From the IMG/VR virus record IMGVR_UViG_3300045243_000079, positions 1 to 45,073 of that record: a DNA stretch of 45,073 nt; one strand, 5' to 3'. A model generated the notes under the pieces. It was not told where the DNA came from. It worked only from the letters and a program-made list of their open reading frames with translations, and did not search any database. The DNA comes from a virus. Both the position numbers and the translations under genes were made by a program. The number at the start of each line of letters is the position of its first letter. The stretch's first letter is position 1. Positions 1 to 45,073 of the stretch are shown one piece after another.

Positions 1-466
1 CAGCCTCTTCCTCTGTGAAATATACACCGATGTAATGACGTTTTTTATGACCATCAACAGTTTTTCCGATAGCTGCTTCCCACTTCCCAGCCCTTTTGTT
101 CCAAAAAACACCTTTAAATTTAGATACTGGCCCCTTAGACCGCTTACCTAAGCCATGACGATTGGCTTGGTTTTGAACACTACTTGCAAGTCTTAAATTA
201 GACCTCGTGTTATTAAGGCTGTTTCCATCTATGTGGTCTACCATAAAACCTTCTGGTACTACAATGCCCATCCTTTCGGCAATTACATTGTGAAGAAGTA
301 TCTTGACTCTTCTCCCGGTTTTCCTCGAAGAGTTTGTATTGGCGTATACCAAATCTCCACTCTTCTGTTTTTTAACCCTAGAATACCATTTATGTTTTGT
401 GGCTAAGTCATAGTCCAAATCATCCACTATGGCTTTATACCCACGGGTTAATTCTATTGTTTTCAA
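1..466 (-). CDS. HNH homing endonuclease with AP2-type DNA-binding domain (3' end cut by window edge)
   Basis: A free-standing homing endonuclease that nicks or cuts DNA and spreads its own gene. I translated this frame by hand. It starts at a TTG (464-466) with a GGAGAG Shine-Dalgarno seven bases upstream, giving LKTIELTRGYKAIVDD, a common N-terminus of phage HNH proteins. The HNH core is seen as VDHIDGNSLNNTRSNLR with later N and H residues, followed by FKGVFWNKRAGKWEA, typical of the AP2 module joined to such nucleases. The frame is open to base 1, so the C-terminus lies outside the window. It sits just downstream of tRNA-Ala, a usual kind of insertion place. Family assignment is confident; the TTG start is fairly so. 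Confidence 0.85.
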   Translation of the reverse strand, partial: MKTIELTRGYKAIVDDLDYDLATKHKWYSRVKKQKSGDLVYANTNSSRKTGRRVKILLHNVIAERMGIVVPEGFMVDHIDGNSLNNTRSNLRLASSVQNQANRHGLGKRSKGPVSKFKGVFWNKRAGKWEAAIGKTVDGHKKRHYIGVYFTEEEA

Positions 467-503
467 ATAATACTCTCCACTCGTGAATCGATTAAGACAT
501 CCG

Positions 504-576
504 TGGAGAACACCGGCTCTGCCCCGGTCACCCTCTGCTTGCAAAGCAGACGCTCTCCTGAATGAGCTAGTTCCCC
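504..576 (-). tRNA. tRNA-Ala (UGC), non-canonical T-loop
   Basis: Full cloverleaf: acceptor GGGGAAC/GTTCTCC, D-stem GCTC/GAGC, anticodon stem TCTGC/GCAGA with loop TTTGCAA (anticodon TGC) and T-stem ACCGG/CCGGT. The T-loop reads GGCAGAG instead of the usual TTCRANY, so T54, T55 and A58 are absent while C56 is kept. CCA is not encoded after discriminator A. All four stems are intact, so it is probably expressed, but the T-loop is odd. Confidence 0.88.
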
Positions 577-585
577 ACACATGCC

Positions 586-1116
586 TTAAGAATTACCGTT
601 CTTAAACCTTGCTCTCATATCTGTAAGCTTCTGCTGAATCTTGAACCTCTCCACATCGGTCATCCTTTTGTTAAAGGTGATTCCGTCCATGTGGTCAATC
701 TCATGCAAGATACATCGTGCTTCAATACCACCAAAGAGTGCATGACATATTTTACCACTAATTTCGGTCCATTGCAACTCAACTTCTTCATTTCTTGAAA
801 CAATTCCAAAAACCCCTGGAAAAGATAGACATCCTTCAATACCTTTTACTGGTTTTCCGTAAATATTAAGCACTTTCGGATTACACATTTCCAACCACGT
901 TGGAGGCCCAAGTTTCTGCTTCATAACCATCATTCTGATTGGATGTCCAACTTGAATAGCGGATAACCCCATCCCATCATTTTCTTCACAAGCTTGAATC
1001 ATATCTTTCTTGATACCGTCCAAATAGGTTGGTGTTCTGTAAAAAACATCAGATTCTATCTCCAAACTAACCCCATTTAACTGGGGGTCTGGATATTTAA
1101 CTAATTTATAAGGCAT
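586..1116 (-). CDS. def: Peptide deformylase
   Basis: Metal-dependent enzyme that removes the N-formyl group from nascent proteins in the cytoplasm. All three family motifs are present in the 176-residue product: GMGLSAIQ (residues 48-55), EGCLS (94-98, metal ligand C96) and HEIDH (138-142, ligands H138 and H142, catalytic E139). The length matches bacterial and phage deformylases. I start at MPYKLV, with AGGAG just upstream. A longer frame to 1173 would run through tRNA-His and is rejected. It lies inside a tRNA cluster, which suggests a role in sustaining phage translation late in infection. Phage deformylases are known from other tailed phages. The C-terminal basic tail is short. Confidence 0.95.
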   Translation of the reverse strand: MPYKLVKYPDPQLNGVSLEIESDVFYRTPTYLDGIKKDMIQACEENDGMGLSAIQVGHPIRMMVMKQKLGPPTWLEMCNPKVLNIYGKPVKGIEGCLSFPGVFGIVSRNEEVELQWTEISGKICHALFGGIEARCILHEIDHMDGITFNKRMTDVERFKIQQKLTDMRARFKNGNS

Positions 1117-1131
1117 CTGGCTCCTAACATA

Positions 1132-1206
1132 TGGGGTGATAGATGGGTGTCGAACCCACGTCTTGGGTTCCACAAACCCAGGTCCTACCGTTGAACGACT
1201 ACCACC
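1132..1206 (-). tRNA. tRNA-His (GUG)
   Basis: Acceptor GTGGTAG/CTATCAC with an extra G at -1 (1206) facing C73, the hallmark of tRNA-His. Anticodon stem TGGGT/ACCCA, loop TTGTGGA (GTG); canonical T-loop TTCGACA. CCA is encoded (1132-1134). It ends 15 bases before the deformylase start. Confidence 0.93.
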
Positions 1207-1209
1207 GTG

Positions 1210-1389
1210 TTAAATAAAATCTCCATTACCTGCTAAGCTGTCCCCAGCTTCTTCTAAATCATCACCCAAATTTTGTAACGTCTTCTCACTTGCGCCTGCA
1301 TCTCCTAACGTTACAACGTCCACAACGGCTGCGACTGGTAGAGTTACAACATCCACCGCTGCTTTAAACAACCCGCCTAAAAGTCCCAT
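1210..1389 (-). CDS. Small phage protein, 59 residues, hydrophobic N-terminal half
   Basis: Hand-translated frame MGLLGGLFKAAVDVVTLPVA followed by a second VVDVVTLGDAG stretch and an acidic tail ending GNGDFI. AAGGAG lies five bases before the ATG. It fits exactly between tRNA-His and the upstream HNH gene. The N-terminal 35 residues could form an amphipathic or membrane-associated helix. Short proteins beginning MGLL.. with VVDVVTLG-like runs are common in phages and have no known function. I do not assign a role. Confidence 0.75.
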   Translation of the reverse strand: MGLLGGLFKAAVDVVTLPVAAVVDVVTLGDAGASEKTLQNLGDDLEEAGDSLAGNGDFI

Positions 1390-1399
1390 ACTTACTCCT

Positions 1400-1792
1400 T
1401 TACTTTTTCATCCTGTTAATAGTTAATTTTCTAGACTCAGAATATTTTTTACTATGCTCTTCTGCGTGACAGTTTGCACACAGTAAAATACACTTTTTTG
1501 CTTCGGCAACTAATTTTTTAAATGCAATTGTCATTCCACTAATCCCAAAATTCTTATTGCCTGGATTCTTATGGTGAAAGTGGTACACTGCTGGGTAATC
1601 TTTATCATACCCACACTCCTGACATTTCCCACCCAACAAAGTAATCAATTTTCTTTTCTTATCTACTCTCCAATTTACAACAGAATCGGCATTCCTAATT
1701 CTCCAAGCATTGGCCTTAATATTATTTCGTAAGACCTGATAATCTTTCCAGGCCTTTTCACCCATATTTATACGTCTGCTGTATCGTTTCAT
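1400..1792 (-). CDS. HNH endonuclease (zinc-binding type)
   Basis: Probable homing endonuclease of 130 residues. The core holds two CxxC knuckles around the catalytic region: CQECGYD, then YHFHHKNPGNKNFGIS, then CANCHAEEH. This is the usual layout of the compact HNH family in phages, with a basic N-terminal helix region for DNA contact. I start at MKRYSRRINM because GGAGG lies six bases upstream; nine further upstream codons have no ribosome site. It sits between tRNA-Asn and a small gene. With the HNH-AP2 gene at the window edge it gives two mobile endonucleases in one tRNA region. Confidence 0.9.
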   Translation of the reverse strand: MKRYSRRINMGEKAWKDYQVLRNNIKANAWRIRNADSVVNWRVDKKRKLITLLGGKCQECGYDKDYPAVYHFHHKNPGNKNFGISGMTIAFKKLVAEAKKCILLCANCHAEEHSKKYSESRKLTINRMKK

Positions 1793-1809
1793 GGTATACC
1801 TCCAAGATA

Positions 1810-1838
1810 AGTATACCACTAAACTGGTAAACTAACAC
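1810..1838 (-). promoter_or_regulatory. Possible extended -10 promoter before the HNH gene
   Basis: TGGTATACT is an extended -10 match (TGnTATAAT type); the -35 position reads only GTGTTA. The same GTGGTATAC core occurs in the better promoter at 3109-3137. Transcription would begin very close to the ribosome site, so support is weak. Confidence 0.3.
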
Positions 1839-1860
1839 TATGTTATTACCATTATTACAT

Positions 1861-1936
1861 TGGCTGGGAAGGGTGGTCTCGAACCACCGACAACCTGATT
1901 AACAGTCAGGCACTCTACCAGCTGAGTTACTTCCCA
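1861..1936 (-). tRNA. tRNA-Asn (GUU)
   Basis: Acceptor TGGGAAG/CTTCCCA, discriminator G, encoded CCA. D-stem ACTC/GAGT, anticodon stem CCTGA/TCAGG with loop CTGTTAA (GTT), T-arm GGTGG-TTCGAGA-CCACC. All canonical. Confidence 0.96.
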
Positions 1937-1943
1937 ATATCTA

Positions 1944-2177
1944 TTAGAACAGCCCCTTAACAACAAGGGTGTTACCGACAGTCTCGATGACTTCTCCACC
2001 ACTAACACAGGGAGTGCAGGCTCTGACTTCCTTCACAACTTCCGTGAAGCTGAGGGCTGTACGCTTCCTAATTGAGTTCGTAGGAACCTCGTAAGTTCTT
2101 TTACGAACCTCGACAACTATTTTGTGCGTAGTTTCTCCAGCTTTGCTATTTTTCTTACAAAAACTGCATCGAATCAT
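1944..2177 (-). CDS. Small zinc-ribbon-like protein, 77 residues
   Basis: Two cysteine pairs, CSFC near residue 4 and CTPC near residue 54, can form a single zinc-binding ribbon around a basic middle segment. AAGGAG precedes the ATG. A good sigma70-type promoter (2248-2276) lies directly upstream, so this gene and the following tRNA-Asn may form one early unit. Small Cys4 proteins are frequent in this genome. The function is unknown; nucleic-acid or protein binding is only a guess. Confidence 0.8.
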   Translation of the reverse strand: MIRCSFCKKNSKAGETTHKIVVEVRKRTYEVPTNSIRKRTALSFTEVVKEVRACTPCVSGGEVIETVGNTLVVKGLF

Positions 2178-2247
2178 ACCTTCTCCTTACCACATTAAAA
2201 GTATTTTCAAAAACTGCTTAAACTTTCTAAATTCCCACTCAAGGTTA

Positions 2248-2276
2248 ATCATAACACTACCTCAGCTAAAAATCAA
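2248..2276 (-). promoter_or_regulatory. Sigma70-type promoter
   Basis: TTGATT, 17-base spacer, TATGAT on the minus strand, ending about 70 bases before the Cys4 protein start. The hexamers match the bacterial consensus at 4/6 and 5/6. Apart from this promoter, the stretch 2178-2284 shows nothing. Confidence 0.6.
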
Positions 2277-2284
2277 CCAAAAAT

Positions 2285-2359
2285 TGGAGCCCTTTTACGG
2301 ATGTGCGCCGTACTCCCCGGTTTACAGGACCGGAGCATCGCTGTCTATGCTTAAAGGGC
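2285..2359 (-). tRNA. tRNA-Thr (UGU) with altered D- and T-loops
   Basis: Acceptor GCCCTTT/AAAGGGC, discriminator T, encoded CCA. D-stem GCAT/ATGC, anticodon stem CCGGT/ACCGG, loop CCTGTAA (TGT), T-stem TACGG/CCGTA. The T-loop is CGCACAT (no TTC) and the D-loop AGACAGCG lacks the G18-G19 pair. Position 8 is A rather than T. GCG in the D-loop can pair with CGC in the T-loop. It looks like a true tRNA with a rewired elbow, or a decayed one. Confidence 0.8.
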
Positions 2360-2486
2360 ATGAATGGAATGGAGCATCGTAACATACTCCATCTTGATTC
2401 CTTATTTGTCTAGCGAACAGGAACTTAAAAACGCCCTGAGGAGTTACCCTCAGCGGAACCAGTGTAGCTAATTACGACTGGAACGT
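2360..2486 (-). other. Unassigned structured spacer between two tRNAs
   Basis: No coding frame is convincing here. On the minus strand the stretch can form several stems: GTTCCAGT..ACTGG near the start, the terminator-like hairpin listed separately, TTCC..GGAA, and TGGAG..CTCCA nested inside GGAAT..ATTCC. It resembles neither a cloverleaf nor any structured RNA I recognise. It could be tRNA precursor spacer, a decayed tRNA or a small RNA. Confidence 0.35.
2427..2455 (-). terminator. Possible intrinsic terminator
   Basis: Minus-strand hairpin CTGAGG-GTAACT-CCTCAG, with partial extension through CGC/GCG, followed by GTTTTTAAG. Stem and T-run are modest. It would end transcripts after the long-arm UAU tRNA. 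Confidence 0.4.
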
Positions 2487-2578
2487 TGGTTGAAGTGTCT
2501 GGACTCGAACCAGCTTCAAGGCCCTAATCGGGGGCGACCGCTTATAAGACGGCTTGAGAAACCTTCCTCCCCACTTCA
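2487..2578 (-). tRNA. Class II tRNA (long variable arm) with anticodon UAU, identity uncertain
   Basis: Acceptor TGAAGTG/CACTTCA, discriminator A, encoded CCA. Three-bp D-stem GAG/CTC as in Leu and Ser tRNAs. Anticodon stem GCCGT/GCGGT with loop CTTATAA (TAT), then a 21-base variable region with a GCCC/GGGC stem, then T-loop TTCGAGT. UAU would read the Ile codon AUA, but Ile tRNAs have short variable loops. The body looks like Leu, Ser or Tyr. Bases 8-9 are GG. Confidence 0.8.
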
Positions 2579-2583
2579 ATAAA

Positions 2584-2659
2584 TGGTTCTCTCTGCAGGA
2601 ATCGGACCTGCGACATCCTGCATGTTAGGCAGGTGTTCTAACCACTGAACTAAGAGAGA
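2584..2659 (-). tRNA. tRNA-Val (AAC)
   Basis: Acceptor TCTCTCT/AGAGAGA, discriminator A, encoded CCA. D-stem GTTC/GAAC, anticodon stem CCTGC/GCAGG, loop CTAACAT (AAC). T-arm GCAGG-TCCGATT-CCTGC. A34 is rare in bacterial-type tRNAs outside Arg-ACG. It would need deamination to inosine, or would read GUU poorly beyond its own codon. Confidence 0.88.
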
Positions 2660-2701
2660 AAAACAAAAGGCTGGCTCTGGTTCTTAATCCCAGCTCCAGC
2701 C
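2657..2701 (-). terminator. Intrinsic terminator between tRNA-Met and tRNA-Val
   Basis: Minus strand: GGCTGG-AG-CTGG, a nine-base loop, CCAG-AG-CCAGCC, then TTTTGTTTTT. Ten base pairs, mostly G-C, are split by a small symmetric internal loop and followed by a T-rich tail. This is a strong factor-independent terminator shape. It would separate the tRNA-Met transcript from the downstream tRNAs unless it is read through or processed. Confidence 0.7.
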
Positions 2702-2741
2702 CCATCCGCAATCTTAACGCTTACGGTATGTGAAGGCTCAG

Positions 2742-2814
2742 TAGCGGGGGCTGGATTTGAACCAGCGACCTACTGGGTATGAGCCAGCCGAGATGACCGC
2801 TTCTCTACCCCGCC
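2742..2814 (-). tRNA. tRNA-Met (CAU), elongator type or Ile2
   Basis: Acceptor GGCGGGG/CCCCGCT (G1-U72), discriminator A, no encoded CCA. Anticodon stem GCTGG/CCAGT, loop CTCATAC (CAT), T-loop TTCAAAT. It is not an initiator, since the three G-C pairs of the initiator anticodon stem are absent. If C34 is modified to lysidine it could be an Ile tRNA; the sequence does not decide. Confidence 0.9.
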
Positions 2815-2828
2815 ATTCAGCCTTCAAA

Positions 2829-3083
2829 TTACTTGCTGTTTGCTTCTTTAATACGGGCTTCAATGTCTTTTTGACCGAGTGTCAGGACGGGATTTAAATC
2901 ACCGTCTTTGATTCTGTACTTCCCAAGCTCGACATTAGCTACTGTCTCTTCGCCCTTATCGTTTGAAATACGTACTTGGGCTCCAACAACAATATCTTCT
3001 ATCTTCCAGCTACCACCAAGCTTAGTTTGAAGTAGTTTTGCGACCTCACCAACCTTGGAAAAAACCACATTATTTAAGTCCAT
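2829..3083 (-). CDS. Unknown small protein, 84 residues
   Basis: Begins MDLNNVVFSKVGEVAKLLQT. There are no cysteines or membrane segments. The middle (WKIEDIVVGAQVRISNDKGE..VELGKYRI) reads as a small beta-rich fold. AGGAAG lies six bases before the ATG. It is the first gene after a clear sigma70-type promoter at 3109-3137 and the last protein gene before the tRNA cluster. I do not recognise a family. Confidence 0.8.
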   Translation of the reverse strand: MDLNNVVFSKVGEVAKLLQTKLGGSWKIEDIVVGAQVRISNDKGEETVANVELGKYRIKDGDLNPVLTLGQKDIEARIKEANSK

Positions 3084-3108
3084 TATTCACTTCCTTTCGT
3101 ACTGGATA

Positions 3109-3137
3109 TGTATACCACATTCCAAAACGAATTGCAA
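3109..3137 (-). promoter_or_regulatory. Sigma70-type promoter with extended -10
   Basis: TTGCAA, 17-base spacer, TATACA, with TG one base before the -10 hexamer (TGGTATACA). It sits 25 bases before the start of the 84-residue protein and is probably used early by host RNA polymerase. It may also drive the downstream tRNAs as far as the terminator at 2657-2701. Confidence 0.65.
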
Positions 3138-3144
3138 GGACTTT

Positions 3145-3372
3145 TTAGGACTTTATTCCCTTTAAAAACGACAAATCTTCACCGCTTTTAGAAGCTGGAG
3201 CCACTGCCTTAGCCTTCTCAAGAGAAACTAAATACGCCTTTGCCTTCTCTTCCGTATTGATAAGACTCTTTGGCACACTCTTGGTTACAATTGTACCACT
3301 ATTTAGTGTAATTGTCAATACCGCAAGTATAGAAATTTTTGGGTCATCTTTTATATCTGTAATTACTGCCAT
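3145..3372 (-). CDS. Unknown small protein, 75 residues
   Basis: Starts at MAVITDIKDDPKISILAV, with GGAG seven bases upstream. A longer frame overlapping the upstream fibre gene is not supported. The sequence has a beta-strand-like first half (AVLTITLNSGTIVTKSV) and a charged helical second half ending FLKGIKS. It follows the fibre gene by 11 bases and is likely co-transcribed with it, so a small structural or assembly role is possible. No family recognised. Confidence 0.75.
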   Translation of the reverse strand: MAVITDIKDDPKISILAVLTITLNSGTIVTKSVPKSLINTEEKAKAYLVSLEKAKAVAPASKSGEDLSFLKGIKS

Positions 3373-3383
3373 TTTAAAGCTCC

Positions 3384-5636
3384 TTAACCACCAAATCCAA
3401 TTAAACTCCAAGCTGCGCCAGTCCATTTTGCGATTAATCCTGCCCCGGCTGGAAGAACCTTTCCAAGCATTGTGAAGGAGGTTGAACCAACATTATTAAC
3501 ATAGGCCAACAACCCTGCCGTTGCGGTTGTGGGTGTAGGCAAGGTAAGTGTTTGAGCAGCGGTTGTTTGGTTTACATTAAAACTGGAATCAATATCAACA
3601 GTGTCGGCAGCAGTTCCAATGTCCCCACCAGTTGCTTTGTTTGTTATGTCCTGAGTTCTTTGGACGATTGAGCAGTTTAGATTAATAACTCTCGACTGTA
3701 TTGTCAGATCGCCTGGAGTAATGAACCCAGAATTGGTATCATTAAAATTAAATGTGGATACCCCGTCATTCCAAAATAAACCTGAATCACTAACACTGAA
3801 TGAAGTTGTTCCATTACCCCAAAAAAGATTTCCCGGCTGTGCGTGGAAGCTGGTTCCAGCCCCATCTCCCCAAAATAATTGGGCTGATTGAGCTAGAAAT
3901 GTTGTGGGTCCCCCAGAGAATGTAATCCCATCGTGGGTTATATTTAAAACATCCACACCATTAAACCACAAAACATGGCTATCATCCACAATATGTACTG
4001 TGGTCCCATCATTCCAAAAAATCTGTGTTCCGTCAACTGTAAATGTGGTCGTTCCGTTTGTCCAGCTGGTTTGGGTATCGTCCACTGTTATGGAGGTTGT
4101 TCCGTTACTCCAATACATTTCAGAGTGGTTTGCCAAAAACGTATCTACGGAGTTATTCCAATAAAGCTGAGTTGGGCTACCTTGAAATGTTGTTGAACCA
4201 CTAATGTTCCAATAAATCTCGGTGTTGTTAATGGTAAAAGTTGTGTTTATACCGTCTTGCCACTGTAGTTCAGAATCGTTTACTGTAAAGAACCCAGTAC
4301 CATTCATATTTAGGTTAGGGGAAGAGATGACAAGCTGCCCTGCGGTTCCACCACTTCCTGTGGTGACGAACACATTTGAAGCTGCCCCTTGAGGAGTTAT
4401 GAAAACATCCCCTCCAGAATTAATTTGGAAACTCCCGGTGTTCAAAAAGTTTGCTAAGGCGATAGTATTTTCAAGCGTGAAGTCGCTCGAACCAAATGTT
4501 CCTTGAAATCTAAACCCGTTTCCACCGGAACTAAAAAACATCGTCCCGCCAGTTTTAATTAACGGGAATTGGAACCCAAAATCCAAGAGGGTTGTTCCTG
4601 GTGTTGTGTCTCCATCCAAAATTAAGATGGAAGAAGTATTGGCGTTTCTTTTGAAATTGATTGTTTTTGAATTAAATACGAAATCTTGGGTCGTAAGAAG
4701 GGTTGACCCAAAAGTAGACACTTGGAACGCTTCTGTCGGTGAGGAAGCGTTTGCCCAATTTAATTGATACTGGCTTGCATATAAAAATGCCCCAACACTG
4801 CTATCCGAGAACGTAAGTTGGCCTGAGCTTACTTCAAATACAAGCCCAGCTCCATTGCTCCAATGAATTTCAGAGTCACTCGCTTCAAAAAATGAGGGGC
4901 CATCGCTCCAATATAGTTCGGTTCCAGACACTAAAAATGTTATAGTCCCGTTTTGCCAAAATAATTGAGTCGGGTCAGCTCTAAGTTGACCACCTGTAAA
5001 CTCAAAATCAAACCCAGCAGCTATTGCCTTTGACCCAGTAAAAATATTAGATACTTCTCCCAAAGCTCCTTGGGCAGTTATGGAGTTAAAAACAGTCCCT
5101 GTTGGGGAGAATATTATGCTTTTGGCTTGCTGAGAAATCTGCTCCAGTGATATAAATAAATCATTAGTAATATCATAAGCTCCAACAAATATCTGATTAT
5201 CTGAAAGAGTGTAAGAGACTACCTCAGCACTCAAAACTAACGTGTTTGAGCCTGAATTTAAAGTACCTACAATAACCCTATTTCCAAGTAATCCAGATAT
5301 GCTTCCTGAAGATAAGTTATAAACTACCCCATTGGAGCTTATTTGACCATTACCAAAACTCAAAACACCGCTTTCAACTGACATGAAAGGGTCAGTAAAC
5401 CATATGTAAGGGACTCCAAAACTTGAACTTTCAAATGGGTGGAAACTTCCAGAATAAAAAACAAAATATTGTTTTAAATCAGTACGAAAACAAATATCTC
5501 CAACCCAGGCGTTTGTAATGGCATTCATCTCAACCGCACTTGCCTTGATATACCCAGGCGAGTGTAATTGATGTTTTGTGGTATTTGTAGAATCGTTGGT
5601 TAATGTTGAGTGTACTACGTATTGGCCTGTTGGCAT
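3384..5636 (-). CDS. Fibre-like structural protein with tandem W-x-[ND]-G repeats
   Basis: A 750-residue, Gly/Ser/Thr/Asn-rich protein almost free of Cys, Lys and Arg, as expected for a trimeric beta fibre. The N-terminal 100 residues (ending FRTDLKQYFVFYSGSFHPF) probably dock it to the virion. Residues about 224-640 hold about sixteen degenerate repeats such as QLFWGDGAGTSF, spaced by short beta turns. The C-terminal 100 residues form a distinct cap (TLTLPTPTTATAGLL). GAGGG precedes the ATG. It lies two genes after the portal, so it may be a head or tail decoration or a receptor-binding fibre; the exact place is not known. Confidence 0.85.
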   Translation of the reverse strand: MPTGQYVVHSTLTNDSTNTTKHQLHSPGYIKASAVEMNAITNAWVGDICFRTDLKQYFVFYSGSFHPFESSSFGVPYIWFTDPFMSVESGVLSFGNGQISSNGVVYNLSSGSISGLLGNRVIVGTLNSGSNTLVLSAEVVSYTLSDNQIFVGAYDITNDLFISLEQISQQAKSIIFSPTGTVFNSITAQGALGEVSNIFTGSKAIAAGFDFEFTGGQLRADPTQLFWQNGTITFLVSGTELYWSDGPSFFEASDSEIHWSNGAGLVFEVSSGQLTFSDSSVGAFLYASQYQLNWANASSPTEAFQVSTFGSTLLTTQDFVFNSKTINFKRNANTSSILILDGDTTPGTTLLDFGFQFPLIKTGGTMFFSSGGNGFRFQGTFGSSDFTLENTIALANFLNTGSFQINSGGDVFITPQGAASNVFVTTGSGGTAGQLVISSPNLNMNGTGFFTVNDSELQWQDGINTTFTINNTEIYWNISGSTTFQGSPTQLYWNNSVDTFLANHSEMYWSNGTTSITVDDTQTSWTNGTTTFTVDGTQIFWNDGTTVHIVDDSHVLWFNGVDVLNITHDGITFSGGPTTFLAQSAQLFWGDGAGTSFHAQPGNLFWGNGTTSFSVSDSGLFWNDGVSTFNFNDTNSGFITPGDLTIQSRVINLNCSIVQRTQDITNKATGGDIGTAADTVDIDSSFNVNQTTAAQTLTLPTPTTATAGLLAYVNNVGSTSFTMLGKVLPAGAGLIAKWTGAAWSLIGFGG
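3730..4970 (-). repeat. Coding tandem repeats, W-x-[ND]-G-x-x-x-F type
   Basis: Within the fibre gene the motif [QE]-hydrophobic-x-W-x-[ND]-G recurs about sixteen times, mostly at 16-20 residue spacing and in two blocks separated by about 150 residues. The copies differ strongly at DNA level, so they are old or selected for variation rather than fresh slippage. Confidence 0.7.
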
Positions 5637-5645
5637 GAATCCCTC

Positions 5646-6008
5646 TTAGGTTGTTGGAATCGGAGCTTCAATGATAAGATTCCCCTGATTATCTGTTAAT
5701 TCGTTGTATTGATTATCTACCAAAATAAAGTAAAACTCTTCAACTTCCTCAATAGCCTCTTCGTCTTGATAGACCCACTCTTCTAAGAAAATCCATTGGT
5801 AGAAATTACATCCAACACGTGTGCAGCGAAGTCTTTGTTTAACTGTGCCTTCAAAACCCTTGAAAGAAGATACCGGAAGGTTGTATTTACCTAAGTGTCC
5901 GTGATTGCAACGAAAAAAGAACGTATCTGCTGAATAGCCATACGCTCTTTGGTATTGAAGTGGAGTTAAATCTGTTTTTATATTAAGAGTATCTGGAATG
6001 CTAAGCAT
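5646..6008 (-). CDS. Unknown protein, 120 residues, possible zinc site
   Basis: Starts at an ATG whose A overlaps the portal stop codon (TAATG), so translation is probably coupled to the portal. C34, H36 and H38 (RCNHGHLG) with C62 and C67 (LRCTRVGCN) could bind a metal. The C-terminal third is very acidic. Its place between portal and fibre suggests a minor head or connector protein, but I recognise no family. Confidence 0.8.
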   Translation of the reverse strand: MLSIPDTLNIKTDLTPLQYQRAYGYSADTFFFRCNHGHLGKYNLPVSSFKGFEGTVKQRLRCTRVGCNFYQWIFLEEWVYQDEEAIEEVEEFYFILVDNQYNELTDNQGNLIIEAPIPTT

Positions 6009-7975
6009 TAAACCTGCTCCTTGAGGCTCTCCATTATCTCTTTAAGTTCCCCACTTTGGATGGATTTTTGAATCTCGCCAGTAAAGTCGTCCCAGATATC
6101 TTCGTCAATCTCTTCAAATTCTTCAGTATCTACGAGATTTCCTTCGGAGTCCATAGACTTTTTAATGACTTTCTTTTTTGGCATCTTGGCTTGGCGTTCC
6201 ATCTTCTCTCCGTCCATAACGTGCTTCTTCTGGGCGTGGTCCATCTGGAGCTTTTCGTGTTGCATTTCAAGCTTGGTCATTTCCATCTGAGTCTTTGATT
6301 GCTTGCCTTCCATCTTGGCTTGAGTATCTGCCTGCTCTTGAGCAAGCTCGTTAGCTTTGTCGGCTGCCTTATCTGCTATCTTAGCGTTTTGGTCGGCAAC
6401 GTAGGTTGTCATAAATTGAGGGTTCTCAATAATGTCACCATACTTCTTGAGCGGTTCTAGACCGTTTTGTTCACGAATTTCATCTATCGTCCAAGAAGTC
6501 TTGAGACGCTTTTCATCAAGTTCGAGATTGTCGGCTTCGGTCATACCATCAAGACCAACGAACACAAACTCAAACTCATCGGATAAATAGCGCATGACTT
6601 CACGGTTCATCCAATTTTCAGTGGCTGTCAATAGAGGTACAAGACCTTTATCTCTTGAGGCTTTAAGCTTAAGTTCGCCCTTTGATTCAAAGACGGCCCC
6701 GCTTCCAGAAGCTCCTGATTGAGAGGAGAAGTTAATTTCTTCTGGGGCAATTTGGAATACGGCGCAAGCAATCTTGATAAGGAAGTCCATGTACTTAGAG
6801 AATTCCATCTCACGGTTTGTTTGCTGCATGTTAATGAATTCAAGACCGTTCTCGGCAGCAACAATAGGGGTTCTCCAAGAACCACTCAAACCAGTCAATT
6901 GAGCAAGCCAACCCTTCTTAAAGGCATCAAGGCTGTTCATACTCATGTTACCTTTTACGTTCAAGACACCTTTGGGGCTTGAACCGCTTGAGAAGAAGCG
7001 TCTGTTGTATTCTGAGGCGTAAAGAATAGCTGTGACAGTCTCGATAAGTTGTTCTACTTCAGAGTAACCATACCCGAAGTTACGGAGGTCTGTTCTTGGA
7101 TTGCAGACCAAGAAGGCCATTTCATCCTCCGTATACTCCGTGACCATCTGACCATGAAGAACCTGAAGGTAGGCTTTGTGTTCTAGAGGGACGTTGATAC
7201 GGTGGTTGTTACGTCCGTATGGGCCTCTGTCGGCTGCAAGTTCTGTGTCGGTGACCTCTCTGGAAGCATCTGTATCGTCCAGATACTTTCTTAGAGCAAT
7301 CCTAATCGATGCAGCGTCAACGGCAACCATCTCATGTAATCTACCACCACGAGTAAATACCCTTTCAAAGTTAACTTGGTCATAGCGAAACCTATCTCTC
7401 CCAATCTTTTTCAAGAATTGTTCAAAGTAGTCACGCTTGTAAGCAGCCGAACCATCTCCGCAATTGATATAGAACTGCTCCAACTTGGTAGCACGGTTCT
7501 TATCAAAAGATGACATTTTCCCGCCGGAACCAATTTTCTCAACCCTGAACCCCATACCGTAACGGCTTCTTGGGACTCTGGCGAAAGCAGATAATTGATT
7601 TAGGCGGGTATTTATAATAGCAGCAACTGGCTGACATTGGGAAGCCATGTTATTCAGGGTTTGGTAGGACATGCCTGAATAGGCTTGTTTAGCGTCAATG
7701 CTTGAGACAACACCAAATGTATCAATAAGCAATGACTTGGGGTCATCGCCCTTAATTCCAACAGGGTTTTGTTGAACCATAAGACTCTTTTGGATATCTT
7801 GGTTCATAGCTAACAACATGGATTGCTCTGAAACAATTTCGGGCAATTCGTTGACGCTTTTCAGAATATTATCCTGTTCCTCGTTGGAACGGATGTATTG
7901 CGGAATAACGGCTTCTGCGATTTGCTTTATCTTTTTCGTTTCAAAGGGCTTACCAAGGTCAAATCTTGGAGGCAT
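6008..7975 (-). CDS. Portal protein
   Basis: Forms the dodecameric ring at the head vertex through which DNA is packaged. The 655-residue product has the phage portal core: a clip and wing region around residues 90-300, the typical SSGSSPKGVLNVKG stretch, and the stem region KIACAVFQIAPEEINFSSQ followed by NREVMRYLSDEFEFVFVG. The last 110 residues are a charged K/E/Q/M-rich coiled coil with an acidic end. The gene follows the large terminase, with the conserved AT-rich element at 8004-8025 in the gap, which suggests its own late promoter. Confidence is high on gene order and sequence character. Confidence 0.9.
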   Translation of the reverse strand: MPPRFDLGKPFETKKIKQIAEAVIPQYIRSNEEQDNILKSVNELPEIVSEQSMLLAMNQDIQKSLMVQQNPVGIKGDDPKSLLIDTFGVVSSIDAKQAYSGMSYQTLNNMASQCQPVAAIINTRLNQLSAFARVPRSRYGMGFRVEKIGSGGKMSSFDKNRATKLEQFYINCGDGSAAYKRDYFEQFLKKIGRDRFRYDQVNFERVFTRGGRLHEMVAVDAASIRIALRKYLDDTDASREVTDTELAADRGPYGRNNHRINVPLEHKAYLQVLHGQMVTEYTEDEMAFLVCNPRTDLRNFGYGYSEVEQLIETVTAILYASEYNRRFFSSGSSPKGVLNVKGNMSMNSLDAFKKGWLAQLTGLSGSWRTPIVAAENGLEFINMQQTNREMEFSKYMDFLIKIACAVFQIAPEEINFSSQSGASGSGAVFESKGELKLKASRDKGLVPLLTATENWMNREVMRYLSDEFEFVFVGLDGMTEADNLELDEKRLKTSWTIDEIREQNGLEPLKKYGDIIENPQFMTTYVADQNAKIADKAADKANELAQEQADTQAKMEGKQSKTQMEMTKLEMQHEKLQMDHAQKKHVMDGEKMERQAKMPKKKVIKKSMDSEGNLVDTEEFEEIDEDIWDDFTGEIQKSIQSGELKEIMESLKEQV

Positions 7976-8003
7976 GTAATTCTCCCTACTTTTATGGTCT
8001 TAA

Positions 8004-8025
8004 ATAGCTAAAATTTAGCCATTTT
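8004..8025 (-). promoter_or_regulatory. Conserved AT-rich palindromic element, copy 1 (before portal)
   Basis: Minus strand AAAATGGCTAAATTTTAGC followed by TATTTA. It lies between the terminase stop and the portal ribosome site. One of six copies in gene gaps of this window; proposed as a phage-specific promoter or operator. Confidence 0.6.
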
Positions 8026-8029
8026 CCCG

Positions 8030-9901
8030 CTACATCCCCCAAGGATTGTTAAGAAAGCTCTCGGAACCTGGGATTACTTCCTCCGGCAATCTAACTTGGC
8101 CTATTGCCAGCTCTTCTGGGGTCGCATCCCCGAAAATCTCAGGGCCTGCAAAAGTAAAGGAAAAGGAGTCTGTGGCCTTAGCTAATCCAGTTGCAATAGC
8201 TCTTACAATACCGCAAACAACGTCACAAACGTCCTTCGAGTACTGCGGTAAGTGGTCAACCCTCTTCCCATCAAATGTTAATTTTTCCATCTCAAATATT
8301 AGCTTTGAATACACATCACCCTGAATAACAAGCCTTGGAAATGATATCGCCCCGGCATGTAGAAGATTTCTAAACAGGACATAATCCTTATCATTAATGT
8401 TGTGCTTCTCAGAGTCGATTCCTTGCCTAACAGCTTTTTCCAAAAAGAACTGTGATTGGTACATATCGAAAGAAATATATTTACACCCAGTCATCTTAGT
8501 GAGGTGCTCAACAATCTCATCGACATTTGCGGTGCTGACGATGGCTGTTTTTGTCGGCTCCCACATTATCAACTGGTCGATTACAACCCTTGTGTTGAAG
8601 TTTTTAACAACCTGTTTTCCGTCCAGCTCATAGTAGGATATAGAATAGGCTTCGCACGGCTCTCCGTGACCGATACCAATAATTGTACTGTCCTTACTAA
8701 TTGACAAATCTCCGTGTATAGCAAAAGCTTTTGTTCTATCAACTCCTACCGCCGAACTAATAACTTTTTGGGCGAGATAGTTAACGGGCTTACCATTACT
8801 GTCGGTGAATGTCTGTATTTCTTGATTAACTTCGATTAACGGCTTAATGTTGTCATCAACAGCATCATAAATTCTTTGGGGCATGTAGAAAAAGGCGTTA
8901 ATGGTTAGAGGAGGTTCCGTGCAATAACGCATCTTAGAGTCGGATGGATTTGACAAAAAGTCTGATTTAAAAGTAAGTGGGACATCCCACTTTTCAAACT
9001 TAAATGTCTTCTCGCCAACATACCTTGGGTTATACTCCCAAGTACACCCTCGCTCAGCTACGAAAATACTTGTGTCTGGGTTCTTCTTAATATCTTCGAT
9101 AGCCTCTTCGTATTTACGGATAGTCCAATCCCCTTGCATACGGGGGAATGAAATAATAACCATGAGCCACGGAAGTTTACGGGATATAGCTGATGTTCTT
9201 AAGGTGTTGTAAATGAATTCAGCTTTGCCCATATCCACAACATCACCACTACCATCAGTGATGGTTTCCATTTCAGAATCGAAGGCTGACGTTTCGTCCA
9301 AAACCGCAGCTAAGACGTTATAACCTTCATAGTTTCCGGCTTCACTGTGCTCTGAGTTACAGCGGATATTATTGGCAGTTTCAACGGAAGCATCTGTAAT
9401 ACGGATTTCCATCCTGCTCCCAGTGCACTTCTTTAACAACTTTCCTCTACGAAGAACCCTAAAGTTCTCCATCAACCATTTCCAGTTAACAATACGGGCC
9501 GTGAATTTACTAAAGAAAACTTTACGGGCTTGTTTAGCTGTAGGAGAGATATTGATAATATCAATACCTTCTTCGATTGGAAAATCAAAATAGTCGTGGG
9601 CGCTTTTCATACAGAGGAGGAGATAGAAGAGGTAGGCGATTAGGATGGAGGTAGCATAGTCCTTACCACTCCCTTTACCCCACAAGAATACACCTATGTG
9701 CTTGATTCTCTCCATTGAGAAGACCTTTAGAGGGTCCTCTCCAATAAGCTTAAATATGGCTTCATACTGCCTGGGTGACAATGGTACGAGACCGAGCTGT
9801 TCTTTTGAGGTAACAAACTCTCTAAAGGGGACGGGTCTACACCAATAATCTTTTCTCCAGTCCTCTTCTTTAGTTAAAAATACCTTGTCAATCAGGTCCA
9901 T
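8030..9901 (-). CDS. terL: Terminase large subunit
   Basis: Motor ATPase and nuclease that packages DNA into the prohead. In 623 residues, the P-loop is GKGSGKD (75-81), and Walker B with the catalytic carboxylate is VLDE (200-203) after the strand NVLAA. The C-terminal half is the RNase H-like nuclease, beginning around HGDLSISKDSTIIGIG with the first Asp, and ending near KDVCDVVCGIVRAI with a late Asp. The length is normal for TerL. It begins two bases after the stop of the upstream gene, the probable small subunit, and is followed by the portal, the standard packaging order. Confidence 0.93.
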   Translation of the reverse strand: MDLIDKVFLTKEEDWRKDYWCRPVPFREFVTSKEQLGLVPLSPRQYEAIFKLIGEDPLKVFSMERIKHIGVFLWGKGSGKDYATSILIAYLFYLLLCMKSAHDYFDFPIEEGIDIINISPTAKQARKVFFSKFTARIVNWKWLMENFRVLRRGKLLKKCTGSRMEIRITDASVETANNIRCNSEHSEAGNYEGYNVLAAVLDETSAFDSEMETITDGSGDVVDMGKAEFIYNTLRTSAISRKLPWLMVIISFPRMQGDWTIRKYEEAIEDIKKNPDTSIFVAERGCTWEYNPRYVGEKTFKFEKWDVPLTFKSDFLSNPSDSKMRYCTEPPLTINAFFYMPQRIYDAVDDNIKPLIEVNQEIQTFTDSNGKPVNYLAQKVISSAVGVDRTKAFAIHGDLSISKDSTIIGIGHGEPCEAYSISYYELDGKQVVKNFNTRVVIDQLIMWEPTKTAIVSTANVDEIVEHLTKMTGCKYISFDMYQSQFFLEKAVRQGIDSEKHNINDKDYVLFRNLLHAGAISFPRLVIQGDVYSKLIFEMEKLTFDGKRVDHLPQYSKDVCDVVCGIVRAIATGLAKATDSFSFTFAGPEIFGDATPEELAIGQVRLPEEVIPGSESFLNNPWGM

Positions 9902-9902
9902 C

Positions 9903-10622
9903 TTAAACGCTCTTTTCTTTTTCCACGTTTTCGATTATGTCCCTGCGGTCTCTCTCTTCTTCCAAGACCGATTTAAACTCTTTTGATTTTCTAAGCTGAG
10001 AAGTAATTTCCAATAAAAAATTAGACTTCATGTCTTCATCTGTTATTGAAGCTTCCGCTGCCTTTTTAACAATCAAAAGAAATTCAATAAAAAGCTTCTT
10101 GTTAGTATCACCAATATTAAATGACAGTACGGGCGAAACCATCTCCTTATTTAACTTGAGGAGTTCTCCAAGAGACTTTCTAAGCTGGTTACGAACCGAC
10201 ATAACAAGAGAAGCGTCTTGAGGGTTCAGAAGAGCTACTGTTAGAATTGAATCTGAACTTATCAAGTCTTCCATAGCGGAGTTGACAAGGACATCGACCA
10301 TTTCCTTATCTTTCTCCATAGTCCCAACATAGGAATCAAACCCTTCACTGCGTACAAGGTTTGTTTCTTCTGGAGATTGTTTTGAGGAAGTACCTAAATC
10401 TGTAATTTGAAGGATTGCAGCGGGAATACTTCTTCGTAAATGCCTTCTGTGAGAATATAAGACAGTACGGGTCAATGGCGACAGCGGGTCGGAAAATTTT
10501 CCAGAATACTTGTAGAGGATGGTTGTGATATCCATCCCCTCAAGTAAATCCTTATCAAGTTCCGATACAACTACATCGTCCGCTAGGGCACATACCCTAC
10601 AAGTTCCTAAAGGTGTGTACAT
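9903..10622 (-). CDS. Putative terminase small subunit or packaging partner
   Basis: A 239-residue protein placed directly before the large terminase, with one base between stop and next start. The N-terminal region holds CRVCALAD and a helix-rich segment (LLEGMDITTILYKYSG, then LYSHRRHLRR) that could be a small DNA-binding domain. The rest is helical and charged, fitting an oligomerisation core. I see no clear family signature, so the call rests on position, size and the basic helix. It might also be an unrelated packaging accessory protein. AAGGA precedes the ATG. Confidence 0.5.
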   Translation of the reverse strand: MYTPLGTCRVCALADDVVVSELDKDLLEGMDITTILYKYSGKFSDPLSPLTRTVLYSHRRHLRRSIPAAILQITDLGTSSKQSPEETNLVRSEGFDSYVGTMEKDKEMVDVLVNSAMEDLISSDSILTVALLNPQDASLVMSVRNQLRKSLGELLKLNKEMVSPVLSFNIGDTNKKLFIEFLLIVKKAAEASITDEDMKSNFLLEITSQLRKSKEFKSVLEEERDRRDIIENVEKEKSV

Positions 10623-10631
10623 TTACTTTCC

Positions 10632-11534
10632 TTATTTCTTGCCGGAACCCTTCGGGCGACCTCTACCTCTCTTAACTTCTGGAGTAGGTGTTGGTGTTTT
10701 TACCGTAACTGAAACTGAAGACGGAGTTGGGTCAGCTTTCAATGTTGGTGGGGCTGTTGCTGTGTTTACTGGAGCCACTGTCTTTGCAGCTTCAATTTTA
10801 GCTGCTTCATCCGCACTAATAACCCTTGGGTCAGCAGTCATTGGTTTTTCACCTGTAGTGCGTTCCAAGAACTCTTCATCGGACTCTGGGCGCAATCCCT
10901 TATAGCCATTGGCTTGTTGTTGGGGAGGCGGGGTTTGAGGAACCTGTTTAACTTTCTCTGGGCTGTCTGGATTTACGGTAGGGTTTGACACGTCTGAAAC
11001 AGTGAGGCCCATTTTCTTTCCAGTTTCCAAGTCCACAAAAAGGAAGTGACCTGCTTTATCTTGCTGCATCACTTTCTGTTTGGGCTTATTTTCATTCTCC
11101 AAAGCTTTTTGAAGATTTGCCTTAACGTTCTTACCATCTGGGTTTTGAAGTGGGGCTTGAGGGTTGAGCTTGTTCTTAAATGCATTCTTATCTGCACCCT
11201 CACGCAACATCTCATTCTGAATTTCGGATTCGGGGCGAACACCTTTAATCCAGCTCTCTCTACGACCCTTGTAAATCACTACTCCGGTCCCTTCCGAATC
11301 TGATTGCTGGTAGTAAGGAACACAAGTACAGATAACACTAACGCTGTACATTTTCCCATCCAACATTTTTGGAAGGGTGCTTCGATAACCATTTCGGCAA
11401 GCGGTACAGTTTAGGTCTCGTTTGTCAAACATGAACTTGTCCATCGCCATGATGATACTCGTACCAACTGGCATTGCTACTTTATTCGCAACCACTGGGG
11501 GCGGTTGAACCTGCTTATTGAAATTTACTGACAT
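10632..11534 (-). CDS. Unknown protein with zinc-binding start and AT-hook-like tail
   Basis: A 300-residue protein. Residues 40-75 contain CTAC and CTC with a spacing that could bind zinc. Residues 120-285 are a long, probably disordered Pro/Lys/Thr/Val linker. The very end is KRGRGRPKGSGKK, an AT-hook-type minor-groove DNA-binding motif. GGAG lies upstream of the ATG. It immediately precedes the terminase genes, so it may bind DNA during packaging or late expression; that role is a guess from the motif and position. Confidence 0.75.
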   Translation of the reverse strand: MSVNFNKQVQPPPVVANKVAMPVGTSIIMAMDKFMFDKRDLNCTACRNGYRSTLPKMLDGKMYSVSVICTCVPYYQQSDSEGTGVVIYKGRRESWIKGVRPESEIQNEMLREGADKNAFKNKLNPQAPLQNPDGKNVKANLQKALENENKPKQKVMQQDKAGHFLFVDLETGKKMGLTVSDVSNPTVNPDSPEKVKQVPQTPPPQQQANGYKGLRPESDEEFLERTTGEKPMTADPRVISADEAAKIEAAKTVAPVNTATAPPTLKADPTPSSVSVTVKTPTPTPEVKRGRGRPKGSGKK

Positions 11535-11556
11535 TTTGAATCTCCTAGTTTTTATT

Positions 11557-11913
11557 TTACTTCTTTTTGTCTTCCAACCACCACTTAAGACCGTAAATCA
11601 ATCGTTTAATTGGCCCCGGTTCTTTGCACAACCTCAAATCCTTAAATCCACGAATTTCGAGTTCTCGTAAGGTATAATACGTATCGTCAACTTCAAAATG
11701 CTCTACAGCTTCCAGGGAAATTACGTGGCTTAGTTGTTTACCTACGTTAGCCGATTCGTCATAATACAAAGTCGTATGGTGAATCCCGTTACTTTGATTA
11801 TGCAGGGCTGTTGCTAAGTTTAAAATTTCCGCTTGTGTCAAACACAAGTCTCTGTGTTGCCCACTGCGATAATGTAGCCTTACCAACTTGTACTGAGCTG
11901 AACTTTCTGGCAT
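11557..11913 (-). CDS. Unknown protein, 118 residues, overlaps HTH gene
   Basis: Starts at MPESSAQYKLVRLHYRSG, with AAGGAG eight bases upstream; a GTG three codons earlier is worse placed. The first 116 bases overlap the end of the two-HTH gene in another frame, an unusually long overlap for this genome. The protein is an alpha/beta sequence ending in a basic KWWLEDKKK tail. No family recognised. Either both frames are used or the overlap is partly a by-product of an extended upstream reading frame. Confidence 0.65.
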   Translation of the reverse strand: MPESSAQYKLVRLHYRSGQHRDLCLTQAEILNLATALHNQSNGIHHTTLYYDESANVGKQLSHVISLEAVEHFEVDDTYYTLRELEIRGFKDLRLCKEPGPIKRLIYGLKWWLEDKKK

Positions 11914-12418
11914 CCGAACCACTCCTTTTTATCTCTTTTATGTTTAGATAAGTTAAATCTTCAAAGCTGTTTAAAAAAATTTTAAGTTCGGGTCTATCTT
12001 CCATCGCTTCTTCAAGAATTGCTCTGGCGTTTGATAACCATCTTTTTGCTGTAGATGGTTGAACGCCCATATGGTTTGCGATTCTTTGGAGAGACATCAG
12101 TTGAACGTAGTGAAGAATCAGACATTGCAATTGGTCGGGATATAATACCTTGGATGCAAATTTGATGAACTCTATGTAATTGTATTTGTAATGATACGTG
12201 TAGATTACCCGTATCTTACGAGTTAGAACTCTCCTGCGCCTTACGACTTCGCAGGGAGCAACATTCAGCAACATCGAAATTTCTTTTGTTCTTCGACCAT
12301 GAAGAACCAGATAAATAAAATCTGTGTCTTCATCAGTAAGGTACTTATGGCTAAGATTTAGGAGTTTTTCCGCAGAGATGTCGGAAAAGTCTTCGTTTTC
12401 AACAGAAATTAACTTCAT
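11798..12418 (-). CDS. Two-HTH transcription regulator, sigma region 4-like
   Basis: A 206-residue protein with two helix-turn-helix segments. The first is at residues 40-70 (HGRRTKEISMLLNVAPCEVV). The second is at residues 95-135 (SLQRIANHMGVQPSTAKRWL), with the DxLQxxILHY lead-in typical of sigma region 4 or LuxR-type modules. There is no region 2, so it is not a full sigma factor. Its ATG overlaps the stop of the NusG-like gene (TAATG). It is probably a DNA-binding regulator of middle or late genes, and a candidate for the AT-rich palindrome. The last 40 residues overlap the next gene. Confidence 0.75.
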   Translation of the reverse strand: MKLISVENEDFSDISAEKLLNLSHKYLTDEDTDFIYLVLHGRRTKEISMLLNVAPCEVVRRRRVLTRKIRVIYTYHYKYNYIEFIKFASKVLYPDQLQCLILHYVQLMSLQRIANHMGVQPSTAKRWLSNARAILEEAMEDRPELKIFLNSFEDLTYLNIKEIKRSGSDARKFSSVQVGKATLSQWATQRLVFDTSGNFKLSNSPA

Positions 12419-12945
12419 TAGTTCCTGCTTTTCTTCTCCAACGACACGATGTTAACTGACCGTATGATGGTGCTGTTAGGTAGCTGGACCTCGACTCCAA
12501 CCATCAATTTGTTCTTTCGGACAATAACTCCCTCGAAACCCTTAAGGATTCCGTCCGTAATTTTAACCTTATCCCCAACCGTAAATTCTTCTTTTGTTTT
12601 TTTAACGCCGGATTGAAATCTAACAACTTGGTTTTGTGGGACGGGGTATGGAACTTCCTTGGAACTTGGCATGACAAACTTACCAATCTTGTGGGATTCG
12701 ATATCCTTGATAACTCCTCTGACTTCCCTATCGTCTAACTGAATGAGGGCGTAGCCTTTCAAGAGGGAGTCTTCTAGTCCGGTGCTGTAGTCATCCCTTG
12801 AGTCGACATTGTCGGTCTCAAAGTCGTAAATGATGACATTTTTAATCTTTTTCAGCTTGGACTTGGGCGGACTTTTCTTGATTTCTTTGAGGAACTTATC
12901 TTTAGTCTTTATTTTGGAGGTAATGGCATACCAACAAAGAGGCAT
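12418..12945 (-). CDS. nusG: NusG/RfaH-family transcription elongation factor
   Basis: A 175-residue protein with the two NusG domains. The NGN domain (about residues 4-107) starts CWYAITSK and has the GLEDSLLKGYALIQL core with a later KFVMPS strand. The KOW domain (121-170) reads FTVGDKVKITDGILKGFEG and onward, with the invariant Gly of the KOW loop. NusG proteins bind the RNA polymerase clamp and suppress pausing or termination. A phage copy may favour phage transcripts or act as a specialised antiterminator like RfaH. A basic insert (residues 24-36) follows the first helix. It is coupled to the two-HTH gene downstream. Confidence 0.85.
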   Translation of the reverse strand: MPLCWYAITSKIKTKDKFLKEIKKSPPKSKLKKIKNVIIYDFETDNVDSRDDYSTGLEDSLLKGYALIQLDDREVRGVIKDIESHKIGKFVMPSSKEVPYPVPQNQVVRFQSGVKKTKEEFTVGDKVKITDGILKGFEGVIVRKNKLMVGVEVQLPNSTIIRSVNIVSLEKKSRN

Positions 12946-12953
12946 TAGCTTCC

Positions 12954-13202
12954 TTAGGACAATTTAATACCAAGCTGTTGCTCGGTTTTTAATACCCCAT
13001 TATTAATGTAGTTTGCCTTTGCATTTCCAAAATTTACATTGCCCTTCCACGCTGTTTCTTTTGCTGACTTTTCATTGTACTGTTCTCTTAACGAAAGACC
13101 ACACTTACATTCGATTGTAAAAATCTCAGGGTACTTCTTAACCACAATAAGTTTATGCCAATGCATAAACTTTGATTTTAATTTTCTAAAAAACTTTATC
13201 AT
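12954..13202 (-). CDS. Unknown small basic protein, 82 residues
   Basis: Begins MIKFFRKLKSKFMHWHKL at an ATG overlapping the stop of the upstream ATPase gene (TAATG), so it is translationally coupled. It holds CKCG and many Lys/Asn. The middle AKETAWKGNVNFGNAKANY is not a motif I know. Its position between the ATPase C-lobe and the NusG-like gene gives no clear job. Confidence 0.7.
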   Translation of the reverse strand: MIKFFRKLKSKFMHWHKLIVVKKYPEIFTIECKCGLSLREQYNEKSAKETAWKGNVNFGNAKANYINNGVLKTEQQLGIKLS

Positions 13203-13810
13203 TAAACGACCCTTGTAACCAAAGTACCGTCATCGCCCTTGGTTAGATTATACACCACATCGGCCTCGTCCGTAAACTCCTGCTGGTGGGTAATAAGGAC
13301 AAATTGAATTCCAAGTTGCTCTGAAAACGACTTAAGTAGTTTAGCTACTTTTGGCCTAAAATCAGCCGAAACGTTATTAAACTGTTCATCTAAGTACATT
13401 ACCTGCTGTCGCTTTGGGCGCACAGAGGCTAAAATAAGTACTTTCAATACAAAAGATACCACATTTACAACCCCTCCACCAACGGCTGTCAACAAATCCA
13501 TCTCTTCTGAGCCTTTTACAAGCTTAAATTTAGTGGAAACTCTCTTATCCGCAGTAACTTCAATCTTGAATTGATACTCGCTGTCAAATATCTCTTTAAG
13601 GGCCAAAGTAACTACCCGCTCAAAGGTTGATATGGTCTTCTCCCGCTGTTGTTCCCCTATTGTCTTCAGGAGGTTACCTGCCAATATAAGTGAACTCATT
13701 TGATCTGAGCAGTTCTCCAAATCTTTTTGGGCTCTCCCTAGAAGCTTATTATTAGCCTCAATTTGGTAGGAAGCAGCTTTAACTCTTTCTTTTAACTCTT
13801 CAAGACCCAT
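13202..13810 (-). CDS. SbcC/Rad50-type ATPase, C-terminal lobe (split gene)
   Basis: The C-terminal half of a Rad50/SbcC/gp46-like ATPase encoded alone. The N-terminal 60 residues are coiled coil. The signature region AVGGGVVNVVSF (109-120) replaces the usual LSGG-type motif, Walker B is QVMYLDE (136-142, D141 and E142), the D-loop follows, and the H-loop is LITHQ (172-176). No P-loop is present. The P-loop half is the separate gene at 16213-17274, and the Mre11 partner is at 15062-16021. Together they should form the end-resection nuclease used in recombination and replication. Its GGG signature is atypical. Confidence 0.85.
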   Translation of the reverse strand: MGLEELKERVKAASYQIEANNKLLGRAQKDLENCSDQMSSLILAGNLLKTIGEQQREKTISTFERVVTLALKEIFDSEYQFKIEVTADKRVSTKFKLVKGSEEMDLLTAVGGGVVNVVSFVLKVLILASVRPKRQQVMYLDEQFNNVSADFRPKVAKLLKSFSEQLGIQFVLITHQQEFTDEADVVYNLTKGDDGTLVTRVV

Positions 13811-14064
13811 TATTTAACCTTGCTCTCCAAGTCGGTAACCTTCAACTCAAACTTAGTTAAGTTTTCTGAAAACTTAAGCTTTGTGGCTTCTAATGCGGAT
13901 TTCTTTGTTGCGATGATCTCTGGAAGCTTGGTAAGGTCTGTGATGCCTTCCTTAGCAAGCTCTTCTTCAATTTTTTTCTTCTCTGCCTCAATCCGAACCT
14001 TTTCAGCTTTCAGGTACTGAATCTTGGCGCTGACTTCGTTTAATCTTTCTTGGGTTGTAGCCAT
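13810..14064 (-). CDS. Small coiled-coil protein, 84 residues
   Basis: Starts at the ATG of MATTQERLNEVSAKI, with AAGGAG five bases upstream; the preceding GTG is too close. Almost all residues fit heptads rich in K, E and L, with a short break TDLTKLPEI in the middle. This makes a helix-break-helix hairpin. Its stop overlaps the start of the ATPase C-lobe gene. It could be a free coiled-coil segment of the split Rad50 complex or a partner of it; the sequence alone cannot show this. Confidence 0.8.
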   Translation of the reverse strand: MATTQERLNEVSAKIQYLKAEKVRIEAEKKKIEEELAKEGITDLTKLPEIIATKKSALEATKLKFSENLTKFELKVTDLESKVK

Positions 14065-14073
14065 CACGTCTCC

Positions 14074-14265
14074 TTAACAAAAGGACTTTAGGTCGCCTTT
14101 ATTTATTTTTGAGGCCTTTAACATTACTGGTGGACCAAAAACATATCCAAGATGTTGCTTAATCATCTCGACTTGCTTATCCGTTAAATTCTTTGAATCC
14201 GAAAGCTCCAAGTATCCCTGAAGCCAATACACAAATTGCTCTGCTGTCATTACTGAATTACCCAT
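14074..14265 (-). CDS. Small conserved phage protein, 63 residues
   Basis: Begins MGNSVMTAEQFVYWLQGYLE, followed by LTDKQVEMIKQHLGYVF. The pattern MTAEQF-YWLQGFLEL..LT..Q...I..HL recurs in small hypothetical proteins of many phages of Gram-negative bacteria. The function is unknown. The start overlaps the stop of the nuclease gene upstream (TAATG); a second ATG at codon 6 is the alternative start. It probably forms a small helical domain. Confidence 0.8.
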   Translation of the reverse strand: MGNSVMTAEQFVYWLQGYLELSDSKNLTDKQVEMIKQHLGYVFGPPVMLKASKINKGDLKSFC

Positions 14266-15065
14266 TAAATCTCTCCAAAAGTTATTTCGCCCGATGACTC
14301 TTTTGCCTTAGAGTCACTACAGTCGTTTTTATACACGCAGGAACCACATGTCTTTGTTGATGCGTTTGGTACAAATATGTTTTTCTTGATGCTGTCATTA
14401 ACGTCTGATAACTCGGTCAAAAGAAGGTCTTTTCTTTCTTGGGTTATAGAAACAGAAACAACTGTTCCAGACCTCAGCATTAAGTAAAACCCCTTCTTAA
14501 CTGGTTTTTTAAAAATCTTCTCAACAGCCAAGACATACATTATAATTTGATGTGGTGAAAGATAATCTGTCCCCTTACTGCTCTTAAAATCGGCGAGAAC
14601 TATGTAGTCATCAATTTCCTTCAACCAGTCAACGCTTCCCTGAATGAACAAACCTGGAAGAAGCTCAAAAGGTTTCCCATAAGTACCTATGCTGTACTCA
14701 TTATGATACTTACCTTGGTCCATTTCTCTTGCTTTAATAGACCTTATTCCCTGTTTAAGAATAGTTAGCCCATTGGCTTTAATGTCAGCAATAGTCTCCC
14801 CACGGTAAAGGTGAATGTCTCCTTGCCTCTTCTGCTCAATGATAACCTCATCGAACACTTGTGGGTACAGAGTTAGAGCAAGCTCTTCATTCAAAATAGG
14901 ATCGGCATTGAAACACTTCTCCAAAGTTTTGTGAACGGCACTCCCTTCAATGAACCATCTTACGTTCTGTCGAATTGAGGGCTTTTTCTTATCGATGTAC
15001 TTGAGTTTAAAAGCTTTCGGGCAACCTCTAAAAAGAGTGTAAGACGTGTAGCTTAAAATGGTCAC
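14265..15065 (-). CDS. Cas4/RecB-type PD-(D/E)XK exonuclease with Fe-S cysteines
   Basis: A 266-residue nuclease acting on DNA ends. The family residues are H45 (GSAVHKTLE), D146 (QGSVDW), D159-x-K161 (LADFKSS) and Q173..Y177 (QIIMY). Four cysteines, C15 near the N-terminus and C240, C243 and C249 at the end, match the 4Fe-4S cluster of Cas4, AddB and related RecB nucleases. It starts at GTG overlapping the SbcD stop (GTGA). Its place within the SbcCD/RecA cluster points to recombination or DNA degradation rather than CRISPR, and no array is present. Confidence 0.88.
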   Translation of the reverse strand: MTILSYTSYTLFRGCPKAFKLKYIDKKKPSIRQNVRWFIEGSAVHKTLEKCFNADPILNEELALTLYPQVFDEVIIEQKRQGDIHLYRGETIADIKANGLTILKQGIRSIKAREMDQGKYHNEYSIGTYGKPFELLPGLFIQGSVDWLKEIDDYIVLADFKSSKGTDYLSPHQIIMYVLAVEKIFKKPVKKGFYLMLRSGTVVSVSITQERKDLLLTELSDVNDSIKKNIFVPNASTKTCGSCVYKNDCSDSKAKESSGEITFGEI

Positions 15066-16021
15066 AGAAATTCCCTCGCCGTCTCAAGGAGTTTGAGGGC
15101 AGCTGTCTTAACCTTCTCATCCACGTTTTTTAATTTACGAACTTCCTCGAAGACCTGTTCCGGCCCCTGGAGTTCTTGGTTCTGGCTCTCATATTTAATG
15201 AGAGTGCTTAATCGGTCTATCTCAGCCTCTGCTTTATCAACTGCTTCTTTCTTCTCAAAATCAAAAATATCTTTTGCTTCGGGAGCCGACTTTAACTCAA
15301 TTACTTTAATAATTTTTTGATCGGTTTCGATAACAGCCACGCTAGGCCTACGATTAACAGAATCAGTGTTAAAAGTGCCTCTCGTGAGAGAACCAATACC
15401 AACGATTTTAGTTTTTCCAACTTGAACAATTCCATCATTTCGGTGAATATGACCCCTAAGTGTAATATCTGCTGGGCTATCTTTTAAACTATCATATGAA
15501 GTCCACGGCTCGTAAACTGGTTTTGCTGGATAAAGGTCCCCATGAACCATGTGGATGTGGCATTTTGACCCTTCAATTCCAATCGGAACGTAATTTGTAA
15601 TGTCACCTTCATATTCATCAGTCTTTGGTGACCCGGTAATCCAAACACCTTTTCCAATTTGATCTGTCTCTCCCTTATTCAAGAGCATGATACCTGCTCC
15701 CTTTGCGAGAGTCGAAAGGGGTTGGCGGTCAAGATTGGTTGCGTTTCTGTCGGTTAGGTCGTGGTCTCCATAAATTCCATAAATTGGAATTCCAAGAGAT
15801 TTGAAATAGTCAATGAGCTTGTTTGTCAGAAGATAAGGGTTCTTCGTCCACGACTTGAGGTGATACCAGTCTCCACTGACCAGAAGAGCTTCGCACTTTT
15901 CCTTCTTGGAAATTTTCTTAATTTCATCTAGCTTGTTAAAACACGTCTCCATGTAGTTGTCGGTACGGGCAATGGGGTTATACGCTGAAAAATGGGGGTC
16001 GGTCAGGTACAGTAGATTCAT
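15062..16021 (-). CDS. sbcD: SbcD/Mre11-type nuclease
   Basis: A 319-residue calcineurin-like phosphoesterase that works with the Rad50-type ATPase on DNA ends. The metal motifs are D8-x-H10 (LTDPHFS), G50-D51 (VSGDWYH), GDHD (85-88), then HMVHGD and RGHIHRN. The C-terminal 70 residues are a helical ATPase-binding region. It lies between the two halves of the split SbcC gene. The start at 16021 overlaps the small zinc-ribbon frame upstream. Confidence 0.92.
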   Translation of the reverse strand: MNLLYLTDPHFSAYNPIARTDNYMETCFNKLDEIKKISKKEKCEALLVSGDWYHLKSWTKNPYLLTNKLIDYFKSLGIPIYGIYGDHDLTDRNATNLDRQPLSTLAKGAGIMLLNKGETDQIGKGVWITGSPKTDEYEGDITNYVPIGIEGSKCHIHMVHGDLYPAKPVYEPWTSYDSLKDSPADITLRGHIHRNDGIVQVGKTKIVGIGSLTRGTFNTDSVNRRPSVAVIETDQKIIKVIELKSAPEAKDIFDFEKKEAVDKAEAEIDRLSTLIKYESQNQELQGPEQVFEEVRKLKNVDEKVKTAALKLLETAREFL

Positions 16022-16151
16022 GCTTGTCTTGACCTTCCTCTATTTTCCTATAGTCAGGTGGTGGATAATCTTCACTCACCAAGCAGAAAATACACAATTC
16101 TCCCGCTTCGATGGTTAAATGATTATCACATCTCTCGCAACGCTTTACCAC
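15978..16151 (-). CDS. Small zinc-ribbon protein, 57 residues, GTG start
   Basis: Hand-translated frame starting at GTG (16149-16151), with GGAGGG five bases upstream: MVKRCERCDNHLTIEAGE, then CIFC, a proline run YPPPDY and a charged tail. CERC and CIFC are a Cys4 ribbon like others in this genome. The last 44 bases overlap the start of sbcD. The strong ribosome site and the cysteine pattern support it. The remaining stretch 16152-16212 holds no gene or clear signal. Confidence 0.65.
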   Translation of the reverse strand: MVKRCERCDNHLTIEAGELCIFCLVSEDYPPPDYRKIEEGQDKHESTVPDRPPFFSV

Positions 16152-16212
16152 AATAACCCTCCGTTAATCGATACACCTAAGGGTTAAAGTTTAAGCAATT
16201 TTCAGGCCATCT

Positions 16213-17274
16213 TTACAGAGGCCTTCCACACTTATCACAAATCTTTATCAAATCTTTTAATTCAGTCTCTTCCTGAAGTAGCGACCCAATGTGGACACTA
16301 TTAGCTACTAGGTTTGATTCGAGTCTTGAAATCTCTTCGCACTTATTAACAAAATCGTTATACACCATTTCATCTTGACTTAAAACCAAATAAATGGATT
16401 TTAATTTTACTAAGACGGTTTCTAGAGATTCCACATCAAAATTGTCAAGTTTTGATACTAAATCAAACCCATTTTTAAGGCTTTCTAGGACAAGTATTGT
16501 ATCTTGAGCCTTAATAATGGAGTTTTGCTCTTCAACCAAAGCTTTTAGGGCCTCTTCTTCTAAAACCACATCTACTACCTTAGACTGTAAAATCTGGCTT
16601 TTCTGTAGAATTACAGACAGTTTTTCGATGTTCTGAGAGAGGTTGTCAACCCCTTCTTGCTCTATTGTAAACCCTTGAAGCTCGGATTGTAAACCTTCTA
16701 CCTCGGATTGTAAACCTTCAAACTTCAGAAGATTGGAAATGTTCCCAGCCAGCACTTGAGAGATAGCCTTCAACTTCTGAGCTTGTGAGTTTCCCTCCCG
16801 AATAGCACTGTAAATAATCTCAATACCACTGAGCGCTGAAATTACCTTAGTAACCATTGTGGAAGACTCGGTTAATAGAAATTGAGGGTCGAACTGACCT
16901 GAAAAATTAAGATCACAAGTTAAATCTTTATCCAAGACCAATTCGTCTGTCTTCAAAATCTCTCTAACCATCTCTGGGACATCTCGACCAATCTTTGCTA
17001 AAGTCTGGTCGTTAACATGATAACTGTTGACTGTCTTGGCTTTCTCAATACTAATGGTGTTCCCATCATCGAAAACCTGCTCAACCTTCAGTTTGCTTTT
17101 GCCGTGACGAATATCAGAAAGTGCGCCACTATTCCTATGCAGTAATCGCATAGCTCGAATAATAGCCGACTTACCTAAGTCAGACTGCCCAGTAAGAACT
17201 GTCAGGCCACCGTGCTCTATTTCAGCTTCGTGAATGGATTGAAAGTCTTTGATTATTGTTTTTTGTAGTGCCAT
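16213..17274 (-). CDS. SbcC/Rad50-type ATPase, N-terminal lobe with coiled coil and CxxC hook
   Basis: The N-terminal half of a Rad50/SbcC-like ATPase. It begins LQKTIIKDFQSIHEAEIEHG, and the P-loop is GQSDLGKS (29-36). Residues about 160-345 are a coiled coil with an internal near-duplication (LQSEVEGLQSELQG). The protein ends CDKCGRPL, a CxxC zinc-hook-like pair at the extreme C-terminus. There is no signature or Walker B; these are in the gene at 13202-13810. In intact Rad50 the hook sits at the apex between the two coil arms, so the split falls exactly at the apex. It overlaps the upstream gene by 53 bases. Confidence 0.85.
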   Translation of the reverse strand: MALQKTIIKDFQSIHEAEIEHGGLTVLTGQSDLGKSAIIRAMRLLHRNSGALSDIRHGKSKLKVEQVFDDGNTISIEKAKTVNSYHVNDQTLAKIGRDVPEMVREILKTDELVLDKDLTCDLNFSGQFDPQFLLTESSTMVTKVISALSGIEIIYSAIREGNSQAQKLKAISQVLAGNISNLLKFEGLQSEVEGLQSELQGFTIEQEGVDNLSQNIEKLSVILQKSQILQSKVVDVVLEEEALKALVEEQNSIIKAQDTILVLESLKNGFDLVSKLDNFDVESLETVLVKLKSIYLVLSQDEMVYNDFVNKCEEISRLESNLVANSVHIGSLLQEETELKDLIKICDKCGRPL

Positions 17275-17521
17275 CGCCTATTTCTGTTATTTTTCTTTTT
17301 ATAGTAACAACGGTATTTTTACGTGAAGCTCTATTTTTTGCGTTCTGTAGGGATACGCAAACTTTACAATATTTATTAAGACCGTCTTCCCTGCAAGAAT
17401 TATTATGAAATTCTTTAGTACTGAGAAACCCTCTTTCATTGGAGAGAGGGTTTTCACAGTCCTTATTTGCACACTTCTTTAAATCATCTTTAGCGTGTGT
17501 CCAGCAATACCGAGGGGACAT
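17222..17521 (-). CDS. Orphan zinc-finger domain of endonuclease VII/HNH type
   Basis: 99 residues. CANKDCENPLSNERGF, then CREDGLNKYCKVC, match the N-terminal zinc module often fused to phage endonuclease VII-type HNH enzymes (compare residues 5-40 of the gene at 40449-40985). The nuclease domain is missing and the C-terminus is a basic tail. It may be a remnant of a homing endonuclease or a small DNA-binding protein. Its ATG overlaps the recA stop (TAATG), and its end overlaps the SbcC N-lobe gene. Confidence 0.75.
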   Translation of the reverse strand: MSPRYCWTHAKDDLKKCANKDCENPLSNERGFLSTKEFHNNSCREDGLNKYCKVCVSLQNAKNRASRKNTVVTIKRKITEIGDGTTKNNNQRLSIHSRS

Positions 17522-18690
17522 TAGATTGTTAAGGCAACGCCTTCATCCTCAACCGCCTCTTCGTCCTCATTAACATCAAGCTCCTTGGCTGAGAGGTCTC
17601 GATTGGCAGCGGACAAATCAACCTCGCTGAACTTGACTTCAACCCCGTCCAACTTATCCAAAATATCTTTCAGAAGTTGGGGGTTGGAAACAACGAGGTT
17701 CCAGAACCTGTCGTAACTGGAAGCCTGAATTTTCTTATCGTCCTTAAGATAATGCATTCCACCTTTATCTTTGACGATAATACCTTCGGCAACGCCACGC
17801 TTAATAGCGGAGGTTGCGATGTCAAACCCATGACCATTTCGTAAGGTCATAGTGGCTTCACCAAAAGGCTCCCCTACACGGTTCTTAATGAATTTCAATT
17901 TAACATTTCTTCCAATCTTGACATTCACTTTCTTCTTTGGGTCTCTTTCAGACTGAACTTGTTTGTTAACAAAGTCCATAGGCTTAAGCTGAATACGAAG
18001 GTCGGCGTAGAACTTCAAAGCCTTTCCTCCTGGGGTCTCCTCTTGGTCACCCAAAGTAGCCATGAAGCTTTTCTGCATGCTTATTTTTTGCATGACGTGG
18101 TTAATGAAGATAAAAGAAGTGTTGTGTTCACGACAGAACGGTGAATAAATACGCATGGCTTTGTGCATGATTTTAGCTTTCAGAGCTAAATCCGCTCCCT
18201 CAAGGCCTTTCTCTTCAAAGCTCTTTAGTTCAGACTTGGGAACCATAGCAGCCAATGAATCGATGATAACGCAACAAAAAGCCCCAGTAGGTACAAGCTT
18301 ATCAATAATAGTAAACCCATCTTCCAGTGATGCCTGCTCAGGTAATCCAAAAATGACTTCTTCAACGTTCACCCCCAATTTTTTAAGATATGGTTTTGAA
18401 GTAGCGCCTTCGTAGTCCAAAAACAAAATTTTCTTTTTGGTTCTTTTCTGAAGAGAGGCCCCAATCTGCCACGCAAGACTTGTTTTACCGCTGCTGAACT
18501 CTCCATAAAGCTCGATGATTTTTCCCATAGGGAACCCACCAATGCTGGAGGCTAAGTTGAACTCGTAAAAATCGGTTGGAATAATTTCAACATCGGCGTG
18601 TTGCTCATACGTCCTGATGACATCCTTCCCCAATAATTCCTTACACTCTGCGATTGCTTTTGCTAAAGACTCTTTCGTTGCTTTTGCCAT
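17521..18690 (-). CDS. recA: RecA-family recombinase
   Basis: A 389-residue strand-exchange protein forming filaments on ssDNA. The P-loop is GEFSSGKT (63-70) after the RecA lead ASSIGGFPMGKIIELY; Walker B is CVIIDSLAAMVP; and the L2-adjacent FINHVMQK and GDQEETPGGKALKFYADLRI follow the bacterial RecA order. The C-terminal 40 residues are strongly acidic, as in bacterial RecA. It is part of the recombination operon with RuvC-like, SbcCD and ssDNA-binding genes. GGAGAAGTACA precedes the ATG, a leader shared with the putative SSB gene. Confidence 0.95.
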   Translation of the reverse strand: MAKATKESLAKAIAECKELLGKDVIRTYEQHADVEIIPTDFYEFNLASSIGGFPMGKIIELYGEFSSGKTSLAWQIGASLQKRTKKKILFLDYEGATSKPYLKKLGVNVEEVIFGLPEQASLEDGFTIIDKLVPTGAFCCVIIDSLAAMVPKSELKSFEEKGLEGADLALKAKIMHKAMRIYSPFCREHNTSFIFINHVMQKISMQKSFMATLGDQEETPGGKALKFYADLRIQLKPMDFVNKQVQSERDPKKKVNVKIGRNVKLKFIKNRVGEPFGEATMTLRNGHGFDIATSAIKRGVAEGIIVKDKGGMHYLKDDKKIQASSYDRFWNLVVSNPQLLKDILDKLDGVEVKFSEVDLSAANRDLSAKELDVNEDEEAVEDEGVALTI

Positions 18691-18701
18691 TGTACTTCTC
18701 C

Positions 18702-19001
18702 TTATTTTTTTCTTAGGTCTATCCCACCATCACCTGCAGCTGTATCACTTTCGGGATTATCACAAATTACTTCTAGGTGATGTCCTTCCAGCTCTGGAAA
18801 GACACACCTTAACAAATTATTAAGAGCATCTACTGCGTCCAACAAACAAATTTCTGGGTTCTCTGTGAACTTAGGCATTGCTGTTGGAGTTTCTTGATCG
18901 GCTGACTGGTCCCTATCATTATCACCATCGTCGACAGGAACGAGACCTTCTTCAACGTTGAATGTGTATGACTGACCAAATCTTTCAATTAAAATGAACA
19001 T
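18702..19001 (-). CDS. Unknown small acidic protein, 99 residues
   Basis: Begins MFILIERFGQSYTFNVEEG, followed by an Asp-rich segment DDGDNDRDQSADQ, a helical middle DAVDALNNLLRCVFPELEG and a basic end. The ATG overlaps the stop of the RuvC-like gene (TAATG), and it is followed by recA after 11 bases. No family recognised. An acidic DNA-mimic or RecA-binding role is possible but untested. Confidence 0.75.
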   Translation of the reverse strand: MFILIERFGQSYTFNVEEGLVPVDDGDNDRDQSADQETPTAMPKFTENPEICLLDAVDALNNLLRCVFPELEGHHLEVICDNPESDTAAGDGGIDLRKK

Positions 19002-19690
19002 TAAACGCTCCTCTGGGTAATATAGAAATCATCCTGCCTATCACATATACCCTTCATCTTAGTGGTCACTATTTTCTTTTTCTTCTTAACGCCTTTAACT
19101 TTTCTGGACTTACTGATAAGCCTTTTGTCTCTAAATACCAAGAATTGTTCTGGCGTAAGAACCTTCTTAACCAACGACTCTTTGCCGTTCATAATCATGT
19201 AGGCGTAAGCTGTCATCTCAGCTATGCCAAGAGCATCGTACTCGTCCGCTGAAAGCTCTTTGCCTTGAAGACCGTACCTTGGCTCTATGACCTTTTTGAT
19301 GTCTTCTTTTTCGGCGAATCCAAAATCAGTAAGATACTTTTTTAAACTCGTTGGAGAAATAACAACTACGTCTGCGTAAGGAAGGCTCATTGTACTGTAA
19401 AGAGCCCAAATACCTCCACGACTCGCTGCTTGCCCTGGGGCCGAAAAAGCAACACCTTCAATACCTATTGCGTGGACGGCCCCTAAGGACTTTACACCCT
19501 CTAAAGTTTGTTTGATGTGCCTTTGATGTTCGAGAAAAGCAATTGCATCTGATTTGTGCCCCCACTTAATACTAGGATGAAAAATGCTGGAAGAAACATA
19601 CTTAAGTTTCTCTTCAGGCTCAATCCACTCTAAAAGAGCAAATCCAGAGTTTGCGAAAGCTTGGTCCCAGGCACAGAAGAAATGCCTCAT
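19001..19690 (-). CDS. RuvC-like Holliday junction endonuclease
   Basis: A 229-residue RNase H-fold nuclease. The acidic residues are in RuvC-like positions: D9 (FCAWDQAFANSGFALLEW), E78 (AIGIEGVAFSAPG) and the late DEYDALGIAEM (D148 and D151). The SPTSLKKYLTDFG segment matches the SP.xVKK region of RuvC. It probably resolves branched recombination or packaging intermediates, acting with the neighbouring RecA. The C-terminus is a basic tail (KVKGVKKKKKIVTTK). It overlaps the upstream gene by 4 bases. Confidence 0.85.
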   Translation of the reverse strand: MRHFFCAWDQAFANSGFALLEWIEPEEKLKYVSSSIFHPSIKWGHKSDAIAFLEHQRHIKQTLEGVKSLGAVHAIGIEGVAFSAPGQAASRGGIWALYSTMSLPYADVVVISPTSLKKYLTDFGFAEKEDIKKVIEPRYGLQGKELSADEYDALGIAEMTAYAYMIMNGKESLVKKVLTPEQFLVFRDKRLISKSRKVKGVKKKKKIVTTKMKGICDRQDDFYITQRSV

Positions 19691-20190
19691 GGTAAAATAA
19701 TCTTTTTCTCTTCGACAGGCTTTCCCTCAGTATTTGCTTTTTGAATCATCTCGGCCTTTTGCTTCTCAATTTCTTCTTCTTTTTGCCTCAAGAATTCCCC
19801 CGCCTTGTTCATGTTATCGATGAAGTCGGCTTTAAACTTATAATAATCTTCCATTGCATCTTCTGGAAGAATTTTTTTCTCGATGAGAAAAGAAACGAAA
19901 GCGAAGAAGTTGGTGCGGTCGGCAGAAATGGCTTCGTCCATTCCCTTGCTTAGGCTCATGAGAAGGTCATATAAAGCTTTGTTGGCTTTATTAACATCGT
20001 CCCCAAGAGTTTCGAGATCAGATAATCTAGCGGTTCTTAAGAGCTGTCGGCTTCGTGGGTGAACTTCTAGACCCTCTTGCCCTTTTCCAGTCTTAAGAAT
20101 TGTGCGTATTTCTTTACGACTCGGAAGAGATTTAAATTCCGGTTTAACTTCTTCACGTTTTGGCACTTCAGGTTTTTGCTCTTCTGACAT
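19687..20190 (-). CDS. Unknown helical protein, 167 residues
   Basis: The N-terminal 35 residues are charged and Pro/Lys/Glu-rich (probably disordered). The middle LSDLETLGDDVNKANKALYD and FFAFVSFLIEKKILPEDA are helical, and the end is a coiled coil (RQKEEEIEKQKAEMIQK). It lies between a small membrane protein and the RuvC-like nuclease in the recombination operon. No family recognised. Confidence 0.78.
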   Translation of the reverse strand: MSEEQKPEVPKREEVKPEFKSLPSRKEIRTILKTGKGQEGLEVHPRSRQLLRTARLSDLETLGDDVNKANKALYDLLMSLSKGMDEAISADRTNFFAFVSFLIEKKILPEDAMEDYYKFKADFIDNMNKAGEFLRQKEEEIEKQKAEMIQKANTEGKPVEEKKIILP

Positions 20191-20457
20191 CTATTTCTCC
20201 CTATTCCAGTATTTCAACATTAGGACGACCCAACAGGTATTCCCCGCTACAATGCACAATCCACCAATAAAAGACATCCATTGGTGCAGGTGTGGATAGT
20301 AGTAGAGATTCCAATATCCCCAAGAAGAAAAGAAAAGGGTGGGTAACCAGTGAACGCCTTTAACAGCTTTGTCCTTTGCGATTTGGCGAACATTCATCCA
20401 AACCATTGAGCCTCCAAAGAGCTCAAACAAGCCATTAATAATATCTGGTATTTCCAC
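20191..20457 (-). CDS. Small membrane protein, three predicted helices
   Basis: 88 residues with hydrophobic spans near 4-24, 40-55 and 62-82, and a short basic end YWNREK. The segment VRQIAKDKAVKGVHWLPTLF faintly recalls the PQ-loop repeat (P/V-Q..KxKSVxG) of small sugar-transporter-like proteins, but the match is weak. Similar short membrane proteins occur beside recombination genes in other phages. It could be a holin or a membrane anchor; there is no evidence to choose. Confidence 0.8.
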   Translation of the reverse strand: MEIPDIINGLFELFGGSMVWMNVRQIAKDKAVKGVHWLPTLFFSSWGYWNLYYYPHLHQWMSFIGGLCIVAGNTCWVVLMLKYWNREK

Positions 20458-20477
20458 CCTGTTCTCCGTTTACTGCT

Positions 20478-21251
20478 TTAGATTGACAACTCTTCCATCA
20501 TCGCACTCGCATCTTGTTGGGCAGGAGTAGCGGAAGCTGCGGGAGCTGCCACTTTTTCTGCCAACGGAGCAGCTGCTGCAGCTGCGGATGTTTGGGCGGG
20601 AGCTGCTGCAGTAGTTGTCGCAGCAGCCGGATTAGGCTTCGGGGTAAATGTTTTGATTTTACCGCTCAGCATATCCGTCATGGTTTCTGGACTAACAACT
20701 CTGGCAATAACTTCGCCAAGATCGATATCAGAAATTTGTTTCTTGATGTCCTCACGCAACTTGGCTTTGACTTCTTCGGGTTGCTGAGAAAACGTGCTTC
20801 CTTTGGGGTCAAGAACCGCTGTGAAGTTAATCAGTTGGTATTCTGGGTTTTCGCAAGCCACAATGACATCAAGCTTTTGAAATTGTTCACCCATGTTCTG
20901 GTTGAGATTCTGAAGCTTCTCCGCTGTTCCTTTTGCAAAGGCAAAAGCCTTAATTGCATAGGAGAATGGCGTAGACGGTTTTCCGTTGGGGTCGGTAACA
21001 TACTCAAGAATGTGAGTAGCATAACGAGCCTTCTTGAAATTTCCTGCGTTACATGCTGGGCAGTCCCCACCTTCGTCTGCCAAACACTTGATGAACCCAT
21101 TATTCTCAATAACGTGAATGGTGTCCTTAATCAGTTTTGGGGTGATAAACAAAATCCGTTTCTTCACGGACTTCTCACCTGCCAAGAACCTAAACTTGGG
21201 GATAATCTTTTGAATCAACGATTCATCATTAAACGTAACTTCTTTTCCCAT
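20478..21251 (-). CDS. Putative single-stranded DNA-binding protein
   Basis: A 257-residue protein. The first 180 residues contain a possible zinc site (CLADEGGDCPACN) and beta-rich segments with aromatics (THILEYVTDPNGKPSTPFSY), as in gp32-like phage ssDNA-binding proteins. Next come a long Ala/Pro/Thr linker (residues about 205-245) and an acidic hydrophobic tip DASAMMEELSI, the usual partner-binding tail of SSBs. It lies upstream of RecA in the same operon and shares its leader sequence. The domain call is from layout, not from a firm motif. Confidence 0.6.
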   Translation of the reverse strand: MGKEVTFNDESLIQKIIPKFRFLAGEKSVKKRILFITPKLIKDTIHVIENNGFIKCLADEGGDCPACNAGNFKKARYATHILEYVTDPNGKPSTPFSYAIKAFAFAKGTAEKLQNLNQNMGEQFQKLDVIVACENPEYQLINFTAVLDPKGSTFSQQPEEVKAKLREDIKKQISDIDLGEVIARVVSPETMTDMLSGKIKTFTPKPNPAAATTTAAAPAQTSAAAAAAPLAEKVAAPAASATPAQQDASAMMEELSI

Positions 21252-21300
21252 TGTACTTCTCCTATTACTTTTTTATTTTAACTCTCCCATTGCTGGGTAG

Positions 21301-21951
21301 CTAGATTCCTAATTCAAACTCTCCCTTGGCTTGACCATCTCCAGGGAGTCTGTGGAGTAACTTTTTATCACTCGAATCCATCAAAGCGTCTTGTAGGATT
21401 CCTTCTGCGGTAAAGTTACCAACTCTTATTTTCAATTCACCAGTAAGTACTTGATTTCTAACAACGTTCATTTGCAGGGACACTGCCATCGCTGACTTGC
21501 TGAGGTCATCATAGGTGAGCTGGACGGCTTCTTTGAGAGAGGCGATTTGCTCAACAATCTCTTCCCATTGCTCTTTTTCTGAAATCTCTGGTACAAACTT
21601 TCGTAGTCTTAATTCCTTCTCTTCGTAAGACCGTGCCTTGTCAACTATTTCGGAGAACTTTACAAATGCTTCTCCCATAGCGTCTTTATACTTCTTTTTT
21701 GATAGGGCGTAAAGACGTTGGACTTCAAGCTGTAGGTTAATAACCTGTACAAGATATGTCTTTACGTACTGCTGTCTCTCCCTGACGATGGATGAAATTG
21801 TGTGGAACCTATTTAGGTTAACCATATCATCCCCAATAACTTCGTGCTTGACATCCTTGATTGAATCAAGTATCCTTTGTATTGTGGGCATTCTTAGCTG
21901 AATCCAGTCCTCAGCCTTATCAATTTTTAAAAGTTCTGGGTTACTTGACAT
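21301..21951 (-). CDS. Unknown coiled-coil protein next to SSB, possible recombination mediator
   Basis: 216 residues, almost wholly helical and charged, with long heptad stretches (residues 50-160) and a small beta segment TGELKIRVGNFTAEG. Size and position next to the putative SSB and RecA suggest a mediator like UvsY of T4, but I see no direct sequence motif. It overlaps the 83-residue upstream gene by 11 bases. Confidence 0.75.
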   Translation of the reverse strand: MSSNPELLKIDKAEDWIQLRMPTIQRILDSIKDVKHEVIGDDMVNLNRFHTISSIVRERQQYVKTYLVQVINLQLEVQRLYALSKKKYKDAMGEAFVKFSEIVDKARSYEEKELRLRKFVPEISEKEQWEEIVEQIASLKEAVQLTYDDLSKSAMAVSLQMNVVRNQVLTGELKIRVGNFTAEGILQDALMDSSDKKLLHRLPGDGQAKGEFELGI

Positions 21952-22192
21952 TTACGGAGTCCTGATAGGGCTTTAACTCTGCCATTCCCTGCTCTGTTGA
22001 AATAAGACCTTCGCTTAACTTTGTGTTGACGATGAACTTCTTGACTTGAAGACGCAAGGCCAAAGTCTTCTCTCGAACCTTATCTTCTGGAACATCCTTT
22101 TCAGTAATCTCAAAACTTATGTCACTTGTTTGGTACATCCCCATAACATCTTTGCGTACAACCTTTTCACCCAACCGTATTGTAATATCCAT
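21941..22192 (-). CDS. Unknown small protein, 83 residues
   Basis: First gene after the promoter at 22217-22245, so it opens the recombination operon. The N-terminal half is beta-rich (MDITIRLGEKVVRKDVMGMY) and the C-terminal half helical. GGAAGAG precedes the ATG. No family recognised. Confidence 0.78.
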   Translation of the reverse strand: MDITIRLGEKVVRKDVMGMYQTSDISFEITEKDVPEDKVREKTLALRLQVKKFIVNTKLSEGLISTEQGMAELKPYQDSVNVK

Positions 22193-22216
22193 TCACTCTT
22201 CCTTTAGTACAGTTAT

Positions 22217-22245
22217 TTTATACCATCTTTAAAATTTCTTATAAA
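22217..22245 (-). promoter_or_regulatory. Sigma70-type promoter for the recombination operon
   Basis: TTTATA, 17-base spacer, TATAAA, with TG before the -10 (TGGTATAAA). It lies at the end of the HNH gene and 25 bases before the first gene of the recombination operon. If the HNH gene inserted here, this promoter keeps downstream expression independent of it. Confidence 0.55.
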
Positions 22246-22636
22246 GGTTTAAATATTCTTTTTGTGCCTTGGAGAGTAATCTGGGGTTATTATCATATTC
22301 AACTAACCCTAAACCTCTATTACATCTCGTGCATAACAAGCCTCGAACACATCCTCCACAGGACCTTCTACCGGAACAACAATAATGGTCATGGTCCACA
22401 CAAAAATTAAAATTTCTTCTTTTTCCTAGAGAACTTGTTCTTGAATTACATATACCACACCTATTTAACTGTTTTTTAATTTTTTCTTCATACCAATCAA
22501 TAGATATGTTGTATTTATAAGATAGGATGGCATTCCTGTGGACTCTTCTCCCTTTTAAAGTCTTTAAATATCTCTTAGTTCTTGACCGTATCTTAATCTT
22601 ATTCTTTTGATAATAATTTATTTTTACTTTAGGCAA
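22229..22636 (-). CDS. Endonuclease VII-type HNH homing endonuclease
   Basis: 135 residues. A basic N-terminal arm precedes the zinc and catalytic core: CGIC, then NFCVDHDH, then [17 protein letters not shown], the recombination endonuclease VII pattern. An extra [11 protein letters not shown] segment lies inside the catalytic loop. It starts at TTG, overlapping the end of the polymerase gene by 13 bases, with only a weak ribosome site (AGAGAAG). Insertion right after a polymerase gene is typical for homing endonucleases. AT content is higher than in the flanking genes. Confidence 0.85.
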
Positions 22637-24855
22637 ATCAAATCTTCTCTTTCCACAATAAGATTAAGACCTAATTTAGATACTTCTTCAATAAAACCAG
22701 GTAAGTTTTTAACGGTCACTTCTAATATTTCTCCAGTTTCTTCATCCACATCAGTGGGCTGTAAAAAAGATTCACCTACCTTTAACATAACTTTTATCTC
22801 CCCTGGATATTTCTTAAAAATAGACTTGAGAGCTTCACCTTTTGTAATAAGATCGCCTTCGATAATAATGGACTTTGGTTTTTCCGCCCTTACCTTTTTT
22901 TCTACGTTTTCCAATGTCATACCTTCTTTGTAAGTTGTTAGCTGCCCCCAGTTATACCCAAACTGAATGTCAACACGGAGAGGGGCAAATTCAGGAATTT
23001 TTAGTTCCATTGATTTCCGAAGAAGCACCACAACATCTCCTACTGGGATGGACTCTGGGACTTCTAAGAGTAAAGAGTCATGAACCTGAAGAAGTATGTG
23101 CATGTCTTTACCTTTTATTTGGTTCGACAGTCTGACCATAGCTACTTTTGTACAATCTGCTCCAGTACCTTGTATTCTGTGGTTCAACCCTTCCCTAAGA
23201 GCTGTTTGTTTTTCCCCGTAACTGGTTGACCTTGCTTTTGGTAAAAGTCTGCGTCTTCCCCAAAAGGTTTCTGATTCCTTATTCTGTGCTATTTGGGAAT
23301 GCAGTGTGGATACCCAAGACTTCGCTACTGGCATTTTAGAGAAATAAGTTTCATGGAGCTTTTCGGCTTCCTCTTCTGTACAATTCAAATTTTCGGACAA
23401 TGACTTAGTACTCATTCCGAAAAGAACCCCGAAATTTAAAGTCTTAGCTCTCTGTCTGTCGGCCTTTGTAACCTCATCTATGGGAATCCCAAACATCAAA
23501 GATGCCGTGGATTTATGAAAGTCTACTCCTTCCCTCTGAAAAGCTGCAATCAGCTCTGGGTCTTTGGACAAGCTGGCGTAAAGAGAATACTCCATCTGCA
23601 TATAGTCCGCTTCAACCATGTAGTAACCTGGGCGGGACACGAAACACTTTCTTATCAGGGCTTTGTTTGAATCATCATCACTGCTTTTAGGTATTTGCTG
23701 CAGAGAGGGGTTGCTTGACGTGAACCTACCTGAGATGGCCCCGTAAGGTCTGTACGAAGTGTGTAGGTTACCATCGGAGGCTACGTTTACAATCTTATCC
23801 AAAAAAGTGTTAATGAGCTTAAGGTTCTCTTTGTACTTTAGAAGAGGTTCGATAATCTCATGCTTTCCTTTAAGAAGACTTAGTGCCTCTTTATCGGTTG
23901 AAGGTTTTGTAGAAATGTTCCCATTCTTATCTTCAATAAACTTCAATACAGGTAGTTTTAGTTTTTCAAATAAAATATGTGTAAGAAGTATAGGGCTTCC
24001 AATGTTAAACTTTTCGCCAGCCAATTCAAACACCTTTTCGGATAGAGCTCTGTTCTCAGCCATGAGCTCTTCCCTGGCTTCCCTGACGTAATCTAAATCT
24101 ATCTTTATGCCTTGATATTCCATATTTGCTACGATGGGCATAACTTTTGTTTCAAGACCATAGATAAAATCTTTTTCGTTTATTAGTGTCAGGTAATGGT
24201 AATAGAGCTTCAACGTAGCGTAAGCATCTACGGTGGCATATGACTTAGCCAACTCTAGGGGGGCGAGAGAGAAGTTGTACACACCTTTTCCAAGAACATC
24301 GGAAAGGGCCAACATATCTAAATCGAATATTTCTTTGAATCTTTGTTTAAGGCCTGAGTTCTTTAGACGATTAAACTCGGCGTTATCTAGACCTTCTTTT
24401 AAGAAGAGCTCCATTAAGGAAACGTCCGCTAAAAGACCTGCTTCAATTCCAACTGATTTTAAAACTTGATAGTCAAACTTAAAGTTGTACCAAACGCAAG
24501 GTTGTTCAATCAGCGGTTTAAGGATTGATAAGGTTGTGTAGGAAGGTATTTCAATCTCTTCAATTTCGGAACAGATTGGAACGTAGAAAGCTATTGGCTC
24601 TCCGGTATCGTGCTTTTTCCAAGACACAGAGACGCCAACAATTTTATCGTCTTTGGTTACACCTGTAGTTTCAGTATCGACAGCTTTTGGAACGTCTGTG
24701 GCTAAAGCTTCTGTAACCAATTGACGTAATTGTTCTTCTGTCTTAACTAAAATAAGATTCGCAGTTTCTAGCCACGCAATGTTCTTTGTCTTCTTTGCGT
24801 GTGAAATCTTATCTTTAACTAAAGTAGATTCAAATAAATCTTTTTGTAATTCCAT
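22624..24855 (-). CDS. polA: Family A DNA polymerase with 3'-5' exonuclease and extra C-terminal domain
   Basis: Replicative polymerase of 743 residues. Exo motifs: AVDTETTG (D60, E62), YNFKFD (123-128) and [10 protein letters not shown] (D210). Polymerase motifs: [10 protein letters not shown] (D417, E422), [15 protein letters not shown] (R467, K471, F475, F479) and [11 protein letters not shown] (H592, D593, E598). There is no 5' nuclease domain, as usual in phages. Where E. coli Pol I has Tyr766 in motif B, this enzyme has F479. About 100 residues follow the normal end. They contain [15 protein letters not shown], which faintly recalls the C-terminal domain of bacterial DnaE subunits. Confidence 0.95.
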
Positions 24856-24898
24856 ACCCTTACCTTTAAACTTTAGACTCTTTAAAACTTAAATACTT

Positions 24899-25114
24899 TT
24901 ACTTTGATTTCAAACTTTTCTTTGCTCTTTTTTCTGCATTTTTTCCATAATCATATGCCCCACCATTTCGATTATCGTGGTATATGATTGGGGAAAGCCT
25001 ATCTGCACGAATTTTACCACTTTTTGTGATAAAAGCTCTAGGCCCTATAGTAGTACCAGCTTTAATAGTTACTGGCTTAACCTCTTCTGGAACCACTGCC
25101 TCTTGTTCGTTCAT
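24899..25114 (-). CDS. Unknown small protein, 71 residues
   Basis: An acidic start (MNEQEAVVPEEVKPVTIKAG) is followed by a basic end (NAEKRAKKSLKSK) with YHDNRNGGAYDYG between. The ATG overlaps the stop of the small zinc-ribbon gene upstream (TAATG). It lies just before the polymerase gene in the replication operon. No family recognised. Confidence 0.72.
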   Translation of the reverse strand: MNEQEAVVPEEVKPVTIKAGTTIGPRAFITKSGKIRADRLSPIIYHDNRNGGAYDYGKNAEKRAKKSLKSK

Positions 25115-25281
25115 TACTTCTCCTTTTCAACACATTTATGTTTAACCATCTTACCGTTCAGAACCTGTACGTTTTTACCACACGTTGGGCAAATATCGGC
25201 TGTGATATCTCGCTCGGCATTACCTTTATGCTTAACTAAAGGCTCACTCTGTTCTGACCAATCTTCGTTGTAGACCTTCAT
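25114..25281 (-). CDS. Small zinc-ribbon protein, 55 residues
   Basis: Hand-translated: MKVYNEDWSEQSEPLVKHKG, then CPTCGKNVQVLNGKMVKHKC. CPTCG with a later H-x-C forms a short zinc ribbon. The start overlaps the preceding stop (ATGA) and its stop overlaps the next start (TAATG), so it is a tightly coupled member of the operon. The function is unknown. Confidence 0.75.
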   Translation of the reverse strand: MKVYNEDWSEQSEPLVKHKGNAERDITADICPTCGKNVQVLNGKMVKHKCVEKEK

Positions 25282-25664
25282 TCTTTATCCTTAGAGGTGT
25301 TTGGCTTCTCTTCTTTGTGTGGTTTTCTTGGTTGACGCTGGTATTTACGAATCTTGGAAAAACTATTCAAATTTTCCTGTTCACGTCTAAACTCCTCTGA
25401 CATTATCTCAAAGGCCGATTCGTCTTCGTGCTCAACTGGTGTAAAGTCCGAACATCTTTCAAAAGCAGCTGTTTTTGTTGAAAGCAGTGAACAAAAACTT
25501 TCATCTTTTTTGTAATAAACACACTGACCACAAGTACCAATCGACTTAATCAGGGACAGATAAAGCTCTATCCTAAGTTTAGAAACATCTGGGTGTTCGT
25601 TGAAGTCAAAATCTTCAAGGCAAGACCAAATATTCTTGTCTTCCTGATTATTAAACTCTATCAT
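25278..25664 (-). CDS. Cysteine-containing small protein, 128 residues
   Basis: CGQCVYY, then FCSLLS and RCSDF give a four-cysteine set (residues about 45-71) that could bind zinc or an iron-sulphur cluster. CxxC..C..C modules of this kind occur in many small phage proteins. The C-terminal 50 residues are charged and probably disordered. It overlaps both neighbours by a few bases. The function is unknown. Confidence 0.78.
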   Translation of the reverse strand: MIEFNNQEDKNIWSCLEDFDFNEHPDVSKLRIELYLSLIKSIGTCGQCVYYKKDESFCSLLSTKTAAFERCSDFTPVEHEDESAFEIMSEEFRREQENLNSFSKIRKYQRQPRKPHKEEKPNTSKDKE

Positions 25665-25923
25665 TGTTTCCCGTCACTTTAAGTAAGTTTTCAGCCAGCT
25701 TCTTTTTCAGGGAAAGTAATGAACTTTTTGCAAAACGGATAACCTCTTGGTTTTTACTTTTTTCGGATGTTTCGATAACCTCTTTACACCATTCGGCTAC
25801 AATAATGTTCATTTGGACCGAGTTACCAATAAGCTCATTAACAACCCTTTTATGTTCCTTGATTGTTACCTTAGGTTCAGAGTCTAGGGCTTTTTTTGTT
25901 TTCAAGAAATTATTAATATCCAC
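25651..25923 (-). CDS. Unknown helical protein, 90 residues, GTG start
   Basis: Starts at GTG with AAGGAG upstream. The protein is helical and charged (FLKTKKALDSEPKVTIKEH, then SSLLSLKKKLAENLLKV), without cysteines apart from one. It lies directly after the primase gene in the replication operon. No family recognised. Confidence 0.75.
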   Translation of the reverse strand: MDINNFLKTKKALDSEPKVTIKEHKRVVNELIGNSVQMNIIVAEWCKEVIETSEKSKNQEVIRFAKSSLLSLKKKLAENLLKVTGNNDRV

Positions 25924-25951
25924 ACTGTCTCCTTTGGAAGATCGGTTACTG

Positions 25952-26893
25952 TTATACCCTGAACCTTGGGTGTATTAAAAGGTTTTTTACTTTTTCTGAG
26001 CCTTCATTTACAAAAACATCAGACCAATCAGTTTTATACTGAGATGGATAAACCGCACTCTGATGGTGCATCCTGCCACTCTCGTCATTATCCCCCGCTA
26101 CCACAACACGTATGCCTGGATATTTATTTTTAACTTGCTCAGAAACACTGTCAAGATTGCTGGCGCTGAAAGCCACGTAGGTTGTAATACCCGTACTAAT
26201 GAAAACACTTGCCCCTGTTGCCCATCCCTCGCATATAAAAGCAAAGGTGGAGTTTGGCTCCCCCAGTCTCATCATTAAATCTTTTTTCTTTGCGTTCTCC
26301 AAAAACATCTTGGTCCCATCAGCTTGAATCTGCTGGAAGGCCCAAAGCTTATCATTAATATCCATCATTGGGATAATAAGAATATCATATTTGGACTTGG
26401 TTCCAATGTGATGAAGTTTTTTCTTAATTAAGTAAGGAACCATCTCACTTTCAAGAGTGTCGAACTCTCTAGAAGCTTTCTCTGCCACTACCTGCCAATG
26501 AACAAGCTCTGTAACTTCTTTAGGGGATTCGTGCTTTTTCTTTCCGAGTATCAACTCTAAGCTCGACACTAACGTGTCCGGCGTGTTTTCTCTAGTAATT
26601 AAATTGATATGAAAAGTTTTTGATAACTTTGCAAGGGCCTGCCCCGCCGAGCAGCCTTCTTTGTAGACCACAAACGAAATAATGTCCCCACTCTTCTGAC
26701 AACCATAACAATAAAAATTTCCGCTGTCGGAATCTTCTTCATAAACCTTAAAGCTTGGGGTGTTTTCTTGATGTAAGGGGCAAGGTATGTGCCTACCCCT
26801 CAATTGAATTCCATAAGACTCGATAACCTGACGGAGTGTTATCTTGGACTTTAGAAGCCTTGCTGAGTTATTGAAGTCAAGTGTTGTTTCCAT
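25952..26893 (-). CDS. dnaG: DnaG-type DNA primase
   Basis: Makes RNA primers at the fork. 313 residues, shorter than bacterial DnaG. The CHC2 zinc finger has C38, H41, C62 and C65 (CPLHQENTPSFKV, then YCYGCQKSGDIISFV). The Toprim domain shows FICEGWATGASVF with the catalytic Glu and VVVAGDNDESG with the DxD-like pair. The C-terminal helicase-binding domain of DnaG is missing. Its start overlaps the stop of the DnaB gene (TAATG), so primase and helicase are made together. Confidence 0.92.
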   Translation of the reverse strand: METTLDFNNSARLLKSKITLRQVIESYGIQLRGRHIPCPLHQENTPSFKVYEEDSDSGNFYCYGCQKSGDIISFVVYKEGCSAGQALAKLSKTFHINLITRENTPDTLVSSLELILGKKKHESPKEVTELVHWQVVAEKASREFDTLESEMVPYLIKKKLHHIGTKSKYDILIIPMMDINDKLWAFQQIQADGTKMFLENAKKKDLMMRLGEPNSTFAFICEGWATGASVFISTGITTYVAFSASNLDSVSEQVKNKYPGIRVVVAGDNDESGRMHHQSAVYPSQYKTDWSDVFVNEGSEKVKNLLIHPRFRV

Positions 26894-28323
26894 TAGGAGG
26901 TATAGATATCCTCTTTGTTCTGAACTGGTGGTTGATAAATTGAGGAGATATGGCTGCAGCTAAAATTCTCACGAACAAAGTAATCTGAAATCTTAGGTCC
27001 ACGGCGGTTTTTGGCAACACCCATCTTGAGCTCTCTTGCTTTTTCCATGTCGTCTGTTCTTAATGCCCAAAAAACTTGGTCGGCTGATTTTTCGGCCTCG
27101 GAAGTGTCTGACAAGAATGACCTGTCATAGCGTTTGTCTTCACTCTTATCAACACGTAGTCTAGCTTCTCTTGAAACCTGATGTGCTGTAATAATTGGAA
27201 TTCCGGCTCCATTATTAAACGTATTTGCGAGGTTCTTAAGCTTCTTAAGAGTGTCACCTATTTCGGAGATTGTTGAGCCACGATTAACCTCAGGAGCAAG
27301 AAGGGCAGCGTAGTCTACATAAACACCGTGCAGAGGAAACTCATTCTGAATGTACATCATGTTCTCTCTGATCGTAGACACTGTGGCATTATTTGGAAGC
27401 TGTACAATTTTAAGAATCCCATAATTAATATTCTCTTGGAGATCATCAGTAACTTGTTTCAAAAGAACTTTTTGTTCTGGAGTTAACCCAGCTCTCTGAA
27501 TATCGTTACTGTGGATTCCTTTAGGACATTTAAACATAGGATTCAAACTGTGCAGAGAAATAAGCTCTCGCATGATTTGCTTATGAGGCATCTCAAGGGT
27601 GAAGTAAACCACGTTCTTACGCTGAACGTAAGCTGCGTGATAAGCAAAATTACGAAGAAGGGTTGACTTTCCTTCACCATAAGCAGCTGCGAAAATAGCG
27701 AACTCTCCTGGGTCAAATCCATTTAAAAGTTTATCAATCTCAAAAAGACCTGTTAAGAGTCCGGCAGCTGGGTTTGATTCTTTCCTGAAGTAATCATCCC
27801 AGAAAGTTGGGATAGCTTCTGGAACAATGTCACTAGGATAAGAGTTATCATTTGCCCCTTGCAAAACCGAAATTGAGTCAATCAAGTACTTCTTAGCAGC
27901 AGCAAGACCTTTAAGGTCGACCTTTCCAATTCGTTTACCTTGATTCAGAATCTCACCGGAGGTCATCAAGGCTTGACCAAAACTTATATTATTTTGTTCA
28001 TCAATAAAAGCTTTGCAAAGAACGTCCAATTTATCATTCGCCATAAACTGGTTCTTACAAGTGCTGTAGAGAATCTTAATTTCAGATTTTTGTTGGTCGT
28101 TTAGACTGGAACCATCTAAATATGCTGTAAGCAGGTCCATATCCAAAATAGAAGGACGTTGGGCCTGTAGAGCTACTATTTCAAAAAGTGTTTTATAGTG
28201 CCCTGAAAAATGCTTAACGGAAACTTTGCTCTTAATAACTTCTTTTAGAGCTGCATCAGCTGTGGCCTTTTCTGCTTGGGTTCGTGGGATGAGTGCTGAG
28301 AGGATTGTTTCTTGGTAATTCAA
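26893..28323 (-). CDS. dnaB: DnaB-type replicative helicase
   Basis: Hexameric fork helicase, 476 residues. An N-terminal helical domain of the DnaB type is followed by the RecA-like motor. Its P-loop is AYGEGKS (214-220), VVYFTLEM follows as motif H1a, Walker B is GVYVDYAALL, and PIITAHQVSREAR is motif H3. It comes directly after the putative loader and before the primase. Confidence 0.93.
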   Translation of the reverse strand: MNYQETILSALIPRTQAEKATADAALKEVIKSKVSVKHFSGHYKTLFEIVALQAQRPSILDMDLLTAYLDGSSLNDQQKSEIKILYSTCKNQFMANDKLDVLCKAFIDEQNNISFGQALMTSGEILNQGKRIGKVDLKGLAAAKKYLIDSISVLQGANDNSYPSDIVPEAIPTFWDDYFRKESNPAAGLLTGLFEIDKLLNGFDPGEFAIFAAAYGEGKSTLLRNFAYHAAYVQRKNVVYFTLEMPHKQIMRELISLHSLNPMFKCPKGIHSNDIQRAGLTPEQKVLLKQVTDDLQENINYGILKIVQLPNNATVSTIRENMMYIQNEFPLHGVYVDYAALLAPEVNRGSTISEIGDTLKKLKNLANTFNNGAGIPIITAHQVSREARLRVDKSEDKRYDRSFLSDTSEAEKSADQVFWALRTDDMEKARELKMGVAKNRRGPKISDYFVRENFSCSHISSIYQPPVQNKEDIYTS

Positions 28324-28992
28324 TTATTCCTCCACGCAAGAAAAAACGATTCTTCGTTCTGGGTCAAGAATTTTTCCATCGGACTTTACAAATAGTTTTA
28401 GAACAGCATCCCCATACTTATAGGCGATGTCATCCCACCTAAGGTTAGTATGTAAAAATAAATAATGTTCTGGAATCAGCCAGTTAAGCCTAACTAAACT
28501 CTGGAGAAAATTACCCGAAACATTAAACTGAAGTTCTGAGCCAAAACTCAAGCACATAATATCTGCTTTTTTGAACTCGTCTTGAAGGGAAATCTCACCA
28601 CCTTGAAAGTGGTTTGAGATAAGCTGTTCCATACTACACTGGTTAACAGTCATGCCTCCCTCAACAGCTCCCAACAATGCCGTTTGAACAACGAGGTCCT
28701 TACAGCCATTTGACTGTCCTTGAAAACAAACAATCTTATCTGGCTTTTCTCCAGCCATTAATCTGTTCTTAACTAGTGTGGAAAAATCAATTACTTTTTG
28801 ATCTATCTTAGTATGTGGGAATTTTGAGGCGAGACCAACAACAGTTAAATCGTCTTTTGGAAAACAGATACCAGCTTCAATCAACTTACGATTGAACTTC
28901 TCTTTTTCAAGGCAGACGCAACGCACCCAACCCTTCGTTGCATCATAGATATATTTCTCATCTTCACAGATGGAACAGGAATACTGTGCCAA
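28324..28992 (-). CDS. DnaC-like helicase loader with degenerate P-loop
   Basis: 222 residues. The N-terminal zinc-binding region (CSICEDE, then RCVC) and the AAA-like core are arranged as in DnaC-type loaders next to DnaB. The P-loop position reads QGQSNGCKDL (91-100) instead of GxxGxGKT/S, and Walker B is ADIMCLSFG without acidic residues, so ATP use is doubtful. It starts at TTG (28990-28992) with AAGGGG upstream. The call rests on layout and position directly before the helicase gene. Confidence 0.7.
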   Translation of the reverse strand: MAQYSCSICEDEKYIYDATKGWVRCVCLEKEKFNRKLIEAGICFPKDDLTVVGLASKFPHTKIDQKVIDFSTLVKNRLMAGEKPDKIVCFQGQSNGCKDLVVQTALLGAVEGGMTVNQCSMEQLISNHFQGGEISLQDEFKKADIMCLSFGSELQFNVSGNFLQSLVRLNWLIPEHYLFLHTNLRWDDIAYKYGDAVLKLFVKSDGKILDPERRIVFSCVEE

Positions 28993-29045
28993 AGACTACC
29001 CCTTTTACTTTTCTTAGGTTGTTTACTCTACCACACACTCTTACA

Positions 29046-29073
29046 TTTATAAAGGCTTATTTTCCCCAACCAA
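29046..29073 (-). promoter_or_regulatory. Weak sigma70-like promoter before the loader-helicase-primase operon
   Basis: TTGGTT, 16-base spacer, TATAAA at the end of the preceding gene, about 55 bases before the loader start. It is a fair match only. The gap 28993-29046 shows no other signal. Confidence 0.35.
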
Positions 29074-29430
29074 ACGAAACTTTCTCAAATTCAAAGGTTC
29101 AAATCTGTACACTAAATCAAATGGATGGTTCTTTCTTCCGTAAACTCTCCACATTTCTGATAGGGCGTGTTTTGCTTCTTTGCACATTTCTTTTCCACCA
29201 ACAATTGCTTTACCTTCTGCATGCCATTTTGGATTTGAGTTAGAGTGTAACCACCACCAACCCTCGCACTCAACAAGAACGCTGTCGGTCTGGTCCCAAC
29301 CTTCTGGAGGAGGTAAGTGGGTCATTACTTTGTCGGGGCCACCTTGAAGCTCTTGTTGAATAATTTTATCTAATTGGTCGTAAGAAACTTTTTTAATTTC
29401 TTTTTGTTTTCTTGACCTAATAATACCCAT
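29047..29430 (-). CDS. Unknown protein, 127 residues
   Basis: Starts at MGIIRSRKQKEIKKVSYD, with GGAG six bases upstream (a GTG one codon earlier is too close). The middle WWWLHSNSNPKWHAEG has an unusual density of tryptophan, and MCKEAKHALSEMWRVY follows as a helix. A PPPEGW turn precedes it. No family recognised. Confidence 0.75.
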   Translation of the reverse strand: MGIIRSRKQKEIKKVSYDQLDKIIQQELQGGPDKVMTHLPPPEGWDQTDSVLVECEGWWWLHSNSNPKWHAEGKAIVGGKEMCKEAKHALSEMWRVYGRKNHPFDLVYRFEPLNLRKFRLVGENKPL

Positions 29431-29439
29431 CACCTTCTC

Positions 29440-29652
29440 CTAGTTAGTGGTTCCTCCGCAAACGGTACAAATACCGTTAACGGATATTGTAACTTCTGAA
29501 CAGTCCCAAGGACAAAACTTCTTAACTTGAACGTCCTCAGGCTTAACGGGGATTACTTTTCCAACTTGAATCTTCCCGTTAGAATTCTTTTTAGCCACCT
29601 TGATTTCGCAAGAAGAGATGGCTTCGCCGTGGAACAACTGAATGTTTTCCAT
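29440..29652 (-). CDS. Small zinc-ribbon protein, 70 residues
   Basis: The C-terminal half holds CPWDC and CTVCGGTTN, a four-cysteine ribbon. The N-terminal half is beta-rich and basic. It is one of several small Cys4 proteins in the early and middle regions. The function is unknown. Confidence 0.77.
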   Translation of the reverse strand: MENIQLFHGEAISSCEIKVAKKNSNGKIQVGKVIPVKPEDVQVKKFCPWDCSEVTISVNGICTVCGGTTN

Positions 29653-29655
29653 GAC

Positions 29656-29784
29656 TTACTTCTTTTTCTTCACTACCTCTGTTAATTTAACTATATCTTT
29701 ATATTTTGAATTAAATTTACCCACAATCTTTGTTTTATCTTTGGAGGTTGTTTTTGTCACAACTGGTTTTGAGTTTGTGGACAT
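29656..29784 (-). CDS. Small basic peptide, 42 residues
   Basis: Hand-translated frame MSTNSKPVVTKTTSKDKTKI, followed by VGKFNSKYKDIVKLTEVVKKKK. It is very Lys/Thr-rich, with an AAGAAG-type weak ribosome site. It fills exactly the gap between the zinc-ribbon gene and the HAD gene. It is likely but not certain to be real. Confidence 0.5.
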   Translation of the reverse strand: MSTNSKPVVTKTTSKDKTKIVGKFNSKYKDIVKLTEVVKKKK

Positions 29785-29814
29785 ATCAGTCTTCTTTCTT
29801 GTGTTAATGGGAAA

Positions 29815-30159
29815 CTACTTTGCGTCAAATGTTGCTACTTCACTCAGGGTTTTTTTCCAATCCCCAGTGTATCGGATAGCCCGATTATCAATATACAGCA
29901 CAGCCATTTCTTTTTTGTTTGTCACTTTTGAAAAAGGTATTCCATATTTTTTCATCCAAACTTCGATTGCTTTTTTACCTCCCTCACTTTGGGCTCGAAC
30001 AGAATAAACAACAATAGTGAAATAATCACTAAGCTTTTTGATGGCCTCAACAGCAAAAGGTTCAGGCCCAAATGGGATTATGTGTGGGGCAACAAACTTC
30101 CCCTCTTTACAAATAGTCCCATCAAAATCAATTAGAATTTTAAGTTTTTTTGGTGACAT
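29815..30159 (-). CDS. HAD-superfamily hydrolase
   Basis: 114 residues. The N-terminus has the HAD nucleophile motif ILIDFDGT (D11, D13), then VVYSVRAQ as motif II with Ser, a Lys-rich region and VLYIDNRAIRY near motif IV. It is short, without a large cap, like the small phosphatase or nucleotidase proteins of many phages. A phosphomonoester or nucleotide substrate is possible. Copy 2 of the AT-rich palindromic element lies just upstream. Confidence 0.85.
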   Translation of the reverse strand: MSPKKLKILIDFDGTICKEGKFVAPHIIPFGPEPFAVEAIKKLSDYFTIVVYSVRAQSEGGKKAIEVWMKKYGIPFSKVTNKKEMAVLYIDNRAIRYTGDWKKTLSEVATFDAK

Positions 30160-30172
30160 TTTTTCCTGTACC

Positions 30173-30195
30173 TATACCTAAAATTTAGTTTTTTT
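30173..30195 (-). promoter_or_regulatory. Conserved AT-rich palindromic element, copy 2 (before HAD gene)
   Basis: Minus strand AAAAAAACTAAATTTTAGG followed by TATAGG, ending about 14 bases before the HAD start. The short distance implies that transcription would begin very near the ribosome site if this is a promoter. Confidence 0.55.
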
Positions 30196-30197
30196 GT

Positions 30198-30437
30198 TTA
30201 AGCTTTTTTGATCTCATCAAAGAATATTGGTTGCCAGTCTTGAGCTGGGTCATCTACTTCGGGAGTAGGTACTGAAACCACACAAGCCATTTCTTTGGCA
30301 TCTCTGTCCATAAAAATTTTTGTAAGCTTCCCAACAGCTTTTGGAGTGGCTGGAGAAATCAGCAATACATCATCTCCAACTTTATACCCAGCGTGTTCCA
30401 AAATTGCAGGTTTTGTTGATACTCGTCCTTTTGGCAT
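30198..30437 (-). CDS. Unknown small protein, 79 residues
   Basis: Begins MPKGRVSTKPAILEHAGYKV. The segment GDDVLLISPATPKAVGKLTK reads like a small SH3-like beta barrel, and the end DWQPIFFDEIKKA is acidic. GAGAGGG precedes the ATG. No family recognised. The gap 30438-30581 upstream contains no gene and no convincing promoter. Confidence 0.72.
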   Translation of the reverse strand: MPKGRVSTKPAILEHAGYKVGDDVLLISPATPKAVGKLTKIFMDRDAKEMACVVSVPTPEVDDPAQDWQPIFFDEIKKA

Positions 30438-30581
30438 AATACCCTCTCTTTTTTAACCTATATTTCCACTTACAGGCTTTATTTTTAAAAGTACACACTC
30501 TGTAACAAAAGCACCTTGTTCGTGAGCCTATACTGAAGTACAACTACAAAATCGACAACCCTACACGAGCTCCACAACCCC

Positions 30582-31133
30582 CTAAACCTTAAAAAGAGGG
30601 GAATGTTGTTTTGCACTGCCTTTGCTACCAAGATTTGTAGAGCCCGGTTTTTCTTCTGTGTTTATCTTGGTAGCTTGTTGTAAAGGTTTTAAACTGGCTT
30701 TACTTTTATTTACTTTCTTTTCATTTCTTTTCTTTTCTTTTACGTCTACTTTGTGTGAACCTTGTGTAAACTTTGTTTCTACTTTGTGTACACCATCTTT
30801 ATTTAGAATATGAACACGTCTTTCAGTGTACCTGTCTAATCTCTTTAAAAGCTTTAAATTTCGATACTTACCTTCAGGTGATATATCAAACAAACCTATC
30901 TCAACAAAGTAATCTAAAATGTCTTTGACTTGATTTTCGGGCATGTTAAAACGGCGGGAAAGAACTTCGAGGTCTTGCTCCAACACACAGGATAAATCAT
31001 ACTCCGTAAGTTTGGTTGCAATAAGTTCACAGCACCTAAAGTAAATACCGTAAGCAGCCATCCCATGCTTGATAACTAATTTTTCAAGCTTATGGTCTTC
31101 ACCAGCATTACAGTCGTGACCAAAATATTTCAT
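30582..31133 (-). CDS. Replisome-organiser-like protein (DUF4373/Lin1244-type N-terminus)
   Basis: 183 residues. The start MKYFGHDCNAGEDHKLEKL followed by GMAAYGIYFRCCELIATKL matches the N-terminal winged-helix domain found in phage replication-initiation or replisome-organiser proteins. A second helical unit follows (VLSRRFNMPENQVKDILDYF). The C-terminal 80 residues are a Lys/Ser-rich, probably disordered tail. The ATG at 31133 has AGGGG seven bases upstream; a TTG one codon earlier is rejected. It probably helps recruit the DnaB/loader genes encoded just downstream. Its leader holds the structured RNA at 31155-31274. Confidence 0.75.
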   Translation of the reverse strand: MKYFGHDCNAGEDHKLEKLVIKHGMAAYGIYFRCCELIATKLTEYDLSCVLEQDLEVLSRRFNMPENQVKDILDYFVEIGLFDISPEGKYRNLKLLKRLDRYTERRVHILNKDGVHKVETKFTQGSHKVDVKEKKRNEKKVNKSKASLKPLQQATKINTEEKPGSTNLGSKGSAKQHSPLFKV

Positions 31134-31154
31134 CAATTACCCCTTAAATTAAAA

Positions 31155-31274
31155 AACCTTTGACCGCCAAACAAAACTCTAGTGGAGGGCTCCAAGCGGG
31201 AGGGGTAATCTCGCCTGTTTAAGTAGGTCGGAGGCTACTTAAAGCACTAGAGTCTTGTTAAGCATCCAAAGGTT
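31155..31274 (-). ncRNA. Structured RNA element, four helices with possible pseudoknot
   Basis: Nested perfect or near-perfect helices: P1 31155-31162 with 31267-31274 (8 bp); P2 31171-31184 with 31245-31258 (14 bp, one G-U on the minus strand); P3 31218-31226 with 31235-31243 (9 bp, 8-base loop); P4 31196-31201 with 31209-31214 (six pairs on the plus strand; on the minus strand one becomes A-C). The P3 loop (GGAG on plus, 31230-31233) can pair with CTCC at 31190-31193. On the minus strand it is followed by T6 and then the ribosome site of the replisome-organiser gene. It could be a leader regulator, a terminator for the tRNA operon or an independent small RNA. Confidence 0.6.
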
Positions 31275-31306
31275 AAATTCTCGCCTCTTACCCCAAGGCT
31301 AAAATT

Positions 31307-31329
31307 GGTATACCCTAAAAATTTTTAGG
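31307..31329 (-). promoter_or_regulatory. Conserved AT-rich palindromic element, copy 3 (before structured RNA)
   Basis: Minus strand CCTAAAAATTTTTAGG, a perfect 16-bp palindrome, followed by GTATACC. It is a lengthened version of the CTAAATTTTAG core. It lies between tRNA-Gln and the structured RNA. The stretch 31275-31306 shows nothing else. Confidence 0.5.
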
Positions 31330-31342
31330 TGTCTAATAAAAA

Positions 31343-31416
31343 TGGTTCCCGGCGCTGGACTCGAACCAACATTCGGAGATTCAAAGTCTCCTGTCCTACC
31401 ATTAGACGAACCGGGA
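31343..31416 (-). tRNA. tRNA-Gln (UUG)
   Basis: Acceptor TCCCGGT/GCCGGGA, discriminator A, encoded CCA. Anticodon stem GGAGA/TCTCC, loop CTTTGAA (TTG), T-loop TTCGAGT. Canonical. Confidence 0.95.
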
Positions 31417-31575
31417 AAGCAAACAAATAAACCCGACCACTAAAAACAAAAACGAAATTTCAATTAAAAAGCAAACTGCCATTACCGGAATAGCTTGTCC
31501 GTTCATTGCACCTGCCGGAAATACTTTAAACCATTGTCTTATGTACAACTCAATCAGCCAATTTAACTTTCCCAT
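31402..31575 (-). CDS. Small membrane protein, 57 residues
   Basis: MGKLNWLIELYIRQWFKVFP, then a hydrophobic span PVMAVCFLIEISFLFLVVGF near residues 31-50, ending LLSRFV. GAGGG lies before the ATG. The last 15 bases overlap the 5' end of tRNA-Gln. The gene fills the gap between tRNA-Gln and tRNA-Cys. It could be a small holin-like or accessory peptide. The overlap with a tRNA and lack of homologue knowledge keep confidence moderate. Confidence 0.5.
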   Translation of the reverse strand: MGKLNWLIELYIRQWFKVFPAGAMNGQAIPVMAVCFLIEISFLFLVVGFICLLSRFV

Positions 31576-31597
31576 AAACCCTCGAAGAATATTAAAT

Positions 31598-31671
31598 TGG
31601 AGTCCCGAACAGGAATTGAACCTGTGTATCTGGTTTTGCAGACCAGAGCCTAACCACTCGACCACCGGGAC
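31598..31671 (-). tRNA. tRNA-Cys (GCA)
   Basis: Acceptor GTCCCGG/TCGGGAC, discriminator T (the usual U73 of tRNA-Cys), encoded CCA. Anticodon stem CTGGT/ACCAG, loop CTGCAAA (GCA), T-loop TTCAATT. Confidence 0.95.
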
Positions 31672-31676
31672 GCACT

Positions 31677-31752
31677 TGGTAGCCCTCGAAGGACTCGAAC
31701 CTTCATCTCCTCCTTCGTAGGGAGGCATCCTATCCAATTGGAAGAGAGGGCC
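31677..31752 (-). tRNA. tRNA-Arg (ACG)
   Basis: Acceptor GGCCCTC/GAGGGCT (G1-U72), discriminator A, encoded CCA. D-stem of three good pairs TCC/GGA, anticodon stem CCTCC/GGAGG, loop CTACGAA (ACG), T-arm GAAGG-TTCGAGT-CCTTC. Confidence 0.92.
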
Positions 31753-31761
31753 AAACAAAAA

Positions 31762-31847
31762 TGGCGGTAAGCGTTGGATTTGAACCAACATGGGTTTCAC
31801 CCCGCTTGTTTAGCAAACAAGTGCCTTAACCGTTCAGCCAGCTTACC
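31762..31847 (-). tRNA. tRNA-Ser (GCU)
   Basis: Class II tRNA. Acceptor GGTAAGC/GCTTACC, discriminator G, encoded CCA. Anticodon stem CTTGT/ACAAG, loop TTGCTAA (GCT), variable arm with a GGGT/ACCC stem, T-loop TTCAAAT. G73 and the long arm fit Ser. Confidence 0.95.
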
Positions 31848-31848
31848 T

Positions 31849-31931
31849 TGGTACGCCTAGCAGGAGTCGAACCTGCATTTACAGCTCCGGTTACGGCTAA
31901 AGAGGTAGAAGCTCTCCCCGGCTATAGGCGC
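31849..31931 (-). tRNA. tRNA-like gene, apparent anticodon UCU (Arg), D-arm missing
   Basis: Acceptor GCGCCTA/TAGGCGT, discriminator A, encoded CCA, and T-arm GCAGG-TTCGACT-CCTGC are canonical. The best anticodon arm is GAGAG-CTTCTAC-CTCTT (TCT). Only eight bases (TAGCCGGG) then remain for the D-arm, while the variable region is about 23 bases with a CCG/CGG stem. An alternative three-bp D-stem AGC/GCT leaves no anticodon stem. Identity is uncertain: it may be an unusual or decayed tRNA. Confidence 0.6.
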
Positions 31932-31933
31932 AT

Positions 31934-32326
31934 TTATTTCTTGTAAAAACCAAATCGACCTTTAATACAATCTGGAAGATTGGTCACATAAATAATACTA
32001 TTTTTCACAAAACCTTTTGTTGCTTTTTTACCGGGATGATTGAAATCACTTTCGGCTAACTTCTTGTCTGTAACTTCAATGATTCTCTTCTCAATCACCT
32101 GTAAATACTCTTCATCAGGTTCACCAATTATTATATCATCAATTACCAACAAGTCAAGCTCTTTGTGCATGTCTACCAAACAAACGAATTTTCTTATATC
32201 CTCGGACCAGAGCACGTCTTGTGGCTGGAGCTCACTTACTCTACCCCAGAAAGGGTAAATATCTGATTTTTCGTCAACTGTGATGACTCTTAAGTAAAGA
32301 ACCCAAGCCTCTTGCTTTAGATGCAT
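31934..32326 (-). CDS. Unknown protein, 130 residues
   Basis: Alpha/beta sequence beginning MHLKQEAWVLYLRVITVDEK, with acidic DIIIGEPDEEY in the middle and a basic end GRFGFYKK. AAGGAAG precedes the ATG, and the start overlaps the end of the sigma factor gene by 10 bases, so they are co-transcribed. No family recognised. A small partner of the sigma factor is conceivable only from position. Confidence 0.75.
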   Translation of the reverse strand: MHLKQEAWVLYLRVITVDEKSDIYPFWGRVSELQPQDVLWSEDIRKFVCLVDMHKELDLLVIDDIIIGEPDEEYLQVIEKRIIEVTDKKLAESDFNHPGKKATKGFVKNSIIYVTNLPDCIKGRFGFYKK

Positions 32327-33177
32327 AAATCTTCCTTAAAAATTTCTCTGGCCCCCTGTATTTCATTGCGGATTAAGAATACGCCCCTATCAAACAAGCT
32401 TCTGACGGTGGATGGTCGTTTGCCAAGAATTTTTCCAATTTCAACAAAATCTTTTGAGTTACCATCCAGCCCTATGTGAAGTTTTATCACTTCTTTTTGA
32501 AGGTCGGTGATTCCTTTGGTACGGTTCAGATATTTTTCTGTGTCCATTAAGCTTATTCTTTTTTCCAAATCCACATTTCTCATTTTCAACACATGATGTA
32601 AGTTAGTATCCTCAATAGATGTTGGGTAATGACTAAGCTCCGAATCTTTGTTTATATCCCCACCATGCCCAAACCCTCTGAACGAATGAATTTCTTTTTT
32701 TGAAATTTTTGCGTTTGGATTATCATTTAGCTTTTTTACAGCTCTGTAGAATGAGTATTGAAGGTTTACTGGAAGATGCACAAGGCGACCCTTTTCCATC
32801 AAGCCTCTTCCAATACGCTGATGAATCCAGTAAGTGGCATACGTGGATAGCCGGACTTGGTTTCTTACTTTGAACTTATCTACAGCTCGAATAAGACCTA
32901 CATTACCTTCTTGAATCATATCCTCAAAGTCAAACCCCATACCAGCAGCATGCCTATAGAGGTTGGCTATTTTAAGAACCAAGAATTGGTTATTTTCAAT
33001 TAGGAAGTTTCTGGCCTCAAGGTCCCCCTTAGAGGCTCTTATCAAGAGCTTGCGCTCAGATTCTCTATCTAAAATCGTTATAGGTTTAAAAGATGGGAGA
33101 TGCAAGTAAGGGTCTTTCTTTAACAGATTTAAACTATCATACTTCAATTGGTCCTCAATGTCAAGCCAAACCTTCAA
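32317..33177 (-). CDS. Sigma70-family RNA polymerase sigma factor
   Basis: A 286-residue factor that should redirect host RNA polymerase. Region 2 (about 55-125) is close to primary sigmas: ARNFLIENNQFLVLKIANLY, DFEDMIQEGNVGLIRAVDKF, then STYATYWIHQRIGRG. After a shortened region 3, region 4 (about 225-280) has the HTH FVEIGKILGKRPSTVRSLF. Region 1.1 is absent. It starts at TTG (33175-33177) with AGGA upstream and overlaps the helicase stop by 17 bases. It is the prime candidate for reading the repeated CTAAATTTTAG element. Confidence 0.92.
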   Translation of the reverse strand: MKVWLDIEDQLKYDSLNLLKKDPYLHLPSFKPITILDRESERKLLIRASKGDLEARNFLIENNQFLVLKIANLYRHAAGMGFDFEDMIQEGNVGLIRAVDKFKVRNQVRLSTYATYWIHQRIGRGLMEKGRLVHLPVNLQYSFYRAVKKLNDNPNAKISKKEIHSFRGFGHGGDINKDSELSHYPTSIEDTNLHHVLKMRNVDLEKRISLMDTEKYLNRTKGITDLQKEVIKLHIGLDGNSKDFVEIGKILGKRPSTVRSLFDRGVFLIRNEIQGAREIFKEDLCI

Positions 33178-34639
33178 TAAGTGATTTCCTGCTCTTAAGA
33201 ATTTTGTTTACCTGCTCGTCCGTAAGGTTTTTGAAACCATCCCCATCTTCGTTTATATAACCAGAGATGGCCTCTCTCTGGTCAAGAAGGTCCAAAACAT
33301 TCTCTTCGATGGTTTCGGCAGCTATCAAGTTATAAATAAAAATGTTCTTGTGTTTTGAGTTAATGCGTGATATTCTACCCTCAAGTTGGGTTCGAGCGGA
33401 GGCGTTGTAGAGCTGATTCAACATAATCATGTGAGCACAATTCTCTAAGTTCTTTCCTCTCTGAGCGGCTTTAGTTATAAACAACCAATCTCTTTTTCCT
33501 TCCTTGAACTCATCGAAGTGCAAGTCTCTGGTAGAATCGTTCTGACCTGTATAAAATCCAATTCGCTTCCCCATCGATTTAACTATCTTTGCCGAAGCCA
33601 AGAGAGGGTCTAAGTAGGTTGAATAAACAATCCCCTGTTGGTTTCCAAGAGATGCCACTAAGTTCATCAGGGCTTGCCCTTTTGCCGAAACGGTTTCTGG
33701 GTTTGGTTCGTCTTTCCAGTTTCCAAGCTTCCCATCACAAATCCTAAGAAGGTTGTAAAGAAGCTCAGACCCTTTAATCTGTCTGTTTTGGTATTTGCGA
33801 ATCTCTTCAGTATAGGCTTTATTTTGGCAAGGCAATAAGTCAACACGGATGTTTTTAATAATCTTTTCTGGTAACTGTACAGCAACATCTGAGTATGTAC
33901 GTTTTAAATAGAACTTATTCATAAACTCTTTAAGTTCACGAAGAGATTCAATATTCTTTGGCCCTACAATTTTTTCCTCACACTTCAGGGTCTTGTAAAT
34001 AGTTTTGAAGTATCTCTTCTCAATTCTACAGAATCTTGTTTTGAAGTCCTCGAAGCTAATAAGACCTGGGCTAATGAGCTCAATGTGGCTGTAGATTTCA
34101 GCCAGAGATATTTCCATACTGGTGGCATTTAGAATTAAAACTCTCTGCGCCTTATCAGTCATTTGTTTAATTGCAGCGAAAGTTTTACTATCGGCGTTTT
34201 TGAACATACCTTCATCCAAAACAATCAACCTCCAGGGAACCTTCATCAATTGTTCGATTCGGATTCTGGCGGTTGGATATCCCAAAATAAGAACGTTCCA
34301 CTTTCGGTCTAGATATTTACAGTTTTTATCCGACTCATCCCCAATGAGAGGGGTAAGGGGTGTATGGGCTTTTATTGTTTTGAACCAGTCTGGTCGGCAA
34401 GCTTTAGGGCAAATAATTAGTGTATCGTTTCGAGAAAGCTCCTCCGTATTGTGGAGAAGCTGAATTGCTGAAATACTTTGGACCGTTTTTCCCAGACCAA
34501 CATCGTCTCCGAGGATAAGTCTTGGGGTGCTTTGCACTGCAGCAACCCCAACCTTTTGAAATGGGTACAATTCAAGTCCGTAAACCCCAGGGATGGTTAA
34601 CTGTATTGACTTTAATGATTTTATTTGCGACAATTCCAT
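33161..34639 (-). CDS. SNF2-type DEAD/DEAH helicase
   Basis: A 492-residue superfamily 2 ATPase. Motif I is LGDDVGLGKT (43-52), Ia LIICPKACRPDW, II VLDEGMFK (DEGM rather than DEAH), III LNATSM, and VI QLEGRISRIN near the end after AAQRGKNLENC. It probably remodels DNA or protein-DNA complexes in replication, repair or transcription. I start at MELSQIKSLKSIQL because AAAGAG is seven bases upstream; ten further codons lack a ribosome site. Upstream, 34640-34745 contains one degenerate copy of the AT-rich element at 34711-34728 and nothing else clear. Confidence 0.9.
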   Translation of the reverse strand: MELSQIKSLKSIQLTIPGVYGLELYPFQKVGVAAVQSTPRLILGDDVGLGKTVQSISAIQLLHNTEELSRNDTLIICPKACRPDWFKTIKAHTPLTPLIGDESDKNCKYLDRKWNVLILGYPTARIRIEQLMKVPWRLIVLDEGMFKNADSKTFAAIKQMTDKAQRVLILNATSMEISLAEIYSHIELISPGLISFEDFKTRFCRIEKRYFKTIYKTLKCEEKIVGPKNIESLRELKEFMNKFYLKRTYSDVAVQLPEKIIKNIRVDLLPCQNKAYTEEIRKYQNRQIKGSELLYNLLRICDGKLGNWKDEPNPETVSAKGQALMNLVASLGNQQGIVYSTYLDPLLASAKIVKSMGKRIGFYTGQNDSTRDLHFDEFKEGKRDWLFITKAAQRGKNLENCAHMIMLNQLYNASARTQLEGRISRINSKHKNIFIYNLIAAETIEENVLDLLDQREAISGYINEDGDGFKNLTDEQVNKILKSRKSLIEGLA

Positions 34640-34745
34640 AGAACTACTCTTTCCAGTACAATAAAACATAAATTATCAATGTCCAGGGTAAAAAGACTGG
34701 CATTATTAAAGTAATACTACAATTTTAGAGAAGTTTAAATCTATT

Positions 34746-35876
34746 TTAGGAGGTTTCTATTAGTAACGTTGATAAGTCTAAATTGGCTTGGGCGGGAACC
34801 TGAAAATCTGTTACCGTGTAAAACAGCGCCGGAGAAGACATTTCATAAACCCCACCTTGGATAAGGTTTAGACTGATATACCCAGTAGCATCGCTGATTG
34901 ACTCCACGTAGTCTTTTGTAGCCAACATTGAAGACCCTGGGCTGTAGGGATAATTTGAAACAAGCTTTGCCCTAAACATTATGTTTGAAATAGGGCTTCC
35001 AGCAGCATCGGTTAAGTAGCAGTAACAAGCACATAGGTTTGGAGATGGGGCCGTTGGTTGGAACGTAGTACAAGAGATATCAACTTCGGCATCGCCATTA
35101 ACTATTAGTGAGTATGGTTGTGTTGGGAAGGATATGAATGACTTGAAGAACAGGACGTTGAAAGTACCTGTAGGCAGACCAAAAACAACCTGTCCGTTTA
35201 TGTCTGTTATTCCGACAGCCAACGTGATTTGGTTGGTTGTATTTTTTATAGTTACTTTTATGTCTGGGATAGGCAGTGAGTTCTGGTCGGTGAACACAAA
35301 AGTAATTTGATTACTTCCGGCGATTGGTTGAATAATAGAAATGATTGTATCTAAATCAGTCTCTATGGCGTTCAAGCCGGAAAGAAGTGTAGACTCTTGG
35401 GCCATGTTGTTATCGATGTCTTCAACAAGACCTAAAATTGAAAGAGAGGTATTCTGAGAGGCAATATCTGACGAATCGATTTGAATGGCTGGATTGACCA
35501 ACAACTTTGCAGCCACGGCGCTGGCGATGGCTAAAGTGTTTACAGTTGCGGTGATGCTCGTGAAAACTATTTCTTCAATCGCTGCTCCTGGGTACAAGAC
35601 ATCCGAGTTTTCATAATAGGCGCAGTACGTCTGTGCCGTATTGTCGACAGATTGGTTAAAGTTTACGCTGTACAGCCCAGGTTGATTTACGGGGTCGTTT
35701 TCCGTTAAGGGGACAGATGTGAACGTAGAGCTGAAGGAAGTTCCAGTCCAATAAAAAAGGTCACTAGTTCTTTGGAGAATGACAACAGGAGTTTGTCCAG
35801 TAACCCCAACTGAGTTCGAGGTTATCAGCAATTTTAACGGGTAGATAGAGCCTATTGGAAGGGCCATAATAATCAC
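34746..35876 (-). CDS. Structural protein with Ig/transthyretin-like repeat domains
   Basis: 376 residues. The N-terminal 100 residues are beta-rich (LPIGSIYPLKLLITSNSVG). A helical middle (150-185) is followed by two beta-sandwich-like units with the carboxypeptidase-regulatory pattern: IPDIKVTIKNTTNQ..DINGQVVFGLPTG and SPISNIMFRAKL..DATGYISLNLIQGG. Such domains decorate phage tails and baseplates. The start is a GTG with AAGGAG four bases before it; an ATG three codons on is an alternative. Copy 4 of the AT-rich element lies just upstream. Confidence 0.8.
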   Translation of the reverse strand: MIIMALPIGSIYPLKLLITSNSVGVTGQTPVVILQRTSDLFYWTGTSFSSTFTSVPLTENDPVNQPGLYSVNFNQSVDNTAQTYCAYYENSDVLYPGAAIEEIVFTSITATVNTLAIASAVAAKLLVNPAIQIDSSDIASQNTSLSILGLVEDIDNNMAQESTLLSGLNAIETDLDTIISIIQPIAGSNQITFVFTDQNSLPIPDIKVTIKNTTNQITLAVGITDINGQVVFGLPTGTFNVLFFKSFISFPTQPYSLIVNGDAEVDISCTTFQPTAPSPNLCACYCYLTDAAGSPISNIMFRAKLVSNYPYSPGSSMLATKDYVESISDATGYISLNLIQGGVYEMSSPALFYTVTDFQVPAQANLDLSTLLIETS

Positions 35877-35888
35877 ACTTCTCCTTAC

Positions 35889-35912
35889 AATAGGCTAAAA
35901 TTTAACGTTTTT
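35889..35912 (-). promoter_or_regulatory. Conserved AT-rich palindromic element, copy 4
   Basis: Minus strand AAAAACGTTAAATTTTAGCC followed by TATTG and AAGGAG. It overlaps the stop of the upstream gene and ends just before the ribosome site of the structural gene. Confidence 0.6.
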
Positions 35913-36195
35913 ACTTCTTGGGTTGTTGAAACAATCTAGATACTGCGGAGTGTTTCAAAATGTCGGTATAGACCAAAACATCTGTATCGGTACAGTTCAA
36001 ATAGTCCCAAATAATACTCGAAACTTCCTCAGTTTTTACCGAGGCACCTACAATCACGCATTTATCATACTTATTAATGATGGATAAAAAGTTGGTGTTT
36101 ACTCCAACTAAGTTTAGAAACTTTACCTTGTCTTCGTCCGAAAGTGTATTAAAACCTTTAACAACATCTTCCGGTACGGTAGTAGAAATTTCCAT
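35911..36195 (-). CDS. Unknown protein, 94 residues, behind a strong promoter
   Basis: Begins MEISTTVPEDVVKGFNTLSD, then an alpha/beta region FLSIINKYDKCVIVGASVKT and TDVLVYTDILKH. It is preceded by a near-consensus sigma70 promoter (36228-36256) and GGAG, so it is probably expressed early although it sits among late structural genes. This makes a host-takeover role plausible. No family recognised. Confidence 0.78.
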   Translation of the reverse strand: MEISTTVPEDVVKGFNTLSDEDKVKFLNLVGVNTNFLSIINKYDKCVIVGASVKTEEVSSIIWDYLNCTDTDVLVYTDILKHSAVSRLFQQPKK

Positions 36196-36227
36196 AAAAT
36201 CTCCTTAACGTAGATTATTTTAACAGT

Positions 36228-36256
36228 ATTATACTTCTTTTAAAGTCGGTTATCAA
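36228..36256 (-). promoter_or_regulatory. Strong sigma70-type promoter
   Basis: TTGATA, exactly 17 bases, TATAAT on the minus strand: 5/6 and 6/6 matches. It lies between two genes, 33 bases before the 94-residue protein. This is the best host-type promoter in the window. Confidence 0.8.
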
Positions 36257-36260
36257 GCGA

Positions 36261-37850
36261 TTAGAAAGAAAGGATAACTGGTATAGGTAAGTTAGCTTTA
36301 AAGGTATCCCAAGAGGTAAACCAATTAGTCGTATTAGAATCTGTCCCCCCCTGATTAAGGACTTGAAATCCTCCCGAAGAATCAATATCGGTGGCTAAAA
36401 CACTACCAACCTCCGGCAATTTTCCGGTTAGGGAGGCAATTATTTTTGTCTGGGTCCCCCCACTAGATGACAGTAGTGAGAATGTTTGGGCCGTCGATCC
36501 TGTTATTGCTGTAGAGCATCTAAATTTATTAGTAACCGTTAACGTGTTACTTGCGGTAAAGGTTATTGTCCCCCCAGTTTTACCCGTAAGCGTTAAGTTA
36601 GCTATTGATAAAGGTGTTGGCAATTGGACTACCACGGCAGCAGCCTGACAGTCCACAGAAAATATTTCCGTTCCGTCCCCAACAACAGTTCCCGTAGTAT
36701 ATGTAAGTGTAGCTGCTGCTCCGCCCAGAGCTGGCCGACCTGATAGGGTTAAGGTACCAGCTGTATTAATTGTTTGAGACGACATGGCCAGAAATCCACC
36801 GCTACCCTGCCAGGTACCTGTACTGTTAAATACAAGAGAGGCCGTTCCGGTTAAGTTTGTTGCTAAGTTTAGCCCGCCCGTATTTATGGTGAACGCACCG
36901 TTTATAATAGCAGCGGTTGTGGCTGTAGTTATTGTTCCAGATATAGCCCAAGCACTTGACAAAACAAGAGTTGTTGGGCCTCCACCGCTCGAAAGCGTCA
37001 GATTTCCGAAATTAACAGCAAACGCTCCGCTGAAAGTAGTGGTCCCGTTGATGTTGTCCGTCCAGGTGCCAGTTCCGTTTAGGGCACTTAGAAGGGTGAC
37101 TGTTGCGGTTCCTGTTCCATGAGAAATATTGAACCAGTTAAAGGCTCCCGTGTTGAAGGTTATGTTCCCACGAATATTGAGAGTCTGACCGTTGGCATTA
37201 AATGTACCACCAGAATTAGTTACAGCAGAGTTGGCACTACCTGCAAATGTACAGCCTGTAGTCATCGTCACTGTCCCATTTAAAACCAAAGGATAGGCGT
37301 TGGCCGAAGAATTCATGGCCCAGTTTCCCGTTCCCGCCATAGTCATGTTTTGGGTCGAAATACAGGCCCCAGCTCCCGTAAGATTTCCGTTGGAGGTGAT
37401 TCCGTTTCCTGTAACAGTCACGGTTCCAGTTGGAAACCCTAAATTCCCAACGGTGGCAGTTCCCCCGGCAATTGCTATACTTCCCGTTGTTTGAAGGTTG
37501 AGGGTGCTTATGACTTTAGTGCTAGGAGTAAACGTACCTCCGCTTCCCATAACCCAAGTTGCCGAAGAAGTTAAAGTCATCCCCGAAACAAACGTTACGT
37601 TTCCAGTTGTCGTCAGCTGATTGGAGTGTGTAAGAGTTCCTGTATAACCAGTGCAGTCCACCACAGCGCAGGCCGAGGTCACGTTCACCGTGAGGTCACT
37701 GGTCGAAGTGGCACCGAGCGTTGCCGTGTCGGTAGCAACTGGAAAAGTCCCAGTATTTATAGCACTTATTGGGCTAACCGTAGACCACGAAGCATTAGCG
37801 TTCCAGTTGAGTGTTCCACCGGTATTTCTTAAGAAATAAGTTGTGGCCAT
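36261..37850 (-). CDS. Thr/Gly/Ala-rich beta-structured virion protein
   Basis: 529 residues with very few charged residues and continuous short beta repeats (SGMTLTSSATWVMGSGGTFT, LNIRGNITFN, NFGNLTLSSGGGPTTLVL). This is the composition of beta-helix or fibre shafts. It begins MATTYFLRNTGGTLNWNANA, a start seen in phage structural proteins. It probably belongs to the tail-tip or fibre assembly with the two neighbours. AAGGAA lies eleven bases upstream of the ATG. No enzymatic motif is visible. Confidence 0.8.
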   Translation of the reverse strand: MATTYFLRNTGGTLNWNANASWSTVSPISAINTGTFPVATDTATLGATSTSDLTVNVTSACAVVDCTGYTGTLTHSNQLTTTGNVTFVSGMTLTSSATWVMGSGGTFTPSTKVISTLNLQTTGSIAIAGGTATVGNLGFPTGTVTVTGNGITSNGNLTGAGACISTQNMTMAGTGNWAMNSSANAYPLVLNGTVTMTTGCTFAGSANSAVTNSGGTFNANGQTLNIRGNITFNTGAFNWFNISHGTGTATVTLLSALNGTGTWTDNINGTTTFSGAFAVNFGNLTLSSGGGPTTLVLSSAWAISGTITTATTAAIINGAFTINTGGLNLATNLTGTASLVFNSTGTWQGSGGFLAMSSQTINTAGTLTLSGRPALGGAAATLTYTTGTVVGDGTEIFSVDCQAAAVVVQLPTPLSIANLTLTGKTGGTITFTASNTLTVTNKFRCSTAITGSTAQTFSLLSSSGGTQTKIIASLTGKLPEVGSVLATDIDSSGGFQVLNQGGTDSNTTNWFTSWDTFKANLPIPVILSF

Positions 37851-37863
37851 TTATTTTTATTCC

Positions 37864-39693
37864 TTAAACGTACAGAACATTGAACCAGCAGTCCGCCGAT
37901 CCAATTGTTTTTGTTGGCCCCGTGGAGCTATTACAAACAACAATACCTGTTGAAAAGAACCTACCATACTTTGTGAAGGAATACGAAAAGCTTGTTTGGG
38001 CCGGTACAAAAAATATAACGATAGGAACAGCGGTATCCGCTGGGAGCGACGTAGCGTTATGAAGCTGAATGAACTGGCCCGACGTTTTTGAATTGTATCC
38101 CGTTAGTGACAAAAATACCCCAGCCGAGGCTTTAACAACGTGGTTTGTTTCATAGGCCGTCGAATCCGCTGAACTTGGTGTATAAGTGTTGGTTGAGTCT
38201 GGTTGGTCCTTGACAGGTTGTGCCACCCCACTACCGTCAACCCTCAATAGACCGCCGGTGGTTAAGCTCAGTGGGGATGACTGGGCCGTTGTATATGAAG
38301 GAGCGGATGTTGTTACAGCACCTAAAGTTAATCCACCTTTTTGACCAGAAGTTGTTGAACCCTGGGAAACCTGAAGTCCTGTTACAGAGGCGTCCAGCGC
38401 AATACCATTAGTGGTCCCAATGTTAGAGGTAACCGTACCAGAAACAATCCAAGGAGAAGTGCTTTGAGTAACGGCTACGGTTGCTGGGAAGTTGGAGACG
38501 GTTACCGACCCACTGTCCACAATTGTGTGGACAACATCTGAACCAAGAGAGACTTTATTGGTTGTACCTGGGGTAGTCTGGTCTATCCCAACCTTACCCA
38601 AAAGATTTGTTCCAGCTGGAAGGGCATTTGTAATGGCCGTAACAGCCGTTAAAGTTCCAGAATCTACAACGGTATGTAGATTTGTCCCGGTGGGTTGAAC
38701 AACGGTCACATTTCCTGTCACAACGGTTGTAGACCCGCCGTCTACAATGACGTGACCAATAACATTTGTTCCAGCTGGAAGTGCGTTGGTTATGGAGGTC
38801 ACAGAGGAAACAGCCACGGTTCCACTTATTGGTTGAACAGTACTGGAGCCATCAACGATTAATTTTCCAGCAGCTGTTATTTGAAGAGCGGCTTGCTGGC
38901 CATTAGCAAGAGTTGGTAAGCTAGTATTGAATATACCACCAGATAGGGTCGATTTGGTGGCCGCTGTTCCAGCAGCTACTGATCCTTCAGTTTGGTTATA
39001 CACATGCAAAGCGTGGTCAGAGCTTTCTATGTAATCTGCATTACCACTCCCAGTATCAAAAGAATATAATAGGTCGGTTGTTAAAATACCAAGCTGACCC
39101 GCAGGTATGGAACTACCATCATTCTGCCACAACGCCGCAGGGTTTCCAAAAGTATCGGTTATTTGAGTTTTTTGTGCCCCGCTGGTTTGTGTGGCAGCTA
39201 AGGCCAGTGCGGAAGTATTCAAGTTTGTCCCCGCATTGGCAGTGACAGAACCAGAAACAACCCAAGGGGATGTACTTTGTGTTACCGCCTGGATTGCGGG
39301 AAAGTTTGAAACGGCTATAGAACCGCTGTCCACTATCGTATGAATAACATCTGAGCCTAAGGAAACCTTATTAGTTGTTCCCGGCGTAGTTTGGTCTATC
39401 CCTACTTTTCCCAGTAGGTTTGTACCCGCAGGGAGGGCATTTGCGATGGCGGTAACCGACGAAACTGTGGTTATGACCCCAGAATCCACCACTGTGTGTA
39501 AATTTATTCCGGCAGGCTGCACTACTGTGACGTTCCCAGATAAGGTGATGGAGCCGGAGATAGGCATCGGGGATTGGTCACTAGCAATAACAACTGGGAT
39601 TGAAGATGCCGATACTTTTTGACCAACGGTAGGTAGCGTAGACCCAAACCAAGAGGCGAGGTCTAATTTTGTATTAATATCTATTGAAGGCAT
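37864..39693 (-). CDS. Tail or fibre structural protein with internal duplication
   Basis: 609 residues. The start leads into [20 protein letters not shown] and [10 protein letters not shown], a sequence style recurrent in phage virion proteins. Two copies of a unit of about 100 residues are present (near residues 53-155 and 325-430), sharing [20 protein letters not shown] and the [15 protein letters not shown] stretch. The last 100 residues form a separate beta domain ([20 protein letters not shown]). AAGGA precedes the ATG. It is co-oriented with the fibre genes on both sides. Confidence 0.82.
38410..39535 (-). repeat. Intragenic duplication of a ~300-bp unit
   Basis: Copy A (about 39225-39535) and copy B (about 38410-38712) encode nearly identical protein segments, but many third codon positions differ (for example in the [12 protein letters not shown] stretch). 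The duplication is therefore old and maintained at protein level. Confidence 0.7.
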
Positions 39694-39703
39694 TTGTTCA
39701 TCC

Positions 39704-40369
39704 TTATGGGGTTTGTAGCCCGATATGAAAGTCTACGTAAGCGTTTTTTATAGGGTCTTTTATGTCTTTGGTCCCACCTTCAAAACCAACAGCTGTTCCA
39801 AAGATAAAATTGTGGTCCGCACCTGCGCCAATTCTAGGTAAGCTTCCGGTAAAGAGTTCTGAGGGTAGGCTAATATAAGCTATTCCATTAGTCTTACTGC
39901 CCTTTACTTCGTCCTTTGTTTCGTGTGTAATTATTGTTACAGCCTTAGTCACAGTAACCGACTGAGACACTTCATTAAAAGTAGTGGTGCTACCAATATT
40001 GGTTAATTTTTTGTCTTTTAAGAAAATCTTAACGTAGGTTGCATTCCCGTGGGTGTCACTTACCAAGGCTCCATTAAACATAAAAGGTTTTTTTATATAC
40101 GATGTTTTTGATTCTGAATCAATTTTATATTGATTAAACTTAGACTCCAATGATTTGTAACTAGAGGTGGCGGTTGTTAAGGCAGTTTCCTTAACGTCAA
40201 GAACCGTCTTAGTTTCGGAGTACCTAGTAAAATAAGCATAAGCGGTAATAGCCAAGGCTAAAGCAATTGCACAAACCGCATAGAACTTAATGTCAGTCTT
40301 AGGCTTTGGCACTTCTTGAGTAGAGGGAGCTGGAACTGGTTGAGGAGGGGCTTCTGAATTTTCAGGCAT
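39704..40369 (-). CDS. Single-pass membrane protein, 221 residues
   Basis: A Pro-rich N-terminal tail ([16 protein letters not shown]) is followed by one membrane helix (residues about 28-46, [19 protein letters not shown]), a coiled-coil stretch and a beta-rich C-terminal domain ending [10 protein letters not shown]. The charge pattern predicts the N-terminus inside and the C-terminus outside. It lies next to the DUF5675 and coiled-coil membrane genes, so a role in lysis or virion attachment to the membrane is possible. AT-rich element copy 5 lies upstream. Confidence 0.78.
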
Positions 40370-40403
40370 TATTATTCCTTGTGGAATGGTTAAGTAGCTA
40401 TAA

Positions 40404-40426
40404 TATAGCTAAAATTTGGCTTTTTT
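40404..40426 (-). promoter_or_regulatory. Conserved AT-rich palindromic element, copy 5
   Basis: Minus strand AAAAAAGCCAAATTTTAGC followed by TATATTA. It lies between the HNH gene and the membrane protein gene, about 35 bases before the start codon. Confidence 0.6.
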
Positions 40427-40448
40427 ATTTAAGCGTAAGGCCAAAATA

Positions 40449-40985
40449 TCAAACATTTGGCTCATTTTCCTGTAGATAAGCTATAGCCAATTTCAAAAAA
40501 TCAACGCTATCCCCCAATTGCCCTATACCCGTATTACACGAAAAACAAAGTAATCCACGAATAAATCCAGTTTTGTGACTGTGGTCGGGGACAAGACCTT
40601 TTTCTTCTTTAGAGGACTTACAAATAGAGCATCGCCCTCCCTGCTTTAAAAACAACTCTTTAAAATCGTTCCGGTTAAATATATCACCAACTTTATTTTT
40701 AATTCCTTTTTGTTTCCATCCAGTTTCTCTGTATAGAAGTGGATTTTCTTTTCGTTTTTTATTTCTGTTGAAGTTGTAAATAGGGCCATTTTTTCTTTTT
40801 AATTCTCTGTCCTTTTGCCTAAGTAAATCTATATTTTTTAATCTATATTCTTTTCTAACTTCTTTGTTGCACGTTTTACACCAAATCTGCAACCCGTCCT
40901 TTTTTCTTTTGGACACATGAAAATTAGAGAGGGGCTGAGGATTTATTTGAGAACAATCTTTTTTACTGCAGTTTTTGTTTTCCAT
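40449..40985 (-). CDS. Endonuclease VII-type HNH homing endonuclease with N-terminal zinc module
   Basis: 178 residues. The N-terminal zinc module is CSKKDC, then DGLQIWCKTC. The basic linker ends before the endonuclease VII core: CSICKSSKEEKGLVPDHSH, then IRGLLCFSCNTGIGQL. It lies between the DUF5675 and membrane protein genes, splitting what looks like a lysis group, as homing endonucleases often do. AT content is higher than in its neighbours. Its zinc module resembles the orphan domain at 17222-17521. Confidence 0.88.
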   Translation of the reverse strand: MENKNCSKKDCSQINPQPLSNFHVSKRKKDGLQIWCKTCNKEVRKEYRLKNIDLLRQKDRELKRKNGPIYNFNRNKKRKENPLLYRETGWKQKGIKNKVGDIFNRNDFKELFLKQGGRCSICKSSKEEKGLVPDHSHKTGFIRGLLCFSCNTGIGQLGDSVDFLKLAIAYLQENEPNV

Positions 40986-41516
40986 TTAAACTATTGGGGA
41001 ATCGTCAACGCTTCCTGGGAATTGTTCCGTAATCTTGACTATAATATCTTCTTTATTGGCCCAGTCCATAAATTCTTTTATGGCTTCTTTAGACCCACTG
41101 ATTCCTTCTTGCAATACACCTTTTTTATTCTTAATAAGTCCTTTTTCTTTTCCGAGCAAAATACAGCCCTCAACGTCCGACTGCCAACCTTTAGAGACAT
41201 CTCCGGCAAAGTTCCCAGTATGTATTTGAAGAGCGACAGCGCCTGGGACGTTTTCTAATTGGTAGACATAAACTTTATTGACTGGGGTACTTCTTTTAGG
41301 AGATAGCGTATACTTACCTGGGAATTCACCTTGAGGTGAACACGACACATCTGTATCCCGAACCCCGTTTTGGTCCAAGTCTATCCATTTTAGCTCAAGA
41401 CCAACCCACGTATGTGAACATGCTGTACCGTCATAGGCAAAAGCCGTTGAACGAACACCTTGCTCACCGTTATCTCCTAGCTTTTCTTTTCGGACAATTA
41501 AAAGCTCCTTACTCAT
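40986..41516 (-). CDS. DUF5675-family protein, possible lysis-related
   Basis: 176 residues. The pattern GEFPGKYTLSPKRS, VYVYQLENVPGAVALQIHTG, then GCILLGKEKG matches DUF5675, a family common near phage lysis genes. The conserved His (QIHTGNF) and Cys (EGCILLG) recall small peptidoglycan-acting enzymes, although its activity is not established. I start at MSKELLIVRKEKLG with AGGA six bases upstream. It overlaps the coiled-coil membrane gene by 8 bases. Confidence 0.75.
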   Translation of the reverse strand: MSKELLIVRKEKLGDNGEQGVRSTAFAYDGTACSHTWVGLELKWIDLDQNGVRDTDVSCSPQGEFPGKYTLSPKRSTPVNKVYVYQLENVPGAVALQIHTGNFAGDVSKGWQSDVEGCILLGKEKGLIKNKKGVLQEGISGSKEAIKEFMDWANKEDIIVKITEQFPGSVDDSPIV

Positions 41517-42051
41517 GAACATCCTGACTTTCTTTTACAATATCGTTTATAAGTTTTTCATCCTCTAAGGCCCTACTATCGCTGGAAAAATTTGGATAGT
41601 CTTTATCGAAATCGGGGTCTTTTTCCATCAATTTTGCTTTTAGATATTGAATTTCACGCTTGGCTTCTTCAATTCTAAGTTTTAAGTGGATGTATCTAGA
41701 CAAAGTAAATAGCTTGTCTCTTTTTAGCTCGTCAATTTGTCGTTGGAGTTCGCTCTGTGTTTTTTCACTCTTAAGACGCTTTTCCGTCTCATCTATTAAG
41801 TGTAGCTCAAGGTTCTCAACCCTAAGCCACAGCTTATCCTCCGTGTGTTCTTCCTTTTTCATCTCCGCTATTTGGACGGCAGCTTCGGCTGCGTTCTTTT
41901 TGTTTTTCTTAATCTTAGCACTTAGATATTTCCAAGCCGAATTAAAAAAACCTCCACTAAAAGCAGCCACGGTAACGGCGGTAACCATACTCCATAGTGG
42001 GTATTGACCAGCTGTTTCAGCAGCTTTGTTTATTGTTTGTGGTTCTGGCAT
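41509..42051 (-). CDS. Membrane-anchored coiled-coil protein, spanin- or holin-like
   Basis: 180 residues. One membrane helix near residues 19-40 (LWSMVTAVTVAAFSGGFFNS) is followed by a basic stretch and a long coiled coil (residues 60-145). This is the layout of an inner-membrane spanin or of membrane-tethered structural proteins. The position next to DUF5675 suggests a lysis function, but no lipoprotein partner was found nearby. AAGAG lies upstream of the ATG. Confidence 0.65.
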   Translation of the reverse strand: MPEPQTINKAAETAGQYPLWSMVTAVTVAAFSGGFFNSAWKYLSAKIKKNKKNAAEAAVQIAEMKKEEHTEDKLWLRVENLELHLIDETEKRLKSEKTQSELQRQIDELKRDKLFTLSRYIHLKLRIEEAKREIQYLKAKLMEKDPDFDKDYPNFSSDSRALEDEKLINDIVKESQDVHE

Positions 42052-42072
42052 TTAGAATCTCTTTCCATTTTA

Positions 42073-44364
42073 TTACTGCTCGATAAATGCGACACCGTCT
42101 CCACCAGCTGCAGAAAAGTAATTGAATGGTCCTGTAGCAGCTCCACCACCTCCACCCCCATGTAACCCTGCAACAGCTGGAGGAGAACCTCCGTTAAGAC
42201 CGCCAGCTCCGGCTCCTCCAGCTCCGGTAAAATAAGGTTCGTAAGACGAAGATATAGAACCACCATTCCCGCCATCGGAGTTCGATGCCGTGCTTGTTAA
42301 GTTTGTTCCGTTAGAACCTACAACATATTTTATAAGGCCTAGAACGGCAAAACTTAATTTTTCTGGTGAAGCCAATGAAGGTAAATCATACCCAGATGAG
42401 TTTGCAACACCCCCAGTTAAATGTTGACCACCACCCCCGCCAAATGCTCTTATCAAGGTGCTTCCATTAAGAGAGAATGTTGTGTCCCCACCACTATTTC
42501 CAGCACCAGATGTTGTAGTACCTCCGGCCCCCACAGTAACTGTATAAATAGTGTCTGGTAGAACGCTGATCGCAAATCTAACTATTCCTCCAGAAGCTCC
42601 ACCACCTCCACCGTGATTAAAAGCATCTCCGCTAGGTTGATTTCCACCAGCTCCTCCAGCTCCTACGAGAGTGGTTATAATCCAAGTAGTGTCTCTTCCA
42701 GTTCTGAAGTTTTGAGCACCAGTAGTATTAAAATAGTGGATGTTGTGAGAAAAAGTTGGCGTAAAGAATCTTACATCATCAAACCAAACCGATTGCGTAG
42801 AGCCTGGGTTTGTTGCTTGAGGATTTACTTTAACATATCTTGCATCAACAGGTATTTGAATAGCCATAACTCCACTAGGTGGGTTTAGGAAAGACCCCCC
42901 AACGAATGGCTTCATAATCCCATAGTAAGTGCTGGCTGAAGTTGGGTACGAACCAGTCTTAATCCAAACCGCTTGGTTAGCCCCCAAAACTGTCGGAGTA
43001 ACGCCATCAGCTTGATAGAAGTTTAAAACAAAGAATCCATTCATTGAAGCGGAAGTACACCATGTTTTAAATTGAATATAATATGTACTGAGAGCACTTA
43101 TTGGTATTAAAGAAGAATTAACCCCCGCTGTACCGCTGTTTAGAATATCAAATCTAACGGCGTTCCCACCATCAACAGCAGTTACGCTGTTCTCCCTATT
43201 GATAGTAGCACTTGTAAGTGTTGGTTCGGCTGTCCAGTTTGTTGGAAGTCCACCAGACCACTCTTCAAACGACCCATTTATAACGTCTGTTTTAACATCA
43301 AAAAATACAGGTGTGGCGTTCCCAAGAATTTGGTATGATGACCCAGTATAGGTAATCTCGTATAAATTATTGACAAGAATCTCCCCCCCATTAAATGCAG
43401 TATTGGTAGAATCATTTAGTGGGATTGAAGGTTGACCATTTACCGAGACATTAATAGCGCCAACATTTGTAAAATTAGGCTTGAACGCTATAACTGTGCC
43501 TGGAATGATTGAGGAGTTTATTGGATAATTTGGAATTGTTAGGCTATACGTAGGAGTAGAGCCGGAAGAATTACTTCCCCAAAATTTAGGGGCATTACCT
43601 AACTGAAGAAGATTTAAAATATTGTTACCAGAAAGAGAATCGAACCAATTTGTGGCTCCAATAATCTGACTAATTTTGTATCGAATCGAGGCCAAAGAAT
43701 CAGCCAGAGTCTGACTTTGGTCGGCGGTGTCAGGTGAACCAGTAGGCCAATCTTGATTTTCCCAAATTGAAGGCATCACATAAGTGGCTGGACTGCAGAA
43801 CCCTCCAGTAGTGACAGTAAAGGTAGCTAATCGGACGGTTCCAGTCGCAGGTTGCCCACCATTGAATGATGGATAATCTGGGATGTAAGTAACAACATAA
43901 TTTGAAATTTTTCTTGTGAATAGTGGAACGTTTGGTGTGATGATTCCAAGGTTGTCAATAACATCTCTTGGGCTTTGAAACCCAATGCTTCCACCATCAT
44001 TACCCAACTGTTCATTGTATGTAATATCGATAGCGTCCGAGCGTGTGCTTAGTGGTGGAGCGCTAATTCCAATATTGTCCCCTCCAGCAAAAATAGCACC
44101 GGAATAATTGTTAGGGTCCGTAATACTTTTTGGGTCTGGCAGAACGAAGAAGGCTATACCGTTAGCAATATTCACGGTAGGTGAGGGAGTGCTGTTATTA
44201 GTATAAGTAATACCAAGACCAGAAACCCTGCAGCTTGTTTCTGTGATTGAACTAGTCACAAAGCTTTTGTGAACCTGAGCGATAAACTCAGATATGAAAT
44301 TAGCGTCTTGTGACGAAAGATTTTCATCTGGGTTGAAATAAACTTTTTGGTCTGGAAATGCCAT
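42073..44364 (-). CDS. Tail fibre/adhesin with carbohydrate-binding-like domain and glycine-rich tip
   Basis: 763 residues. The N-terminal 200 residues (KVYFNPDENLSSQDANFISE) are virion-attachment-like. A jelly-roll unit near residues 356-530 (VINGSFEEWSGGLPTNWTAE, ending SVWFDDVRFF) resembles carbohydrate-binding modules. The last 200 residues are rich in GGGGG-type runs (GAGGAGGNQ, HGGGGGASGG, GGGGGQH), as in adhesin tips with polyglycine sandwiches that set host range. AGAGGA precedes the ATG. AT-rich element copy 6 lies upstream. It is probably the receptor-binding protein. Confidence 0.85.
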   Translation of the reverse strand: MAFPDQKVYFNPDENLSSQDANFISEFIAQVHKSFVTSSITETSCRVSGLGITYTNNSTPSPTVNIANGIAFFVLPDPKSITDPNNYSGAIFAGGDNIGISAPPLSTRSDAIDITYNEQLGNDGGSIGFQSPRDVIDNLGIITPNVPLFTRKISNYVVTYIPDYPSFNGGQPATGTVRLATFTVTTGGFCSPATYVMPSIWENQDWPTGSPDTADQSQTLADSLASIRYKISQIIGATNWFDSLSGNNILNLLQLGNAPKFWGSNSSGSTPTYSLTIPNYPINSSIIPGTVIAFKPNFTNVGAINVSVNGQPSIPLNDSTNTAFNGGEILVNNLYEITYTGSSYQILGNATPVFFDVKTDVINGSFEEWSGGLPTNWTAEPTLTSATINRENSVTAVDGGNAVRFDILNSGTAGVNSSLIPISALSTYYIQFKTWCTSASMNGFFVLNFYQADGVTPTVLGANQAVWIKTGSYPTSASTYYGIMKPFVGGSFLNPPSGVMAIQIPVDARYVKVNPQATNPGSTQSVWFDDVRFFTPTFSHNIHYFNTTGAQNFRTGRDTTWIITTLVGAGGAGGNQPSGDAFNHGGGGGASGGIVRFAISVLPDTIYTVTVGAGGTTTSGAGNSGGDTTFSLNGSTLIRAFGGGGGQHLTGGVANSSGYDLPSLASPEKLSFAVLGLIKYVVGSNGTNLTSTASNSDGGNGGSISSSYEPYFTGAGGAGAGGLNGGSPPAVAGLHGGGGGGAATGPFNYFSAAGGDGVAFIEQ

Positions 44365-44386
44365 TAGGGTCCTCTGTGTAGTCTAA

Positions 44387-44410
44387 TATAGGCTAAAATT
44401 TAGCGGTTTT
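44387..44410 (-). promoter_or_regulatory. Conserved AT-rich palindromic element, copy 6 (before fibre gene)
   Basis: Minus strand AAAACCGCTAAATTTTAGCC followed by TATATTAGA. It lies between the stop of the truncated upstream gene and the adhesin gene, 23 bases before the start codon. Confidence 0.62.
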
Positions 44411-44416
44411 ACTCGG

Positions 44417-45073
44417 TTATGCTGGAATAATGATTAAAATACCATAAGCTCCAGCAGCCTTGATGCTCGAAATTAGTGCTAAATATCTCTCAATCAAACT
44501 TGTGAGAACATAATTTGGTTCCCCCTCGTTAGCTTTAAAAAACCCACCATGTCTCCCTGGGCCAATAATTTCGTCCTCGTAATCCACGAAAGTCCAATCC
44601 GGTGGAGTAGCATCCAAATCGTCTGGGTATACGCCATTATTAAAGTTTCTGAATTGAGATTGAGGTACAGTCACGTAAAAAGTACAGGGAGGCCCTTGTG
44701 TTTTTGTTGGGTCTAAATTAAAATACCCATCGGCAGTATCAGTCGGAGCCACAGCAGTTTTGTCAAGGTAATAAGCAGTGTACCCTGGATTAGCAGTCAA
44801 ATATGTTGCTAAATTTGAGAAGCTTGAAGGGAACCACTGAAATACCTGTACGTCTAGCCCGTAGATGACTCTAAACTGTTCGATCAATCCTGAAGGCGTT
44901 AACTTTGGACCAACGGCTGATTCAGTTATTCTTTTTCGGTAAGTCACATCGTTTTCTGATACTAAACGGGTAACTCCAAAGTTGTCACCAAGTGGGTCCA
45001 AGTCTGGAGAATTGTGACCTGGAAAAATAGGGCCTGGAACAAACACGCCACTAGGTGGATTTTGAGTTACGAA
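44417..45073 (-). CDS. Probable baseplate/tail protein (5' end cut by window edge)
   Basis: The frame is open to the end of the window, so the true start lies beyond 45073; a GTG at 45044-45046 is internal. The visible 218 residues begin FVTQNPPSGVFVPG. They include SENDVTYRKRITESAVG, GLIEQFRVIYGLDVQVFQWF and a late helix SLIERYLALISSIKAAG, ending YGILIIIPA. The pattern EDVTYRKRI with a late IK.AG motif recalls C-terminal parts of baseplate J-like proteins, which fits its place before the adhesin. The call is tentative. Confidence 0.55.
   Translation of the reverse strand, partial: FVTQNPPSGVFVPGPIFPGHNSPDLDPLGDNFGVTRLVSENDVTYRKRITESAVGPKLTPSGLIEQFRVIYGLDVQVFQWFPSSFSNLATYLTANPGYTAYYLDKTAVAPTDTADGYFNLDPTKTQGPPCTFYVTVPQSQFRNFNNGVYPDDLDATPPDWTFVDYEDEIIGPGRHGGFFKANEGEPNYVLTSLIERYLALISSIKAAGAYGILIIIPA

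Follow-up and report, generated by a model that had tools for sequence, protein, structure and literature searches.

The window, i.e., the whole stretch of 45,073 bases analysed here, is a linear virus record and a fragment of a large phage, in which almost all genes lie on the minus strand (Table 1). Together with genes for virion proteins, it carries a replication block comprising DNA polymerase, primase, helicase, RecA-like and nuclease genes. The level of identity between its portal protein and that of SPO1 places the phage within the wider SPO1/Herelleviridae-like group. Two tRNA clusters are present on the minus strand (504-2814 and 31343-31931), in which ARAGORN recognises 8 genes and to which Rfam adds two more, namely at 504-576 and 31852-31931. 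Past the tRNA-Gln gene, a 206-nt stretch of the same strand (31137-31342) is predicted to form long hairpins (-67.6 kcal/mol, z of -3.6 against shuffles); it has no match in Rfam and is possibly an unannotated structured RNA.

Table 1. The repeated element, the genes around it and its counterparts in two further phages (G001 and G028).
Feature	Position	Strand or direction	Remarks
Element copy 1	8004..8025, AAATTTT core 8016-8010	-	Gap separating the portal gene from that of the terminase large subunit
Element copy 2	30173..30195, core 30186-30180	-	Before ORF 29815-30159
Element copy 4	35889..35912, core 35903-35897	-	Before ORF 34746-35876
Element copy 5	40404..40426, core 40417-40411	-	Before ORF 39704-40369
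Element copy 6	44387..44410, core 44401-44395	-	Before tail-fibre-like ORF 42073-44364
Portal protein	6008..7975	-	Downstream of copy 1; identity to the SPO1 portal of about 39-41%
Terminase large subunit	8030..9901	-	Upstream of copy 1
206-aa protein	11798..12418	-	Sigma region-4-like helix-turn-helix (Sigma70_r4_2); G028 ortholog preceded by element
NusG/KOW-like putative antiterminator	12418..12945	-	Adjoins gene of 206-aa helix-turn-helix protein
Sigma-70-family protein, 286 aa	32317..33177	-	Pfam Sigma70_r2, C-terminal region-4-type helix-turn-helix; proposed reader
ORF 34746-35876	34746..35876	-	Ig-like/carboxypeptidase-regulatory-like domains; after copy 4
Host-type sigma-70 promoter TTGATA-17-TATAAT	36228..36256	-	Upstream of ORF string leading to sigma gene
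ORF 39704-40369	39704..40369	-	Membrane segment near N terminus, judged by eye; after copy 5
Tail-fibre-like protein	42073..44364	-	Downstream of copy 6
G028 AAATTTTGGG site	Terminase/portal gap	Gene direction	Ortholog of copy 1
G028 AAATTTTGGGG site	24131	Gene direction	Ortholog of copy 2, before ortholog of ORF 29815-30159
G028 AAATTTTGGG site	Before ortholog of 206-aa protein	Gene direction	In gap
Short-leader sites	Window 30186, 35903; G001 12885, 59167, 69479		Shine-Dalgarno 10-12 bases after AAATTTT

Between these genes recurs an element of roughly 20 bases, the consensus of which is NAAAANNN[GC][TC]TAAATTTTAG[CG]N(0-1)TAT and of which five copies in the window are alike. When both strands are scanned, its central part AAATTTTAG is encountered on the minus strand only, with five occurrences that all fall in gene gaps, the gaps amounting to 3.7 kb or ~8% of the window. 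The original prediction would have been refuted by copies being as frequent within genes or on the opposite strand, and none are found there; the placement it gave, i.e., minus strand and gene gaps, is borne out for these five copies. The commonest 10-mers of the gaps are indeed AAATTTTAGC and TAAATTTTAG. Scanning the window and its relatives with a matrix, as had been proposed, ranks the same five copies first in the window when the matrix is built exclusively on those of G001, a second phage (see below); the fifth-ranked copy reaches 22.3, and the best of 60 dinucleotide shuffles 21.2. With this matrix, an intragenic match at 12355 obtains 21.7, hardly more than the best shuffle, and is probably due to chance; this near-match (AAAAACTCCTAAATCTTAGCCATAAG, 12345-12365, minus strand) lies within the gene of the 206-aa helix-turn-helix protein, the G028 ortholog of which has a true copy just upstream. 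Six copies had originally been claimed and the ones starting at 8004, 30173, 35889, 40404 and 44387 stand, but the matrix score rules out as members both the one at 31307-31329 (CCTAAAAATTTTTAGG, score of -5.1) and a supposed seventh, degenerate copy at 34711-34728 (-8.0), both scored with the final matrix. The former sequence is a different short palindrome located at the 5' end of the strongly folding RNA stretch mentioned above.

A second phage, G001 (contig of 72,981 bases), was found via the element alone and harbours six copies, one at 12887 and the others on the plus strand (46618, 47496, 54282, 59165 and 69477). Five of them lead or precede late blocks, the plus-strand copies being followed by genes that include the head maturation protease, the major-head-protein block, a tail-fibre-like gene, a block opening shortly ahead of the tail sheath, and a gene for a baseplate wedge protein. 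Small and metabolic genes form a long block on the minus strand, in which a single copy (12887) is found, outside the late block. Judging from gene content, this layout is that expected of a late promoter. In the window, the class of the gene following copy 2 (ORF 29815-30159) is unclear, which counts against a late-promoter reading. Besides one 23-residue match, the only window proteins retrieved in G001 by tblastn are the sigma factor and endonuclease VII, a number that is no measure of overall kinship, the genes contained in one fragment being for the most part not those contained in the other. The sigma-70-family protein is thus the sole shared regulator found, with 28-30% identity between the two phages and membership of the same PHROG (phrog_351). 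Elsewhere in G001, the region 34740-41077 (L013/L014) encodes two RNA ligase-like proteins, a polynucleotide kinase and a nicotinamide phosphoribosyl transferase, a block reminiscent, by analogy, of tRNA repair and NAD salvage against host defences.

Among the phage loci gathered, the element is specific to these phages. With a matrix built on the 11 sites of the window and G001, every site scores 25-31, and across a further 2.51 Mb of phage sequence no match reaches 20. This set includes many SPO1-like portal relatives as well as 80 additional viral loci with sigma genes (partial contigs, 1.23 Mb); as these 80 loci lack the element, the pairing of sigma and element is narrow. It is likewise absent from relatives by the major head protein (42-44%) and by the portal (31-43%), and direct reading of the SPO1 portal leader reveals no AAATTTTAG. 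In IMG/VR, the exact element is retrieved in 28 stretches, two of them in G001 and the others with one match per contig, mostly inside ORFs or without late context, and these single matches were put down to chance. In GTDB genomes, at least 116 exact matches were obtained and, being scattered across unrelated phyla among the matches listed, were taken as chance rather than as a host signal; the possibility of a promoter for a host alternative sigma factor was dismissed as well, the matches listed showing no concentration in any bacterial lineage. Among the papers listed by a literature search, none had TAAATTTTAG as a phage promoter.

Regarding its architecture, the element looks like a promoter made of one piece. 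No column exceeds 0.5 bit from -40 to -14 relative to AAATTTT, hence nothing is conserved upstream of the A-run and the absence of a host -35 box noted in the original prediction holds. The flanks are asymmetric, with an A-tract before the core and C(C)TAT after it, and the orientation to the downstream gene is fixed. The core AAATTTTAG[CG] is found in 11/11 sites of the window and G001, but conservation is lowest in the TAT part, which can also read TTT, TAA or GTT and lies at a distance from the core that differs by one base between sites. At five of the 14 sites known across the three phages, a Shine-Dalgarno sequence starts only 10-12 bases past AAATTTT (Table 1), e.g., the AAGGAG of copy 4, which begins 10 nt past the core; for the G001 site at 59167, the script picked a start codon further downstream, and the GAGG-ATG pair closer to the core was recognised by eye. 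For the mRNA to keep its ribosome-binding site, transcription would have to start ~5-8 bases past AAATTTT and, as a -10 box ends ~6 bases before the start, AAATTTTAG would itself be the -10 region, in line with what had been proposed earlier from the short leaders of the window. C(C)TAT would then correspond to the start region, at a spacing to the core varying by one base. These same leaders make it unlikely that the -10 box is instead the downstream TAT(ATTA), as in the late promoters of Staphylococcus Kayvirus and Listeria P100-like phages, with the A-tract and palindrome acting as an unusual extended -10. TATATTA is present in 3/11 sites, i.e., window copies 5 and 6 and G001 54282, which read AGC(C)TATATTA and resemble TGCTATATTA of CKA15 (PMC12282133) and TGTTATATTA of 515A1 (PMC7698491), and both the window phage and G001 are related to SPO1/Herelleviridae by portal and major head protein; a start 6 bp past such a -10 box would nonetheless remove the Shine-Dalgarno sequence at five sites, and the TAT part is precisely the one that is poorly conserved and shifts relative to the core.

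A third phage, G028 (contig of 29,984 bases), is syntenic with the window from 6008 to about 36 kb, with TerL and portal proteins 56-57% identical, and displays the element in a changed form. AAATTTTAG is absent and replaced by AAATTTTGGG, the three copies of which each lie in a gap and point in gene direction. AAATTTT is retained at 3/3 sites and only one half, the right one, is altered (TYAAATTTTGGG), so that the dyad symmetry is lost. In the window and G001, the near-palindrome GCTAAATTTTAGC already pointed out in the original prediction is real and near-perfectly symmetric in several copies, but it is not kept in G028. A palindromic operator for a dimeric late-gene regulator, which this symmetry could suggest and which had been offered as an alternative, is accordingly weakened: core and place are maintained with the palindrome gone, a poor fit to a dimer operator and an easy fit to a directional promoter. 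Considering, in addition, the fixed orientation, the asymmetric flanks and the lack, at the copies, of any visible host-type promoter apart from the element, the operator is highly improbable. Similarly, the palindrome could fold as a small RNA hairpin and the element be a signal in the 5' leader, either a hairpin or a processing site, but the stem core would be made of AT pairs only and is broken in G028, and for most copies the sequence immediately upstream shows no further promoter, leaving this explanation barely credible.

As for the reader of the promoter, the candidate is the sigma-70-family protein of the window (ORF 32317-33177), where region 2 is recognised by PF04542 at 45.7 bits for a cut-off of 24 and where a phmmer alignment to RpoS covers residues 24-261. 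Pfam gives no region-4 match in this ORF, but in a structural model based on 37 sequences the helices of residues 204-284 are mostly of high confidence and the top PDB matches are full-length sigma-70 holoenzyme subunits; a first model, based on two sequences, was discarded (pLDDT of 44). The sigma gene lies downstream of both the host-type promoter (36256-36228) and the element copy at 35889, on the same strand. The 206-aa protein is a possible co-factor. In G028, the window-type sigma is absent from the syntenic slot, and a 194-aa short sigma-like protein is encoded beside the primase gene (L342, 1153-1737, minus strand), with weak similarity to sigma regions 2 and 4 and without counterpart in the window or G001. 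It is quite improbable, even more so than a downstream -10 box, that the element is the promoter of a phage-encoded RNA polymerase located outside the sequenced fragments. The length and tight conservation of the element are more reminiscent of polymerase-specific phage promoters than of typical sigma promoters, and the fragments fall short of whole genomes; against this, no multisubunit RNA polymerase was found in the three fragments, where positive controls worked, the larger ORFs scanned revealed no RNA polymerase, and the two phages that share one form of the element each encode a sigma factor. A single-subunit RNA polymerase was not found in the three fragments either, in a search the positive control of which gave no signal.

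Altogether, the element is best explained, with a probability of about 0.7, as a phage-specific and mainly late promoter class read by the host RNA polymerase carrying a phage sigma factor. The promoter interpretation of the original prediction is thus supported by (i) the short leaders, (ii) the fixed orientation to the downstream gene, (iii) the lack of a -35 box, (iv) the late-gene location in G001, and (v) the sigma gene in both phages sharing the same element; from these we infer the transcription starts, the timing and the role of this sigma as the reader. The promoter would be of a one-piece -10 type without -35, with AAATTTTAG(C) at about -14 to -5, the A-tract and a G/C-Y step just upstream of the core, and C(C)TAT at the start region. 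The phage sigma would replace the targeting subunit of the host polymerase, and the enzyme so equipped would melt the AT-rich core and start ~5-8 bases past AAATTTT, with transcription covering the portal, tail-fibre and other late genes. The sigma gene itself may be switched on first by the host enzyme and then become self-sustaining via the copy at 35889.

The proposed link between sigma and element is drawn from two genomes with sigma factors 28-30% identical, and all three contigs are fragments, which tempers this reading. In these three partial genomes, the form of the element tracks the sigma found in each fragment, which may be viewed as a lead. On the one hand, the window and the distant G001 share the sigma and an identical element; on the other hand, in the syntenic sister G028 the sigma-like gene is a different one and TAGC has become TGGG in every copy. 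Promoter form might then follow sigma rather than ancestry, a sigma and its whole late-promoter set being swapped together naturally, a suggestion that we put forward tentatively and regard as rather doubtful. In any case, AAATTTTAGC versus AAATTTTGGG in syntenic phages constitutes a small natural experiment on the co-change of sigma and promoter. More generally, a group of uncultured SPO1-related phages would gain a defined late-promoter sequence with a named candidate sigma, and late genes could be called from sequence by means of this element.

Compared with known systems, the element resembles in kind the late promoters of phage T4, the box of which is of the TATAAATA type; no such box is found at the sites of the window and G001, where the core is invariably the one described above. 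The T4 box is a single 8-bp TATA box located about one helical turn before the start, without -35 and with an AT-rich downstream stretch (PMC2988020). The likeness to this system (gp55/gp33/gp45) is in the one-piece -10-type element at about a helical turn from the start, the AT-rich sequence following it, the lack of -35, the phage sigma and the late structural genes, whereas the difference resides in the element, i.e., AAATTTTAG(C) with an upstream A-tract instead of an 8-bp TATA box, and in the sigma, which has a region-4-type C-terminal helix-turn-helix where T4 uses the short sigma gp55. Among published late promoters, the nearest are found in related phages of the Herelleviridae, i.e., Staphylococcus Kayvirus 515A1 (TGTTATATTA; PMC7698491) and Listeria phage CKA15 (TDTGCTATATTA; PMC12282133), and also lack a -35. 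With these the element has in common the late genes, the absence of -35, a proposed phage sigma and SPO1-related structural proteins, as well as a location before virion genes, namely portal and tail fibre in the window, and the head protease, major-head-protein, sheath and baseplate blocks in G001. The core is a different one, however, and by leader lengths the window-type -10 lies upstream of the TATATTA-like part; the Kayvirus/P100-like arrangement (TGTTATATTA/TGCTATATTA, start 6 bp downstream) is excluded by the leaders at 5/14 sites, and TATATTA is on these grounds disfavoured as the -10 box in these phages. Considering the AGC(C)TATATTA sites, a common origin with the Herelleviridae late promoters is possible. 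Finally, in phages 7-11 and phiEco32 the phage sigma gene is described as being read from host-type and phage-type promoters (PMC4331800). The present phages resemble them by a short phage-specific element without -35 and by a sigma gene expected under both promoter types, but phiEco32 and 7-11 differ by their promoters (TAATGTATA / TGTGATGTTATA) and by a sigma only distantly related to sigma-A. The kind of promoter is known and the sequence class is new.

Follow-up and report, generated by a model that had tools for sequence, protein, structure and literature searches.

What does a strongly folded RNA do in the gap between a tRNA gene and a replication gene of an uncultivated phage? The question arises in IMG/VR record IMGVR_UViG_3300045243_000079, a 45,073-base stretch (here the window) from a tailed phage with an SPO1-like portal. 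A first-pass annotation had marked the fold and offered three functions: controlling the replication gene, ending the tRNA transcript, or being a free RNA. The first of these is the best supported, because leaders of the same architecture precede PF14297 genes or other replication-operon genes in other phages, with compensatory changes there. The pseudoknot that has comparative support is, however, a different one from that annotated, and joins the loop of a previously unseen 5' hairpin to the interior of the closing stem P1. The folded RNA is probably an integral switch, turning the gene that it precedes on or off. On balance, we favor a reading in which the RNA, made from the minus strand, is a leader that acts in cis on the PF14297 replication-initiator gene in the manner of an attenuator; its structure is predicted and its architecture is backed by an analogous leader family, while termination, sequestration of the ribosome site (SD) and trans action are what we infer from these.

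The folded leader and its three complementary segments

The gap had been placed correctly. On one side lies a tRNA-Gln gene (31343-31416, minus strand), which ends ~37 nt upstream of the 5' hairpin P0 described below, and on the other a 183-aa replication-initiator-like gene (30582-31133, minus strand; ATG at 31133, spanning 31131-31133) that carries PF14297 (Lin1244_N; 47.6 bits) and has a PHROG match to 'replication initiation protein'. The phage also encodes PolA, DnaB, DnaG, RecA and a sigma factor, all on the minus strand, and the ribosome sites of its genes are mostly of the AGGAG type. Two tRNA-like genes at 31852-31931 and 504-576 (both minus strand) were detected by Rfam (33.7 and 43.8 bits, respectively) and left uncalled by ARAGORN; the former appears oversized or degenerate.

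The multi-helix fold reported over the 120 bases at 31155-31274 is real, comprising a closing repeat and two inner hairpins. Its minus-strand RNA folds at -50.8 kcal/mol (z -6.29), with none of 200 shuffles equally stable, versus -44.8 kcal/mol (z -3.55) for the plus strand. Wobble pairs had left the orientation ambiguous; this asymmetry, taken with the minus-strand sense of the tRNAs and the gene, favors the minus orientation, in which all elements are given here. The closing element is a 30-nt imperfect inverted repeat (I1), 80% complementary, whose arms form the 5' strand (31245-31274) and the 3' strand (31155-31184) of P1 in the fold. Enclosed within it are P2 (31218-31243), a 9-bp hairpin with loop CCUCCGAC that coincides with inverted repeat I8 and had been annotated as P3, and P4 (31193-31217), folded as CAGGCGAG-AUUACCCC-UCCCGCUUG. 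As had been noticed, a T-run and a ribosome site follow immediately: the 3' strand of P1 runs into U6 (31151-31156), followed by AAGGGG and the ATG. The extent first assigned was incomplete, missing both a 5' hairpin, P0 (31276-31306), which the MFE fold gives as AAUUUUAGCCUU-GGGGUAA-GAGGCGAGAAUU with a 7-nt loop, and a 9-nt complement to the ribosome site.

Three segments of this leader are complementary to one another. The P0 loop GGGGUAA (31288-31294; copy A) and UUACCCC in the P4 loop (31202-31208) are perfect complements, each consisting of exactly seven loop bases, and the pair emerged from unconstrained folding; the class A counterpart of this kissing contact covaries, as described below. 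The P4 loop region AUUACCCCU (31201-31209; copy B) is in addition a perfect 9-nt complement of the SD region AGGGGUAAU (31136-31144; copy C), so that one segment complements both an upstream and a downstream site, as in RNAs of the phage P4 CI type. Across the whole window AGGGGTAAT occurs twice, in the P4 loop region and at the SD, on opposite strands, and the anti-SD-type complement reached at most 8 nt for all 38 other window genes tested. Against leader shuffles the SD match has P = 0.03, and taken alone is therefore suggestive. As isolated duplexes, the P0-loop pairing is worth about -11.7 kcal/mol and the SD pairing about -14.9 kcal/mol. SD complementarity was dropped as a family-defining feature, since the window has it and class A leaders do not. 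The pairing proposed earlier, between the P2 loop and a segment beside P4 (CCUCCGAC/UUGGAG, about -7.1 kcal/mol as an isolated duplex), is possible but is without comparative support.

The earlier impression that the element matches no nameable RNA family agrees with an Rfam search, which returned nothing within the element and, beside it, only ToxI at 14.4 bits (cut-off 50). A twister or other self-cleaving ribozyme, considered for a plus-strand GGAGGG/UAAUCUCGCC resemblance, was likewise rejected for want of an Rfam match. P1 and U6 precede the initiator gene, and a scan with a short-hairpin terminator consensus does not call P1, a long stem whose base is AU-rich and whose interior measures 60 nt, unlike a textbook terminator. 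Just upstream of P0 (31307-31335, minus strand) a possible weak promoter, TAGACA-17-TATACC, was seen by eye; it fails a strict consensus scan. That scan found no promoter on either strand of window 31100-31450, phage-specific promoters being outside its scope.

Leader families before replication-operon genes

A viral scan for PF14297 was used to collect, from other uncultivated phages, the leaders that precede genes with this domain. Upstream of many of these genes nothing stands out; one group of leaders is strongly folded, with a T-run directly before the SD. Among these, class A comprises L132, L137, L138, L148, L167, L189 and L197, together with L126, L128 and L131, which were added via the class A covariance model; members score 60-130 bits with that model (R1). 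Class A leaders share a layout of a P0 hairpin, a P1 of ~18 pairs enclosing P2 and P4, a U-run and a start codon. Two pseudoknots are formed, the first between the P0 loop and the P2-P4 junction, the second between the P0-P1 linker and the P2 loop. Among five distinct class A sequences, 22 of 43 pairs are changed on both sides with 96.7% of cells paired, and in a test of the structure none of 500 shuffles matched and slid structures came nowhere near. The P0-loop pseudoknot is 100% paired with 3 covarying pairs, its versions including UUGGAGG/CCUCCAA, UUGCAGG/CCUGCAA, UUGACGG/CCGUCAA, UUGGCAG/CUGCCAA, UUGGAAG/CUUCCAA and UGGUGG/CCACCA. The linker/P2-loop pseudoknot also has 3 covarying pairs (TCAGTA/TACTGA, TTAGTA/TACTAA, CGGATA/TATCCG, CTAGTA/TACTAG and others). 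Class A is thus a compact, covarying two-pseudoknot RNA, absent from Rfam 15, that recurs before replication-operon genes of uncultivated phages.

The leader is found one gene upstream of the PF14297 gene in L126 and L131, and likewise, as judged from position, in L128. The L126 leader (L126:1185-1514) stands ahead of a GIY-YIG-like gene, which in turn overlaps the PF14297 gene, so that the leader belongs to the operon and not to a single gene. A divergent leader, L169, stands before a primase-like gene and has its own versions of both pseudoknot pairs; in class A and L169 alike, the U-run is U5-9 and a start codon lies within ~30 nt. A consensus scan finds a promoter upstream of P0 in L126 and none in L137, L148 and L189, where -35/-10-like hexamers 17-18 nt apart were seen by eye only.

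A second set of leaders, class B (L122, L136, L150, L161, L183 and L185), consists of two long hairpins, the second of which ends in a U-run. By inspection their hairpin loops are complementary, in three versions, and class B leaders would reach the same end as class A by a loop-loop contact with the hairpin that ends in the U-run.

No Rfam family matched in the class A or class B regions when the leader loci were searched; BLAST of class A and B leaders against named phages gave no match, nor did the class A leader of L189 against plasmids. In the named PF14297 phages inspected (of Pantoea, Escherichia, Vibrio and Pseudoalteromonas), the gene mostly overlaps or abuts an upstream ORF, and five of them, run through the layout descriptor introduced below, gave no match.

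Placing the window leader and its likely mode of action

The class A covariance model scored the window at best at 5.4 bits (E 0.55), so that by sequence and structure together the window leader is not assigned to class A. A search of INPHARED for DNA relatives of the element gave none, nor did single-protein queries of IMG/VR yield relatives, and as no homolog of the window sequence was found, the window's own pairs are without covariation support. A loop-pattern scan of IMG/VR gave as its sole match a coding sequence, rejected as chance.

Searches with neighboring proteins led to one syntenic viral contig and two contigs binned with archaeal MAGs. IMGVR_UViG_3300032893_000222 and CABMCB010000004.1 keep the window's gene order at ~30-60% protein identity; in these syntenic contigs, of 30 kb and 69 kb, the window's PF14297 gene and the RNA are both missing, so that the two are present or absent together in three phages. 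The former contig has a strong fold of its own (L093:10150-10265, minus strand; z -6.15) between a 328-aa gene and a HAD-like gene, near which lies a further structure, closed by 8 bp, before a start codon, with no apparent alignment to the window element. The leader of the 328-aa gene (L093:11280-11420, minus strand) contains an 8-bp helix, CCGCAGGG/CCCUGCGG, around a tRNA-like sequence. The third contig, PLYI01000099.1, has 84% portal identity and is too short. It is binned with a Bathyarchaeota MAG, yet the phage looks bacterial, and an intein-like or other intervening stretch apparently breaks its terminase gene (L098:1-240) immediately ahead of KDVCDVVCG.

The layout was compared by means of a descriptor comprising a T-run, a stem ending there, a 5-bp hairpin at most 15 nt upstream, and at least 6 loop bases complementary to the stem interior. 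Across the 1.36 Mb fetched (both strands), matches with at least 18 stem pairs were confined to class A, L169 and the window, and all of them have a start codon shortly downstream. The window's match has a P1 of 28 pairs, a 7-nt pseudoknot and T6, with an ATG ~22 nt downstream that opens a replication-operon gene. Shuffling the window's minus strand 3000 times (135 Mb) produced 15 matches with at least 18 pairs, of which none reached 22, a rate to be taken as a guide and not as a formal test because the descriptor was written after class A and the window had both been seen and PF14297 genes are abundant among the fetched loci. Two differences in detail are that the complement of the P0 loop is the P4 loop in the window versus the P2-P4 junction in class A, and that the second class A pseudoknot is missing in the window, where, as read from the sequence, nothing in loop CCUCCGAC complements the linker GAGAAUUU. 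The window and class A leaders share an architecture, their homology being unproven, which suggests that the design seen in the window arose separately or has diverged beyond recognition by sequence. As a tentative possibility, these leaders may form an undescribed terminator-leader family, widespread in phage replication operons, in which a 5' hairpin loop reads the terminator interior and loops diversify between phages as a specificity code for replication control or superinfection; the window would then be a divergent member with the SD as a third matching site.

The order P0, stem, U-run, SD suggests attenuation. With P0 at the 5' end and the 30-nt stem P1, enclosing P2 and P4, leading directly into U6 and then the SD and ATG, kissing between the P0 and P4 loops would determine how well P1 closes and so tune termination. 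P1 and the U-run would act as an intrinsic-type terminator, most transcripts ending before the ribosome site and leaving a short RNA. Because the third site in the window is the SD itself, translation could be controlled as well: in read-through transcripts the P4 loop would serve as an anti-SD that pairs either with the P0 loop, a decoy that leaves the SD free, or with the SD, turning translation off. Candidate inputs that might tip this balance are a complementary RNA, including the terminated leader acting in trans, or the initiator protein.

The CI RNA of phage P4 in immunity and antisense RNAs in plasmid incompatibility provide the comparison for another reading, which we consider rather unlikely: that the leader, once terminated, persists as a stable small RNA and, through its loops, pairs with and represses replication genes in sister copies or in relatives that co-infect. 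The A-B-C layout, with B complementary to A and C, resembles seqA/CI/seqC of P4 (PMC4825925), and a terminator-like end lies ahead of the SD. Class A loops, moreover, differ between phages yet stay complementary, as expected for specificity determinants; any pseudoknot may vary so, however, and trans action is unnecessary. No integrase was found in the 17 leader-bearing contigs, all of which may be fragments, so that lysogenic immunity is unsupported.

Small RNAs are made alongside tRNAs in the T4 tRNA cluster, and the window element might similarly be a stable RNA produced together with the tRNAs, or else serve to terminate or process the transcript of the tRNA operon upstream, in either case without a role for the replication gene. 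The closeness of tRNA-Gln to P0, the terminator-like P1 and U6 and the weakness of the intervening promoter fit such an origin. No tRNA genes were found near the class A and B leaders tested, however, yet these have the same layout; and in the 69-kb syntenic contig the tRNA-Gln that occupies the equivalent position leads straight into another ORF with no such element, which argues that the RNA goes with the PF14297 gene and not with the tRNAs, and makes a tRNA-operon function distinctly unlikely.

A riboswitch-like leader sensing a metabolite or protein, with the class A two-pseudoknot core as aptamer and P1 and the U-run as expression platform, would account for the double pseudoknot, the covariation and the conserved positions in class A. 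We judge it very unlikely, as the loop bases of both pseudoknots vary, unlike those of a ligand pocket, the second pseudoknot is missing in the window, and there is no link to a ligand. That the fold arose by chance, or is a DNA-level palindrome (an origin or protein site) with no RNA role, is hardly credible given the z-score of -6.3, the strand asymmetry and the descriptor rate, even though the window's own pairs are without a comparative test.

Comparison with plasmid and phage control RNAs

To our knowledge, few phage systems (phage P4) have been described in which a structured leader controls replication-gene expression; plasmid initiators provide further cases. The repC-repR-type attenuator of pIP501 has the same design as that of pT181. 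In pT181, a 5' sensing hairpin, loop-loop kissing and an intrinsic terminator precede the replication initiator gene (PMC4878617). The attenuator-type leader proposed for the window is like these in having a 5' hairpin, predicted kissing and a terminator-like stem before an initiator gene. In pT181 and pIP501, however, the anti-terminator resides in the 5' hairpin and kissing involves an antisense RNA made separately, whereas in the window the partner lies in cis, inside the terminator-like stem; unlike in pT181, no antisense gene was identified at the window leader.

IncI-type plasmids likewise have a 5' hairpin loop that pairs with a downstream leader segment, and RepZ is controlled at translation, through a leader peptide and the antisense RNA Inc/RNAI. 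Most class A loops are CUUGNNG, and the window P0 contains CUUGGGG, similar to the UUGG loop of IncI. The reference list of PMC10724649 points, for RepZ-RepA of IncI/IncB/IncK, to a UUGG-motif (UUGGCG) loop that forms a pseudoknot with a leader segment before the initiator's SD. The window leader differs from that of RepZ in belonging to phage genes and in having the layout of a U-run terminator; no leader peptide was identified in it.

Among phage systems, phage P4 halts the transcription of its replication genes through an RNA that is complementary to a site on either side of it, and IsrK of Gifsy-1 yields a terminated short RNA and a read-through mRNA from one promoter (PMC4825925). The window resembles both P4 CI (seqA-CI-seqC) and IsrK, in that a leader RNA complementary to flanking sites precedes replication genes, with premature termination predicted in the window. 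The CI RNA of P4 arises by processing of an untranslated satellite-phage transcript. The window element has no sequence or Rfam match to it. If the loops did act in trans, phages would fall into RNA-based compatibility groups.

Freshwater-2 RNA (RF02980), a cis-regulatory model that ends in a U-run, AAGGAG and AUG, is similar in this respect to class B leaders, but class B L150 scores only 14.4 bits with it against a cut-off of 49.9, and the window gives no match. Separately, an int-alpA RNA (RF02996, 36.1 bits) was detected at L144:645-727, upstream of a PF14297 gene.
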